Of a DNA stretch of 64,000 nucleotides, positions 1-64,000 are shown piece after piece. The notes beneath the pieces were generated by a model, which had not been told where the DNA came from, searched no databases, and was given only the letters and a program-made list of their open reading frames with translations. The stretch is from positions 17,520,780 through 17,584,779 of the forward strand of contig NC_089280.1 of assembly GCF_963678975.1 (NCBI RefSeq). Reading direction: 5' to 3'. The translations under genes were made by a program, and so were the position numbers. Positions within the stretch are counted from its first letter, which is position 1. Each line of letters starts with the position of its first letter. Origin of the DNA: Dysidea avara. Taxonomy: Eukaryota; Porifera; Demospongiae; Dictyoceratida; Dysideidae.

Positions 1-12
1 AGATCATTACAG

Positions 13-95
13 CCATTTTTTGGCTGCCACCATTGATTTCACAACTTTTTTTTTAAGGCTACACCATTTTTCACAGCTTTTGTGTGGATATCACT
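13..95. repeat. Dispersed repeat, copy 1
   Basis: This stretch resembles 9360-9454: both run from 'ccatttyttggc' through 'ttgatttcac' and 'aaggct' to 'cacagct' and 'tttttgtgtggat' with small indels. The second copy lies in an intron of the NLR gene. No terminal inverted repeats or coding content are visible, so this is an old interspersed repeat of unknown class. Confidence 0.6.
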
Positions 96-263
96 TCTTT
101 TTGTGATTGCAAGTTCAAAAGCCAGCCTATATGACTGGCCTTGATACTTCCTTTCAACCTTTTCCCTTCACTGCAGGAATCATTGAAGACTGCATGGCTA
201 TATGTATTTATGAAGAACTGAAATAAGACGAATTTTAAAGGAACGTATATCCCAATTATAGCA

Positions 264-825
264 TGGGTAGATTCTAGGAATGGGAGATGCCGCCCTACCC
301 TGAAGAAGCTTCCACAGCAGAAATTGTTAATTATACTGTTCAAGCACTGTGGAGCTACGGATACTTCAGTTACACACTGATTCCGTCGAGCGGTAACAAA
401 TCGCTTTTGCAATTTTCAAAATCATGCATAATTCTCTAAGTTTGATCTGTACGAAAATCGGGCTGTATAAATCCAACTTTTCAAACACACCTTATGTAGC
501 TAAAGTCTTTGAGCAGGCTGTAGGACCAGGTGTCCTACAGACCTTCAGCACTTGTGCTGTAAAGCATTAATAAAATAAATTTTAAAAAATAAAAAAAATG
601 TACTGAATTATGCTCTTAATACCCTTGAAGTCAATTGACTACAGCATGCACAAGTTATTGCAGTTTTTCTAATGTGTACGTGCGAAAAGAAAATTTACAT
701 AAGAAGATTAAGACAAAGAAAATCAGACAAACTTTGAAGGCGCATGTCTCAGTGATGGGTGGGTAGATTCTAGTCAAATTTGGAATAGGAGATGCCCTAC
801 CCTGCGGGAGTTTCCATAGCAAGCT
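264..825. repeat. Pair of short direct repeats (264-320 and 761-825)
   Basis: Both begin with 'gggtagattcta' and continue through 'ggagatgc', 'cctaccctg' and 'ttccaya', about 497 bases apart. The intervening sequence has no convincing coding content. They are probably fragments of one interspersed element. Confidence 0.5.
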
Positions 826-3442
826 AGTACGGACAAGTGTATATTTTACAGGAACCAAGAAAATGCTGTTTTCATGCATTCGTAGCTCAATAGTACCTGT
901 TAGCTGTACTTGGCCATGCAACACACAGTAGTAGTGTGCCTGATTTTTTATTTATTTTTAAAAAATTTCTGTTTATACCATATCTGCTTACTTCCTAGCT
1001 GTTATTTATATCTGCTTATCTCCCATTGACATATCATTGGCAACATGAAGATGCTATTGGAATCTGCTTTCACAATTATTGTGCTTTGTGACAGCGAAGT
1101 GTTCTACAGTCATGAGTGGATGGGGATAGATGATCAAGGCTCTGTTCTTCCATGATATGTTCTCTACCCGTCCTTGGTGGTCAGACTGGATGCTACAATG
1201 GTCAACTTGCTCCTGGCCAGCTGATTTACACTATCAGACACCTTGATCACTAGCACAATGACGATCAGTTACCACTAGTTATAACTTCTATTGTCATTGC
1301 TATGTAGCTGTTAATCAGCATTCTGATTGACGTGAATGGTGTTACTGACATCTCAGAATGGAGGAACTGGTTTGACAGAAGTGACTTCATCAAATTACTA
1401 TCCTTGCAATAGCCTTCAATGTTTATTTAGCCAAGAAGGCTTACCAGGCTCAGAAGCAATGCAAATTGAGGAGACAGGGTTCAGCTAGTCTGAAAATCTT
1501 AAAGCCTTAAAGAAGAAGCAGCACAGGAAGCCTATCATCACGTTATTTGTGGTCATCGCTGGCAGTTCTTGGTATTTTGGGAAAGCTTCACATCACCTCT
1601 CAAGTTTATCAAGACCTCATGGATTATATCATTTTTTACAAACATTGAATTGAATTTGTGCTGCAGTTCTATATACTTATGGGTTGTATATTTCAAGCAA
1701 GTCAGTGATAAAGATTTTGGAGGATGAAACTCAGTTGCCACACAACCATAAACAGCTACACGAAACTTAATAAGTTTTTCACATACATGGTATTGTAAGA
1801 CACATGTAGTTATCATATCTATATTTACACAGAACAACTTGATTGTATAGTAAGTTGTAGTCTATTGAAGACTGCAGAGGTTTGTGACCGGTGTAAATTA
1901 ATTTAAAAAACAGACCTTACAGAGGTTGTTTGAAGTTGTCCAGGTTTTTCACAAGTGAAACATTTCCTCCGGTTGTGCTGTAAAAACAGTTGTCATAGCC
2001 TATAGCTACCATTTGTAATTGGCACTTAGATACAAAAATACATTATATCTTATGATACCTACTGTGTGTTAAACTCTGATGCAAGAATGGATAGTTTACT
2101 CTCCTTAACTTCTACAAAATGATTAATAATAAAGGATGCTGCGTGATAAAATTTGCTGATTTAATGGCTAACCAATTCAATTGCCCCCTACGCAGAAAAT
2201 CCAAACAGATCAATTCAATCTGTTAAACTACAAAACTTTTGAATGACCATCCAAATGTTGTTGTAATAAGGGTAGACCTTTGAACCAAATTAGTGAAAAT
2301 GACCAAGAAAGATCAAATAACTGCAATTAATGTTAAATTAATGTATTTTGGTAATTTAAGAGTTTATAACTTTTGCAGTGAAGGCTATTAGCCAGTTTTA
2401 TTGCTCAAATTAAGAGCATTTAAATCTAATTTTCCATTTGAAGGATTATCCCATAATTAAAAGCAAACTTAGACCATAGGTTGTATATACAACTTGTAAG
2501 CAAACTATAATGTAACTGTATCATGATCAAAGTAGTTGTTGTTCATGATGACTAACTTGTTATAACAATTAAACAAAATAATGTTTTGTGATGAGAGTAG
2601 TGATTTTACCATGCAATAATGGTTAAAAAGGTTATTTCGAACACTTCACTAGAGGTTGAAACAGATTGTGGGACATATACTGTTGCAATAAGCACGTACA
2701 TCCTTGGGTCATTACATCAGTTGTTTGAATTGCAGGTAAAAACCCCAAAGTTTTCAGTCATTTGTACCCATTTGATTTATACATTTTACCCCTAATTATT
2801 GAGACATGTATATATGTATATATATAGTGTGCATGTTCTGAATAAATATTTACTTAACAATCTTTAAACTGCATCTCTTCACATGTATGCAGGATATGTA
2901 CAACAATCACTATACATTTTGTTATAGTGTATGCATTGTTTAAAAAGAATTTACGGAAATATTACAGTGCTCCCAACAATCCCCTTGGCACCAAGATGTA
3001 TTCTGATACTCAAAGCCCATTCAATTATACTGAGCCCTGTTCACCTCAGACAAAATACTCTAATAGAACAGTCATTTCTGCTGTTTGGATAACTGAGTGT
3101 TCAGATAATTCAGGGAGCACTGTATGTATACTTTTACATGTAACTTGACAGTCACATAGACCAAAGCAATTACACATAAAGTTTTGACCATGTAATCAAG
3201 TTATTTTTCAGTAGAAAATGAAATCTGATCATGAATCTCAAATCTCATGGTGCTAGCTATATATTATGCTTTTACTCTAGATATTGAGTGTTGAAATTAC
3301 ATGCATGCATTACACTATACACTGTAAACTTTTCTTAGCCATAGAATACTCACACATGTTGCTATATTACACTAAACAGTAACTATGGTCCTATATAAGT
3401 GAAGTTGTCCTGTATAGTTCCAAATGTATACCTTTGTACTGT
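826..3442. other. Intergenic region, no gene recognised
   Basis: AT-rich sequence with only short open frames that match nothing I recognise and show no splice structure. It contains one copy of a dispersed motif 'ctctaatagaacagtca' (3059-3076) that recurs elsewhere in the window. It ends at the 3' side of the TRAF-like gene. Confidence 0.5.
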
Positions 3443-5113
3443 CTATAATTTGCTAACTTGAAGAAAAATACAATCATCTTTGAGATACTGACATGTACGA
3501 GTGGCCTTATTAAGGTCTCCATTAGAAATAAACTGTGAAAATCCAAAGCCAATTTCAGATATTTCATTATCAATGACTTTATCACCAATACCAACACCAC
3601 TACCATCATAGGTTAAAGTCTGTACATAGTGCTCATGGTCACTGATCTGGTTCAACAATTTAAATTCAAACTTTCCTTTTAGTGGCCATGTTAGATTACC
3701 ATCATAGGGACCTTTTGTGAGATACAGGTACAGTGACAGGTGAGTACCTTTACCATCATCACTACCAGCAGCATCGACACGCAGACACATATTGTATCCC
3801 TCATTATGCGAGTAGAAAGACTCGGTATACCTGATAACCTGATTTTTCATATTTTTGCTATATCCACGGAGTCTCATAATTACTGGGCAAACTTGACCAC
3901 CTGATGTGGTTAATGCTGTCACAGCTAGTAAAGCTGACCAACGCACTCCTGAAATGTTTGACACTGCATCATTGGTATAGTAGGGGCGTCTATCAGTGGT
4001 AGCATTTTGGTTCATTAAAATCATTAATCGTTTTATCTGCTTTAGTGCATCATCAAGTTGTGTCTTTGTATCAGTTAGTTCATCTTTGATTGTAGATAAA
4101 TCTTCTTGAGTATCTGTTAACTTTTTCTGAGTGTCCACCATCTGCTGTGCAGTATTGTCAAGTTCAGATCTAGTCAATGACAGGTGTTGCTTCACATTCT
4201 CTTCCTCGTGATTCTCCAGGTACTTACGCATTACCCTCTCCTCACATCCCATGCTGTGATACTCACACTGGACCATTTCAAGCAGACACTCCTTTCTGTG
4301 TGCTTCCATTTCTTCACGGCAGACACTCTCTATGTCACACTTGTTTGGACAGGGAAGCATAAGCTTGGGACACTGTTCTTTGTGTTCACCTTCAATAAAC
4401 TGATGTTCTCCTGTAATGTGGCAACACTGACAGTTAACTTTACGACATGCACACTCCAACTCCATATGGCTTTTTAAAATTTGTCTTTTTAGCATTTCCC
4501 CACACACGTTTAAGCATTGCACATCCTCAAGAGGACACTCCTTCCTATGTTCTTCTATGTCTTCACGAAAAATACTTGCTGCCTGACACTTGTTTGGACA
4601 GGGTAATGGAACCTTCGGACACTGTTCCTTATGTTCTCCCATAATAAATTGGTATTCTCCTATGATGTGGCAATACTGACAGTCAACTGTACGACGTGGA
4701 CACTCAGTCTCAACATGACTGGTAAGATATTGTCGTTGTAACATCTTCCCACACTCATTGGAACACTTCACATCCTCAAACTGACAACCATCACTGTTTC
4801 CATGGTGATTACTGATGCGATTAATTTCCCCCTGCCACTCACACCCCTTCCCCTTGTTAGTACACATCACACAAAGTTCCCTTATTTCCCTATCAGCTTG
4901 TTTGTTTATAACAGTAAAAAACTCTTTATCACGGCAACATGGACAAATCCTAGTAGTTCTCTTTACATCATTCAAACAAGACTTGCAGAAGTTATGTCCA
5001 CAACATGTGCTCAAGTGAGGGTCTCGACATGGATGGATACAAATCTTACACACATACCGATCATGCGGTGAGTCTACGAATTCGTAAACGTAGCCCCCGT
5101 TGGGAATGGCCAT
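3443..5113 (-). CDS. TRAF-like RING/zinc-finger/MATH adaptor protein
   Basis: Single-exon gene of 556 codons. TRAF proteins are cytoplasmic adaptors and often E3 ubiquitin ligases that couple receptors to NF-kB and MAPK signalling. In order: a RING finger at about residues 21-61 (CKIC, CCGHNFCKSC, CPCC); TRAF-type zinc fingers at about 80-310, including two near-duplicate blocks around 'GEYQFIMGEHKEQCPK' and 'GEHQFIEGEHKEQCPK'; a coiled coil at about 315-370 rich in heptad-like 'DTQKKLTDTQEDL'; and a MATH/TRAF-C domain at about 395-556 with 'SFYSHNEGYNMCLRVDA', 'WPLKGKFEFKLLNQ' and 'YLKDDCIFLQV'. Length and order fit TRAF4-like proteins. An in-frame TTG lies directly upstream, but the first ATG is at 5113. 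The gene is divergent from the NLR gene starting at 5422, so they probably share a promoter. Family assignment is firm; a specific orthologue is not. Confidence 0.93.
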   Translation of the reverse strand: MAIPNGGYVYEFVDSPHDRYVCKICIHPCRDPHLSTCCGHNFCKSCLNDVKRTTRICPCCRDKEFFTVINKQADREIRELCVMCTNKGKGCEWQGEINRISNHHGNSDGCQFEDVKCSNECGKMLQRQYLTSHVETECPRRTVDCQYCHIIGEYQFIMGEHKEQCPKVPLPCPNKCQAASIFREDIEEHRKECPLEDVQCLNVCGEMLKRQILKSHMELECACRKVNCQCCHITGEHQFIEGEHKEQCPKLMLPCPNKCDIESVCREEMEAHRKECLLEMVQCEYHSMGCEERVMRKYLENHEEENVKQHLSLTRSELDNTAQQMVDTQKKLTDTQEDLSTIKDELTDTKTQLDDALKQIKRLMILMNQNATTDRRPYYTNDAVSNISGVRWSALLAVTALTTSGGQVCPVIMRLRGYSKNMKNQVIRYTESFYSHNEGYNMCLRVDAAGSDDGKGTHLSLYLYLTKGPYDGNLTWPLKGKFEFKLLNQISDHEHYVQTLTYDGSGVGIGDKVIDNEISEIGFGFSQFISNGDLNKATRTCQYLKDDCIFLQVSKL

Positions 5114-5421
5114 CAATAATCGGTACCTTGACTTCGCCCTTGAAAAAAGAGGTATTTTCAGCTAGCCACAACAAAATTTATTGTTTATAATTCAGTCCGT
5201 CCCCGTCGATTCTAGTGTTTCATAAAGAGGTACAAAGCTGCACACAAACAGTTGCAAAATCGATAAATCCGTGATCAGCTGATGCAGATACTGGTTTCTG
5301 CATTAAAATATAAGGATCTAGCTGTTACAGGTACTTCCCCTGCTGATCTCGCCTGGAATTTCCCCTTGTAGATCAGCGAACATCCCGCATCATTTTATCT
5401 TACGGATGGTTTTGGTTAGAA
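5114..5421. promoter_or_regulatory. Shared intergenic promoter region of the TRAF-like and NLR genes
   Basis: 308 bases separate the two divergent start codons, too short for much beyond a bidirectional promoter and two 5' leaders. The NLR start has G at -3 and G at +4. The region contains 'gtgatcagctgatgc' (an E-box core CAGCTG in a palindrome) near 5272 and the NF-kB-type site described separately. No clear TATA box is seen. Confidence 0.6.
5355..5364 (-). promoter_or_regulatory. Perfect NF-kB consensus motif between TRAF-like and NLR genes
   Basis: The minus strand reads GGGAAATTCC, an exact match to GGGRNWYYCC. The site is 58 bases before the NLR start codon and 242 before the TRAF start. 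It is enclosed by 8-base inverted arms, GCTGATCT (5342-5349) and AGATCAGC (5370-5377). A single 10-base match can arise by chance; its position between two genes of a kB-signalling type makes it worth noting. Binding is not shown. Confidence 0.55.
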
Positions 5422-8400
5422 ATGGGTAATATGTTCACTACCGAAACTACCACAGACACAGCTCAAGCAAAACCTCTCTCTCAGCGGCTGCAGACCGCCC
5501 CTTCAGGGAGCCAGAATCTTGCTTTACCGCCTCCTGTACTCGTACGAGAGCACATATCAACTTCATCAAGTTAGTACATATCGGGTACTCATCAGTGACT
5601 GCTGTATACTAATATCTGATTGTAGATGATGGGGTATTCGGCCCGAGGGTATTCCAACACTTTTACCCTCGGTTGGTCGAAATACTACCAATGAATGATG
5701 TCACTTTTCTATCAAAACTGTACTCAGTAAAACTCCTTCCAGGAAACATGAAAGATCAAGTGCAGGCATGTCCCACGCAAGCTGATAAAGCAACGTATTT
5801 TCTTGACCATGTGATCAAGCCATCAGTGATAAGTGGTGTTGGTAAAAGTTTTGACAGTCTTCTTGCTGTGATGGAAAATAGTGAGTATGATGGTGTGAAG
5901 GAGTTGGCTAAAATGATGAGAAATAGAATGGAGAATGAGCAAAGCATCACTAATGCTGGTTAGAGATATCATCTACTGTTATGTGCACGTGTGTAATATC
6001 ATATGCTATTGACAGATATGCTGCCGATGACTTGTACTGCACAGTATGTGAGAAAGTCTAGCCCAGTAGATACTACTATTATAAACAGGTTGCAGTCTAG
6101 ATACTGTAAGCACTTGTCCACTAGTGGTACTGACTGGCCACGTCATTACATTCGATTGGCTTTAGTTAAAGAAGAAAAGATTGGTGAAGAAGGTACAATG
6201 TTGGAAGAAATAACACGGCTGACATTGCAAGGGCAGGTTGATGAAATATTATTGAAGAAGGAGCCACTTAGTGATCTTTATGATATTTTCCATTATCAAA
6301 GCAGGCCCTGTCCTCGTGTGATATTAGTAATGGGAGCCCCAGGTAATTCTGTTGTGCACTGTGATAAGTATTCACAATAGCCTCTGACAATTGTGTAGGT
6401 ATAGGCAAGACAACCCTTGCCAATGAGATCTGCATAAAATGGGCCAGGGATGGATTTTTAGCAGACGATTTTGATATTGTTTTATTAATTCCACTAAGGT
6501 CAGTTCAAGAAAGATCAGTTGAAGAAATAGTCACAGAGTACATTGGTGGAAGAGAGGCATATGAACAGCTGAAGAAGTCAGGGGGTGTGAGAAGCCTAGT
6601 AATCCTTGAAGGGCTAGATGAGATTGCAGTGGACTTACAAAGAACTGATAAATTTCTAGTGCGGGTGGTTAAGAATTGTACGTTACTGGAACAAGCAACA
6701 ATACTAATCACATCAAGACCTCACGCATGTGAGAAGCTTAATGCTGGCAGAAGAATAGAAGTTGTGGGATTTGGCAAGAAAGAGATTGAAGAATTTGTGA
6801 TGAATTTTTTTGCTGATCCCCATTTTATTAATGAATTTCTGTACCAACTAGATGAATATCCTCACATTCACAGCCTTTGTTATATTCCCATGAACTTATT
6901 AATGATATTGGATATATTTCAGGTAAACAAGAAGAAACTTCCGTCAACTGTTACTCAGTTATACCAGTTGTTCATAGTGATGGTACTGCAGCGACAGATT
7001 GAAAAGGCCAACGAAGAGAAACAGGCACACTTATCTCAAGCAGTACCAGCAGCCAGATATATCAAAGAGGCCATCACAAAGACATTTTGTAAAGTTTTAC
7101 CTGGGATTCCTGAGGTAGCAATTGGAACAGTCTTTTTACTGAGCAGGTTGGCTTATTGTGGCTTCTTTGAATGGTGCAGTAAAGCATATTGGAGAAAACA
7201 GAATGATCCAAAGATCATTTTTTCAATTCAGGACCTTATCCAATGTGGTATAGAGTTGACACCTGAATTAGATGGGTATGGTCTCTTAAAAGCCACTCAT
7301 ACTCACCAGTTGCCCAAAGACACAATCACATACAGTTTCACTCATTTGACCATTCAAGAGTTTTTGTGTGCACTCTACATGTCCACAATGTCAGACCGAG
7401 AGTATCAGTTATTGTTGAATAAACATTTTAATGACTATCCAAATGTGTTTGTGTTCTTATGTGGCCTGACAGGATTAGCATCACACGTCATGCGTACGTC
7501 ACAATTTATTTGCTATAAGTTAACGTCTGTTGTCGATGTAGTAACAGTAATAAAGTGTGTGTATGAGAGTCAACAAACTAGTTTACCTCATTTAACTGGT
7601 CATTTGGAAATGGACTTAAGCATTAAGCATCTGTCACCTTATGACTGTGAGTGTGTCTCATACGTGTTGTCATACTGTCCAGTTGCAAAACTGAGCATGG
7701 CAGGCTGTCATATTGGAAATGAAGGAGCTAAAACGTTAGTCAAGTATTTTCCTAATAAAAGCATAAATGGTGTTGATCATGTATTGCAAGAACTAGATCT
7801 ATATGGTAATGATCTCACCGTGACTGGACTGAAACTTCTGACGAACATTATAATAAAAAGTAAGTCCCTATAATACTATGATATTATAGCATATTGCAAT
7901 TGAGTGATAATTATTTGGATCTAATACTTGCAGGTAGCATCTCAATGAGAGTGTTAGATATTGGTAAGAACAACATAGGTGATGATGGTATATTGCTATT
8001 GACGAAGAGTCTCCTATGCAGTAGCACTGAGCTGGTTGAGTTGTGGATCTATCAGTGTGGATTATCAGTGGAAGGTGCAACATAATGTTTTTTATGTATA
8101 CGTATATACACACACATACCATTATTCTCTGTAGCAAGAGTTTATAATATGTTATAAACTCTTGTCTTTAGCAGAAGCTATTATTTGTGAAGTGTAAAGT
8201 GTAGTGCTAAAATGTAAACAAAATATTGTTGATTGTGGTTTGGCTTGTGGGAAGCTAATTTATTGAATGCCAAAATAAGGATTTTCACGTAATGCCGTCA
8301 TGTCTCTTGATCTTATTTTACTATTTCTTACTGGTTTCCAACTCAAAGGCAGAAAAGCCAATCAGAGGAGGGGTCCATTCTATTTAAATAAAAACACCTA

Positions 8401-10068
8401 ATTAAAATTGTTTTACAGTTAAATCTTACCACTCTAAGTCTATACAGAAAGATTTGACACGTTAATCGGTAATTATTTTAGAGGTACTTAATACGTTCAA
8501 GACTCGGGAGAAGCAATTCTGTGTTGGAGAGAAGCAGTTTATGTAGTTTGATTACTGAAAGTTGCTATCTTTTTAGTAATACACCTTGTTTTAGACTTTA
8601 ATTTCACTTGCTTTTTAAATTATTTTTTTCATTTTAAAAAGCTGACTGGTACGTTTCCGAAAACCAGTGAAACCCCCTTAGAACCGCACCTGGAGGGTGT
8701 ACTGCTATATCTGTGATTACGGAAACCAGTGAAACCCCCTTAGAACCACTCATGGAGGGGTATACTGCTATACTTGTGATTATGTTAATATACAGGTGCC
8801 AGTTATATCTGTGAATTTTTGAAGAAAACTAATACTTTGACAACCCTTACCATGGGAAACAATGCTATTGGTGATGATGGAATAGCCATGATAACAGGAA
8901 CACTCCAATACAACAGTACCCTTTCTACATTAAGAGTGGAAGATTGTCAACTTACAGTAATAGGTGAATAGCTACGTATAATTATGTATAGCATATATGC
9001 AGTGTATAATATTGAAAAAGTTGTGTGACGTTTTCAGTACATACAGATCTATTTCATATCAGCAATGATGTTGATAATAAGTGTTAATAGCATTAACATC
9101 ATTATTTTGATAATTTAAAATAAAAAATTGAAACTTTGGCTGTCCATATCTCACGAATGGCTGTAATGAATGTGCTGTGTGGCCTTCCCTACCTGGCAAT
9201 GCAAAAATGGTGTGCTTTGAAGAAGGGACCATGGAGCTATGCAGGCATGAAAATCATGTTTTCTTTATACACATAGTGTGACGCACCAGCTTTCTTGGCT
9301 ACTCGACAATGTATAATGAAATCTTTTATAGGAGTCAGGTATGTATGAGTCAAGAGCAAGCCATTTCTTGGCCACCACCTTGATTTCACTACTTTTTCAC
9401 CCAAGTTTTTGAAGGCTGCACCTTTTTTCACAGCTTGGCTGTTTTTGTGTGGATTTTATTAACTCTTGGTTTTACTCATTAGTATAGTCATCCAAGTCAA
9501 ATTAAAAAACAAAAACAAAAAAAAAAAAACAGGAAGGTTTGCCTGAGTATTTCTAGCTCAACATAATGTAACTAACACATAGTAAATATCCATAGCTATG
9601 TGACATTTTTTTGTGATTAAACATTATACCAATATAGAGTTATTGGTAGAGGAAAATGCATTTCACTTTCTAGGTGCCAGATATATTGGAGAATTACTGG
9701 CAGTGAATTCCACTCTACAAGTTTTGTGGATGTCAGCAAACGCTATCAGTGATGATGGCATCACTGCCATTGCTGAAACACTTGGTAATAGCAGGATCAA
9801 GGAATTGGATATTAATAGGTGTTCCATCACTTTGCCCGGAATAAAACCACTTGCTGCAGCATTATCGGTCAGCCAAAATCTTAGAATAGTCAACCTTCAT
9901 GGAAATTCTATCACTATGGAGGGAGCATGTCTGATACTTCAGTCAGCAGTGGAAAGTGGACAGTGTCACCAAGTTGTGATCAATAAGGAGTACTGGAATG
10001 ATGAAGAAGCAAAAAGAATGATAACAGTCCTAGAAGACAGGGCAAAGACTATACAATGTGTGATTTAA
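5422..10068 (+). CDS. NLR-type receptor: CARD-like, NACHT, leucine-rich repeats (7 exons)
   Basis: Exons 5422-5569, 5626-5958, 6016-6342, 6399-7859, 7934-8074, 8796-8963 and 9674-10068 join without a stop to 990 codons; every intron is GT-AG and phase 1. The protein begins MGNMFT, a candidate N-myristoylation site. Exon 2 encodes a helical, CARD/death-fold-like region (residues ~50-160, 'LLAVMENSEYDGVKELAKMM'). The NACHT ATPase follows: Walker A GAPGIGKTT (267-275) split by an intron, Walker B LVILEGLDE (336-344, with E where many NACHT proteins have D), and a sensor-like TSRP (374-377). From about residue 690 come ribonuclease-inhibitor-type leucine-rich repeats, continued by the last three exons. 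This is the layout of animal cytosolic pattern-recognition NLRs. The CARD call is the least certain part; NACHT and LRR are clear. Confidence 0.9.
8661..8786. repeat. Tandem duplication of about 62 bases inside an NLR intron
   Basis: Two copies begin with 'aaaccagtgaaaccccctta' at 8661 and 8723 and end in 'gtgatta'. They lie in the 721-base intron between exons 5 and 6 of the NLR gene. Related 'gaaaccccct' sequence occurs near 62808. Confidence 0.7.
8964..9673. other. NLR intron 6 with dispersed repeat copy 2 (9360-9454)
   Basis: 710-base intron bounded by GTGAAT and TAG. It contains the second copy of the repeat seen at 13-95, an A-rich run near 9505-9530, and no open frame I recognise. Confidence 0.6.
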
Positions 10069-10349
10069 TTTGTATTGCCATTTAAAATTCTTATATAGGG
10101 ATCAACACATTTAATACACTACAACAGTTGAGAAGATAAACTTGTGATAGGATGGTTGATAACTTGTAACTTGTAGATATAGTACATTGACAACTGACAT
10201 TAAATACATGAAGATTATTGTACTGCATGTCGTATACACACATGTACAGGATCTACCTTGCAGTTCACCATATCAAGAATTTTAATAGTACTATTATTAA
10301 AACAAAACTATAGATACGTGCAAAATAAACTAGACCATGCACTGTAATT

Positions 10350-10882
10350 CTATTTCTGTTTCTTTGCTGAGTACAGCATTGCTATGAATGGCTCTTCAAC
10401 AAATATTGTAGTCCTGTACACAAGTAACGGTAGGACTAGTGCAAACCCAATAGTACTGCCACTATGCAGAGCAACTCCAGCATAATTTATAACACAGCCC
10501 CAGTACATTGGGTTGTCTGTAACTGTATAAGGGAATGACGTAACAAGTCCACCTTCCATAAGTAATCCAAAATAATCACCATAAAATGTTCCAAAAAACC
10601 CAAGCCTCCAGTAACTGGAGAGTACTAGAACCATGGCAACTGTAAGACAGCAAAGTCCCAATCCATAAGCAAAATTATTATCTAGCCATATTTTGGGATA
10701 TGAATCTAGCGCAGCTTGAAATGTCACTGTGTGTATAACATACTGCCACTCTTGGTCCACAGAAGATCTTCGATACTAGTCCAGTGTAGTACTCAAGTCT
10801 GCTGATCACAGTCCAGAATATTGGGTAAACAGTATATAATCCAAAAGCAGGCATGTTGAAATTCTGGCGTGATGTTCAGCAT
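10350..10882 (-). pseudogene. Broken PEMT paralogue (phosphatidylethanolamine N-methyltransferase)
   Basis: This is a tandem relative of the intact gene at 11351-11935. An ATG at 10882 opens 'MLNITPEFQHACFWI', equivalent to 'NLTPEFYIACFWI' in the intact copy. The frame then shifts into 'RLEYYTGLVSKIFCGPRVAV' and shifts again, with a loss of roughly nine codons, into the C-terminal part containing 'GYGLGLCC'-like sequence, 'SSYWRLGFFGTFYGDYFG', 'DNPMYWG' and 'EEPFIAMLYSAKKQK'. The two shifts have no splice-site explanation that I see. The C-terminal half keeps all the family motifs and a KKXX ending, so decay is recent or the 3' part is still used. Confidence 0.78.
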
Positions 10883-11350
10883 ACTTGTGTGCCTGTAAGA
10901 GATATATAGTTACATGCAGTGTGTAACAAGTGGTGCAGACATTCACTCCAACTTTAATTTTATATGCTTTCTTTGGTTTTGAAACTAGTTTTCACCATTA
11001 ATATATATATAGCAGTTACATGCAGCTAGAGCAGCTCCATTAGACAATATATAGTTGCTGTTTTAAGCTAGTGCACTAGTTTTACTTTCCAGCTACATAA
11101 TATATAGCATTGTCATGAGTTATTGTATGCCATACACAATACTGTTGTATGTACATACATTATACTGTTCCATAAAATAAATTGCATCAATAGAATACTT
11201 TTTTCATTTTCAGAATTTGTATACAAAACTGAAAAGCAAATTAATAGCTTTGGCTTAGTGCAATGTTTATGGTGCTCATGGTTAAATAAATAAATAAATA
11301 AATAATAAATGTAACAACTAAGCGCTACATAATAATGATAACTGTCCAGT
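10883..11350. other. Spacer between the two PEMT copies
   Basis: No coding sequence recognised. It contains an (AAAT)n simple repeat at about 11284-11310 and several 'atatata' runs. It serves as the 3' flank of the intact PEMT gene and the 5' flank of the broken one. Confidence 0.5.
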
Positions 11351-11935
11351 TTAATCCTGCTTCTTTTCAGAGTAGAGCTTTGATGTGAACGGTTCTTCAA
11401 AATAGATCACAATTTTGTACACTATGATTATCGGTATCATTAATGCAAACCCTATGGCACTACCACTGCACATTGTAATACCAAGGTAGTTTATAGCCCC
11501 ACCCCAATACATTGGGTTATCAGTGACGTTGAATGGGAATGACGTGACAGGTCCACCTTCCATGAGGATTCCAAAATGATCGCCCAGAAAAGTTCCATAA
11601 AAGCCGAGCATCCAATAACTTGACAGCACCAATGTTGTACCGACAGTAAGACAGCAAAGTCCAAGTCCATATCCAATTGGGTTATCAAGCCATTCTGTTT
11701 TGCCATGTGCTTCCAAGGTCGCTCTGAAGGCTGCCGTCCGGGTGAGGTTGAGTGCCTCTATGCAAATAGCCAAAAGAACAACAGCCACTCTTGGACCACA
11801 GAATATCTTTGATACCAGCCTGGTGTAATACTCAAACCTACCAACAAAATTCCAAAATGACGGATAAAAAGCTATCCAAAAGCAGGCAATGTAAAATTCA
11901 GGAGTCAGATTTTGAATCACTGTGTTCAGATCCAT
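11351..11935 (-). CDS. Phosphatidylethanolamine N-methyltransferase (PEMT)
   Basis: Single-exon gene, 194 codons, starting at ATG 11935. PEMT is an ER membrane enzyme that methylates phosphatidylethanolamine three times, with S-adenosylmethionine, to make phosphatidylcholine. Diagnostic stretches are 'SSYWMLGFYGTFLGDHFGIL', 'FPFNVTDNPMYWGGAINYLG' and 'IYFEEPFTSKLYSEKKQD', all characteristic of the animal enzyme. Four hydrophobic segments can be seen (about residues 12-30, 48-64, 90-112 and 155-180). The protein ends KKQD, a dilysine KKXX signal for ER retrieval. Length is close to the roughly 200 residues usual for the family. Vertebrate PEMT is multi-exon, so the intronless form may reflect retroposition or sponge-specific intron loss; this is inference. 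Confidence 0.93.
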   Translation of the reverse strand: MDLNTVIQNLTPEFYIACFWIAFYPSFWNFVGRFEYYTRLVSKIFCGPRVAVVLLAICIEALNLTRTAAFRATLEAHGKTEWLDNPIGYGLGLCCLTVGTTLVLSSYWMLGFYGTFLGDHFGILMEGGPVTSFPFNVTDNPMYWGGAINYLGITMCSGSAIGFALMIPIIIVYKIVIYFEEPFTSKLYSEKKQD

Positions 11936-12691
11936 TGCCTACACAAGAGATGCAAGTTACACGTGTACTATATGCCAGGCCACCATAGATATTATGGTTT
12001 CCAACAATGAAATCACATACATAGTCAGAGGAGGACCAAGACTGAAGTGCTACTATTTATTTAGAATTTATGCAGTACAAACTAGTGAAACGTAGGGTTA
12101 CATACACAGCATTTTGTGAAAATTGTTTCATGATTTTGATATTGATGTGCTGCACATGACTGCCTCAGCTCTTAAGATTGTGTTATACTGTAGCAGCACT
12201 CAGTAGTATACAGAAGATTGCCATTCTTAGCATTTCATATATAAACCCAACTTGGCCCATGCTAATAGCGAAACCACCATCTAGTGACATTACTTAAATT
12301 CCTTGGCCAGAAAGTAACTTCCTGACAAAATAATAATAGTTTGAGGAGTTCCATAATCATCTGAATAGTGAAATGGTACATAAAGCTTAATGTAAAGCAT
12401 TGTAGAGGGTAGTGCTTTGCTTCTGATAAAAATGGGATTTGTCCACATTTCTTGTGAGATTGAACCCTGCCAACAATGGCTGTCAATCAACAAGGTAAAC
12501 GTTTAAAATAAAACAGCTACTATTTCATTATCTTCCAATGTATTTAGGTGATCGCACAATATCTTATTCCTGCTTGGTCGGTAAATATTTTGGCTGTTGC
12601 ACTTCTAGGCCAAGCATTGTCACCAGATGGGCCTGGCAAAGCACAAAACTTTTTTTTATAACAAATTACCTGACCTTTCAGTTGACATGAT
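11936..12691. other. Intergenic region, nothing recognised
   Basis: AT-rich, with only short open frames in several overlapping phases and no family motif. The last eight bases (12684-12691, GACATGAT) are the left target-site duplication of the MITE that follows. Confidence 0.5.
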
Positions 12692-13489
12692 CAGACTTGG
12701 GGCCAAATACAGTGCATAGTATATAATTACAAATACTAGAAATTTTCCAAATACAAATATGATTGCAAATACTTTTGTCGGGACAGTATCTAAATACAAA
12801 TACAAATACTTTCTAAAGTATTTAAATACAATTTCAAATACTTAGTGACTCAACCACTTAATTGTCTATCTACACTGTACACGTGTTATCTTCTAATCTA
12901 TACACATAATATCATTTTTTTGTTGTTACTCTTACTAAATTTTAAGGCAACATGTTAGCTCTATGTATGTAGAGGGAGTGTATGTGTATTGTATGCTATT
13001 GATTGCATCTAATAAACATCAGTCTTTTATCCGTTAGCCTGCATCTCTTGAATTAAAATATTTTTCTGTGCAATACTGAAATGTGAGTGCATACAAAGCC
13101 GGCACACACAGAAATTGAGTTGCTAGTTTAGCCAACAGGGAACTTAAGTGGATCCTCAAGTTCTCTTGTGGTAAGTAAATATTCTTCGACCATTGAAGTG
13201 ATGTCATTGTGAGCAATGATAGTATTAGAAGATACTGTCTTTATATCAAATCATTGAAAATGTCATTTTCTTGGTTAGGGGCTCTGACTCCTGATCATCA
13301 AAGATTCAGTTAATTTTACGATCTTATTTTGGTAAAAGTATTTGAAGTAATTGTAAGTATTTAAATACATTAGGAAAGTACTTAATTACAAATACAATAC
13401 ATCCAGTTTCTAAACTACAAATACAATTACTCATGATTTGTATTTAATTGAATTAAATACAAATACTCATGTATTTGACCCCAAGTCTG
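12692..13489. mobile_element. hAT-type MITE, 798 bases, with 8-base target duplication
   Basis: The ends are inverted repeats, CAGACTTGGGGCCAAATAC on the left and the reverse complement of CAGACTTGGGGTCAAATAC on the right. The element is flanked on both sides by the exact direct repeat GACATGAT (12684-12691 and 13490-13497). Subterminal regions are rich in 'aaatacaaatac'. No transposase is encoded. An 8-base duplication and CAG-type ends fit a non-autonomous hAT element. Confidence 0.88.
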
Positions 13490-13497
13490 GACATGAT

Positions 13498-14914
13498 TTA
13501 TAGTGAGCAGCAGAAAATCAAGGCACATTATCTACCAGTCAATACTAAGTAGGAATACTTGAATTGTATGTGCAGCCTGTATGTGTTCAAAGCCAAAGTA
13601 GGGATTTTCCCATTATTAATCTCACTAGTTTGTTTGGCTTTTTGTTCTATTAGAATAGTGTGCATTTTCTATGTGTATTATGTTTACAGTGCTATTTACA
13701 TCACCGAATGGTCAAGTTCTTTTGATTGTTTTAAGTGAATATATCTACTAACTTTAATGGCAGCAAAAGCACCCAAAACAGTTCTGTGGCATCTATATGT
13801 TCACATAGCAGAAGACAATCATGAGATGTGGAAATGCCATCCAAGACATGGGTGAGACGACATAATTTCAGATCATAACTTTGACAAGACTCCAAACATT
13901 CTTACAACTGAATTAGTTTCTTATAGCGCACTTCAAACTTGTTAACAAATGATATAATATTGGTACATGGTACTTACCCTGGTAAAGTTGGGACTATACA
14001 AGTACGTCAGCAAGCTCACAGAAAGATGTACATATGCAGTGCACTTTATTGCCACTTATTGCTAGATCAGAAACTTAGTCTAAACCAATGCAGGGGAGGT
14101 GGGGGGCTCAGTCATTATTCATTACAATTTTACATGCACCTGACTATTTTATAAAAGTTAGCTGAATGCTCTATTAGAGCATCTCGATCTTATATTGATC
14201 ATTTAATACCGGAAATATTTACACAATAATTAGCTAGATAGACCAGATTTGACAAGACCGCACACATCCATATTTGTGACTTTAAAGGATCATAGGAATA
14301 TGCTATCAGTTTGAAATTAAGACCTATTATTGCATAAAGCAATGAAACAGTTTTGTGAAAATCGTAGTTCAATAGCTTACTGAGTGATAAAGTTACAAGC
14401 GGTTAAAATCAAAGAATTTAATGCGTATGGAAGCCTGGTTATGTCAATTCCGGTCAGATAGAATTGCCCACTCGAGTACCATGTTTTTAAATAGCATTGC
14501 ACTACTTGCAAATACCTAACGTGTAACACCAAATAGGTACCAATTCCTCGACATTCCTTGCACGTGGCATCAAAGGCATAGTCTACGTGCATAGTTAAAA
14601 GTTAGCACACTCGACGTCACAATGGTCCACAATGGTCCACAATGGTCTTAACTAAGGATCAGAACGTACAGATATTTTACTACACGAACAAGACAACAAC
14701 TGACCTTTCCTCTTCAACAATAGTGTGCTACCTCGTGCTGTACACAAGGTCAAATTAGAATCACGTGCTGTACAACTGTAATGGCGGGCCCACGCTAATG
14801 CGCTACAAGCCACGAGACTAATTAATTTTTATTGTAATTCTGTAATTAATCAATTCATTTCGTATTTCCCTATTTCAGAGAGTGAGGTCGACTCGGGTCG
14901 AGTTCGACGGGGAG
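13498..14914. other. Upstream region of the Na+/H+ exchanger gene
   Basis: No gene recognised. It contains three tandem copies of a 10-base unit 'cacaatggtc' at 14619-14648 and a copy of the dispersed 'ctattagagcatctcgat' motif near 14172. The last few hundred bases probably contain the exchanger promoter, but I see no distinctive element. Confidence 0.45.
14619..14648. repeat. Three tandem 10-base repeats
   Basis: Unit 'cacaatggtc' repeated three times without mismatch, about 270 bases before the exchanger start codon. It may be a short simple repeat or a cluster of protein-binding sites; nothing else supports either. Confidence 0.75.
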
Positions 14915-17900
14915 ATGGCATCATCTATTCGCTGCTTCAAGTTTGTTGTACTCTTCGCCATATTCGCACTGGTAACAGCAGCTGACTCGTCACCGAGTGA
15001 AGAAGACACCTGTGCGGAGGATTTTTGCCACGCCGTACTTGAAAACGATACAGAAGAGATGCAGAAGTCTAAGAGACATCTTTGCGAGGAAGAATGCGAA
15101 GAAGAGTTAGATACAGAGATACACGTAGCCAATTTGAATTATGAATATGTTCAGTCCGCGTTTGGTACTGCCCTTCTGATCATGGTAGTGGTGACGGCCA
15201 AACTGTGTAAGTTTATACTAGATTAATAATAACTAGCTATGATTATCATATTAAAGTATTTACACTTTTACATAGTATTAATTTGTGCATTGTATAGGGT
15301 GGCACTCTCCTGTAATGGAGCCTATAGCAAGAAACATTCCGGAATCTTGGTGAGAATAATACGTATGTCAGTGTGTGATGCACTCAAACATTTGATAGAG
15401 CTGCTCAAATCAAACATAAAATATATGGGCACCTGACACACAGGCCTAATCTTGCCTGGCCAGACTGATGATACTCTTCCATGGCGCTTTTGGGCCTATC
15501 CCAAAGGTTAAATATAAGGGGGATAATGTTTGCCCCCAATAGTGGGACTTTTGACTCCAGGCTTTATATTCAATAAATGAGTACAGAGACTTGTGTGTAG
15601 GCCACAGCTCATACAAGCTGGTACACGTGACGTGATGTGAATTGCCATTGTGGTGGGGATTAGACAAACCCCTACGCTCAAGTAGCCACATATATACACC
15701 AGTATACATTATTATTCTCCTTGTAAAAGTTAGTAGTCTTGCCTGGCCAGGTCAAGTTTTCTTTAATGTTGTGCTGTATAACTACCTGCTCATTTATAAT
15801 CTCTATTTGATAATATACTTATCAACATCAAGCCCCTACCCCCAGTAAGGGCCATGTGGAGGATTTGACAAACTCGCCCTACTTTGGGCATTATATTTGG
15901 GGTGAATGACTGCTTTCTATGTCATGCAAGACCATTGGAAAAGCATATCAGTGAGATCTTTTTATTTTTTAGATATCTGTTGTATGTAGCTAGTGTTAGT
16001 GTCCATGGTACAGTATATCAAGTTGTATGTGATGTGATGGCTATACACACTTACTCGGTCACTTTAATGAAGGTATATAACAAAAGTTATTGAATGATGA
16101 AGGTACAGGTGGACATAAAATCATTGGTAAATACCAAACAACAAGGTGTCTCTACTAGTACTAAATTAGACTTGATCCTCAATGGAAACACTAAATGTTG
16201 TGGTGACATAGAAGCCAGTTTGTATAATAGAAAACATTGGTTCAAATTTAGGGGTTTAAGTAAAAGAATTCAGCCAGTTCAGAGTTCCTGGTAATAGGGT
16301 CTCCATATAGCAAGACAAATATTTCACGTCTGGTTCTACACTCTACACCTACCCAGGAATTCTCATACAGTCTTTCTTGGTGCTCTTAAATAATAACTAT
16401 ATTGATCTTATGTCATACCGAAATGTAATACAGTAATGTTGAGAGAGAGGAAATCTTCAACAAATCTTCAGAAATAAAACAAATCTTGTGAGTTAATTAA
16501 ATAATTGAAATGCTTCAATTGTAAGAGCATTTTTAGATAAGAATATCTAATTTGCACTCACGATAATCACAAGCTATTATCATATCACGATAATGGATTA
16601 CGGTGATACGATTATCACACTATTGATATTATTGCATATCACTATATTATTGGTAATCATCATACAAGATCATCTTCAATTCGTGCTGTTAAACTCTTTC
16701 ATTGTGAAATCAACCGTGAAAAATCTTTCTTTGTTAAAAAAGTTGTTACAAATCTTTTTGTCCACCTGACTCTCCTCTATTTCCTACTTATAATTATGTT
16801 GTTCCAAACAGAATTAATTACACACATGACTGTAATAAAATTAGCTGGGGTGTGATATCATTAACCTCAAGTTATCTTTCAATCTAAAGTCAGTGTTGAC
16901 AATTAGGTTAACATTTGCCAATGTTTTGTGTGATAAGATTTCAGTAACTCTTTGTGACACGCTGGCACATGATGGATCGCCTATGAACCTATGTAGTGGG
17001 CGATGGTGTATTAGTGTATAACTTTTTTGTAGAGCTATGGCCTGGTGGCCACTAAGACATACAGGCTCCGCTGTATACCTGTAACAATACCTGGGCTTTG
17101 CCGTGCGTGAACAGAAAAATAGTGATATTACTTTTGGTAGAGTAATAATAGCTGAATGCTAAAAAAATTATTGTTGGTTTATACTAAAGCACAATCACTC
17201 ATTTCTAAAAATAATTTTGTGGGTGACCAATATTGCTACACATGTACCCACTAAAGAGCTTATAATAAAAGCTTATAATTTGACTACATTGCACAATTAG
17301 ATGGTGAGACGTTTGCACATCAGGATCATATGTCTGAGAAGGAATCATTTCTGTTATTGCTCGTTGCACTTTGATGTCTTAGTCATAAGGTCGATCTTTT
17401 GGATTGGTATGTTTTCATTGTTTTGCCCTATTGCCTTTCTGATATTTATTCCAATCTGAAATCTGTCCCTTCAAAACAATGTGCTATAAAGAAACGCTTT
17501 GCTAAATTTAGCATGGTGGTAGTTCACCTGTATTTGTGTACATTACTCACAATTAATTGTTTTGTGTATAGATGACATTCTAACTAAGTACCGTATGTTG
17601 CTGTTATTGCGTTTTCTGTCTCACTAGCATGTTAATAGTTTTGGGAACCTTCTTTGGAGGAATTATCACGTGAGGACTTGATAGATATTTCTGTATGAGA
17701 TTGTCGATGCTGTTATAGGTCAATTGTGAAGATTAATGATGCAGACAGTGAACCAGTGTTTAATTTTACCCCTGATCTGTTTTTCCTTGTTTTGCTACCA
17801 CCGTAAGTTTACACATTCCCACACATTTGCACTCACATACACATGTGCAAACACATACATGAACACATGCACACACTATGCGTATGTGTGTAGTAGTAAT

Positions 17901-17944
17901 AATGTGTGTGTGCGTGTACATGAGTGTTTGTACATGCATGAATG

Positions 17945-17977
<33 letters not shown>

Positions 17978-20900
17978 GTGTGTGTATGTATGTATATGTG
18001 AGCCAACATAGCCAAGTAGCTACAGCATTGGCCTAGTAATCAATTCAGATTTGATGCCTGGTTATGCCAATTTGGTGTTGCTGTTTCCTTGAGCAAGATA
18101 ATTTGCTCCAGTCTACCCAGCTGTATATTGGGGACCTGGTGGCCTGGTGTCATCTGGGGAAGCAGCCCACCTGGGGAGAAGAATTCCCATCTGTCCTTGA
18201 TTTGCTTAGCAGTGTTGGGGTTATTGTGGAACTTTGAGTCCATGTGACCTGGACAGTCCTCCTGCAGGTTACCCAGGAAGATTTTCCTCAAGCGCCTGAG
18301 TGGTACACAGGTATTCCAGTGCTGGCTCACTGGGCAGCAATAACTGTGTTTCACATAGCTGCCGTAGGCTTAGCTTTTAGGCTTTGTGTGTGTGTTTGTG
18401 TGTGTATGTACATATGTGTGTATGTACGTATGTACATACATGTGTGTACATACAACACGTATGTACATGTCATTGTCATATATACCTGACAGCTGCCTGT
18501 AAACAAGAAATGTAACATTAATTTGTAGAAACAAACCCATTACACTTCTCTCTAATTCAGTACAGCTGTTACTATGTATTGCCAATGTTACAGGTGTGTA
18601 ATTACTGTGTTTTGTATTGCCTGAGAGTGTGGTCTCTATATGACACGAGTGTGGTAGTATGGGATTTAGAGACCACATTTTTAGCCAATCAATTTCAACA
18701 AGAAAAATAATATGTGCTACTGTTAGCACTTGGCTTCATCTATGAAGTCCTCACCATTATGCTTTATTTTCCATATTATACTTGCTGCATCTAGTCAAAA
18801 TGGTCTTGAAAGTGTTCAGATAAATGAATCGTTCACAATTGTGTTCAAATACTCTAATAGAACAGACACATACTCAACTCTGAACCAACTCTAATAGAAC
18901 AGTCACTTTCATTTTGGATAAGGATACTGTATTTGACCAGTTAATAGCTGTGGCTATTATAACTTTCAGCAAGGAAAACCCTGTAGGTACTATGCAAAGG
19001 CAGTTGCTATCTGAGGGCAGCTACTATGGGCTTGTGTGCAGCAGCCCATGGTGTTTATACTGATTCACAAGTGACTGACATTGTTAATCATCCTTCAGTA
19101 CTATCATTTTTAACTTTTCTCAAAAATGCTATTACCTGGCTTAAATGGAACTCTTTTGCCTGTTTTCTGCTTCAAACGTGTCTTATCAACATCTCCATCA
19201 GTGTATTCAGATACAAGGCACAGCTCTTATGACTAAAATTCTAGGGTGTGGAGTGGCTACTATCTGCAGTATCTGGGAGCAGCTATTATACGAGCTGTAG
19301 CTATTAACCAACCGGTCATATACAGTAAATGGGATCAGATATCTGAGACCATATATCCAATATATAGTACAATGCATGCTCAGTTTCCTGACTGCTGATA
19401 TACTTATTTGTTTACTTGATTCTTGTGCTCTACTAAATTGTCATAATTAGTGTCATTTCATTTGAGTACAAGCAGTCCATATTTGTAATGTGTTGCTATA
19501 CTAGTTGCTGCTTATATTGTACAGGATCGTGCTCGATGCAGGATATTTTCTGGACATTCGATCATTTTTTGAGAATTTTCTCACCATTTCCATTTATGCT
19601 GTAATTGTAAGTGTGACATTTACCAAGCTGGGTGTGTACTATTAGGTGACATTTTATAGGGAACTTTGTGGAATGCATTTGCTATTGGTGAGTGCTGACT
19701 ATTTTAATTAAAAGTTATAATATTTATACACTACTCTGGCACACAGGCACTATGCTTTATGTCTTTTCTGAGCTAAATCTAATGGATAGTGATCTGACAT
19801 TGTCTGCTGCCTTTTTGCTAGGGACTATTGTGTCAGCTGTTGACCCGGTTGCTGTAAGTTGTATGAATACTGTAACAATGTGGAAGTGTATTACTGTCAG
19901 TGGCCGTATACTGAGTCATGATTTGTAATGATGTTAACAACCGTACAATTTTAATAGTGTATTAATAAGGATCCATGTAGTGAAATGAGACACTATTTAA
20001 ATTTAATCTAGTTTGCATACCGTATAGAGAGAAAGTTTTGATGAACAAAACTTTGCGGATTTCACAGTGGTAAAATTGCAGAGGTTTCCCCCATGAATGT
20101 TGTTGCTAGCTCCTGTGATGAGTATCTATTGGGTCTGACCTGTTTAACAATATATCTGGGTCTGACCTGGATTGGTTGATGTGTGAATTCGCTTGACAAT
20201 GTGGAATGTCCTGCAGCAACCTGTAAGCCATGCCCACGACAATTGTGTGTCATCATCTGTGGTCATATGTGGAGTAGAGCTGGGCGATATACTGGTATTG
20301 TTAGTAATCTGTGATATTTATTTTGATACTGCCTGTTTTTTTTTAATACTGCCATACTGTCTGGCATTATGGCCTCCCTGTGGGCTTGTTTCATCCCATA
20401 TTTAGAAGGTCACCAGACATGTGACAATGTTTGTAGGCAGGTGCCAGCTAACCAAACTATGTAAACAAGTGTGTTTGTGGTAATTTGTATGAGATTTGCT
20501 GAGCTACCATGGGTAATTGGTACTTTTGTTGAGGTAAATGGCAGTTACTTTAATACCAATAGCTTTTAATACCATGATATTTAGTAATACCATGATAATT
20601 TTTATGGAAGGTATACCGTTTGCTATTTTTCAATGCCGCCCAGCACTAATGTGGAGCCACACCCATTTATCAGTAAGGTGTGTTACAGCAGTGTGAAGGT
20701 AATGTATGAAGCCATGCCCAATGCTGTGTGTTGAAGCCACGCTCCTGCACTAGTTGATTGTTAGGTTTATGTACACATCATAATTTTTGAGAATCACACC
20801 CAAATATCAGGAATGCGCCTTTTTAAAATATACAGCTAAGCACTTTCAATGCACACTGTCATGCTTCTACTATGAAAGTTTAACATGAATACTGTATGTT

Positions 20901-23900
20901 TGCTTGCCCTCTAGTGCAAAAAATAGATATTTTGATTTTTGTGCACTTAGTAATGCACTTTTGTTTATGTGGAAAGTTTCACAACTGTATCACAATTGAC
21001 ACATTGTTCACACTATACTGCTCTATTGATATGGTAGAGCATAGCTATGATATAAGTTATGTGTGTATGGAGTGTTCTATTGGAATATTGTACATGGCTG
21101 TTGTATATTAGGGTGACTGCTTTATTAGAGTATCTCGATTGCACTGCTGATCTCAAGTGAATCTCTGGTATCATTATCATTGTGCTATATTTTCTGTTGC
21201 AAACTGAATCACTATAAGTGCAGTTATCTAATGCCTCTTACAAAGCTGTAAGCACATCAAATAAATTTTGGGGTATCTATGTCTGGGTTGAACATGTGTT
21301 AATTGTAGAGTCTTTCTTGACGGTAATGATGGAAGGTCTCAAATGTTTTATATGAAGAAGAAAAAGAATAGAAATAGTACATAGGGACAGTATTGAATTG
21401 AGTTACATGACTGCTTTATTGAAGCATTGACTGTTCAATTAGTATTTCAATCATTCGGTATGTGCTTAAATAACACACACTGTACATATAGCAGATAATC
21501 ATTTTCATAACGTCTATATACAATTCTTACTAATTAGTGATCACTCATTGGGTAAGTGTTAATACAGCATACAAGTCATCCAATTGGAGCCACGCCCAGT
21601 TTTTGCATACAAGGGTACCTACAAATAAACATTTTGCTGTTGAAAATCTTTGTTACTACTGCAATTATGCCAATGTAGGGAGCTATGATCATTGATATAC
21701 CTTGTTTCGCTACTTTTTATTTCTGGAACACTACTTCATTTTAAAATAAAAATTTTAATTGCACTCTTTGTTAAAGCAGCATAGCTATGATATACGCATG
21801 TAGCTGTGATTGCTTAATTAGAATATTTCAATTTCACTACTTACCTCACATAATACTGCAGATGATGTTGATTGCTGCTAGATCATTAAGGAGTGTGTTT
21901 GCTGTGCTTTAAGCCTAAGGACATGACAACTTGTTCTGGTCGTTAAGGGTGTGATCACCACATGATGTAGCATGATCACTTCAAATAGTTTTGTGGCATC
22001 TAAAAAGGGAAATATCAATACGGTAAATTAACACTTCAGGTTGCATGAAGGTGACCATGTAATTTAACAATGAAAAGAAAGGCAAAGTGCAGAAGTTAGA
22101 CACTCGTTGGAAACAGAAAAGGCACATGCCACACTTGTGTCTGTTATTGTGACATGAAATGGTGGCTGTGCGCTGCTTCATTTGGCCTCTAGCCTTGTAA
22201 ATGTGGCCAGGCAGTGATGTAGGCAGACCAGAAATATGATTTTGGCAACTTTTAAAAAAAATCAATATCTTCTGTAAGCATTCTCTTGTTTTTAACACTA
22301 GATTTGATACTAGATGCACTAGACTCTTCCTTAAAAGTGCTTTTTGTTGCATATGATTTTTTTATGGCAGGCACCATTCATTTTATGGGAGAACCCTACT
22401 AAACAGTACTACCATACTGTTTGATATAGTGTTAAAATTGTTCCTGCATGCTTACACAACAGATTATGCCATTGCTTTTACATGTGTTTCTCCAAGTACA
22501 GTCTGTCTTTTTGATATCACTGCTATATAGCCCTCTAAAGAAATTTTTACAATAGGCATTGTCATTAGCAGTGTATTGCTGTCACCATGTAAGATATGGT
22601 GGAAGGGGCTGGCTTCAACTAAAGAATACCTGCGTCGACTCGGAGAAAGCCTGCTATGACTATGTATACCTACAGTATGTACCTCTACTATCATCACCTG
22701 AAGCTGCTATTAGTCACTTTCATACATCATAGTCTTAACTATAGTTTACTAGTATTTAAAGAATTGTTAATTTAAAAATAAAGTAGGGATCTATGCAATA
22801 AAAAGTAGTGAAACAAGATACTAATGATGATATTACAGCATAGCTCGATGGGAAAGTCCCTACTTTGGCATTGAGCTAAATTATAGCTAATGTGCCAAAG
22901 TAGGGACTTTCCCATCGAGCTATGCTGTAATACCATCATTCATATCTTGTTTCACTACTTTTTATTGCAGAAATCCCTACTACATTTTTAAATTAACAAT
23001 TTTTAAAATACTAGTTTGTTTAGTTTTTTGTTGTAGCACAGCTAGCTAGTTATAGCTTATTAAAATACGTACTGTGCCAAAATTGGAAGCACATAGGCCC
23101 GTAGTAGCGTGCATAGCTTACCTTTGATCGTAGTAGCAGTGGTGCTCAGATCTATGACCTGTCTCAGTACGATGGTCTGCGTTCTATTCACCCTGGCCGG
23201 AAGTTGTTCAAATGAACAGGCCCTTTCAGTTGTCTGGAGCTTAGTCTCAACTAACAAGATGAAGTAATACAATTTCCACTCGAGTACTATCCGGGGATAC
23301 TATCCAATCACATGAATCACTCGCTGATCTCATGATGGTCCGCGTTCTATTCACCCCGGCCGGAAGTTGTTCAAATGAACAGGCCCTTTCAATTGTCTGG
23401 AGCTTAGTCTCAACTAACAGGATGAAGTAATACAATTTCCACTCGAGTACTATCCGGGGATACTATCCAATCACATGAATCACTCGCTGATCTCATCGTC
23501 CGGCACTGAGTGGCTGAGTCAGTGTGTTCAGAGGAACAAGCTGTCAAGTATCAGTCCGTCTCAAATCTCTTTGTCGATTGCAGTTCAGGCGTTGGTAAAA
23601 GTCGAAGTGACAACTCAGCAGCCTTAATGTTTCACATGCAACACTTGAAATTATAAGCGCCCCACTGGCATAAGCGTTTTCTGAAATAATTTTGTGGTGT
23701 CTACAGAAAAGTGTTGATACAGAAAATTAGCGCCTCAGTATGGTTTCGATGCTTGAAGAAGAAGACAACCAACCTGATTGAAGATAAAAGGAAAGACAAG
23801 GCGCACAGGGCGTACACTCGTCAGAACCCCAAAAGGCACATCTCACTGGTGAGTTTGTTGTTGTGGCGTAAAATGGTGACCGTGCACTGCTTCATTTGGG

Positions 23901-24498
23901 CTCTAGGCTTGCAACTGTGGTCAGGCAGTGAGTGAGGCAGTGAGTGAGGCAGTGAGTGAGGCAGTGAGTGAGACAGTGAGTGAGGCAGTGAGTGAGGCAG
24001 TGAGTGAGGCAGTGAGTGAGGCAGTGAGTGAGGCAGTGAGTGAGGCAGTGAGTGAGGCAGTGAGTGAGGCAGTGAGGCAGGAGGACTAAAATTGGAGTTT
24101 TTGGCGATTTAAAAAAATTTTATATCCAGCCACCTGTAAGTGTTTTGCTGTATTCAATGCTGTTTTATGTATTATATGGACTAGTACTATTCTGTAAAGG
24201 TGATTTTCGCCATGTCAAATGTCTGCAGGATGATTTTTAAGGCGGAATTTTGGGCGGCATGCGAAACATTCACCATGATCCCTTAGATGTGCTTAAAAAT
24301 TAAGTGTTCTATAAAACTTCTACCTAGAAAAATTTATAGAGTAGATTAATTTGCAAATATTGACAGTATATTGTCTGTTATTAGTATTGCATACATCATT
24401 GTGTTTAAATGCTTTGCTTCAGGTATTAGCTGTTTTTGATGAGATACATGTCAATCGTCTACTTCATGTGCTGGTATTTGGAGAGTCTTTATTGAATG
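14915..24498 (+). CDS. Na+/H+ exchanger, SLC9 family, N-terminal half only (8 exons)
   Basis: Exons 14915-15206, 15298-15349, 17628-17669, 17719-17802, 19525-19606, 19660-19687, 19747-19853 and 24423-24498 join in phase to 254 codons. SLC9 proteins exchange Na+ for H+ across membranes. After a signal peptide ([20 protein letters not shown]) and a short acidic, cysteine-containing extracellular segment come family hallmarks: 'NIPESCMLIVLG', '[17 protein letters not shown]', 'YAVIGTLWNAF', '[20 protein letters not shown]' and '[13 protein letters not shown]'. These fit the plasma-membrane NHE1/2/3/5 group. The model stops at a donor site after the LLN codon plus one base; the next residue should be the essential aspartate of GESLLND. 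No later exon is visible in the remaining 39 kb. The gene is either broken here or has a giant intron. An upstream in-frame GTG at 14882 was not used because the ATG at 14915 opens a clean signal peptide. Confidence 0.85.
15350..17627. other. Exchanger intron 2, no gene recognised
   Basis: 2.3 kb intron with weak open frames in several phases. It holds a stretch near 16560-16670 rich in repeated 'atcacgataat' and 'gattatcac' motifs in both orientations, probably an old MITE. No coding family is recognised. Confidence 0.5.
17836..17998. repeat. CA/GT-rich microsatellite region
   Basis: A run of 'acacatgcac'-type sequence changes to 'gtgtgtgtg' repeats, with a pure (GT)n core of about 34 bases starting near 17947. 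It is inside exchanger intron 4, directly before a SINE-like element, where simple repeats often arise. Confidence 0.85.
18001..18260 (+). mobile_element. tRNA-derived SINE remnant
   Basis: The left part has an A-box-like 'tagccaagtagc' and a degenerate B-box-like 'agatttgatgcc', spaced as in a tRNA promoter. It is followed by 'ccttgagcaagataatttgc' and 'tccagtctacccagctgtat', which resemble a conserved central domain seen in invertebrate tRNA-derived SINEs. A GT/GTAT microsatellite follows at 18382-18470. The end points are approximate and the element is diverged. Confidence 0.55.
18382..18470. repeat. GT/GTAC-rich microsatellite
   Basis: Irregular 'tgtgtgtgtttgtgtgtg' passes into alternating 'gtatgtacata' units. 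It lies in exchanger intron 4. Confidence 0.8.
18471..19524. other. Remainder of exchanger intron 4
   Basis: No gene recognised. Two copies of 'ctctaatagaacag' occur at about 18850 and 18891, belonging to the dispersed motif family also present at 3059 and 61927. Confidence 0.45.
20275..20648. mobile_element. hAT-type MITE, 374 bases, with 8-base target duplication
   Basis: The left end reads TAGAGCTGGGCGATATA and the right end is the inverse of TAGTGCTGGGCGGCATT. The element is bounded by the exact direct repeat ATGTGGAG (20267-20274 and 20649-20656). The interior is AT-rich and noncoding, with repeated 'aataccatgata'. It sits in the large exchanger intron 7. Confidence 0.85.
20657..21957. 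other. Exchanger intron 7, middle part, no gene recognised
   Basis: AT-rich noncoding sequence. Copies of the dispersed 'tattagagtatctcgat' motif occur near 21123 and, more diverged, near 21815. The sequence 'cttgtttcgctactttttat' near 21702 is related to the arm of the foldback element at 22749-23014. Confidence 0.45.
21958..22310. repeat. Interspersed repeat, copy without minisatellite expansion
   Basis: Homologous to about 23687-24180. Shared landmarks are 'ttttgtggyrtcta', 'gaaaggcaaag', 'acactcgt', 'aaaaggcaca', 'aaatggtg' followed by 'cactgcttcattt' (here 'cgctgcttcattt'), and 'ggcagtga'. This copy has the 'ggcagtga' motif once or twice, where the second copy has a long tandem array. 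No terminal repeats were found. Confidence 0.6.
22749..23014. mobile_element. Foldback (long inverted repeat) element
   Basis: Two arms of about 122 bases (22749-22870 and 22893-23014) are nearly perfect reverse complements around a 22-base loop. The arms run from CTAGTATTTAAA through 'gtagtgaaacaaga', 'cagcatagctcgatggga' and 'aagtccctactttggca'. Transcribed, it would form a very stable hairpin. It lies in exchanger intron 7. Arm-related sequence also occurs near 21700, 13598 and in the FReD spacers ('agtgaaacaag'). Confidence 0.85.
23171..23496. repeat. Direct tandem duplication, 2 x about 163 bases
   Basis: Copy one starts at 'gatggtctgcgttctattca' (23171) and copy two at 'gatggtccgcgttctattca' (23334). 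Both run to 'cactcgctgatctcat'. Differences are a handful of substitutions, so the duplication is young. It lies in exchanger intron 7. Confidence 0.85.
23687..24180. repeat. Interspersed repeat, copy with expanded minisatellite
   Basis: Second copy of the element at 21958-22310. It contains a minisatellite at 23929-24078 that replaces the single 'ggcagtga' motif of the first copy. Confidence 0.6.
23929..24078. repeat. 12-base minisatellite, about 12 units
   Basis: The unit 'gaggcagtgagt' repeats about twelve times with one variant ('gagacagtgagt'). The array ends in 'gtgaggcaggagg'. Near-identity of the units points to recent slippage or unequal exchange. Confidence 0.9.
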
Positions 24499-25449
24499 GT
24501 ATGGAATTGTGTTTGTATTTTGTGTTCATATATAACACTGTAGTATGAGGTAGTTTATGTGTAAACTAAAGGGCACTTGTAATGTATATGGGCAATGAAG
24601 TGTTGGACGTAGAGTATTAACTAGAAATCGATCACCAGTCAGTTGAAATAGTTGATACAATACAGTATATATGTTGTGTTGAAAGCAAGTTATATACTGT
24701 ATACAGTGTCTTGGGATGCATATATGTATTGTGTATTTTACACTGTCAACTGATCTGTAGCATCAAGGTAAATTTTGTTGCAATATCATTTATGTCAACT
24801 GAGAATAATTGTGGAGATATTTTTATTCAGAGTATCAAATGTTGTACACGATTAACAAAAATCAACAATACGTTCTATAGAGTAATGTGTGTGGCAGCCT
24901 TTAACAAGAAATGCATGTGTATTTTAATCAATACTCCTATAGCAAGTGGTAATTTTCAAGAGCATCTTACAAGGCCAGTTTCAGTTATATAATTTACAAA
25001 TTGGTCAATGCCACTATTCAATTTGTTTTAGTACACTTATTGTATTCCATTTTGGGGTTAGTTCTACCAATATATATGCTGAGGAGAGTGTCCTACTCTC
25101 ATATATGCCTGTGGAAGGATGAATTGAAGAACCATGCTGTTATCTGTCAAGAACCATGAACCATTCTGTTCTACCCGCCATATGTACTTGTAGATGTAGC
25201 ATTGAAGAACCATGCTGTTATCTTACATCTATTGAATTCCCACCATTCTATATTTTGTGTTAATTCAGTTATTTTATGATCCCGTGACCGACTAATAACC
25301 AATAACACATTTAATCAACAATCTTTAATTACAAATATTAAGAGGGAGGGATACATACGTACCATCTAACGATATCCTACTACACAATACAAAGGATGCA
25401 GTTACTAACAAAGTTTCTACAACACAACAGTAATACTGAGTGAGAGTCA
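24499..25449. other. Region between the last exchanger exon and the first FReD gene
   Basis: I searched by eye for the expected next exchanger exon, encoding the aspartate of GESLLND followed by a hydrophobic segment, and did not find it. A short open frame at 24711-24992 has no family motif. From about 25260 the sequence is the 3' flank of the first FReD gene, including 'catttaatcaac', which holds ATTAAA on the minus strand, a candidate poly(A) signal. Confidence 0.5.
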
Positions 25450-26208
25450 CTAGGCAGTACATCCCACATTACGAATTTTCATTTCTGTGAATGATGGATC
25501 ATGCCATTTGTCACCAAGGTAAGTAAACCCCCATCCACCACCATGTTTGTAGTTGAAGTTTAGGTTAATCCAATTGCAATGAGTATGCCACCATCCACCT
25601 GTAGCATTAGCGCCATGTCCATCAACTGCACAATTTCTATGCCATTTGTCATTGTCTCTATCACGAGTGGTGAATTGTTGTCCACTTAAAGGATATGCAG
25701 TGAATGGGTCAATACGAGTAGTCCCAGTAAATCCTGATATACTTAGTGTATAGTTTGTACTTGGTGATCCTACACTGAAGTGATTGTAGTGGAGATAAGT
25801 GTCGGTTCCATTGGCAAATGTGAGGTCTATCCATAGTTCCCATTGTCCTTTATTGGTTAAGCAGTGTAGGGAGTGTAGTCCGTACCAAAATTCTGTTTGG
25901 AGATTACCAAATCCTAGTTCATATTCCCACCAGAATCTATTGAAGTCTTCATTAACACCTTGTATTCTCCTCTGGATTACTATCCATCCTCCACCATCAG
26001 TTAGTGTGTCACAATATCCTTGTGCTGTATGTCCTGATGTGGTTGTTGAGCAGGGGTCCCTGATGGTGTATATTCCTGGAGATGGTCTGTTTGTAGCAAA
26101 GTAGTTACCTTTAGCTGTAACACTACAACAGTTATCTATGACAGATCCATCAACTGTTGTAGCACTAACTAGAACTAGTACTGTTATAACAGTTGTAACA
26201 ACAATCAT
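25450..26208 (-). CDS. Fibrinogen-related protein, FReD gene 1
   Basis: Single-exon secreted protein, 252 codons from ATG 26208; an in-frame TTG two codons upstream is not taken as the start. Residues 1-21 are a signal peptide ending 'TTVDG'. From about residue 50 lies a fibrinogen C-terminal domain, a fold that binds glycans or microbial surfaces in ficolins and FREPs. Markers are 'CDTLTDGGGWIVIQRR' (66-81), 'FNRFWWEYELGFGNLQTEFW' (89-108), the calcium loop DRDND (183-187), and 'NCA...GGWWHTHC' (192-211). Sequons for N-glycosylation are NGT (133), NYT (152) and NAT (201). Conserved cysteines are at 27, 28, 53, 66, 116, 193, 211 and 250. The variable half carries RIDPFTAYPLSGQQ and NYKHGGGWG, close to gene 4. 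Promoter type A. Confidence 0.92.
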   Translation of the reverse strand: MIVVTTVITVLVLVSATTVDGSVIDNCCSVTAKGNYFATNRPSPGIYTIRDPCSTTTSGHTAQGYCDTLTDGGGWIVIQRRIQGVNEDFNRFWWEYELGFGNLQTEFWYGLHSLHCLTNKGQWELWIDLTFANGTDTYLHYNHFSVGSPSTNYTLSISGFTGTTRIDPFTAYPLSGQQFTTRDRDNDKWHRNCAVDGHGANATGGWWHTHCNWINLNFNYKHGGGWGFTYLGDKWHDPSFTEMKIRNVGCTA

Positions 26209-26306
26209 TGTCAACTATCAACTTTACTGCTACTAGAAGATTGACTGAAATGATTCCTAGTCAGTACATCACATAATTTTATAGTCTTTTATGCTTCCTA
26301 ATAAGG
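26209..26306 (-). promoter_or_regulatory. FReD gene 1 promoter, type A, with CArG-like box
   Basis: Reading toward the gene: CCTTATTAGG at 26306-26297, a perfect CC(A/T)6GG box 89 bases before the ATG; then GCATAAAAG and TATAAAA (26283-26277), a likely TATA box; then a leader ending 'GTTGACAATG' with A at -3. Confidence 0.6.
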
Positions 26307-27394
26307 TCATTTTAGGGCGATTTGTGTGATGTTTAATATTGCAGTTTATTCCCATATTTGGGTTATATGTATGTTTGTGTAGGCAAATGTTACCCACAAG
26401 ATTAGTTGTGAGGATAATTTTATTATTGTAATATTATTGTACAATAAACGTATTTACCCTAAAAGTGATCTTTGTATAGAATAGTGACTTTTGGTGAAAT
26501 CATAATGCTATTGAGGAAACCAGCAATGTAACTTTATGGAATTATTGTGTCAAAAGCCATTAGTCAGTCTGTCTGGTCACTGTGTTATGGATCATTTTCT
26601 CAATAACAATATGACAGGTACCTAAGCTAGCAGGCCTATATACATCAGTACAAGTGGAAGTGGTCAAACGATTACTCCTACTTGTTTATATAATACATTA
26701 AAAGTTTTACTATTACAACTGAATTTTTTTTACGGCCTGAGTAACTGATGTAGATGCACTGTAGTTGTACTTATATTGATTGGCTTGTTAGCACTGTGAC
26801 CATTCCCCTTAATACTTATAACAATCTGTTCTCTACAGAACAACACGGTGACTATTGTATTTACTTGGTTAAACACTGTGGCATTTATTACCTTAGTTTT
26901 TTTTTTAAAGATCGATGCGACAACTATCCACCACTTGATGCTCGAAAACGATGTTGCAGCCCTTATTTTCAAAATCAATTGCTGTATTCCTTAAGTGTGG
27001 ATACTATTGAAGGTGCATTTTTTAACTAAGTGAATACATGTCCCTTTAAAGACTTGTACATGATGAGTTGACTCACTTAATGATTTATTCAAGGATACCT
27101 CTATGAGAGCACCTGTGGTCAACAGCAAGATTGAAGTACTATAACAGAAAAAATAAACAAAGTGGTTTAGTAGTTGAAAACATGAAGGAGGATTCCAAGA
27201 AATAAAAAGCAGTGAAACAAGTTATATGTATTACAACATATCATATAAGCAGAAAATTTGACAGGGAATTAGATTTGGCAGTTCACTGAAATTGTCAAAT
27301 TTAAAAATTTTAATCTGCCAAATAGCCGGCCAGTTATGTAACTTTTAAGTGACATCAGGTGTGATGTTTGCTCTGTAGCACACGTATCTGTCAC

Positions 27395-28060
27395 TGACTG
27401 AACTCGTGGCTCTTTTAAAGTACTTCAAGAAAACAGAGAATAATGATGGGTTGGCATCTACCAATGCATTGATAAACAATAAATAAGAAAATCAAGCTTG
27501 AGATCAAAAACATGGAGAAATTCAGGGGAAGACTTGTATCATACTGTGACAAAGACAGGGCTGACATTGGAAGATATGCTACTGAGCATGGTCCAATAGC
27601 TGTAGCCAAACATTTCTCCAAAATTCTCAGATTTTTCGTGCCAGAGGCATCTGCGAGATGTTTCAAAAAGATTACTAGACTACTTGTGTGAGCTAAAAAC
27701 AAGCATATAAAAGCTAGAAATACAAAACCAATTAAAAATCTACCCACGAAACATCAGGGAGGACCACTTTTACCCCAAGAAGAAGCTGATCTTGCAGTAT
27801 GGAAATACATTAAATCACTGAGGTCTGTAGGTTCTTCAGTCAATACATGGGTGGGAACCATTACATCAAGGATATTTGAAAGTGCAAGGGGGGTATTCAT
27901 CTACCTCAAAGAAGGTTTCTTAAATGATAAACATGCTAATAGTATTTGAATGGTGGTGGTTCCAGCTAATTGTAGTGACAAGCTATAACCGATTGACCTG
28001 GAAATAAATATACCATCCAAAGATGCCATTTAAAAGCAGTTTAAGATTTGGTTTGTTCAA
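27395..28060 (+). pseudogene. Decayed pogo/Tigger-like (DDE) transposase, copy 1
   Basis: Fragments in different frames match sponge-type pogo relatives: a start like 'LKYFKKTENND' (27418 on), then 'ADIGRYATEHGPIAVAKHFS', 'KILRFFVPEAS', 'LPTKHQGRPLL', 'AVWKYIKSLRSVGSSVNTW', and the catalytic-region remnant 'VVPANCSDKL' followed by 'PIDLEINIPSKDA'. Several frameshifts and stops break it and most of the catalytic core is missing. This copy keeps the C-terminal motif that copies 2 and 3 lack. It is truncated by the MITE at 28072. Confidence 0.65.
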
Positions 28061-28071
28061 GATATGCAAAG

Positions 28072-28437
28072 TAAGGCTGAAACAAATACTAATACCCAAT
28101 GAGTACTCGTTAGGGTTTTGGTACTCGGATAATAAAATTGGTACTCAAGTACTTGTTAAGATCATGTGACCAGCTCACATGATGTATTTGTCACTATATG
28201 TAGTCACAATGAAGGCTGTAGAGTTTGATTAGCATATTTTTTGTCAGGGACACTAACATCAGCACTTTAATACAGTGTGTGTATCATTGTTGTTACTTTA
28301 AAGCTGTAGACTAGACTGTTTAAGGTTGGTACAAAACATGTCAAATGGGTATGACCACATGCAACTAGTATTCATGAGTACTCGATCATTAACTCTAGAG
28401 AGTACTCGAATGCTAAAAAGTGATTATTTCAGCTCTA
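28072..28437. mobile_element. hAT-type MITE in block A, copy 1
   Basis: The ends are inverted: TAAGGCTGAAACAA at the left, and at the right the reverse complement of TAGAGCTGAAATAA. They are flanked by the exact 8-base repeat ATGCAAAG (28064-28071 and 28438-28445). Inside are inverted 'gagtactcg' motifs. The same insertion is present at 54804-55157, so it predates the block duplication. Confidence 0.8.
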
Positions 28438-29361
28438 ATGCAAAGACAATTGACAGTGTGGTACATGTAAAATAGATGTACGGATGAGTCAGTAAAGCCC
28501 TTGAGTGCAAGCTGGCAAATGTCTTCAATTGTAGAAATCTATAGTAGGCCTCAACATTTCATTAATGGATTCAGGCATGCCGGAATAACACATGCTTTGT
28601 AAATATTAAGGTCTTCTGATACATTGTGATAACTGTGTGTGTTTGATTGATTATTGAATCTTCATGATTGTATTCACAACATGATTGCACTACAAACTAG
28701 TGACTAATAGTATCTAAACTTATTTACTGTTCTACATTGGAGGTTAGACAAGTGTAGTTATTTGTTGATGCTGAGGAACTGAAGGGAACCAGGAGTTTAT
28801 CTTCAAAGCATTGTGAAAGGTGGTCGTGCATCACTGAGTGTTGTTAATTACTAAAGCATGGCTCACTGCCATAAGCAATGGTAACCATCATTGCAATAGC
28901 AAATGTGACCGGATCTGTGAGAACCCGACACAATCACGCAAGCCTAAATTTACAATTAAATACAAAGGGTGAAATACTTGTGTATTATTGAAAACATTGT
29001 TTTGTTAGTGAAGGAAAGGACTAACAATAAAAACTTAGATATCACATCTTGTTTGCCTACTCAAGAGGTCAAAAATCTTTGTTTCATTACAGTAGACCCA
29101 AGGACATGCAAGATACGGACGTTTGTTTATGTCACTTCAAAGTGATTGTAATGTGATCGATTTTTAATTAATTCATCTTACATTGTCTTGAGCTTTAATT
29201 TTTTTTGAGAGAGAGTTTAATTGGATTAATTGTTTGTTTAATCAGCAAAAATGTTTACAAAACATATATGTCTACCATCTAACGATATCCTATTACATAT
29301 ACAAAAGATACAGCTACTAACAAAGTTTCTACAACACAACAGTAATACTGAGTGAGAGTTA

Positions 29362-30120
29362 CTAGGCAGTACATCCCACTTTACGTATTTTCATTTCTAT
29401 AAATACTGGAGTGTGCCATTTGTCACCAAGGAAAATAAATGCATATGTCAGTGGTCCTGCGTAGTTGTAGTTGAGGTTGATTCGAAAGCAATTACTATGC
29501 CACCATCCACCTGTAGCATTAGGACCATGTCCATCAACTGCACAATTTCTGCTACTGTAGTCGTTATCTCTATCCCGTGTGGTGAATGGATGTCCATTCA
29601 ATGGTGGATAACCGAAAGAATCATAGGGAGTAATCCCAGTAAATCCTGATATACTTAATGTATAGTTTGTACTTGGTGATCCTACACTGAAGTGATTGTA
29701 GTGGAGATAAGTGTCAGTTCCATTGGCTAATGTGAGGTCTATCCATAGTTCCCATTGTTCTTTACTGGTTAAGCAGTGTAGGGAGTGTAGTCCATACCAA
29801 AATTCAGTTTGGAGATTACCAAATCCTAGTTCATATTCCCACCAGAATCGATTGAAGTCTTCATTAACACCTTGTATTCTCCTCTGGATTACTATCCATC
29901 CTCCACCATCAGTTAGTGTGTCACAATATCCTTGTGCTGTATGTCCTGATGTGGTTGTTGAGCAGGGGTCCCTGATGGTGTATATTCCTGGAGATGGTCT
30001 GTTTGTAGCAAAGTAGTTACCTTTAGCTGTAACACTACAACAGCTATCTATGACAGATCCATCAACTGTTGTAGCACTAACTAGAACTAGTACTGTTATA
30101 ACAGCTGTAACAACAATCAT
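29362..30120 (-). CDS. Fibrinogen-related protein, FReD gene 2
   Basis: 252 codons from ATG 30120, same architecture as gene 1. Individual differences in the conserved half are few (SCCS for NCCS after the signal peptide, SKEQW, LANGT). The variable half reads PYDSFGYPPLNGHP, calcium loop DRDND followed by YSSRN, NAT sequon kept, WWHSNC, and NYAGPLTYAFIFLGDKWH. This half is nearly the same as in gene 8, and both genes have a type B promoter, so 2 and 8 are the closest full-length pair of that class. All cysteines and calcium residues are intact, and I see no reason to doubt function. Confidence 0.92.
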   Translation of the reverse strand: MIVVTAVITVLVLVSATTVDGSVIDSCCSVTAKGNYFATNRPSPGIYTIRDPCSTTTSGHTAQGYCDTLTDGGGWIVIQRRIQGVNEDFNRFWWEYELGFGNLQTEFWYGLHSLHCLTSKEQWELWIDLTLANGTDTYLHYNHFSVGSPSTNYTLSISGFTGITPYDSFGYPPLNGHPFTTRDRDNDYSSRNCAVDGHGPNATGGWWHSNCFRINLNYNYAGPLTYAFIFLGDKWHTPVFIEMKIRKVGCTA

Positions 30121-30210
30121 TGTCAACTATCAACTTTACTGCTACTAAAAGATAGACTGAAATGATTAGTAGACCAATAACTTTATTGCCATATACACTT
30201 CCTAATAAGA
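30121..30210 (-). promoter_or_regulatory. FReD gene 2 promoter, type B
   Basis: CCTAATAAGA at 30201-30210 is a one-mismatch CArG-like box 81 bases before the ATG. A TATAT motif lies at 30191-30195 and an inverted CCAAT ('ccaat' on the plus strand near 30173) is closer to the gene. The rest of the promoter differs from type A. Confidence 0.5.
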
Positions 30211-33200
30211 GTGTTTTTGAGCATTCTGTATAATATCCTTATAGAGTCTTATTGTCTATATATGGTAACAAACATGTAGCTCCTTGTTATTACAATCTAT
30301 TATTGTTATGGAAACACCCATGTATACTTAGCATGTTCGTCTACTGAATTTTATTGCACTTTACCCTTCCCTTACATGGGGTTAATAGTGATAATTTGTA
30401 CCAGTTGTTAATTATATTCTCCTGCGTGGGAGTATATTGTAATTGTCCAATTTGTAGTTAGGTAGTTTTCAAGTTAACAGGTTGGGTGAGATGCTCCCAG
30501 CCAGATGGTGATGTTGCTAGTCAAACGATTCATCAGTACATGTTCCTTATAAAATATTGAATTTTGTTTCTGCCAGAGTTATAATCGATAATGTGGCATC
30601 ACAAATTGCTATCTGCTCTTCCCTACCTGCTACTGACGCTACACAAGCACAAATCAATAGCTTTTTCTCTTACGAACAACTTTGTTCAGGGTTCAGCTTC
30701 GTATTCCATATGTTTAGCTGCTATGCAGCTCTAAATGTGTAAATTTTTGTCTATCTTCATTTCTAAGTGGCAATTATACAGCTTTAATTCTAGTGAATTG
30801 TTTATAGAACTCACGGTTGACTCTTGGTTCTCTTGACTACTCAACCAATGTTGCAATTTGTAAAAAACAATATATTTTGAAACTAATTAAATCTAAAATA
30901 TGGGTTGGATTCCTTCTTTACTTAGTCGGTGCAAGCACTTGCCTGTACAGTGTAATTAGTAAAGCTCCATAAATGCTCCTAACTTTTCTAAGGATAGACA
31001 AAGAGTGGATGACCATTTGACTTCGGAAACGCTAGAAAGCTACAGAAGGCTAAGTCCTGTCTGAAGGGAGCACAATTAAACAAATGGTTGTGGTCATACG
31101 AGCTGATGATGGATAACAGGCGATCGAAACTATGCCATATAATTGTACAGCCGCTTGATCACCACCTAGCCATTACATTACACCAAGTGAATCTTACAAG
31201 CCATGTAATTGAATTGGACAATGCAGTGTTTGGTTTGAATTATGGTCCTTTACTTCTTGCAATTTTCAAGCGACTTCATCACTAGGTTGTTAATTGATAG
31301 TGTTGTAGTGTTAGCTTTGGAATAATACGTAGTTGAAGTAAGTTCTTCAGAGCTTGTCAATCATTCATTACCAACTAAATCCCTGGTAGATGAAACAAAC
31401 TTAAATACTTTCAAAGATTTGTAATTCTGCAAGAAGATTAGCAGTATACTGATGAAGGCGCTTGAAAGTTGCAAGAAGTAAAGGACCAAAACCAAACACA
31501 TAAATGATTCTATTTTTAATTTTTATGTGATTCATACATGATTCTATTTTTAATTTTTATGTGTTGAAACCACATGCTGTTCTAATTTGAGATTCAATTT
31601 GTATGTGATCAAAGATGTGGTGTAAATAAATGTACTAGCTTTATTTCCAACAAGTGATGATGATGTTGCTATCTTCAGGATATCTGGAAACATTTTGTTG
31701 AGAATGCTAAAATTGCTAACCATTTCAGAGCTATACAGTATGGGTCAATTGTCCAAGGGATTGTCTACAAAAGCTATTAGCTATATGTAGTGTCTACATG
31801 TCTTCACATTTAGACATTAAAATACTTTTGATCATTATGAAAATTGTATGATATGCAAGCTGTAAGCTACACTGCGTGCTAACAGTGGGAGAGTCTGTAC
31901 TTCACAAGTTCTTTCATTGTACTATTGATTGGACATACGCAAACTGATATGACTTGTGATGATCAAATAGATTGTGTGGATCTCACAAAATGGGCATTGT
32001 TCAAGTTTTTATCATGAAGAGCAACTGATCATTTATAACAACACATTGTAACTCACAACTGTACCAGCTAACATGCAGGAATTTAAACAGCACGGTGTTG
32101 TTAAATGTGTGTGGCTATTTGTCTGCACACTTTAAATTTTAACCCCTCAAACATTTTTGTCCGATATGCAAACAATTTAAAAATTAACTCACCATTGTAC
32201 ATGCACTGGATTTACGTAGTATGTGTGTGACTATGTGATTATAGTTCTTATACGTCAGCACATGTTGCCAGAAATCACGTCTTTGCCCTATGTACAGCAC
32301 ACATTGCTCATCAGCTCTACCAAGTGTGATCTTTATCTGTAGTGCTTTGAATCATCTAATCTTTCAGTACAGGTACCACATGCAACGTATGGTAGCCATG
32401 TCATCAGTGATTTACTGCTGGTAAGTTTCTGTATCTTCCATTGTAAATGTAGCATTGAAGATCCATGCTGCTTCAAAGGTGGTTTCCAGATTGGCTATAC
32501 TGCAGGGGTCTGGGGGTGCAGTCTTCAGCCACTGACAATAAAATGTTTAAACATTTGAAGCTTTGGTGTTAGCTTCAAGTTATAGGTTTTCTTGTATTTA
32601 TGCACATCCTTCTTAAGTTTTATCTTTCTGATCAGTTTGTAAGCATTTGGAAAGTGCATAGCAGCAGTACTGAATGATGTAATCAATTGACTGTAAATGG
32701 GCGCTGCGGTCATGCATAGATAAACACCAACTAATGGTTAAAAGGACATTTTCCATGCATTATCTATCACTTTATAAGGTGTTTTAAGGCTGCAACTATG
32801 GTAGCAAGCTAAATTGCGATGGTTTAGAAGTGGGCGTGGCATGCGAAGATTGATCGTGAAGAGATGAACATCGATCACACAAGATGAATAAGCAGCTGCA
32901 ATAAACATAATGATGTTTATTTGTAATTCTTTCATAGACTGTAAGTGCATTACGAAGCTTCAAAGGATACTTTTATAATTCGAAGTTTACTTATCCTTCA
33001 AACCCACAAAACATTCGAAGCTTCATCACAACCCTATTGTAATATTTTCATGTTCATAAATGAATTTATCTTTCCATTGTCATGAACTTTCTGGGTTTTT
33101 TTTCCAGAGAGCTTAATAATTTGTTTAATCAACAAAAATGTTTATAAAACATATACAGTATGTCTACCATCTAAAGATATCCTACTACATGATACAAAAG

Positions 33201-33254
33201 ATGCAGCTACTAACAAAGTTTCTACAACACAACAGTAATACTGAGTGAGAGTCA
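30211..33254. repeat. Spacer block B, copy 1 (FReD 2 to FReD 3)
   Basis: About 3 kb that recurs almost base for base at 49183-52158 and in part after FReD 8. Landmarks are 'tacccttcccttacatgggg' near 30363, 'gggttggattccttctttac' near 30902, 'agctgatgatggataacagg' near 31101, 'gatgatgatgttgctatctt' near 31658 and 'cgaagcttc' motifs at about 32953-33020. Short open frames exist but carry no recognisable domain. At about 30924-30931 it shows the empty form of the site into which the hAT element at 57674 was inserted. Confidence 0.8.
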
Positions 33255-34019
33255 CTAGGCAGTACATCCCACTTTGCGTATTTTCATTTCTGTGAATGAT
33301 GGAACATGCCATTTGTTGTTTAGGTAGATAAATGCACCAGACAGTCGTCCTGCATAGTTGTAGTTGAGGTTGATGTAAAAGCAAGTATTATGCCACCATC
33401 CACCTGTAGCATTAGGACCATGTCCATCAACTGCACAATTTCTGCTACTGTAGTCGTTATCTCTATCCCTTGTGGTAAATGGTCGTCCATTTAATGGATG
33501 CCTACTAAATGGATCCCATGGAGTAATCCCAGTAAATCCTGATATACTTAGTGTATAGTTTGTACTTGGTGATCCTACACTGAAGTGATTGTAGTGGAGA
33601 TAAGTGTCAGTTCCATTGGAAAATGTGAGGTCTATCCATAGTTCCCATTGTCCTTTACTGGTTAAGCAGTGTAGGGAGTGTAGTCCGTACCAAAATTCAG
33701 TTTGGAGATTACCAAATCCTAGTTCATATTCCCACCAGAATCGATTGAAGTCTTCATTAACACCTTGTATTCTCCTCTGGATTACTATCCATCCTCCACC
33801 ATCAGTTAGTGTGTCACAATATCCTTTCACTGTTGGTATGTTTCCTGATGTGGTTGTTGAGCAGGGGTCCCTGATGATGTATATTCCTGGAGATGGTCTA
33901 TTTGTAACAAAGTAGTTACCTGTAGCTGTAACACTACAACAGTTATCTATGACAGATCCATCAACTGTTGTGACACTAACTAGAACCAGTACTGTTATAA
34001 CAGTTGTAATAGTAGTCAT
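33255..34019 (-). CDS. Fibrinogen-related protein, FReD gene 3
   Basis: 254 codons, with the ATG at 34019; open sequence continues upstream but contains no ATG. It is the most diverged copy at its N-terminus: the signal peptide begins MTTITTV, residues T33 and V38 differ from the others, and the linker reads 'SGNIPTVKGYC' where others have 'SGHTAQGYC', two residues longer. The variable half is PWDPFSRHPLNGRP, DRDNDYSSRN, NAT sequon, WWHNTC, NYAGRLSGAFIYLNNKWH, close to gene 7. It has its own promoter type (C) and follows spacer block C, so it may be expressed differently from the rest. Domain cysteines and calcium residues are intact. Confidence 0.9.
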   Translation of the reverse strand: MTTITTVITVLVLVSVTTVDGSVIDNCCSVTATGNYFVTNRPSPGIYIIRDPCSTTTSGNIPTVKGYCDTLTDGGGWIVIQRRIQGVNEDFNRFWWEYELGFGNLQTEFWYGLHSLHCLTSKGQWELWIDLTFSNGTDTYLHYNHFSVGSPSTNYTLSISGFTGITPWDPFSRHPLNGRPFTTRDRDNDYSSRNCAVDGHGPNATGGWWHNTCFYINLNYNYAGRLSGAFIYLNNKWHVPSFTEMKIRKVGCTA

Positions 34020-34101
34020 GTTAGAAACAATGCTCAAAATGATGCTGTCAAGTGATAACAATTTAATGTTGCTCTACTACATATTTATGTACCTAATAAG
34101 G
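34020..34101 (-). promoter_or_regulatory. FReD gene 3 promoter, type C, with CArG-like box
   Basis: A perfect CCTAATAAGG box lies at 34092-34101, 73 bases before the ATG. A TATA-like ATAAATAT follows it toward the gene. The surrounding sequence differs from types A and B, so the box is the main shared element. Confidence 0.55.
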
Positions 34102-34378
34102 TTAGTTTAGGGTGATTGCTGTAATGTTCTATATATAATGATGCACATATATGGTAAATTATGGGTACCCTGTATATTACTATTTTTATATTTTAGTACC
34201 CCTGCCATTCTTGTGTAAACCATCAAGTGGGATGATGAGTGTATTGGTTAACCACAATTCCTGTTTGGCAACTAACTTACTTTAACGTGTTTAAACTTGT
34301 AGCTATAGCGTTTGTCATTTCTATGTACCATGAAACCACCTAACTTCAAAGCCAAATTCCAGGGTACATATCTTATAA

Positions 34379-34478
34379 ACCCTGGCTGGCCATGGTACAT
34401 TTAAGTTAAACCATGGCTGGCTATGATACATTTAAAATAAACCATGGCTGGCCATGATACATTTAAATGTACCATGGC
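34379..34478. repeat. Three imperfect about 31-base tandem repeats
   Basis: The unit contains 'ccmtggctggcyatgrtaca' and 'tttaa'; copies start near 34380, 34411 and 34442. The block ends in 'tgtaccatgg', which can pair back with the units. Confidence 0.75.
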
Positions 34479-34785
34479 CTTGATATATCTGATGAGGTAA
34501 CGTTGTTTGTTTTTATAAGAATCCTGGCAGTATTCGATTGTGGGAGTTTATTATTACTCACGTGATGAAAACCATGAACCCGATTTTGCATTCTACAGCA
34601 CTCATACGAAGGCGATTCGACACCCTTACCACCCTATGAGTTGACAAACGGAAGTTTAAGGTGAGAACTAGTGTCATGGTTAATTTACAATCGCGTGTCC
34701 GCGTGTTTGATTACGTACCACGCCCACTTTTCGTATATCCTAGTCGCCCACCACAGTAGGCTATTAGCCTACATGGTACATATCA

Positions 34786-34899
34786 GTTGTATCACATGCC
34801 CTCGTGATTTGCCTGATATGTACACCCACGCTCTCGGGCCTAACGGCCCTCGAGCTTGGGTGTACATATCAGGCAAATCACTCGGGTACATGATACAAC
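34786..34899. repeat. Long inverted repeat (hairpin), about 114 bases
   Basis: The left arm (from 34786, 'gttgtatcacatgccc') and right arm (to 34899, 'gggtacatgatacaac') pair over roughly 55 bases with few mismatches, including 'gatttgcctgatatgtacac'. The loop is four bases between 'gggcc' and 'ggccc'. It is probably a foldback MITE. A protein-coding role is unlikely. Confidence 0.8.
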
Positions 34900-35752
34900 T
34901 ATTACATGTACCCATGTCTTGTAGTAAAATACTACAGCCAGTTGTATCATGTGGTGTTGTGGTTTTGCATTGTATGTATCCTGAGCTATACTAATGCATA
35001 TCTCCAAGGGTCATTCATTACGTTGTTGCACATATTGAACTATACTAGTAGGAAGTTTGGTCACATGAAATTAAAGTATGAAATAATTCTCCAATCATGT
35101 GTGTATCACCTGAATTAAATTGTATACTCCTGTATCTCCAACTGCCCTCTCCTGTGTTTATATTCTGTACAAATTTGTACAAATGTCACTTACACAGTAA
35201 AATGCTTCGATGTACATTAAACATAAAATTAGTTTATGGTTTGTTGAGGTTCATTGAAGTACCACGTTGACACAGTAAAAGCAACTATCATCATGATGGA
35301 CACCAGTAGTAATCAACACATGATGACTGGTCTGTAAAGTATACAGTTACTCATCTTCCTATCATGTTAACAACACTCACCATTTCTATTGTGCTAATCC
35401 ATATTATCACACAAACAGTGAGTAGAGTGTATGTATTCACCTAATTATGAACACTTCACTGTAAAGTATATTACATGTTGTATGATCAAAAAGTGTCAGT
35501 GGATCAGGGGACCGTACATACTCTGGACAGTGCTACCCACATGTGAATTGTAAATCTATTGTGACAGTCTTAAAGGTTTGACTTGGAATTTGCAAAAAAA
35601 GGTCTACTGGAAATTGGCAATTCTGAGTTGCTCAGAACATGCACGTCTTGCTTGTAATAGTGTTGGCTGATAATTTAGTGAACACGCCTAGTACTATTTG
35701 TAACTTGTGTGCGTGTGCATGGGAGGGGGGATTGAGAGAAAATAAATCAAAA

Positions 35753-36032
35753 TCGGAGCAGCAATGAAAGTATGTGTGGAGGCATTCCTACCTCTAAATG
35801 TTTAATATGGTACCAAATTGGTTGACTAGATATGTTAGGATATGTCAGAGCAGCAATGAAAGTATGTGTGGAGGCATTCCTACCTCTAAATGTTTAATAT
35901 GGTACCAAATTGGTTGACTAGATATGTTAGGATATGTCAGAGCAGCAATGAAAGTATGTGTGGAGGCATTCCTACCTCTAAATGTTTAATATGGTACCAA
36001 ATTGATTGACTAGATATGTTAGGATATGTTAG
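35753..36032. repeat. 92-base tandem repeat, three copies
   Basis: The motif 'gcaatgaaagtatgtgtgga' starts at 35761, 35853 and 35945, an exact 92-base period. The third unit has one substitution ('attgattgac' for 'attggttgac') and then continues with an extra 'atgttaggat'. The copies are nearly identical, so the array is recent. Confidence 0.92.
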
Positions 36033-36990
36033 GATTGCATCACCAGCTAATGCCAGATATGTTAGGATATATTGTTCAGAGTAGCTGAAATGTAACATTC
36101 AGAAAGCCAAGCTATGTTTGCAGCTAGACTGCACTCTCATCAATGTTATAGACAAAGGTGCCCATAATATCAGGTAGCATGGCATCACGGTAGGGGACTT
36201 ACCATCACCATCACTAATAACTAACAACTAATCAGCAAATTTTCCAGCTGCTACATCAATGCATTCTCTTGTGAGTATATAGAGATGTATTACAGATGTA
36301 AATACTTTAAATTATAAATACTTTAGATGTAAATGCTTTAGATTACTTCAAATACTTTTACCAAACTAAAATTATAAAATCAAATAACTATTTGATTATA
36401 AGAGTTCTGTACAACTTGTCAACATTGTGCGTTAAAGCTTGTGGATGCAAACGCATTTGCCTTAATGAAGTTGACTATTTCATAAGCAAGTGGAATCTTC
36501 CTATTCATTTTTGCAACAAGTTTGCAGCTGGGACAGTAGCATCAAGTAGCATCACAGACGAAGTCTCTTCTGATGGCTGGAGCTATCATGTGACTCTGAG
36601 TGTGAACCATGTCTACAAAAAAACTGCCATACAATTGTCAATTTACTCTTTGCAGTACACTATCCATCTGGGGAGCTGGACATGGAGGGAGTTACAACTC
36701 TGACATCAAAACTTAGACCCAATGGAGTGCGTCAAACACTAACTTGTGAAATTGTGTTCTACTGCAGTATTTACACCTGTTCTATTTCAATGTTACTCAT
36801 CACTTTAACATATAAGTACATGGTAGTGTGGTTACAATAGATTCACATATCTCTAAACTTTAGGCCAACTTGCGGGAGAGTATCTGCACTTCACAAGTGC
36901 TTTCATTGGTTTTAGGTTGGTATCTTCTTCCAAACATTGAGTAGTCAATTGATTCTTATTTAAGCCCCATTAGAACTCCTACTCAAATAT

Positions 36991-37014
36991 CCCCCCCCCC
37001 CCCCCCCCCCCCCC
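36991..37014. repeat. Poly(C) tract of 24 bases
   Basis: A run of 24 C residues. Such a tract is rare in this AT-rich sequence and its exact length may be a sequencing or assembly estimate. Confidence 0.9.
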
Positions 37015-37649
37015 AAATAGAGCGTCCATTTGTATCCGTCATATCATTTTGGAAAAGCCTCTTATTGGTGACTACTAAGTGACTCTTGGAGTAATCTCAA
37101 GTAAATCCTGATATATTTAATACAAAAAATAAACCATGTAAAAGTGTTCCATCTTTTTTTAAAGATGTAATTCATGTTACATTTATTCTATTGTCAGTGT
37201 TGTTCATGTATTAAATGTACTAATGTCCACCATGCCACACCTGGAGTAAGACAGCCAACTGTCTTTTCATTGATGTCTTGAATGTTATGCAATTAGTTTT
37301 CAACTTGAAATAATTTACTATGCCTACACTAACAATAAAAATCTTATGTGATTGTGAACATATGAGCATCACCCGTGTGTAATAAGACATGCTGGAAAGG
37401 ATCTGGTTATCCCAGAAACAGGACCCCAGTGGTTTAACACTGGTGCACCTTGCTATAAATCAGTTTGTAGCAAGGCTATTTCTGTTTGTTATTTGTAATG
37501 CCATGCCATTACAAATGTGCAACTTGTTTAGCAATGCTTTGTTAAAAAAAAATAACCAAAGAAAAAATAACATACATTACTACCATCTAGACAGCATGAT
37601 GCACTTAACTACAAAGTTTTGACAATGTGGCAGAAGCAATGAACAAGAG

Positions 37650-38414
37650 TTATTTAGCAGTGCATCCTACTGAACGTATTTTTGTTTCTATGAATGCTGG
37701 ATCATGCCACTCCCAAGGTCCAAAGTTAATAAACCCATATGATCCACCATGTTTGTAGTTTAGGTTAAGGTTGATATAATTGCAATGAGTATACCACCAT
37801 CCACCTGTAGCATTAGCGCCATGTCCATCAACTGCACAATTTCTAGGCCATTTGTCATTGTCTCTATCACGAGTGGTGAATTGTTGTCCACTTAAAGGAT
37901 ATGCAGTGAATGGGTCAATACGAGTAATCCCAGTAAATCCTGATATACTTAGTGTATAGTTTGTACTTGGTGATCCTACACTGAAGTGATTGTAGTGGAG
38001 ATAAGTGTCAGTTCCATTGGCAAATGTGAGGTCTATCCATAGTTCCCATTGTCCTTTACTGGTTGAGCAGTGTAGGGAGTGTAGTCCATACCAAAATTCA
38101 GTTTGGAGATTACCAAATCCTAGTTCATATTCCCACCAGAATCGATTGAAGTCTTCATTAACACCTTGTATTCTCCTCTGGATTACTATCCATCCTCCAC
38201 CATCAGTTAGTGTGTCACAATATCCTTGTGCTGTATGTCCTGATGTGGTTGTTGAGCAGGGATCCCTGATGGTGTATATTCCTGGAGATGGTCTGTTTGT
38301 AGCAAAGTAGTTACCTTTAGCTGTAACACTACAACAGTTATCTATGACAGATCCATCAACTGTTGTAGCACTAACTAGAACTAGTACTGTTATAACAGTT
38401 GTAACAACAATCAT
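37650..38414 (-). CDS. Fibrinogen-related protein, FReD gene 4
   Basis: 254 codons from ATG 38414. Its variable half is the same type as gene 1 (RIDPFTAYPLSGQQ, DRDNDKWPRN, NYKHGG) but with WWYTHC, 'SYGFINFGPWEWH', 'ETKIRSVG' and a one-residue C-terminal extension (TAK). The cysteine 'HCSTSKGQW' is kept. The 3' flank differs from all other copies, so the left duplication border lies just outside the stop codon. Promoter type A. The calcium loop and the NAT sequon are intact. Confidence 0.92.
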   Translation of the reverse strand: MIVVTTVITVLVLVSATTVDGSVIDNCCSVTAKGNYFATNRPSPGIYTIRDPCSTTTSGHTAQGYCDTLTDGGGWIVIQRRIQGVNEDFNRFWWEYELGFGNLQTEFWYGLHSLHCSTSKGQWELWIDLTFANGTDTYLHYNHFSVGSPSTNYTLSISGFTGITRIDPFTAYPLSGQQFTTRDRDNDKWPRNCAVDGHGANATGGWWYTHCNYINLNLNYKHGGSYGFINFGPWEWHDPAFIETKIRSVGCTAK

Positions 38415-38512
38415 TGTCAACTATCAACTTCACTGCTACTAAATTATTGACTGGAATGGTTCCTAGTCAATTCATCGCGTAATTTTATAGTCTTTTATGC
38501 TTCCTAATAAGG
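38415..38512 (-). promoter_or_regulatory. FReD gene 4 promoter, type A, with CArG-like box
   Basis: A perfect CCTAATAAGG box at 38503-38512, 89 bases before the ATG, with TATAAAA on the minus strand within 38483-38489. It is very close to the gene 5 promoter, including the shared 'ttcatcgcgtaa'. Confidence 0.6.
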
Positions 38513-38633
38513 TCATTTTAGGGCGATTTGTGTGATGTTTAATATTGCAGTTTATTCCCATATTTGGGTTATATATGTGTTCATGTAGGCAAAAGTTACC
38601 CACAAGATTAGTTGTGATGACAATTGTATTGTT

Positions 38634-39916
38634 GGGGCGAGCCTGAGCAAGCCCCAGTATAGCCGAGGAATGGTACGTACGTCGTGTTCACGAAAATTTA
38701 CCGAATGAAAATGGACTGCCCCACACTGTTAGTGAATGGTACGTACGTTGCGTTCACGAAAATGTACTGAAAGAAAACGGGTTGCTCCACACTGCTTCAC
38801 GAAAATTTCATGAGTGGTGTACTTTTACTCCACATGGCTTAGCACGTGGTTTGATGGCTGAACAAGAATAAAAGGTTGGCTAGAGGGAGAGAACACGACA
38901 GACTACGAAGAGCACAAGAAACGCCTGAAGAAAGAGAGACCAGGTAGCTAACTAGCTGTACTTGTAGTACTAATAGAACCTTATCCTGACAGACGGGCTA
39001 GATGGAATGCATATGACAGAAATAGGTGTGCAAGCTTAACCACCAAAGACAGACATGTTGTGAATCAAACTTGTAGAGAAAGACAGCAAGCTACATTTCT
39101 ACTTTCACGAAATGGTGACAGCTCTAATATTAATCCTTCTATTGATGACCACGGTGTTGTAAGGAGAATGCAGCAAGAATTTCATGGAAAGCTAGCCACA
39201 TTGCAGAGCCAACTATGTTCCATATGTTTAGAGCGTCATGATTTTAGCACCAATGATCATGCAGGTGCATGCAATCGTTGCCATAATGATTCTTTACTAC
39301 CCAAGCTGTACTCTGCTGCCGACAATATGGACCCTGGACCAGTCCCACCTGAGCTCACTGTAACTTTAAAATTGTTTAGTCATATATATTGTATGGAGTC
39401 ATATCATACCTTACATGGCACACATCACTGTACTATAGAATCACAATAAGCAGCAGTTTAATGGTGTCCATGTATGTCATATTTAATATGCACATTTTGT
39501 TTTACTCCATACGTAGGAGCTATCTCAGGTTGAAGAAATGCTGATTTCACGGGTTCTGCCAATCATGTCATTGTATCGTCTTCCCTATGGTCAATATTGT
39601 TATAGTGGTCACATCCTAAATCTTCCGCAGGATGTCACATCCTTTATCAACAGCTTGCCAAGATTAGCACATTCTTAATTTCATATAGCTACATATTAAG
39701 CAAAACGCACAGTTTACCTTCGGTTGATAACTGCTATTTTAGGCATATTTGATATTTGATGTATTAACAACATTAATAATTTTTGTATACCCATTAGCTG
39801 TCTTCACCAACGTAATCTAACATATTGCTAAATTTACTCAGCTTAAGTTATATGCAATCAAACATCAAATAAAACATAGCTCAGGCTCACCCCCACATGC
39901 TTTAGTATCTTTCTAG
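38634..39916. mobile_element. Inverted-repeat insertion carrying a Helitron-type gene fragment
   Basis: The position follows from the empty site in other block A copies (26440s, 45010s and 53140s). The left end GGGGCGAGCCTGAGC (38634-38648) is matched by an inverted GGGGTGAGCCTGAGC (39893-39879). About 23 further bases ending 'ttctag' lie between the right repeat and the host sequence. The left end also folds (GGGGC...GCCCC). No clear target duplication is visible. Ends of this kind with a CTAG terminus fit a Helitron/Helentron-like element better than a cut-and-paste one, but the class remains open. Confidence 0.6.
38871..39678 (+). CDS. Partial Helitron-type protein (N-terminal region), spliced
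   Basis: Segments 38871-38943, 38993-39359 and 39517-39678 join in phase over GT-AG introns of 49 and 157 bases. They encode an arginine-rich stretch ('[17 protein letters not shown]') and then 'CSICLERH' ... 'CNRCH', '[16 protein letters not shown]', '[19 protein letters not shown]' and '[20 protein letters not shown]', ending in a stop. This is the conserved segment found upstream of the Helitron replication-initiator/helicase domains in many invertebrate Helitrons. The Rep and helicase domains themselves are absent. No ATG is present in frame upstream of the first segment, so the start is open. Confidence 0.6.
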
Positions 39917-40878
39917 TTGTACAATAAAGGTATTTACCCTAAAAGCAATCTTTGTATAGAATGGTGACTTTTGGTGATATCATAATGCTATTAAGGAAAC
40001 CAGTAATGTAACTTGATGAAATTATTGTGTCAAAAACCATTAGTCAGTCTGTCTGGTCACTGTAGGTGTTATGGATCATTTTCTCAATAACAATATGACA
40101 GGTACCTAAGCTAGCAGGCCTATATACATCAGTACAAGTGGAAGTGGTCAAATGATTACTCCTACTTGTTTATATAGCACATTAAAAGTTTTACTATTGC
40201 AACTGAACTTTTTACGGCCTGAGTAACTGATGTAGATGCACTGTAGTTGTACTTATAATGATTGGCTTGTTAGTACAGTGACTACTCCCCTTAATACTTA
40301 TAGCAATCTGTTCTCTACAGAACAACACGGTGACTACCGTATTTACTACTGTGGTATTTATTACCTCAGTTTTGAAGATCAATGCAGCAACTATCCACTG
40401 CTTGATGCTCAAAAACAATGTTGCAGCCCTTATTTTCAAAATTGATTATTGCACCCCTTGAGTGTGGCTATACTACTGAAGGTGCAACGTTTAATATGGT
40501 ATGCCCCTTTGATAAAGATTTGTAGGTACACTTACAATTATGCATTGACTCACTCAATGATTTATTAATAGGATACCACTATGAGAGCACCTGTAGTCAA
40601 CAGCAAGATTGTGATACTATAACAGAAAAAGTAAACAAAGTAGTTTAGTAATTTAAAACATGAAGAAGGGTTCCAAGAAATAAAAAAAGAGCAATGAAAC
40701 AAGTTATAATGTATCATATAAGCAGAAAATTTGACAGGAAATTAGATTTGGCAGTTGGTGAATTTTCACTGGAATTGTCAAGTTTAAATCTGCCAAATAG
40801 CCGGTCAGTTACGTATCTTTTAAGTGACATCAGGTGTGACACTTGCTGTGTAGCACACGTATCTGTCACTGGCTGAAC

Positions 40879-41480
40879 TCATGGCTGTTTTGAAGTACTT
40901 CAAGAAGACAGAGAATAATGACAGGTTAGCATCTCTACCAATGGACGCTTGACCATTGACACCAGCAAATAAGAAAATCAAGCCTGAGATTAAAAAACAT
41001 GGAGAAATTCAGGGAAATACCTGTATCATATGCAATGAAGACAGGGCTGACATTGGAAGATATGCTACTGAGCATGGTCCAATAGCTGCAGCCAAACATT
41101 TCTCCAAAATTCTTAGATTTTTCGTGCCAGAGGCACTTCAAAAAGAGTACTAGAGTACAAAGCAAGTATATAAAAGTTAGAAATACAAACCAATTAATAA
41201 TCTACCCACGAAACATCAGGGAGTACTGCTTTTATCCCAAGAAGAAGCCAATCTTGCAGTATGGAAATACATTAAATCACTGAGGTCTGTTGGTTCTTCA
41301 GTCAATACATGGGTGGGAGTCATTACACCCAGGATATTCGAAAGTGCAAAGGGGTCCTTTGACGTGAAGAAATTCTCGACTAAATCTCTTCTATTCAGAA
41401 TGACTTTTGTTAGGTGAAAGAATAGCAACACAAGTTAAGTGGTTTCAACTTCCAAGTGAATCCATCTACCTCAAAGAAGG
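40879..41480 (+). pseudogene. Decayed pogo-like transposase, copy 2
   Basis: It begins at 'atggctgttttgaagtactt' (MAVLKYFKKTENND). Then, after a frame change, 'CIICNEDRADIGRYATEHGP' and 'AAAKHFSKILRFFVPEALQK', and later 'AVWKYIKSLRSVGSSVNTW'. The catalytic and C-terminal parts have been deleted. It has stops and at least two frame changes. Confidence 0.62.
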
Positions 41481-42246
41481 AAGATCACGTGACCCAACTC
41501 ACATGATGTATTTGTCATTATGTAGTGACACGGTGAAGGCTGTAGAGTTTGATAGGCATAATTTTTTTTTGTCGGGGACACTAACATCAGCTCTTTATCA
41601 GTGTGTGTATCATTGTTGTTACTTCAATAGCTGTAAACTGTTTAAGGTTGGTACAAAACATGTCAAATGGGTATAACCACATGTAACTGGTATTCGTGAG
41701 TGCTTGATCATTAACTCTAGAGAGTACTTGAATACTAATGCAACCATGATTGTTTCAGCTAATGCAAAGACAGCTTGACAGTGTGGTACCTGTAAAATAG
41801 ATGTACGTATGAGTACAGTAAAGCCCTTGAGTGCAAGCTGGTAAATGTCTTCAATTGTAGAAATCTATAGTAGGCCTCAACTTTTCATTAGAGATGCACC
41901 AATAATCAGATCGGCTATCGGTTATCGGCTATATCAGCCCTGTTTTTGCATATCGGTATCGGATCGGTAACATGCATAAAAAAGCAGCATATACAGATAT
42001 ACATAAACATCTATTTATGGGCACTCATGCTCTAGTAATATCCAAGCAGTGTATGATTATGTAGTGTTGGCTATTGATCACAGTCCTACTCTGTCACTTA
42101 TTTACTACATTTAGAGAACAAATTGTTAGAGAAAATGTCCATGCTACCATATCAAATTGGCTTTGTTTATCGGCTCGATAATATTATTTTATATCAGTTA
42201 TCGGAATATCGGCTAAAAGTCATATCGGTGCACCTCTAAGTAATAG

Positions 42247-42383
42247 TTAGACTTCAGACCACAGGGGTCTAAGTAATTTAGTAACCCGATGGCCCTGTGT
42301 CGTGGCGCCTGAGCGAAGCGAAGGCGCTACTACAGGGCCATCGGGTTACTAAATTACTTAGACTCCTGTGGTCTGAAGTCTAA
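42247..42383. repeat. Palindromic foldback element, arms about 52 bases
   Basis: The left arm 42247-42298 ('ttagacttcagaccacaggg' to 'cgatggccctgt') pairs with 42332-42383 around a 33-base GC-rich loop containing 'ggcgcctgagcgaagcgaag'. Only a few mismatches are visible ('ggggtct' against 'gactcct'). Confidence 0.85.
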
Positions 42384-42574
42384 GTTATTTAGACCCTTTA
42401 TGTAGTTGTTGTACCTTAACATTGTTGACAGCTGCTTGTAACAGAGAAATGTAGCATTCATTAGTAGAAACAAGCCATTCAGTTACGGGTTTAAAATTAA
42501 TTTTCAGGTGGCGATGCGTTGCCAACGCTACCAATCCGGGTGCGCATAATAAACATGAAAAGGGTCTAAGTAAA

Positions 42575-43155
42575 CACGAAAAGGGTCTAGGTCACTCATT
42601 ATTTGACCACCAAGATATTTCTTTACTTTACAAATCCTGGATTCGCCCTATGTTGGAGTATGGTTGTATTTTGTACTCAGGTGCAGCTCTGTCTCACTTA
42701 AATCGTTTGGACAGCTTTCAATCTCGCATTGAACATATGTGTGATTTCTTATTTCCCTCTGTGACTGACTGACTGACGCAATGCCTCCATCTTGGGCTTT
42801 ACCTGTCGCCTTTTAGATGGTGAGGGATGAGGCAATTTACAAAGTTTTTGTCCAACATTTAAGAAATCACCAACCCGACTATCTAACAGATTACATTCTT
42901 TTGACCCAGCTAGCCATCTCCGTTTCACGAACATATGTAATTTTCGAACTCTGGATCGTTTCCGCCGTAGTTGGCGGGCCGCAGTTGTGCCTTTGTGAGA
43001 CTTAGTTCCGGCTGATCTTTTATTGCAGGGCGATTGTGTGGGATAGAGGACAGTTTTGAAAGATATTCAGAGAACTATTATGATGTAATTGTATATTGTC
43101 ACTGTGTGCTTGAATTAATAACAAGGTTTCTTAAACGTAAAAAAAAAAAAAAAGT
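42575..43155 (+). mobile_element. 3' end of a non-LTR retrotransposon (LINE) with poly(A) tail
   Basis: The translation shows 'ISLLYKSWIRPMLEYGCILY', 'SGAALSHLNRLDSFQSRIEH' and, after frame changes, fragments equivalent to the very C-terminal reverse-transcriptase tail including 'NICNFRTLDRFRRSWR'. The fragment ends in an A-run at 43138-43154, as expected for target-primed insertion. Stops and frame changes show it is dead, and the catalytic part of the reverse transcriptase is not present. Confidence 0.75.
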
Positions 43156-44031
43156 AACTTTGGCACCTCCAAAATCCACCAAATTCACCACCAAAAGGGT
43201 CTAATTTTCATTAATGGATTCAGGCATGCTGGAATAACCCATGCTTTGCAGATGTTAAGGTCTTCTGATACATTGTGATAACTGTGTATGCTTGATTGAT
43301 TATTGAGTATTACTTTAGTTATAGACCAATTTCACGAGGATCTTCATGATTGTATTCACAACATGACTGCACTACAAACTAGTGACTAATAGTATCTAAA
43401 CTTATTTACTGTTCTACATTGAAGGTTAGATATTTGTTGATGGTGAGAAACTGAAGGGAACCAGAAGTTTATCTTCAAAGTATTGTGAAAGGTGGTTGTG
43501 CATCACTGAGTGTTGTTAATTACTAAAGCATGACTCACTGCCATAATATAAGCAATTGTGACCATCATTGCAATAGCAAATGTGACCGGATCTGTGAGAA
43601 CCCGACACAATCATGCAAGCCTAAATTTACAATTGAATACAAAAGGTGAAATACTTGCGTATTATTGAAAACATCGTTTTGTTAGTGAAGGAAAAGACTA
43701 ACAATAAAAACTTAGATATCACATCTTGTTCGTCTACTCAAGAGATCAAAAATCTTTGTTTCATTGCAGTTGACCCAAGGACACACAAGATATGGGCGTT
43801 TGTGTATGTCACTTCAAAGTGATCATAATACAATCGATTTTTGATTACATTGTCTTGAGCTTTCATTTTTTTTTTGAGAGAGAGCTTAATTGGATTAATT
43901 GTTTGTTTAATCAGCAAAAATGTTTACAAAACATGTATGGTCTACCATCTAAAGATATCCTACTACATGATACAAAAGATGCAGCTACTAACAAAGTTCT
44001 ACAACACAACAGTAATACTGAGTGAGAGTCA

Positions 44032-44790
44032 CTAGGCAGTACATCCTACTTTACGTATTTTCATTTCAGCAAATGATGGAACATGATATTTGTCACCTAG
44101 GTGAATAAATGCAACCGTCAGTGGTCCTGCATAGTTGCAATTAAGGTTGATGTTAAAGCAAGCATTATACCACCATCCACCTGTACCATAGATAGTATGT
44201 CCATTAACTGCACAATTTCCACTGCCACGATCATTATCTCTATCGCGTGTGGTGAATGATCGTCCGTTTAATGGATGCCTACTAAATGGATCTATTGGAG
44301 TAATCCCAGTAAATCCTGATATACTTAGTGTATAGTTTGTACTTGGTGATCCTACACTGAATTGATTGTAGTGGAGATAAGTGTCAGTTCCATTGGCTAA
44401 TGTGAGGTCTATCCATAGTTCCCATTGTCCTTTACTGGTTAAGCAGTGTAGGGAGTGTAGTCCGTACCAAAATTCAGTTTGGAGATTACCAAATCCTAGT
44501 TCATATTCCCACCAGAATCGATCAAAGTCTTCATTAACACCTCGTATTCTCCTCTGGATTACTATCCATCCTCCACCATCAGTTAGTGTGTCACAATATC
44601 CTTGTGCTGTATGTCCTGATGTGGTTGTTGAGCAGGGATCCCTGATGGTGTATATTCCTGGAGATGGTCTCTTTGTAGCAAAGTAGTTACCTTTAGCTGT
44701 AACACTACAACAGTTATCTATGACAGATCCATCAACTGTTGTAGCATTAACTAGAACTAGTACTGTTATAACAGTTGTAACAACAATCAT
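44032..44790 (-). CDS. Fibrinogen-related protein, FReD gene 5
   Basis: 252 codons from ATG 44790. It is nearly identical to gene 6; in the protein I see three differences (N15, R83 and D90 where gene 6 has S, Q and N). The variable half reads PIDPFSRHPLNGRS, DRDNDRGSGN, 'VNGHTIYGTGGWWYNAC' (the NAT sequon is lost), 'NCNYAGPLTVAFIHLGDKYH' with an extra cysteine, and 'FAEMKIRKVG'. The promoter is type A, unlike its near-twin gene 6. An odd cysteine count could favour disulfide-linked dimers; that is inference. Confidence 0.92.
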   Translation of the reverse strand: MIVVTTVITVLVLVNATTVDGSVIDNCCSVTAKGNYFATKRPSPGIYTIRDPCSTTTSGHTAQGYCDTLTDGGGWIVIQRRIRGVNEDFDRFWWEYELGFGNLQTEFWYGLHSLHCLTSKGQWELWIDLTLANGTDTYLHYNQFSVGSPSTNYTLSISGFTGITPIDPFSRHPLNGRSFTTRDRDNDRGSGNCAVNGHTIYGTGGWWYNACFNINLNCNYAGPLTVAFIHLGDKYHVPSFAEMKIRKVGCTA

Positions 44791-44888
44791 TGTCAACTAT
44801 CAACTTCACTGCTACTAAATTATTGACTGGAATGGTTCCTAGTCAATTCATCGCGTAATTTTATAGTCTTTAATGCTTCCTAATAAGG
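44791..44888 (-). promoter_or_regulatory. FReD gene 5 promoter, type A, with CArG-like box
   Basis: Perfect CCTAATAAGG at 44879-44888, 89 bases before the ATG. TATAAAA is on the minus strand just downstream of it. The sequence matches the gene 4 promoter closely. Confidence 0.6.
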
Positions 44889-45578
44889 TCATTTTAGGGT
44901 AATTTGTATGATGTTTAATGTTGCAGGTTATTCCCATATTTGGGGTTATATGTGTGTTCATGTAGGCAAAAGTTACCCACAAGATTAGTTGTGATGACAG
45001 TTTTATTACTGTATTTAGCCTAAAAGTGATCTTTGTATAGAAGGGTGACTTGGTGAATCATAATGCTATTAAGGAAACCAGTAATGTAACTTGATGAAGT
45101 TATTGTGTCAAAAGCCATTAGTCAGTCTGTCTGGTCACTGTGTTATGGATCATTTTCTCAATAACAATATGACAGGTACCTAAGCTAGCAGGCCTATATA
45201 CATCAGTACAAGTGGAAGTGTTTAAATGATTACTCCTACTTGTTTATATAGCACATTAAAGTATTACTATTACAACTGAACTTTTTACAGCCTGAGTAAC
45301 TGATGTAGATTCACTGTAGTTGTACTTATAATGATTGGCTTGTTAGCACAACGACCACTCCCCTTAATATTTATAACAATCTGTTCTCTACAGAACGAAA
45401 CAGTATTTACTTGGTTAATTAAACACTGTAGCATTTATTACCTCAGTTTTGAAGATCAATGCGGCGACTATCCACCACTTGATGCTTGAAAATGATGTTG
45501 CAGCTCTTATTTTCAAAATCGATTGTTGCACCCCTCGAATACAGATAATATTGAAGGTGCAGTATTTAATTTAATTAA

Positions 45579-46057
45579 CCTTAGGCCCCTAACGCCACTA
45601 TAGTGGCTTTGGTTCTTAAAAGCGAAAGTTATTTCACTGAAAACGTTTTGACATACAAACATGGGCTCCTGTTACTCCATGTAGGGACCACCTATTTCTT
45701 CATGGTTTGCATTAAGCTATTCATGAAGGATAGATCTACAACATCGTATAACTTACTAACCTTCTTTATTCCGTCTCTCCTTTGTGACAGGTAGTATCAT
45801 CGTAGCTATCATCTTTAAAGTGGTTGAAAATTCTTTTAAACGCAGATTCGCCTTACATCACGGTTGATCGTGCTACAATGCTCGGATAAAGCTTAGGATA
45901 ATATCCGTTAACCACAGAGTAGTGTGGTCCATACCGTATATTCATAGGATATTTTGTTTACGAGATATTGTGTTTGAACGCATGTGTGTAACAAGAGCCA
46001 CTATAGTGGCGTTCGTGTTTAACGGAATATATTTTTATTAACTTAGGGACCAAAGGG
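45579..46057. mobile_element. piggyBac-like MITE, 479 bases, at a TTAA site
   Basis: TTAA flanks the element on both sides (45575-45578 and 46058-46061). The ends are inverted: CCTTAGGCCCCTAA at the left and the reverse complement of CCCTTTGGTCCCTAA at the right. A further inverted pair, CGCCACTATAGTGGC, occurs inside each end (45593 on and 46003-46013 region). Other block A copies show the uninterrupted site 'tttaactaag'. An internal frame of 63 codons (45603-45794) has no recognisable domain. Confidence 0.78.
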
Positions 46058-46098
46058 TTAATTAATTAATTAATTAATTAATTAGTTAATTAACTAAG
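46058..46098. repeat. (TTAA)n simple repeat
   Basis: 'ttaattaattaattaatt' repeats follow the MITE directly. The repeat probably grew from the TTAA target duplication. Confidence 0.85.
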
Positions 46099-46497
46099 TA
46101 GATACGGTATGCCCCTTTAAAGATTTGTAGGTATACACTTACAATGATGGGTTGACTCACTCAATGATTTATTCATAGGATACCTCTATGAGAGCACCTG
46201 TAGTCAATGGCAAGATTGAAGTACTATAAACAGAAAAAGTAAACAAAGTAGTTTAATAATTTAAAACATGAAGGAGGGTTTCAAGAAATAAAAAAAAAGG
46301 TAGTGAAACAAGTTATATGTATTACAACATATCATATAAGCAGAAAATTTGACAGGGAATTAGATTTGGCAGTTGGTGAAATTTCACTGAAATTGTCAAA
46401 TTTAAATCTGCCAAATAGCCAGCCAGTTGCATAACTTTAAGTGATGTTAGGTGTGATGGTTGCTGTGTAGCACACGCATCTGTCACTTGCTGATCTC

Positions 46498-47115
46498 ATG
46501 GCTCTTTTGAAATACTTCAAGAAGACAGAGAATAATGACAGGTTGGCATCTACCAATGAACACTTGACCATTGACACCAGCAAATAAGAACATCAAGCCT
46601 GAGATTAAAAAACATGGAGAAATTCAGGGAAATACCTGTATCATATGCAATGAAGACAGGGCTGACATTGGAAGATATGCTACTGAGCATGGTCCAATAG
46701 CTGCAGCCAAACATTTCTCCAAAATTCTTAGATTTTTCGTGCCAGAGGCACTTCAAAAAGAGTACTAGAGTACAAAGCAAGTATATAAAATTAGAAATAC
46801 AAACCAATTAATAATCTACCCACGAAACATCAGGGAGTACTGCTTTTATCCCAAGAAGAAGCCAATCTTGCAGTATGGAAATACATTAAATCACTGAGGT
46901 CTGTTGGTTCTTCAGTCAATACATGGGTGGGAGTCATTACACCCAGGATATTTGAAAGGGCAAAGGGGTCCTTTGACGTGAAAAAATTCTCGGCTAAATC
47001 TCTTCTATTCAGAATGACTTTTGTTAGGTGAAAGAATAGCAACACAAGTTAAGTGGTTTCAAATTCCAAGTGAATCCATCTACTTCAAAGAAGGAAGATC
47101 ACGTGACCCAACTCA
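46498..47115 (+). pseudogene. Decayed pogo-like transposase, copy 3
   Basis: It starts with 'atggctcttttgaaatactt' (MALLKYFKKTENNDRLAST), then changes frame to 'NIKPEIKKHGEIQGNTCIIC' and 'RADIGRYATEHGPIAAAKHF'. The next part, 'AVWKYIKSLRSVGSSVNTWV', is in another frame. It is almost identical to copy 2, with the same loss of the catalytic part. Confidence 0.62.
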
Positions 47116-48333
47116 CATGATGTATTTGTCATTATGTAGTGACACGGTGAAGGCTGTAGAGTTTGATAGGCATAATTTTTTTTTGTCGGGGACACTAACA
47201 TCAGCTCTTTATCAGTGTGTGTATCATTGTTGTTACTTCAATAGCTGTAAACTGTTTAAGGTTGGTACAAAACATGTCAAATGGGTATAACCACATGTAA
47301 CTGGTACTTGTAATACTAATGCAACCATGATTGTTTCAGCTAATGATTGTTTCAGAGTACTTGAATACTAATGCAACCATGATTGTTTCAGCTAATGCAA
47401 AGACAGCTTGACAGTGTGGTACCTGTAAAATAGATGTACGTATGAGTACAGTAAAGCCCTTGAGTGCAAGCTGGTAAATGTCTTCAATTGTAGAAATCTA
47501 TAGTAGGCCTCAACTTTTCATTAAAGGATTCAGGAATAACCCATGCTTTGCAGATGTTAAGGTCTTCTGATACATTGTGATAACTGTGTGTGCTTGATTG
47601 ATTATTGAGTATTACTTTAGTTATAGACCAATTTCACGAGGATCTTCATGATTGTATTCACAACATGACTGCACTACAAACTAGTGACTAATAGTATCTA
47701 AACTTATTTACTGTTCTACATTGAAGGTTAGATATTTGTTGATGGTGAGAAACTGAAGGGAACCAGAAGTTTATCTTCAAAGTATTGTGAAAGGTGGTTG
47801 TGCATCACTGAGTGTTGTTAATTACTAAAGCATGACTCACTGCCATAATATAAGCAATTGTGACCATCATTGCAATAGCAAATGTGACCGGATCTGTGAG
47901 AACCCGACACAATCATGCAAGCCTAAATTTACAATTGAATACAAAAGGTGAAATACTTGCGTATTATTGAAAACATCGTTTTGTTAGTGAAGGAAAAGAC
48001 TAACAATAAAAACTTAGATATCACATCTTGTTCGTCTACTCAAGAGATCAAAAATCTTTGTTTCATTGCAGTTGACCCAAGGACACACAAGATATGGGCG
48101 TTTGTGTATGTCACTTCAAAGTGATCATAATACAATCGATTTTTGATTACATTGTCTTGAGCTTTCATTTTTTTTGAGAGAGAGAGCTTAATTGGATTAA
48201 TTGTTTGTTTAATCAGCAAAAATGTTTACAAAACATGTATGGTCTACCATCTAAAGATATCCTACTACATGATACAAAAGATGCAGCTACTAACAAAGTT
48301 CTACAACACAACAGTAATACTGAGTGAGAGTCA

Positions 48334-49092
48334 CTAGGCAGTACATCCTACTTTACGTATTTTCATTTCAGCAAATGATGGAACATGATATTTGTCACCT
48401 AGGTGAATAAATGCAACCGTCAGTGGTCCTGCATAGTTGCAATTAAGGTTGATGTTAAAGCAAGCATTATACCACCATCCACCTGTACCATAGATAGTAT
48501 GTCCATTAACTGCACAATTTCCACTGCCACGATCATTATCTCTATCGCGTGTGGTGAATGATCGTCCGTTTAATGGATGCCTACTAAATGGATCTATTGG
48601 AGTAATCCCAGTAAATCCTGATATACTTAGTGTATAGTTTGTACTTGGTGATCCTACACTGAATTGATTGTAGTGGAGATAAGTGTCAGTTCCATTGGCT
48701 AATGTGAGGTCTATCCATAGTTCCCATTGTCCTTTACTGGTTAAGCAGTGTAGGGAGTGTAGTCCGTACCAAAATTCAGTTTGGAGATTACCAAATCCTA
48801 GTTCATATTCCCACCAGAATCGATTGAAGTCTTCATTAACACCTTGTATTCTCCTCTGGATTACTATCCATCCTCCACCATCAGTTAGTGTGTCACAATA
48901 TCCTTGTGCTGTATGTCCTGATGTGGTTGTTGAGCAGGGATCCCTGATGGTGTATATTCCTGGAGATGGTCTCTTTGTAGCAAAGTAGTTACCTTTAGCT
49001 GTAACACTACAACAGTTATCTATGACAGATCCATCAACTGTTGTAGCACTAACTAGAACTAGTACTGTTATAACAGTTGTAACAACAATCAT
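48334..49092 (-). CDS. Fibrinogen-related protein, FReD gene 6
   Basis: 252 codons from ATG 49092. The coding sequence and the 3' flank are almost the same as for gene 5, but the upstream flank is type B, as in genes 2 and 8. The crossover point therefore lies in or just before the conserved half of the coding region. All domain cysteines, the DRDND calcium loop and the extra cysteine of 'NCNYAG' are present. Two genes making essentially the same protein under different promoters suggest either dosage or different expression; this is inference. Confidence 0.92.
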   Translation of the reverse strand: MIVVTTVITVLVLVSATTVDGSVIDNCCSVTAKGNYFATKRPSPGIYTIRDPCSTTTSGHTAQGYCDTLTDGGGWIVIQRRIQGVNEDFNRFWWEYELGFGNLQTEFWYGLHSLHCLTSKGQWELWIDLTLANGTDTYLHYNQFSVGSPSTNYTLSISGFTGITPIDPFSRHPLNGRSFTTRDRDNDRGSGNCAVNGHTIYGTGGWWYNACFNINLNCNYAGPLTVAFIHLGDKYHVPSFAEMKIRKVGCTA

Positions 49093-49182
49093 TGTCAACT
49101 TTCAAATTTACTGCTACTAAAAGATTGACTGAAATGATTAGTAGACCTACAACTTTATTGCCATATACACTTCCTAATAAGA
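49093..49182 (-). promoter_or_regulatory. FReD gene 6 promoter, type B
   Basis: CCTAATAAGA at 49173-49182, 81 bases before the ATG, is a one-mismatch CArG-like box. The sequence matches the promoters of genes 2 and 8. The leader differs slightly ('tgtcaactttcaaattta'). Confidence 0.5.
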
Positions 49183-52158
49183 GTGTTTTTGAGCGTTCTG
49201 TATAATATGCTTATAGAGTCTTATTGTCTATATATGGTAACAAACATGTAGCTCTTACCCATGTATACTAAGTATGTTTGTCTACTGAATTTTATTGCAC
49301 TTTACCCTTCCCTTACATGGGGTTAATAGTGATAAGTTGTACCAGTTGTTAATTATATTCTCCTGTGTGGGAGTATATTGTAATTGTCCAATTTGTAGTT
49401 AGGTAGTTTTCAAGTTAACAGGTTGGGTGAGATGCTCCCAGCCAGATGGTGATGTTGCTAGTCAAACGATTTTTCAGTACATGTTCCTTATAAAATATTG
49501 AATTTTGTTTCTGCCAGAGTTATAATCGATAATGTGGCATCACAAATTGCTATCTCCTCTTTCCTACCTGCTACTGACACTACACAAGCACAAATCAATA
49601 GCTTTTTCTCTTACGAACAACTTTGTTCAGGGTTCAGCTTCGTATTCCATATGGTTAGCTGCTATGCAGCTCTAAATGTGTAAATTTTTGTCTATCTTCA
49701 TTTCTAAGTGGAAATTATACAGCTTTAATTCTAGTGAATTGTTTATAGAACTCTTGGTGCTCTTGACTACTCAACCAATGTTGCAATTTGTAAAAAAAAC
49801 ATATTTTGAAACTAATTAAATCTAAAATATGGGTTGGATTCTTCTTTACTTAGTTGGTGCAAGCACTTGCCTGTACAGTGTAATTAGTAAAGCTCCATAA
49901 ATGCTCCTAACTTTTCTAAGGATAGACAAAGAGTGGGTGACCATTTGACTTCGGAACACTAGAAAGCTACAGAAGGCTAAGTCCTGTCTGAAGGGAACAC
50001 AATTAAACAAATGGTTGCAGTCATATGAGCTGATGATGGATAACAGGCGATTGAAACTATGCCATATAATTGTACAGCCGCTTGATTACCACCTAGCCAT
50101 TACATTACACCAAGTGAGTCTTACAAACCATGCAAGTGAATTGGACAATGCAGTGTTTGGTTTTGAATTATGGTCCTTTACTTCTTGCAACTTTCAAGTG
50201 ACTTCATCACTAGGTTGTTAATTGATAGTGTTGTAGTGTTAGCTTTGGAATAATATGTAGTTGAAGTAAGTTCTTCAGAGCTTGTCAATCATTCATTACC
50301 AACTAAATCCCTGGTAGATGAAACAAACTTAAATACTTTCAAAGATTTGTAATTCTGCAAGAAGATTAGCAGTATACTGATGAAGGCGCTTGAAAGTTGC
50401 AAGAAGTAAAGGACCAAAACCAAACACTGCATGTTCAATTCATGATTCTATTTTTAATTTTTATGTGTTGAAACCACATGCTGTTCTAATTTGAGATTCA
50501 ATTTGTATGTGATCAAAGATGTGGTGTAAATAAATGTACTAGCTTTATTTCCAACAAGTGATGATGATGTTGCTATCTTCAGGATATCTGGAAACATTTT
50601 GTTGAGAATGCTAAAATTGCTAACCATTTCAGAGCTATACAGTATGGGTCAATTGTCCAAGGGATTGTCTACAAAAGCTATTAGCTATATGTAGTGTCTA
50701 CATGTCTTCACGTTTAGACACTAAAGTACTTTTGATCATTATGAAAATTGTATGAGATGCAAGCTGTAAGCTATACTGCGTGCTAACAGTGGGAGAGTCT
50801 GTACTTCACAAGTTCTTTCATTGTACTATTGATTGGACATACGCAAACTGATATGACTTGTGGTGATCAAATAGATTGTGTGGATCTCACAAAATGGGCA
50901 TTGTTCAAGTTTTTATCATGAAGAGCAACTGATCATTTAGAACAACACATTGCAACTCACAACTGTACCAGCTAACATGCAGGAATTTAAACAGCACGGT
51001 GTTGTTAAATGTGTGTGGCTATTTGTCTGCACACTTCAAATTTTAACCCCTCAAACATTTTTGTCCGATATGCAAACAATTTAAAAATTAACTCACCAGT
51101 GTACATGCACTGGATTTACGTAGTATGTGTGTGACTATGTGATTATAGTTCTTATACGTCAGCACATGTTGCCAGAAATCACGTCTTTGCCCTATGTACA
51201 GCACACATTGCTCATCAGCTCTACCAAGTGTGATCTTTATCTGTAGTGCTTTGAATCATCTAGTCTTTCAGTACAGGTACCACATGCAACATATGGTAGC
51301 CATGTCATCAGTGATTTACTGCTGGTAAGTTTCTGTATCTTCCATTGTAAATGTAGCATTGAAGATCCATGCTGCTTCAAAGGTGGTTTCCAGATTGGCT
51401 ATACTGCAGGGGTCTGGGGGTGCAGTCTTCAGCCACTGACAATAAAATGTTTAAACATTTGAAGCTTTGGTGTTAGCTTCAAGTTATAGGTTTTCTTGTA
51501 TTTATGCACATCCTTCTTAAGTTTTATATTTCTGATCAGTTTGTAAGCATTTGGAAAGTACATAGCAGCAGTACTGAATGATGTAATCAATTGTCTGTAA
51601 ATGGGCGTTGCGGTCAAGCATAGATAAACACCAACTAATGGTTAAAAGGACATTTTCCATGCATTATCTATCACTTTATAAGGTGTTTTAAGGCTGCAAC
51701 TATGGTAGCAAGCTAAATTGCAATGGTTTAGAAGTGGGCGTGGCACACGAAGATTGATCGTGAAGAGATGAACATCGATCACACAAGATGAATAAGCAGC
51801 TGCAATAAACATAATGATGTTTATTTGTAATTCTTTCATAGACTGTAAGTGCATTACGAAGCTTCAAAGGATACTTTTATAATTCGAAGTTTACTTATCC
51901 TTCAAACCCACAAAACATTCGAAGCTTCATCACAACCTTATTGTAATATTTTCATGTTCATAAATGAATTTATCTTTCCATTGTCATGAACTTTCTGGGT
52001 TTTTTTTCCAGAGAGCTTAATAATTTGTTTAATCAACAAAAATGTTTGTAAAACATATACAGTATGTCTACCATCTAAAGATATCCTACTACATGATACA
52101 AAAGATGCAGCTACTAACAAAGTTTCTACAACACAACAGTAATACTGAGTGAGAGTCA
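49183..52158. repeat. Spacer block B, copy 2 (FReD 6 to FReD 7)
   Basis: Aligns with 30211-33254 over its whole length with scattered substitutions and small indels. For example, it lacks the 'tgttattacaatctattatt' stretch present at 30284-30303. It also shows the empty form of the hAT insertion site near 49853-49860. No gene is recognised. Confidence 0.82.
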
Positions 52159-52920
52159 CTAGGCAGTACATCCCACTTTGCGTATTTTCATTTCTGTGAA
52201 TGATGGAACATGCCATTTGTAGTCTAGGTAGATAAATGCACCAGACAGTGGTCCTGCATAGTTGTAGTTGAGGTTGATGTAAAAGCAAGCATTATGCCAC
52301 CATCCACCTGTACCATGTACACCACGTTGATTAACTGCACAATTTTTGCTATTATGATTATCATTATCTCTATCCCTTGTGGTAAATGGTCGTCCATTTA
52401 AGGAATACCTACTAAATGGATCCCATGGAGTAATCCCAGTAAATCCTGATATACTTAGTGTATAGTTTGTACTTGGTGATCCTACACTGAAGTGATTGTA
52501 GTGGAGATAAGTGTCAGTTCCATTGGCAAATGTGAGGTCTATCCATAGTTCCCATTGTCCTTTACTGGTTAAGCAGTGTAGGGAGTGTAGTCCGTACCAA
52601 AATTCTGTTTGGAGATTACCAAATCCTAGTTCATATTCCCACCAGAATCTATTGAAGTCTTCATTAACACCTTGTATTCTCCTCTGGATTACTATCCATC
52701 CTCCACCATCAGTTAGTGTGTCACAATATCCTTGTGCTGTATGTCCTGATGTGGTTGTTGAGCAGGGGTCCCTGATGGTATATATTCCTGGAGATGGTCT
52801 GTTTGTAGCAAAGTAGTTACCTTTAGCTGTAACACTACAACAGTTATCTATGACAGATCCATCAACTGTTGTAATACTAACTAGAACTAGTACTGTTATA
52901 ACAGTTGTAACAACAATCAT
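52159..52920 (-). CDS. Fibrinogen-related protein, FReD gene 7
   Basis: 253 codons from ATG 52920. The N-terminal half is the standard sequence (SITTVDG near the signal cleavage site). The variable half reads PWDPFSRYSLNGRP, calcium loop DRDNDNHNSKN with one inserted residue, 'VNQRGVHGTGGWWHNAC' without the NAT sequon, and 'NYAGPLSGAFIYLDYKWH'. Its end resembles gene 3, as does its 3' flank, while the 'NQRG' segment resembles gene 9. This is a mosaic pattern. Promoter type A. Confidence 0.92.
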   Translation of the reverse strand: MIVVTTVITVLVLVSITTVDGSVIDNCCSVTAKGNYFATNRPSPGIYTIRDPCSTTTSGHTAQGYCDTLTDGGGWIVIQRRIQGVNEDFNRFWWEYELGFGNLQTEFWYGLHSLHCLTSKGQWELWIDLTFANGTDTYLHYNHFSVGSPSTNYTLSISGFTGITPWDPFSRYSLNGRPFTTRDRDNDNHNSKNCAVNQRGVHGTGGWWHNACFYINLNYNYAGPLSGAFIYLDYKWHVPSFTEMKIRKVGCTA

Positions 52921-53018
52921 TGTCAACTATCAACTTTACTGCTACTAGAAGATTGGCTGAAATGATTCCTAGTCAGTACATCACATAATTTTATAGTTTT
53001 TTATGCTTCCTAATAAGG
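52921..53018 (-). promoter_or_regulatory. FReD gene 7 promoter, type A, with CArG-like box
   Basis: Perfect CCTAATAAGG at 53009-53018, 89 bases before the ATG, followed by minus-strand GCATAAAAAACTATAAAA. It is closest to the gene 1 promoter. Confidence 0.6.
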
Positions 53019-54090
53019 TCATTTTAGTGTGATTTGTATTATGTTTAATGTTGTAGTTTATTCCCATATTTGGGGTTATATGTGTGTTGTAGACAAAAGT
53101 TACCCACAAAATTAGTTGTGATGACGATTTTATTATTGTATAAAGATAATTTACCCTAAAAGTGATCTTTGTATAGAAGGGTGACTTTTGGTGAAATCGT
53201 AATGGTATTAAGGAAACCAGTAATGTAACTTGATGAAATTATTGTGTCAAAAGCCATTAGTCAGTCTGTCTGGTCATGGTAGGTGTTATAGATCATTTTC
53301 TGAATAACAATATGGCAGGTACCTAAGCTAGCAAGCCTATATACATCAGTACAAGTGGAAGTGGTTAAACGATTACTCCTACTTGTTTATATAGCACATT
53401 AAAGTTTTACTATTACAACTGAATTTTTTACAGCCTGAGTAACTGATGTAGATGCACTGTAGCTGTACTTATGATGATTGGCTTGTTAGCATACCAACCG
53501 CTCCCCTTAATACTTATAACAATCTGTTATCTACAGAACAACACGGTGACTATTGTATTTACTTGGTTAAACACTGTGGCTTTTATTACCTTAGTTTTGA
53601 AGATTGATGTGGTAACTATCCGCCACTTAATGCTCGAAAATGATGTTGCAGCCCTTATTTTCAAAATTGATTGTTGTACCCCTTGAGTGTGGTTACTATT
53701 GAAGGTGCAGTGTTTAACTAAGTGAATATGATATGCTCCTTTAAAGATTTGTAGGTACACTTACAATGACTCACCCAATGATTTATGTATAGGATGAGAG
53801 CATCTGTAGTCAACAGCAAGATTGAGATACTATAACAGAAAAAGTAAACAAACTAGTTTAGTAATTTAAAACATGAAGAAGGGTCCCAAGAAATAAAAAT
53901 AAAGTGAAACAAGTTATATGTATTACAACATATCATATAAGCAGAAAATTTGACAGGGAATTAGATTTGGCAGTTGGTGAAATTTCACTGGAATTGTCAA
54001 ATTTAAATCTGCCAAATAGCCAGTCAGTTACATAACTTTTAAGTGAGTAACGTTTGTTCTGTAGCACACGTATCTGTCACTGGCTGAACT

Positions 54091-54790
54091 CATGGCTCTT
54101 GAAATACTTCAAGGAGACAGAGAATAATGACAGGTTGGCATCTACCAATGAACACTTGACCATTGACAGTAGCAAATAAGAAAATCAAGCTTGAAATCAA
54201 AAAACACGGAGAAATTCAGGGGAAGACCTGTAACAACAAAGACAGGACTGACATTGGAAGATATGCTACTGAGCATGGTCCAATAGCTGCAGCCAAACAT
54301 TTCTCCAAAATTCTAAGCTTTTCGTGCCAGAGGCATCTAAGCATATAAAAGCTAAAAACAAAAGACCAATTAAAATCTACCCTCGAAACATCAGGAAGGA
54401 TCACTTTTATCCTAAGAAGAAGTCGATCTTGCAGTATGGAATACATTAAATCACTGAGGTCTGTTGGCTCTTCAGTCAATACATGGATGGGAGCCATTAT
54501 ACCCAGGATATTTGAAAGTGCAAGGGGGGTTGTTTGAGGTGAAGAAATTCTGGGCTAATCTCTTCTATTCAGGATGACTTATGTTAGGTGAAAGAATAGC
54601 AAAACAGGGTTAACTTCCAAGTGAATTCATCTACATCAAAGAATGTTTCTTAAATGATAAACATACTAATAATATTTGAATGGTGGTGGTTCCAGCTAAT
54701 TGTAGTGACAAGCAACAACCGATTGACCTGGCAATAAATATACCACTCAAAGATGCCATTAAAAAGCAGTTTAAAATTTGGTATATGCTC
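54091..54790 (+). pseudogene. Decayed pogo-like transposase, copy 4
   Basis: Fragments 'KIKLEIKKHGEIQGK', 'RTDIGRYATEHGPIAAAKHF' and, further on, 'VVVPANCSDKQQPIDLAINI' followed by 'PLKDAIKKQFKIWYM'. The last motif matches the region just after the third catalytic acid in pogo/Tigger transposases. It is broken by frameshifts and several deletions. The MITE at 54804 follows directly. Confidence 0.65.
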
Positions 54791-54803
54791 AAGATATGCA
54801 AAG

Positions 54804-55157
54804 TAGAGTTGAAACAAATATTAATACTTGATAAGTACTCGTTAAGGATTTTAGTACACGGATAGTAAAATTAGTACTTGAGTATACTCGTTAAGATCAT
54901 GTGACCCAGCTCACATGATGTATTTGTCATCAAATGAAGGCTGTAGAGTTTGATTGGCATAATTTTTTGTCAGGGATGTTAATATCAGTACTTTAATACA
55001 GTGTATCATTGCTGTTGCTTGAAAAGTTGTAAACTGTTTAAGGTTGGTACAAAACATGGCAAATGGGTATGACCACATACAACTAGTATTTGTGTGTCCT
55101 CAATCGTTAACTTTAGAGAGTACTCAAATACTAAAAAAACTATGACCGTTTCAACTA
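54804..55157. mobile_element. hAT-type MITE in block A, copy 2
   Basis: Same insertion as 28072-28437. The flanking repeat has diverged by one base (ATGCAAAG at 54796-54803, ATACAAAG at 55158-55165). The ends read TAGAGTTGAAACAA and the inverse of TAGTTGAAACGG. It has the same internal 'tactc' inverted motifs. Confidence 0.75.
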
Positions 55158-56117
55158 ATACAAAGACAGCTTGACATTGCGGTATCTGTAAAATAGATGT
55201 ACAGATGAATGCAGTAAAGCCCTTGAGTGCAGCTGGTAAATGTTTCCAATTGTAGAAATGTATAGTAGGCCTCAACTTTTCATTAATGGATTCAGGCATG
55301 CTGGAATAACCCATGCTTTGCAGATGTTAAGGTCTTCTGATACATTGTGATAACTGTGTGTGTTTGATTGATTATTGAGTATAACTTTAGTTATAGACCA
55401 ATATCACGAGGGTCTTCATAATTGTATTCACAATATGATTGCACTACAAACTAGTGACTAATAGTATCTAAACTTATTTACTGTTATACATTGAGGGTTA
55501 GACAAGTGTAGTTATTTGTTGGTGGTGAGGAACTGAAGGAAACCAGAAGTTTATCTTCAAAGCATTGTGAAAAGTGGTTGTGCATCACTGAGTGTTGGTA
55601 ATTACTAAAGCATGGCTCACTGCCATAAGCAATGGTGACCATCATTGCGATAGCAAATGTGACTGGATCTGTGAGAACCCGACACAATCACGCAAGCCTA
55701 AATTTACAATTGAATACAAAGGGTGAAATACTTACGTATTATTGAAAACATCGTATTGTTAGTAAAGGAAAGGACTAACAATAAAAACTTAGATATCACA
55801 TCTTGTTTGCCTACTCAAGAGATCAAAAATCTTTGTTTCATTGCAGTAGACCCAAGGACACACAAGATATGAGCGTTTGTTTATGTCACTTCAAAGTGAT
55901 CGTAATGCGAACGATTTTTAATTAATTCATCTTGCATTGTCTTGAGCTTTCATTTTTTTGAGAGAGAGAGTTTAATTGGATTAATTGTTTGTTTAATCAG
56001 CAAAAATGTTTACAAAGCATATATGTCTACCATCTAAAGATATCCTACTACATGATACAAAAGATGCAGCTACTAACAAAGTTTCTACAACACAACAGTA
56101 ATACTGAGTGAGAGTTA

Positions 56118-56876
56118 CTAGACAGTACATCCCACTTTACGTATTTTCATTTCTGTGAATAATGGGATGTGCCATTTGTCACCAAGGTAAATAAACGCAT
56201 ATATCAGTGGTCCTGCATAGTTGTAGTTGAGGTTGATTCGAAAACAATTACTATGCCACCATCCACCTGTAGCATTAGGACCATGTCCATCAACTGCACA
56301 ATTTCTACTACTGTAGTCATTATCTCTATCCCGTGTGGTGAATGGATGTCCATTCAATGGTGGATAACCAAAAGAATCATAGGGAGTAATCCCAGTAAAT
56401 CCTGATATACTTAGTGTATAGTTTGTACTTGGTGATCCTACACTGAAGTGATTGTAGTGGAGATAAGTGTCAGTTCCATTGGCTAATGTGAGGTCTATCC
56501 ATAGTTCCCATTGTCCTTTACTGGTTAAGCAGTGTAGGAAGTGTAGTCCATACCAAAATTCTGTTTGGAGATTACCAAATCCTAGTTCATATTCCCACCA
56601 GAATCTATTGAAGTCTTCATTAACACCTTGTATTCTCCTCTGGATTACTATCCATCCTCCACCATCAGTTAGTGTGTCACAATATCCTTGTGCTGTATGT
56701 CCTGATGTGGTTGTTGAGCAAGGATCCCTGATGGTGTATATTCCTGGAGATGGTCTTTTTGTAGCAAAGTAGTTACCTTTAGCTGTAACACTACAACAGT
56801 TATCTATGACAGATCCATCAACTGTTGTAGCACTAACTAGAACTAGTACTGTTATAACAGTTGTAACAACAATCAT
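56118..56876 (-). CDS. Fibrinogen-related protein, FReD gene 8
   Basis: 252 codons from ATG 56876. It differs from gene 2 at few positions: NCCS, 'GLHFLHC', 'TYAFIFLGDKWHTPVFIE' against 'IYAFIYLGDKWHIPLFTE', and a final V for A. PYDSFGYPPLNGHP, YSSRN and the NAT sequon are shared. Type B promoter and a type A 3' flank, exactly as for gene 2. Genes 1-2 and 7-8 with their spacers therefore look like two copies of one two-gene repeat unit. Confidence 0.92.
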   Translation of the reverse strand: MIVVTTVITVLVLVSATTVDGSVIDNCCSVTAKGNYFATKRPSPGIYTIRDPCSTTTSGHTAQGYCDTLTDGGGWIVIQRRIQGVNEDFNRFWWEYELGFGNLQTEFWYGLHFLHCLTSKGQWELWIDLTLANGTDTYLHYNHFSVGSPSTNYTLSISGFTGITPYDSFGYPPLNGHPFTTRDRDNDYSSRNCAVDGHGPNATGGWWHSNCFRINLNYNYAGPLIYAFIYLGDKWHIPLFTEMKIRKVGCTV

Positions 56877-56966
56877 TGTCAACTATCAACTTTACTGCTA
56901 CTAAAAGATAGACTGAAATGATTAGTAGACCAATAACTTTATTGCCATATACACTTCCTAATAAGA
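56877..56966 (-). promoter_or_regulatory. FReD gene 8 promoter, type B
   Basis: CCTAATAAGA at 56957-56966, 81 bases before the ATG. It is practically the same sequence as the gene 2 promoter. Confidence 0.5.
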
Positions 56967-57673
56967 GTGTTTTTGAGCATTCTGTATAATATCCTTATAG
57001 AGTCTTATTGTCTATATATGGTAACAAACATGTAGCTCCTTGTTATTACAATCTATTATTGTTATGGAAACACCCATGTATACTTAGCATGTTCGTCTAC
57101 TGAATTTTATTGCACTTTACCCTTCCCTTACATGGGTGTAATAGTGATAATCTGTACCAGTTGTTAATTATATTCTCCTGTGTGAGAGAGTATATTGTAA
57201 TTGTCCAATTTGTAGTTAGGTGGTTTTCAAGTTAACAGGTTGGGTGAGATGCTCCCAGCCAGATGGTGATGTTGTTAGTCAAACGATTCATCAGTACGTG
57301 TTCCTTATAAAATATTGAATTTTGTTTTTGCCAGAGTTATAATCGATAATGTGGCATCACAAATTGCTATCTGCTCTTCCCTACCTGCTACTAACACTAA
57401 CTCAATAGTTTTTTCTCTTACGAACAACTTTGTTCAGGGTTCAGCTTCGTATTCCATATGGTTAGCTGCTATGGAGCTCTAAATTTGTAAATTTTTGTCT
57501 ATCTTCATTCTAAATGGCAATTATACAGCTTTATTTCTAGTGAATTGTTTATAGAATTCATGGTTGGCTCTTGGTGCTCTTGACTACTTAAATGATGTTG
57601 CAATTGTAAAAAACAAAATATTTTGAAACTAATTAAATCTAAATATGGGTTGGATTCCTTCTTTACTTAGTTG
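56967..57673. repeat. Spacer block B, copy 3, left part
   Basis: Matches 30211-30930. It is interrupted by the hAT element at 57674, and TAGTTG at 57668-57673 is the left target duplicate. Small deletions relative to copies 1 and 2 are visible, for example in the 'ctactaacactaactcaata' stretch near 57388. Confidence 0.8.
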
Positions 57674-60600
57674 CAAAGCCTGAAATTACAGTCGGACATC
57701 GGACAATTTCCGACCATTTTCAGCAACTGTCCGACCAAGTATCACTTTGTGCGGACATGTTGTCCGAGCCATTCAAAAGCTACAGTATTGCATGGATAAT
57801 AAATACGAGAGAATGAAAATCATTAACCTGGCAAAGCGGCTTAAGGAGGTGTTACCGTAAGGAAAGTCTTCCACATGCATCATCGCATCGCATCATCAAT
57901 CGCTGCATCGCTGGTAAGATAGTCACGTAACAAGTTTAAAAGCACATGAGCAAGTGCTAATTTTACAAAAGAAAAAATTCTCCTCCTGTTGAGAAACGGA
58001 GGAAGCTGTACTCGGGTTAATGATGCTGGTATCACTCTGCAGTGTATCATACAGTATGTATTAAACCGTTTACTTGTTCGTTGAGAACTATGTTGATTTA
58101 GTGCATACTGATTTTCGCTCGCTAAACTTTATCGTTGGTGCGCCACTAAGTCTGGCTTGCTGGGGAGCATGCCTAGCCCGCCTCTAGTTCAACATTTTAT
58201 AGAGTTCTCACAGTTAAATAAATAACTAAAGAAATTAAGACACTTTAAATAGTTTAATTGGTAAAGCAGGTATCCTGATGAAAACGCCCGAAACAGTTTA
58301 GCGAGCTAGAATATCAATGGCCTAGTTACTGTAGTAAACTAATTCGTGTTTTAATCCAGGCTAGGGATGTTGCCAGTGTTTTAGTGAGTGTACTCCAGAC
58401 TTACGTACAATGTCCAAGAGGAGTTGTAGTAGCTCAAATGGTGATCAAGACTCTTCCAGTTCCACGAAGCGTCATAAAGTGAAAGTGACCACCTTCCAGA
58501 AATGGGTCAGAGACTACGACCGTGTATACAACACTGCAATGTGGCTGGATTCTGAAGCATCATGGCATAATGGAGAAAAGGTAGTAGAGAAGCTTAAATG
58601 TAAAGTATGCACTAAGTATAGAGAAAGAATTATTGGTCGGAAAAATTTTAGTATGAAGTGGATTGAAGGGGCAGATAGTGTACGCACCACCAATGTGATC
58701 GATCATGCCAAGACAGACCAACATGTCCAAGCCATGAAACTTCAACAAATGGAGGTAGCACAAAGTAGAGGTGTGGACTCTACTGCATTTATGCCAATTG
58801 TGCAATCACTCAATACCATTTCAGAGGAAGAACGCAAAAAATTAAGGATGAAATTTGATACTGCGTATTTTGTAGCAGTCGAACAAATTGCATATCAAAA
58901 ATATCCAAAAATATGTGAGTTACAAATAAAACATGGTGTAAACTTAGGTAGTTCATACTTAAATGAAAATGCTGCAAAGGAGTTTGTGCAATATATTGCT
59001 GAGTCAAAACGCCAGTCAATATTGTTGTCAGTTTAGAAGGCAGCATTCTTTTCCATCTTAATGGATGGATCTACAGACTCCTCTAATACTGAAAATGAAA
59101 TGTTATTTATTATGTGGTGTGAAGTTGATAGTGATGATCACATGATACATTCAAGGATGGCTTGCCTGTCTATGCATACACCACTCCACACAAATGCTGA
59201 GGTTTGTTTGAGTCCCTCCAACAAGGACTTCATTTGTTGGGTATAACCAGTGTTACACAGGAAACTTGTAGTGGTTTAGTGGGCATTGCCACAGATGGGG
59301 CATCATCTAATATTGCTGGAAATGGGCTACATGGGTTGGTTGAGGAAAAGCTCCCCTGGGTGGTTTGGATGTGGTGCTTGGCACACAGAACTGAATTAGC
59401 TATAAACAATGCCCTCTCTAGTACTTCTTGCTTTAAGCTAATAGATGACATGCTTCTGCGATTATATTACCTTTATCAGAAGTCTCCGAAAAAGTGCAGA
59501 GAGTTGGCAAATATTATATCTGATCTTACTGAAGTTTATGAAATAAATAATCAAGGGGAACAAGGCCAATTCGAGCTTGTGGCACACGTTGGGTATGCCA
59601 TAAAGTCAGTGCAATGAAAAGGGTCTTGGCCAAGTTTGGAGCTTACACTGCTCATCTCTGCACTTTGTCTGAGGACTCATCAGTAAAGGCTACCGATCGT
59701 TGCAAGTTTATTGGGTATTTAAGCAAATGGACTGATGCTAAATATCTATTGGGTTGTGCAGTGTTTGTTGATCTTCTCACACCATGCTCAATTTTTTCCA
59801 AAACCATGCAGGCTGATGAATTAGATATAGTCAGTGCATTTACGTACTTACTTAAAACTGTTGAGAAACTAAAGAAAAAACCTCTATCTAAGTGGGACAC
59901 TTATGCTACCATTGTTAAAAAAGTGATTCAGGTAAATGGAAAACATATGTACCAAGGGCAAGAACTTAAGCATTTTTCAGAAACTAAATCCTATTTTGAA
60001 AACCACTATAATGAATTTTGCCAGTTGGTGGTGGAGAATCTGCGTACAAGGTTACAGTGGTCAGATATGCAATTGTTCAGGGATGTCATCTTTGTGCTAG
60101 CTACACAAGGCTGGGAGACGATCCTGCAGGAAGATGAGGAAAAGTATGTTATTGATATTGATGAGGATAATGTAGTTGCTGGTAATGAGGATGACAGTAA
60201 CGATGACTCTCAACCATCGTCAGATTCCTTAGATGCTTTAGACAGGTTGGTGGATCATTTCAGAATACCATTGGAATCTGCTGGGGCTGATATCAATGAA
60301 ATCCAGCAAGAATTTAGGTCTATGGTGGAGTATTCCATTCAATTTATTTCACTGTCTACAATGAATTACAAGTTGGTGTGGTGGCGTTTGTTTAATTGTC
60401 CAAGCTCATCAGAGTGGCGAAATGCCCTCCTTTTAGCCAAAATATTGTTTTCGTTACCAACATCTAATGGTAAGGTAGAAAGAGCCTTTTCACAGATGAA
60501 CCTCATTAAAACTACAAAGAGACGTTCCCTGTGTTAAAAAAGTTTGGATAATTTAGTTTCATTAAATGTTGATAAATGTCCACTCCAAGACTTTTCGGCA

Positions 60601-61157
60601 GATTCATCTATAGACTTGTGGTGGGGAGCCAAGCAGAGGAGACCTTCCCATGGCCCACGAAAACATTACAAGAAGCGGTGTTCTAAAGGGAAAGGAAAGT
60701 CGGCAGGTGACTCTCAGCCAAGCTTGGAATGTGATGTGGTAGTTCTGGATGATGAGGAAATTGAATACGATGCAGACGGTGATGAAAAAGAGGATGAGGA
60801 GCAAGGACAAAAGTTTGTACTTGATGACTGGGATGATTGGGTTTTGTAATGGCTTCACCGCTTGTGTAATTTACATTGTCACATGTGTATTTGGTAATTT
60901 ACTTCACCTTATCACTTATTACTCACCTTGTCACTTATTACTTTACCTTGTCACTTATTACATTACTTTCTCACTTGTGTATTTATTTACTTTATACTTT
61001 GTGAATGTCACTTGTGCATGAAGGTAGTTATATGTATTTCAGTACTGTACATTGAAATTTATGCTATGGTAATGTCTGACCAAAAGTTAAAATGTCTGAA
61101 CACTTAGTTGTTCAGACACTTTGTCAGGACAGTTTTAAGAAGTAATTTCAGGCTCTG
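57674..61157 (+). mobile_element. hAT transposon, 3.5 kb, inserted in spacer block B
   Basis: The ends are inverted repeats, CAAAGCCTGAAATTAC on the left and the reverse complement of CAGAGCCTGAAATTAC on the right. The direct repeat TAGTTG flanks both sides (57668-57673 and 61158-61163), and uninterrupted 'ttagtyggtgcaagcac' sites are present in the other block B copies. Subterminal regions contain many 'gtcyga' and 'tccgacc' motifs, typical transposase-binding repeats. It contains one transposase gene, now broken. Confidence 0.88.
58410..60849 (+). pseudogene. hAT-family transposase, inactivated
   Basis: Starts at ATG 58410 with a Ser/Lys-rich N-terminus, then a zinc-finger-like segment (CKVC ... 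HAKTDQH), then hAT core landmarks: 'FFSILMDGSTDSSNTE', 'GIATDGASSNIAGNG', 'CLAHRTELAINNA', 'GTRWVCHK', and the C-terminal dimerisation motif 'SLPTSNGKVERAFSQMNLIK'. The closest general type is the hAT group related to vertebrate ZNF862/KIAA1586-like proteins. It is broken by an in-frame TAG (59034-59036), frameshifts near 59202 and 59570, and an in-frame TAA (60535-60537). The acidic tail ends at 60849. Disruptions are few, so inactivation is recent. Confidence 0.85.
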
Positions 61158-61422
61158 TAGTTGGTACAGGCACCTGTCAGTACAGTGTAATTAGTAAAGC
61201 TTCATAAATGCTCCTAACTTTTCTAAGGATAGACAAAGAGTGGGTGACCATTTGACTTCAAAAACACTAGAAAGCTACAGAAGGCTAAGTCCTGTCCAAA
61301 AGGAGCACAATTAAACAAATGGTTGTGGTCATACAAGTTGATGATGGATAACAGGCAATCGAAGCTATGCTATACAATTGTTCAGCCACTTGATTACCAC
61401 CTAGCCATTACATTACACCAAG

Positions 61423-61480
61423 TGAGTCTTACAAGCCATGCAAGTCTTACAAGCCATGCAGGTCTTACAAGCCATGCAAG
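61423..61480. repeat. 18-base tandem repeat, three copies
   Basis: The unit 'agtcttacaagccatgca' occurs three times with one substitution. The homologous places in block B copies 1 and 2 (near 31190 and 50118) have it once, so the expansion is specific to this copy. Confidence 0.88.
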
Positions 61481-61978
61481 TGAATTGAACATGCAGTGGT
61501 TTTGAATTTATGCTCCTTTATTTCTTGTAACTTTCAATTGACTTCATCACTAGGTTGTTAATCGATAGTGTTGTCATAATCACATAGTCACATATGTACT
61601 ACAAGATTGTTCAAAGGTGGTTTCCAGATTGGTAATGACCTAGTTATACTGCAAGGGTCTGGGGTACAGCCCCCAGCTGCTGACAGATTTTAAACATTAG
61701 AATGCTTCAAAATTTATTTGGCTAATTGATTTCACAGACAGAAAACTATTGTCAATTTATGCTTTGTTCTGAGTCCTAAATGTAAATTATGGCCAGTCAG
61801 TTATCCAAATTCCCCAACTGGAATGAAAAGTCAAGATTTGGTTGCTAAATTACACTATCCTTTTAAGTTCTTTACATTTTTAAAATTATATTCTGTTATG
61901 AGTTTTGACTACTCTATTAGAATACAACTGACTGTTCTATTAGAGTATCTCGATATTATACAGGTTTTTAACCAGGCT

Positions 61979-62046
61979 GTGTGTGTGTATGTGTGTGTGT
62001 ACCTATCTACCTATCTATCTATCTATCTATCTATCTACCTATCTAT
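61979..62046. repeat. GT and CTAT microsatellites
   Basis: A 'gtgtgtgtatgtgtgtgtgt' run followed by (CTAT)n with interspersed 'ctac' units. Confidence 0.9.
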
Positions 62047-63038
62047 GTTTGTCCGTATGCACCCATGTGAGCAAAATCATTAATGATAAAAGCAGCTTTT
62101 ACGTAAGAAGTAAAAATGAAATGAAGTCTGTATTAACTTACGCACAGGCAAACTCTGCTCTAAGGTTGAGTCTAAGGTGGTTTCTTTTCAGCGGTACGAG
62201 TGTGGCGACTTTCCTCAGACTTTATGGATTACCTTCCCTCTGGGCTTTACAGATGTTTAACAATTGAGAAACAACAGTGCAGCCTCGTAAACTACCCGAA
62301 AAAAAGGAATAGCCTATCCCTTCGAGTTGGGAAAGGGGACGTATCCCCGAAGTACACAAACGAAAATGAAGAGCAGCTTTGAGGCTTTGTCGAGAGGATT
62401 TGTGGAAAAAACTATATTCAAACTACAGAACAGTTTAGAAGATACTTCTGTGTGTAATATGTTGTTAAAAGCGGATTCTTTAATAAGCGCTTCCTTAGCA
62501 GTGCATAGCAACATAATTGAAGAATTACGAATTACAAAATCTGAGAATTACAGTAAATTAATTATGCATTATTGCACAACATAATGAAGTAGTAATACAT
62601 AGTTGGTTAATTCCAGATGAGTTGGCTAGCTGCATGGCGCCTGGTTTTTAGAAGTAGCACAACGTCAACTTGTTTCAACACATACTATCCTTCTCCCTTA
62701 ATCTTTGAGGGTATAATTATACTACTTTCGTTCTGATTATATGTGGTGATAGTCCTGCACACAAGCCTACAAGTTAAAATTTCAGAGGGGGTTTCCGGAA
62801 CCCCAGGAAACCCCCTAAATGTGTCCCTGGTACTATAAGTTATTTTATGATGCATTGTTGACCATGACCTTACTACTGACTCTGTAAATAACACATTTAA
62901 TCAACGGTGTTTAGGGAAACAAATTACAAATGTTAATAAGTACATGCACACTATCTAAAGATATCCTACTACATGATACAAAGGATGCAGCTACTAATAA
63001 AGTTTCTACAACACAACAGTAATGCTGAGTAAGGGTCA

Positions 63039-63796
63039 CTAGGCAGTACATTCCACTTTACGTATTTTCATTTCTGTCAATACTGGAGTGTGCCATTTGT
63101 CACATTTGAAGTGAATAAATGCTTGTGTTGGTGGTCCTGCATAGTTGTAGTTGAGGTTGATTAGAAAGCATCCATTATGCCACCACCCACCTGTACCATT
63201 AATACCACGTTGCTTAACTGCACAATTTGTGCTACTGAACTTGTCATTGTCTCTATCACAAGTGGTGAATTGTTGTCCTGCATGATAATTGAATGGATCC
63301 CGTGGAGTAATCCCAGTAAATCCTGATATGCTTAGTGTATAGTTTGTACTTGGTGATCCTACGCTGAAGTGATTGTAGTGGAAATAAGTGTCAGTTCCAT
63401 TGGCAAATGTGAGGTCTATCCATAGTTCCCATTGTCCTTTACTGGTTAAGCAGTGTAGGGAGTGTAGTTCGTACCAAACTTCAGTTTGGAGATTACCAAA
63501 TCCTAGTTCATATTCCACCAGAATCGATTGAAGTCTTCATTAACACGTTGTATTCTCCTCTGGATTACTATCCATCCTCCACCATCAGTTAGTGTGTCAC
63601 AATATCCTTGTGCTGTATGTCCTGATGTGGTTGTTGAGCAGGTGTCCCTGATAGTATATATTCCTGGAGATGGTCTGTTTGTAGCAAAGTAGTTACCTTT
63701 AGCTGTAGCACTACAACAGTTATCTATGACAGATCCATCAACTGTTGTAGCACTAACTAGAACTAGTACTGTTATAACAGTTGTAACACCAATCAT
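63039..63796 (-). pseudogene. Fibrinogen-related gene, FReD gene 9, frameshifted
   Basis: The ATG is at 63796. A single C is missing within 63514-63516 ('attccacc' where all others have 'attcccacc'), which shifts the frame after 'NEDFNRFWW'. The remainder (63039-63518) reads on in another frame to the usual C-terminus. Additional substitutions hit conserved positions: T for P in 'DPC', E for G in 'WYELHSLHC', C for R before the calcium loop, and E for G in the last 'VECTA'. The variable half (PRDPFNYHAGQQ, 'KFSSTN', 'KQRGINGTGG') is distinct and would carry an NGT sequon. Its CArG-like box is also altered. An assembly error at the single base cannot be excluded. Confidence 0.85.
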
Positions 63797-64000
63797 TGTC
63801 AACTATCAACTTTACTGCTACTAAATTATTCACTAAAATGGTTCTAGTCAGTACATCACATAGTTTTAGAGTCTTTTATGCTTTCTAGTAAGGTCATTTT
63901 AGGGTCACGTGATTTGTATGATGTTTAATATTGCGGTTTATTCCCATATTTGGGTTATACGTGTGTTCATGTAGGAAAAAGTTACCCACAAGAATAGTTG
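63797..64000. promoter_or_regulatory. FReD gene 9 upstream region, decayed type A promoter
   Basis: Homologous to the type A promoters. The box reads TCTAGTAAGG (63884-63893) instead of CCTAATAAGG, and the TATA position reads 'tagttttagag' in place of 'taattttatag'. Block A sequence continues to the window end ('gttacccacaag'). Confidence 0.6.

What the first reader, a model, noticed from the sequence alone, without database searches (positions are those of the whole stretch)
25450..63796. Nine-gene FReD array: invariant N-terminal half, hypervariable C-terminal patches
Residues 1-162 are almost the same in all copies, but residues ~163-178, 188-203, 209-213 and 218-240 differ sharply, including insertions and gained or lost glycosylation sequons. 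Scaffold cysteines, GGWW and DRDND are kept. These patches surround the calcium site and the expected ligand pocket of fibrinogen domains. This is what a diversified recognition repertoire would look like, comparable in idea to snail FREPs and ficolins.
Basis: partly seen in the sequence, partly recalled or inferred. Interest (0 to 1): 0.82.

Follow-up and report, generated by a model that had tools for sequence, protein, structure and literature searches.

The report
Lectin-like gene array with swapped tips
A row of near-identical, probably secreted lectin-like genes in an animal genome, perhaps a sponge's, keeps the same front two thirds but carries a different, mosaic ligand-binding end in most copies, as an inherited set of varied recognition proteins would.

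Summary
The array is real: nine same-strand, single-ORF fibrinogen-domain (FReD) genes, eight intact and one frameshifted. It runs on past the window (12 copies in a row, six more close relatives on the same contig). In 11 intact copies codons 1-165 are nearly identical (mean dS 0.06) and the last ~92 are not (dS 0.50, dN 0.22). In 10 of 13 pairs with alignable flanks the C-block is a divergence island; c2-c6 differ 3% in the 5' flank, 2% in the N-half, 24% in the C-block, 5-8% downstream. Synonymous sites jump too, so amino-acid selection alone cannot explain it. Patches are mosaic (c3, x35; run p=0.0002, PHI p=0.0005), pointing to segmental gene conversion. C-block omega is about 0.43, with ~8% of sites above 1 (0 of 48 null replicates). 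Variable residues include equivalents of FIBCD1 ligand-site positions; enrichment is p=0.001 to 0.11, depending on which positions count. Three other arrays show the contrast in protein, only one of them clearly at synonymous sites. Best reading: a germline lectin repertoire whose ligand-binding subdomain is shuffled on a homogenised chassis. Ligands, expression, species and individual variation are untested. New variant of a known kind.

The parts
25450..26208 (-). FReD copy c1; C-block about 25453-25722
   Evidence: Pfam Fibrinogen_C
29362..30120 (-). FReD copy c2; C-block about 29365-29634
   Evidence: unit shares about 4.2 kb with that of c6
33255..34019 (-). FReD copy c3 (diverged 5' end, two-residue insert); C-block about 33258-33527, a mosaic of c7-like and c2-like segments
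37650..38414 (-). FReD copy c4; C-block about 37653-37928
44032..44790 (-). FReD copy c5; C-block about 44035-44304, identical to that of c6
48334..49092 (-). FReD copy c6; C-block about 48337-48606
52159..52920 (-). FReD copy c7; C-block about 52162-52434
56118..56876 (-). FReD copy c8; C-block about 56121-56390
63039..63796 (-). FReD copy c9, frameshifted (pseudogene or assembly error)

Best explanation
A tandem, germline-encoded repertoire of small, probably secreted, lectin-like proteins. Each gene is one open frame: hydrophobic N-terminus (signal peptide by eye), a short stretch with a conserved CC pair (possibly for disulfide-linked oligomers), then one FReD. The first part of the FReD (to about residue 162) is a shared chassis kept alike by concerted evolution. 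The C-terminal part, which holds the calcium and ligand sites (the P subdomain, a recalled name), is where copies differ: gene conversion moves short C-block segments between paralogues, selection keeps old C-block variants apart, and a minority of codons evolve under positive selection. Different copies would bind different glycans or microbial surface groups with the same body. Shown by computation: the divergence island in most tested pairs, mosaicism, the place of variable sites on a sequence alignment, recurrence of the protein-level contrast in three other arrays. Inferred: secretion, oligomers, calcium-dependent binding, microbial targets, the agent of selection.
For: Mean dS .062 to .504 and dN .019 to .224 from N-half to C-block in 11 copies. 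In 10 of 13 chosen pairs (of 36 possible) the C-block differs by 17% or more while the N-half differs by 1.6-3.0%; c2-c6: 5' flank .027, 5'UTR .058, N .018, C .239, 3'UTR .051, 3' flank .077; sharp edges in the c2-c6 profile. c1-c7: N dS .018, C dS .71, Fisher 1e-12; 10 of 12 pairs listed have p<.05. PHI in the C-block below all 2000 permutations. Runs c2-c3, c4-x35 and c6-x35 each at p=.0002 among 45 pairs. M2a over M1a with three patch trees 2dl 7.70; 0 of 48 null replicates reach it. Equivalents of FIBCD1 381, 396-399, 412, 413 and 415 vary while 393, 395 and 414 do not (contacts read); without the calcium Asp and Cys these positions are more variable than the rest of the C-block, p=.0012. 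C-block column profiles correlate in 5 of 6 family pairs. C4 array C-block M2a 2dl 20.4. CC pair in 48 of 50 aligned FReDs.
Against: Three of 13 pairs show little or modest C-block excess: c2-c8 (C .053, N .020, 3' flank .086), c3-c7 (.083.040.014), c5-c6 (0). In the three c10 pairs the 3'UTR is diverged as well, and in the six other pairs with alignable 5' flank that involve c1, c10 or c5-c7 that flank differs by 9-13%. C-block omega is .43-.44; 36-51% of sites sit near 1 under M1a. C3 C-block has no significant omega>1 class (p=.20), while the N-half of this family (p=.034) and the stretch before the boundary in C4 (p=.037) have weak ones. C4 synonymous divergence is about as high over much of its N-half as in its C-block. 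C2-C4 column profiles do not correlate (rho .09), and the other correlations could partly reflect shared scaffold constraint. As aligned, the equivalents of Tyr431 (F in 11 of 11), Trp443 (H in 10 of 11) and Lys390 (R in 11 of 11) hardly vary, though 431 and 443 sit beside indels; with all named positions counted the enrichment is p=.11. The acetyl-pocket His415 is replaced, so the classic ligand cannot be assumed. No expression, binding, structure or population data.
Confidence: 0.63

Rival explanations
1. Plain concerted evolution with relaxed constraint: the copies are old, N-half and flanks are homogenised by conversion, and the C-block escapes because its divergence blocks conversion. No selection for diversity.
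For: C-block omega .43-.44 with 36-51% of sites near 1 under M1a; no positive class in the C3 array; enrichment at contacts not significant when all named positions are counted.
Against: The protein-level contrast recurs at a similar boundary in other arrays and many of the same columns vary; an omega>1 class beats the null; calcium aspartates, the scaffold cysteines and GGWW are kept, so constraint is patterned, not lost.
Confidence: 0.22
2. Functional divergence without immunity: secreted matrix or self-recognition proteins whose C-blocks specialise for different endogenous partners.
For: Tenascins and angiopoietins are among the nearest solved relatives. No immune assay exists here.
Against: Fast turnover (6 of 18 close places broken, truncated or out of frame at an end) and mosaic shuffling are more usual in recognition repertoires; this is general knowledge, not a test.
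Confidence: 0.12
3. Local hypermutation of the C-block DNA rather than conversion.
For: Focal rise at all codon positions with sharp edges.
Against: Long identical segments shared between different copies and conserved codons between patches.
Confidence: 0.03

Closest known systems
Tachylectin-5A and secreted invertebrate FReD lectins
   Same: One FReD; TL5A chain 1jc9 is among the solved relatives found by sequence, E 1e-21; short N-terminal stretch and oligomers in TL5A are recalled
   Different: Large tandem family with mosaic C-blocks; His415-equivalent replaced and a five-residue insert before GGWW relative to ficolin-2 and tenascin-R
Biomphalaria FREPs
   Same: FReD repertoire diversified partly by gene conversion (PMC7588048 passages)
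   Different: No IgSF domain found here; diversity confined to one block; no somatic evidence. Single exon is not a clean difference: the same paper reports two single-exon FREPs
Ficolins / FIBCD1
   Same: FReD with calcium aspartates and paired cysteines; variable sites at equivalents of many of their ligand-site positions
   Different: No collagen region found by Pfam and no anchor by eye; acetyl pocket not conserved
Sea urchin Sp185/333 (SpTransformer) family
   Same: Clustered small genes of high diversity (search listings with abstract starts)
   Different: Unrelated protein; element mosaic over the gene rather than one structural subdomain (recalled)
Trichoplax secreted FReD/intelectin-like clusters
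   Same: About 250-residue single-FReD proteins with signal peptide, in clusters (PMC6321704 passages)
   Different: Up to 31 genes there, classed as intelectins; C-block diversification not mentioned in the passages seen

Membership tests
Fibrinogen_C (FReD) domain proteins | Pfam PF00147 match over the curated cut-off | tested here: met
   three of the nine window copies scanned, 133-139 bits against cut-off 22
Fibrinogen_C (FReD) domain proteins | calcium-site aspartates and paired cysteines of the C-terminal part | tested here: met
   equivalents of 393, 395, 401, 414 invariant in 11 of 11
Snail FREPs | one or two IgSF domains before the FReD | tested here: not met
   only Fibrinogen_C found in the three copies scanned; the 11 intact copies are 251-254 aa
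Snail FREPs | somatic diversification within an individual | not testable with these tools
   one assembly only
Ficolins | collagen-like region | tested here: not met
   no such match in the three copies scanned and none seen in the translations
Ficolin/TL5A-type S1 acetyl binders | conserved S1 pocket (Tyr405, His415, Tyr431, Ala432 in FIBCD1) | tested here: not met
   415 is F in 8, N in 2, Y in 1 of 11; 405 aligns to G/Q; 431-432 not securely alignable
Diversified recognition repertoire | variation concentrated on ligand-contact positions | tested here: inconclusive
   within the C-block, 12 alignable named positions p=.047; 9 without calcium Asp and Cys p=.0012; 15 with the insecure ones p=.11
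Diversified recognition repertoire | variation between individuals | not testable with these tools
   no population data

The most novel reading that the evidence does not exclude
An early-branching animal, perhaps a sponge, carries a genome-wide, germline-diversified recognition system of well over a hundred FReD genes, many of them single open frames, in which the ligand-binding subdomain is a shuffling module on a homogenised chassis, differing between individuals and used to sort microbes or self from non-self: a cassette-like repertoire made by gene conversion alone, without IgSF domains.
Probability: 0.28. Interest if true: 0.86.

Novelty: new variant of a known kind. Interest (0 to 1): 0.62.

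Why it matters
Diversified FReD recognition is best known from snails. A large lectin-like family whose variation is focused on one structural block, and partly mosaic, would be a different design, and if the host is a sponge it would make the question of how such animals tell microbes apart directly testable by resequencing C-blocks and by glycan arrays. If the genome is Dysidea avara, the published 59 Fibrinogen_C genes (PMC12909245) are well below the 150 places over the cut-off here; the two counts were made differently.

Tried and rejected
A silent cassette archive as donor pool: a 272-base C-half DNA search gave 20 matches, 19 on C9; 18 coincide with the 18 close places, one is a 64-base piece beside a copy with an internal stop, one weak match is on C15. 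No archive seen, but a DNA search can miss diverged donors.

Cross-family import: in protein block trees the W copies (ten and x158) are one group for the N-block (support .999); for the C-block the group also takes in two distant FReDs, L032 and L033, next to x158, so import into x158 is not excluded; the ten main copies stay together.

Microsatellite-driven shuffling: 13 tandem-repeat rows in 24000-64000, a 92-base minisatellite at 35756-36029 among them, none at the C-block edges. The numbering anchor (ficolin-2) fits at 393, 395, 401, 414, 415, 432 and 443, but has Phe at 405 and 431, where PMC3908420 calls the residues conserved in L-ficolin.

Species: a nuclear copy of COX1 reads with TGA as Trp, which fits sponges but also cnidarians; that it looks sponge-like is my recall. 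Genome size (550.8 Mb here, 575 Mb in D. avara) is similar; the contigs met in searches are C1-C13 and C15, but chromosomes were not counted. Not proven.

Rows dropped: of 18 close places 11 were used for codon work; left out were c9, c11, c12, x18a, x18b and the second copy at 35.64 Mb (broken, truncated or out of frame at an end) and x158 (72% identical). c5 was dropped as a duplicate C-block, and from the run test. One search used 13 of 36 possible pairs of nine copies, chosen from the BLAST matches. C3: 10 ORFs, 8. C4 8.9-9.2 Mb: 7, 5. C2: all 3. The C4 5.6-5.9 Mb loci and L077-L078 got no array analysis of their own. PHI in the N-block rests on 12 informative sites, so its p=.94 has little power.
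Full report
What is there. The window is G000:C9:17520780-17584779 of a 550.8 Mb, 108-contig genome. Nine minus-strand FReD copies lie at 25450-63796, eight intact and one frameshifted. The 11 intact close copies analysed are single ORFs of 251-254 residues with a hydrophobic N-terminus and a CC pair; the three window copies scanned match Fibrinogen_C only. The own-genome protein search gave 18 close places (72% identity or more), all on C9: 12 in the contiguous stretch and six elsewhere on that contig. The family search scored 150 of 496 first-look candidates, all 150 over the Pfam cut-off, some with an internal stop; none of the window's copies is in that list, so the true total is higher.

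The observation. In the 11 copies the N-half (codons 1-165) has mean dS .062 and dN .019; the C-block (166-end) has dS .504 and dN .224. Because synonymous sites jump as well, amino-acid selection alone cannot be the cause. Flanking DNA gives a yardstick. In 13 chosen pairs with alignable flanks the pooled p-distances are 5' flank .084, last 120 bases before the ATG .073, N-half .023, C-block .190, 3'UTR .064, 3' flank .060; 10 of 13 pairs have C-block distances of .17 or more. Three do not: c2-c8 (.053), c3-c7 (.083) and c5-c6 (0). In the three c10 pairs the 3'UTR is diverged too (.18-.32). The c2-c6 profile rises between nucleotides 481 and 510 and falls by the stop codon. In the all-pair profile the far flanks are not homologous in every unit and are no neutral yardstick. 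Of 12 pairs listed, 10 have more synonymous change in the C-block at p<.05; c2-c8 (.06) and c3-c7 (.8) do not.

Mosaics. PHI in the C-block is below all 2000 permutations (p=.0005); in the N-block p=.94, on 12 sites only. Copy c3 is closest to c7 in the first patch (3 differences), identical to c2 in the second, and closest to c7 in the third and fourth (2 and 2). x35 is closest to c4 in the first patch (4), to c7 in the second (8), ties between c2, c3 and c7 in the third, and is closest to c5/c6 in the fourth (4). Among 45 pairs, runs at c2-c3 (codon columns 184-212), c4-x35 (172-179) and c6-x35 (236-256) have p=.0002, the floor for 5000 permutations. Segmental gene conversion between paralogues is the simplest cause.

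Selection. C-block omega under one ratio is .443 on one tree and .425 on three patch trees. M2a beats M1a by 2dl 13.9 (p=.001) and 7.70 (p=.021) respectively, with 8.7% and 8.5% of sites above 1; columns 168 and 216 stand in both by simple posterior. Under a simulated M1a null with three trees, 0 of 48 replicates reach 7.70; the largest is 6.73. Recombination within patches is not modelled. The N-half gives a weak result (p=.034; a signal-peptide site and column 40). In other arrays: C4 C-block 2dl 20.4 with five sequences, and the 100 codons before its boundary p=.037; C3 C-block p=.20.

Where the variable sites fall. FIBCD1 positions were taken from passages of PMC3908420 and PMC10825690: calcium at Asp393, Asp395, Ser397, Asn399; S1 at Tyr405, Cys414, His415, Tyr431, Trp443, Ala432; neighbours His396, Glu398, Arg412, Asn413, Lys381; S3 Lys390. 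Numbered through the ficolin-2 chain printed, the equivalents of 390, 393, 395, 401 and 414 are invariant in 11 of 11 copies, while 381, 396, 397, 398, 399, 412, 413 and 415 vary, as do 411 and 416. Indels (five extra residues before GGWW, a shorter loop after NLN) make 405, 431, 432 and 443 insecure; as aligned, 431 and 443 hardly vary. Within the C-block the named positions are more variable than the rest at p=.047 (12 alignable), p=.0012 (9, without calcium Asp and Cys) and p=.11 (15, with the insecure ones). So the patches include most of the site, but the test is mixed. That the C-block equals the P subdomain of fibrinogen domains is recalled.

Recurrence. Mean amino-acid heterozygosity, N-block against C-block, is .03/.28 in this family.033/.266 in C2 (three genes).067/.204 in C3 and .15/.333 in C4; C-block column profiles correlate in 5 of 6 family pairs, not in C2-C4; shared scaffold constraint may add to this. 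At synonymous sites the contrast is clear in C2, mild in C3, and in C4 limited to a conserved stretch just before the boundary, the rest of its N-half being about as diverged as its C-block.

Mechanism. Most likely: concerted evolution keeps chassis and flanks alike; conversion moves C-block segments between copies; selection keeps variants apart and drives a few codons. The proteins would act as secreted, perhaps disulfide-linked, calcium-dependent lectins of differing specificity. Secretion, oligomers, ligands and function are inferred. Selection-free escape of the C-block from conversion, and a non-immune role, stay open.

Comparison. These are FReD proteins by Pfam and by the calcium and cysteine positions. 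They are not snail FREPs (no IgSF) nor ficolins (no collagen region) nor canonical S1 acetyl binders. They may work like a FREP-type repertoire. Nine paper searches were answered; among the titles and abstract starts listed I saw no sponge FReD array with this pattern, but some listings were cut (for example 15 of 144) and the library holds open-licence papers only. In Dysidea avara, five fibrinogen-like genes changed after exposure to microbial signals, two up and three down (PMC6208332, passages), and the published count is 59 Fibrinogen_C genes (PMC12909245, section 18 and passages).

Noticed in passing
58410-60537: Three plus-strand ORFs between c8 and c9: the first matches a C17orf113-type zinc finger, the other two match nothing in Pfam; perhaps a transposase-derived element (recalled resemblance).
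   Followed up: partly
3443-10068: A zf-TRAF/MATH protein gene and NACHT and LRR ORFs upstream of the array, i.e. innate-immunity-type neighbours.
   Followed up: partly
35756-36029: 92-base minisatellite, 3 copies, 99% matches, between c3 and c4.
   Followed up: no
L042:9309-9991: A copy whose N-half is 96% identical to c7 and whose match breaks at about residue 170, near the C-block boundary; a short C-terminal fragment lies beside the neighbouring copy (L042:6362-6474).
   Followed up: partly
44032-49092: c5 and c6 share an identical C-block and an extra cysteine at residue 218.
   Followed up: no
L079: Nuclear copy of most of mitochondrial COX1 with internal stops, read with TGA as Trp; 21 COX1 matches scattered over the contigs.
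   Followed up: partly
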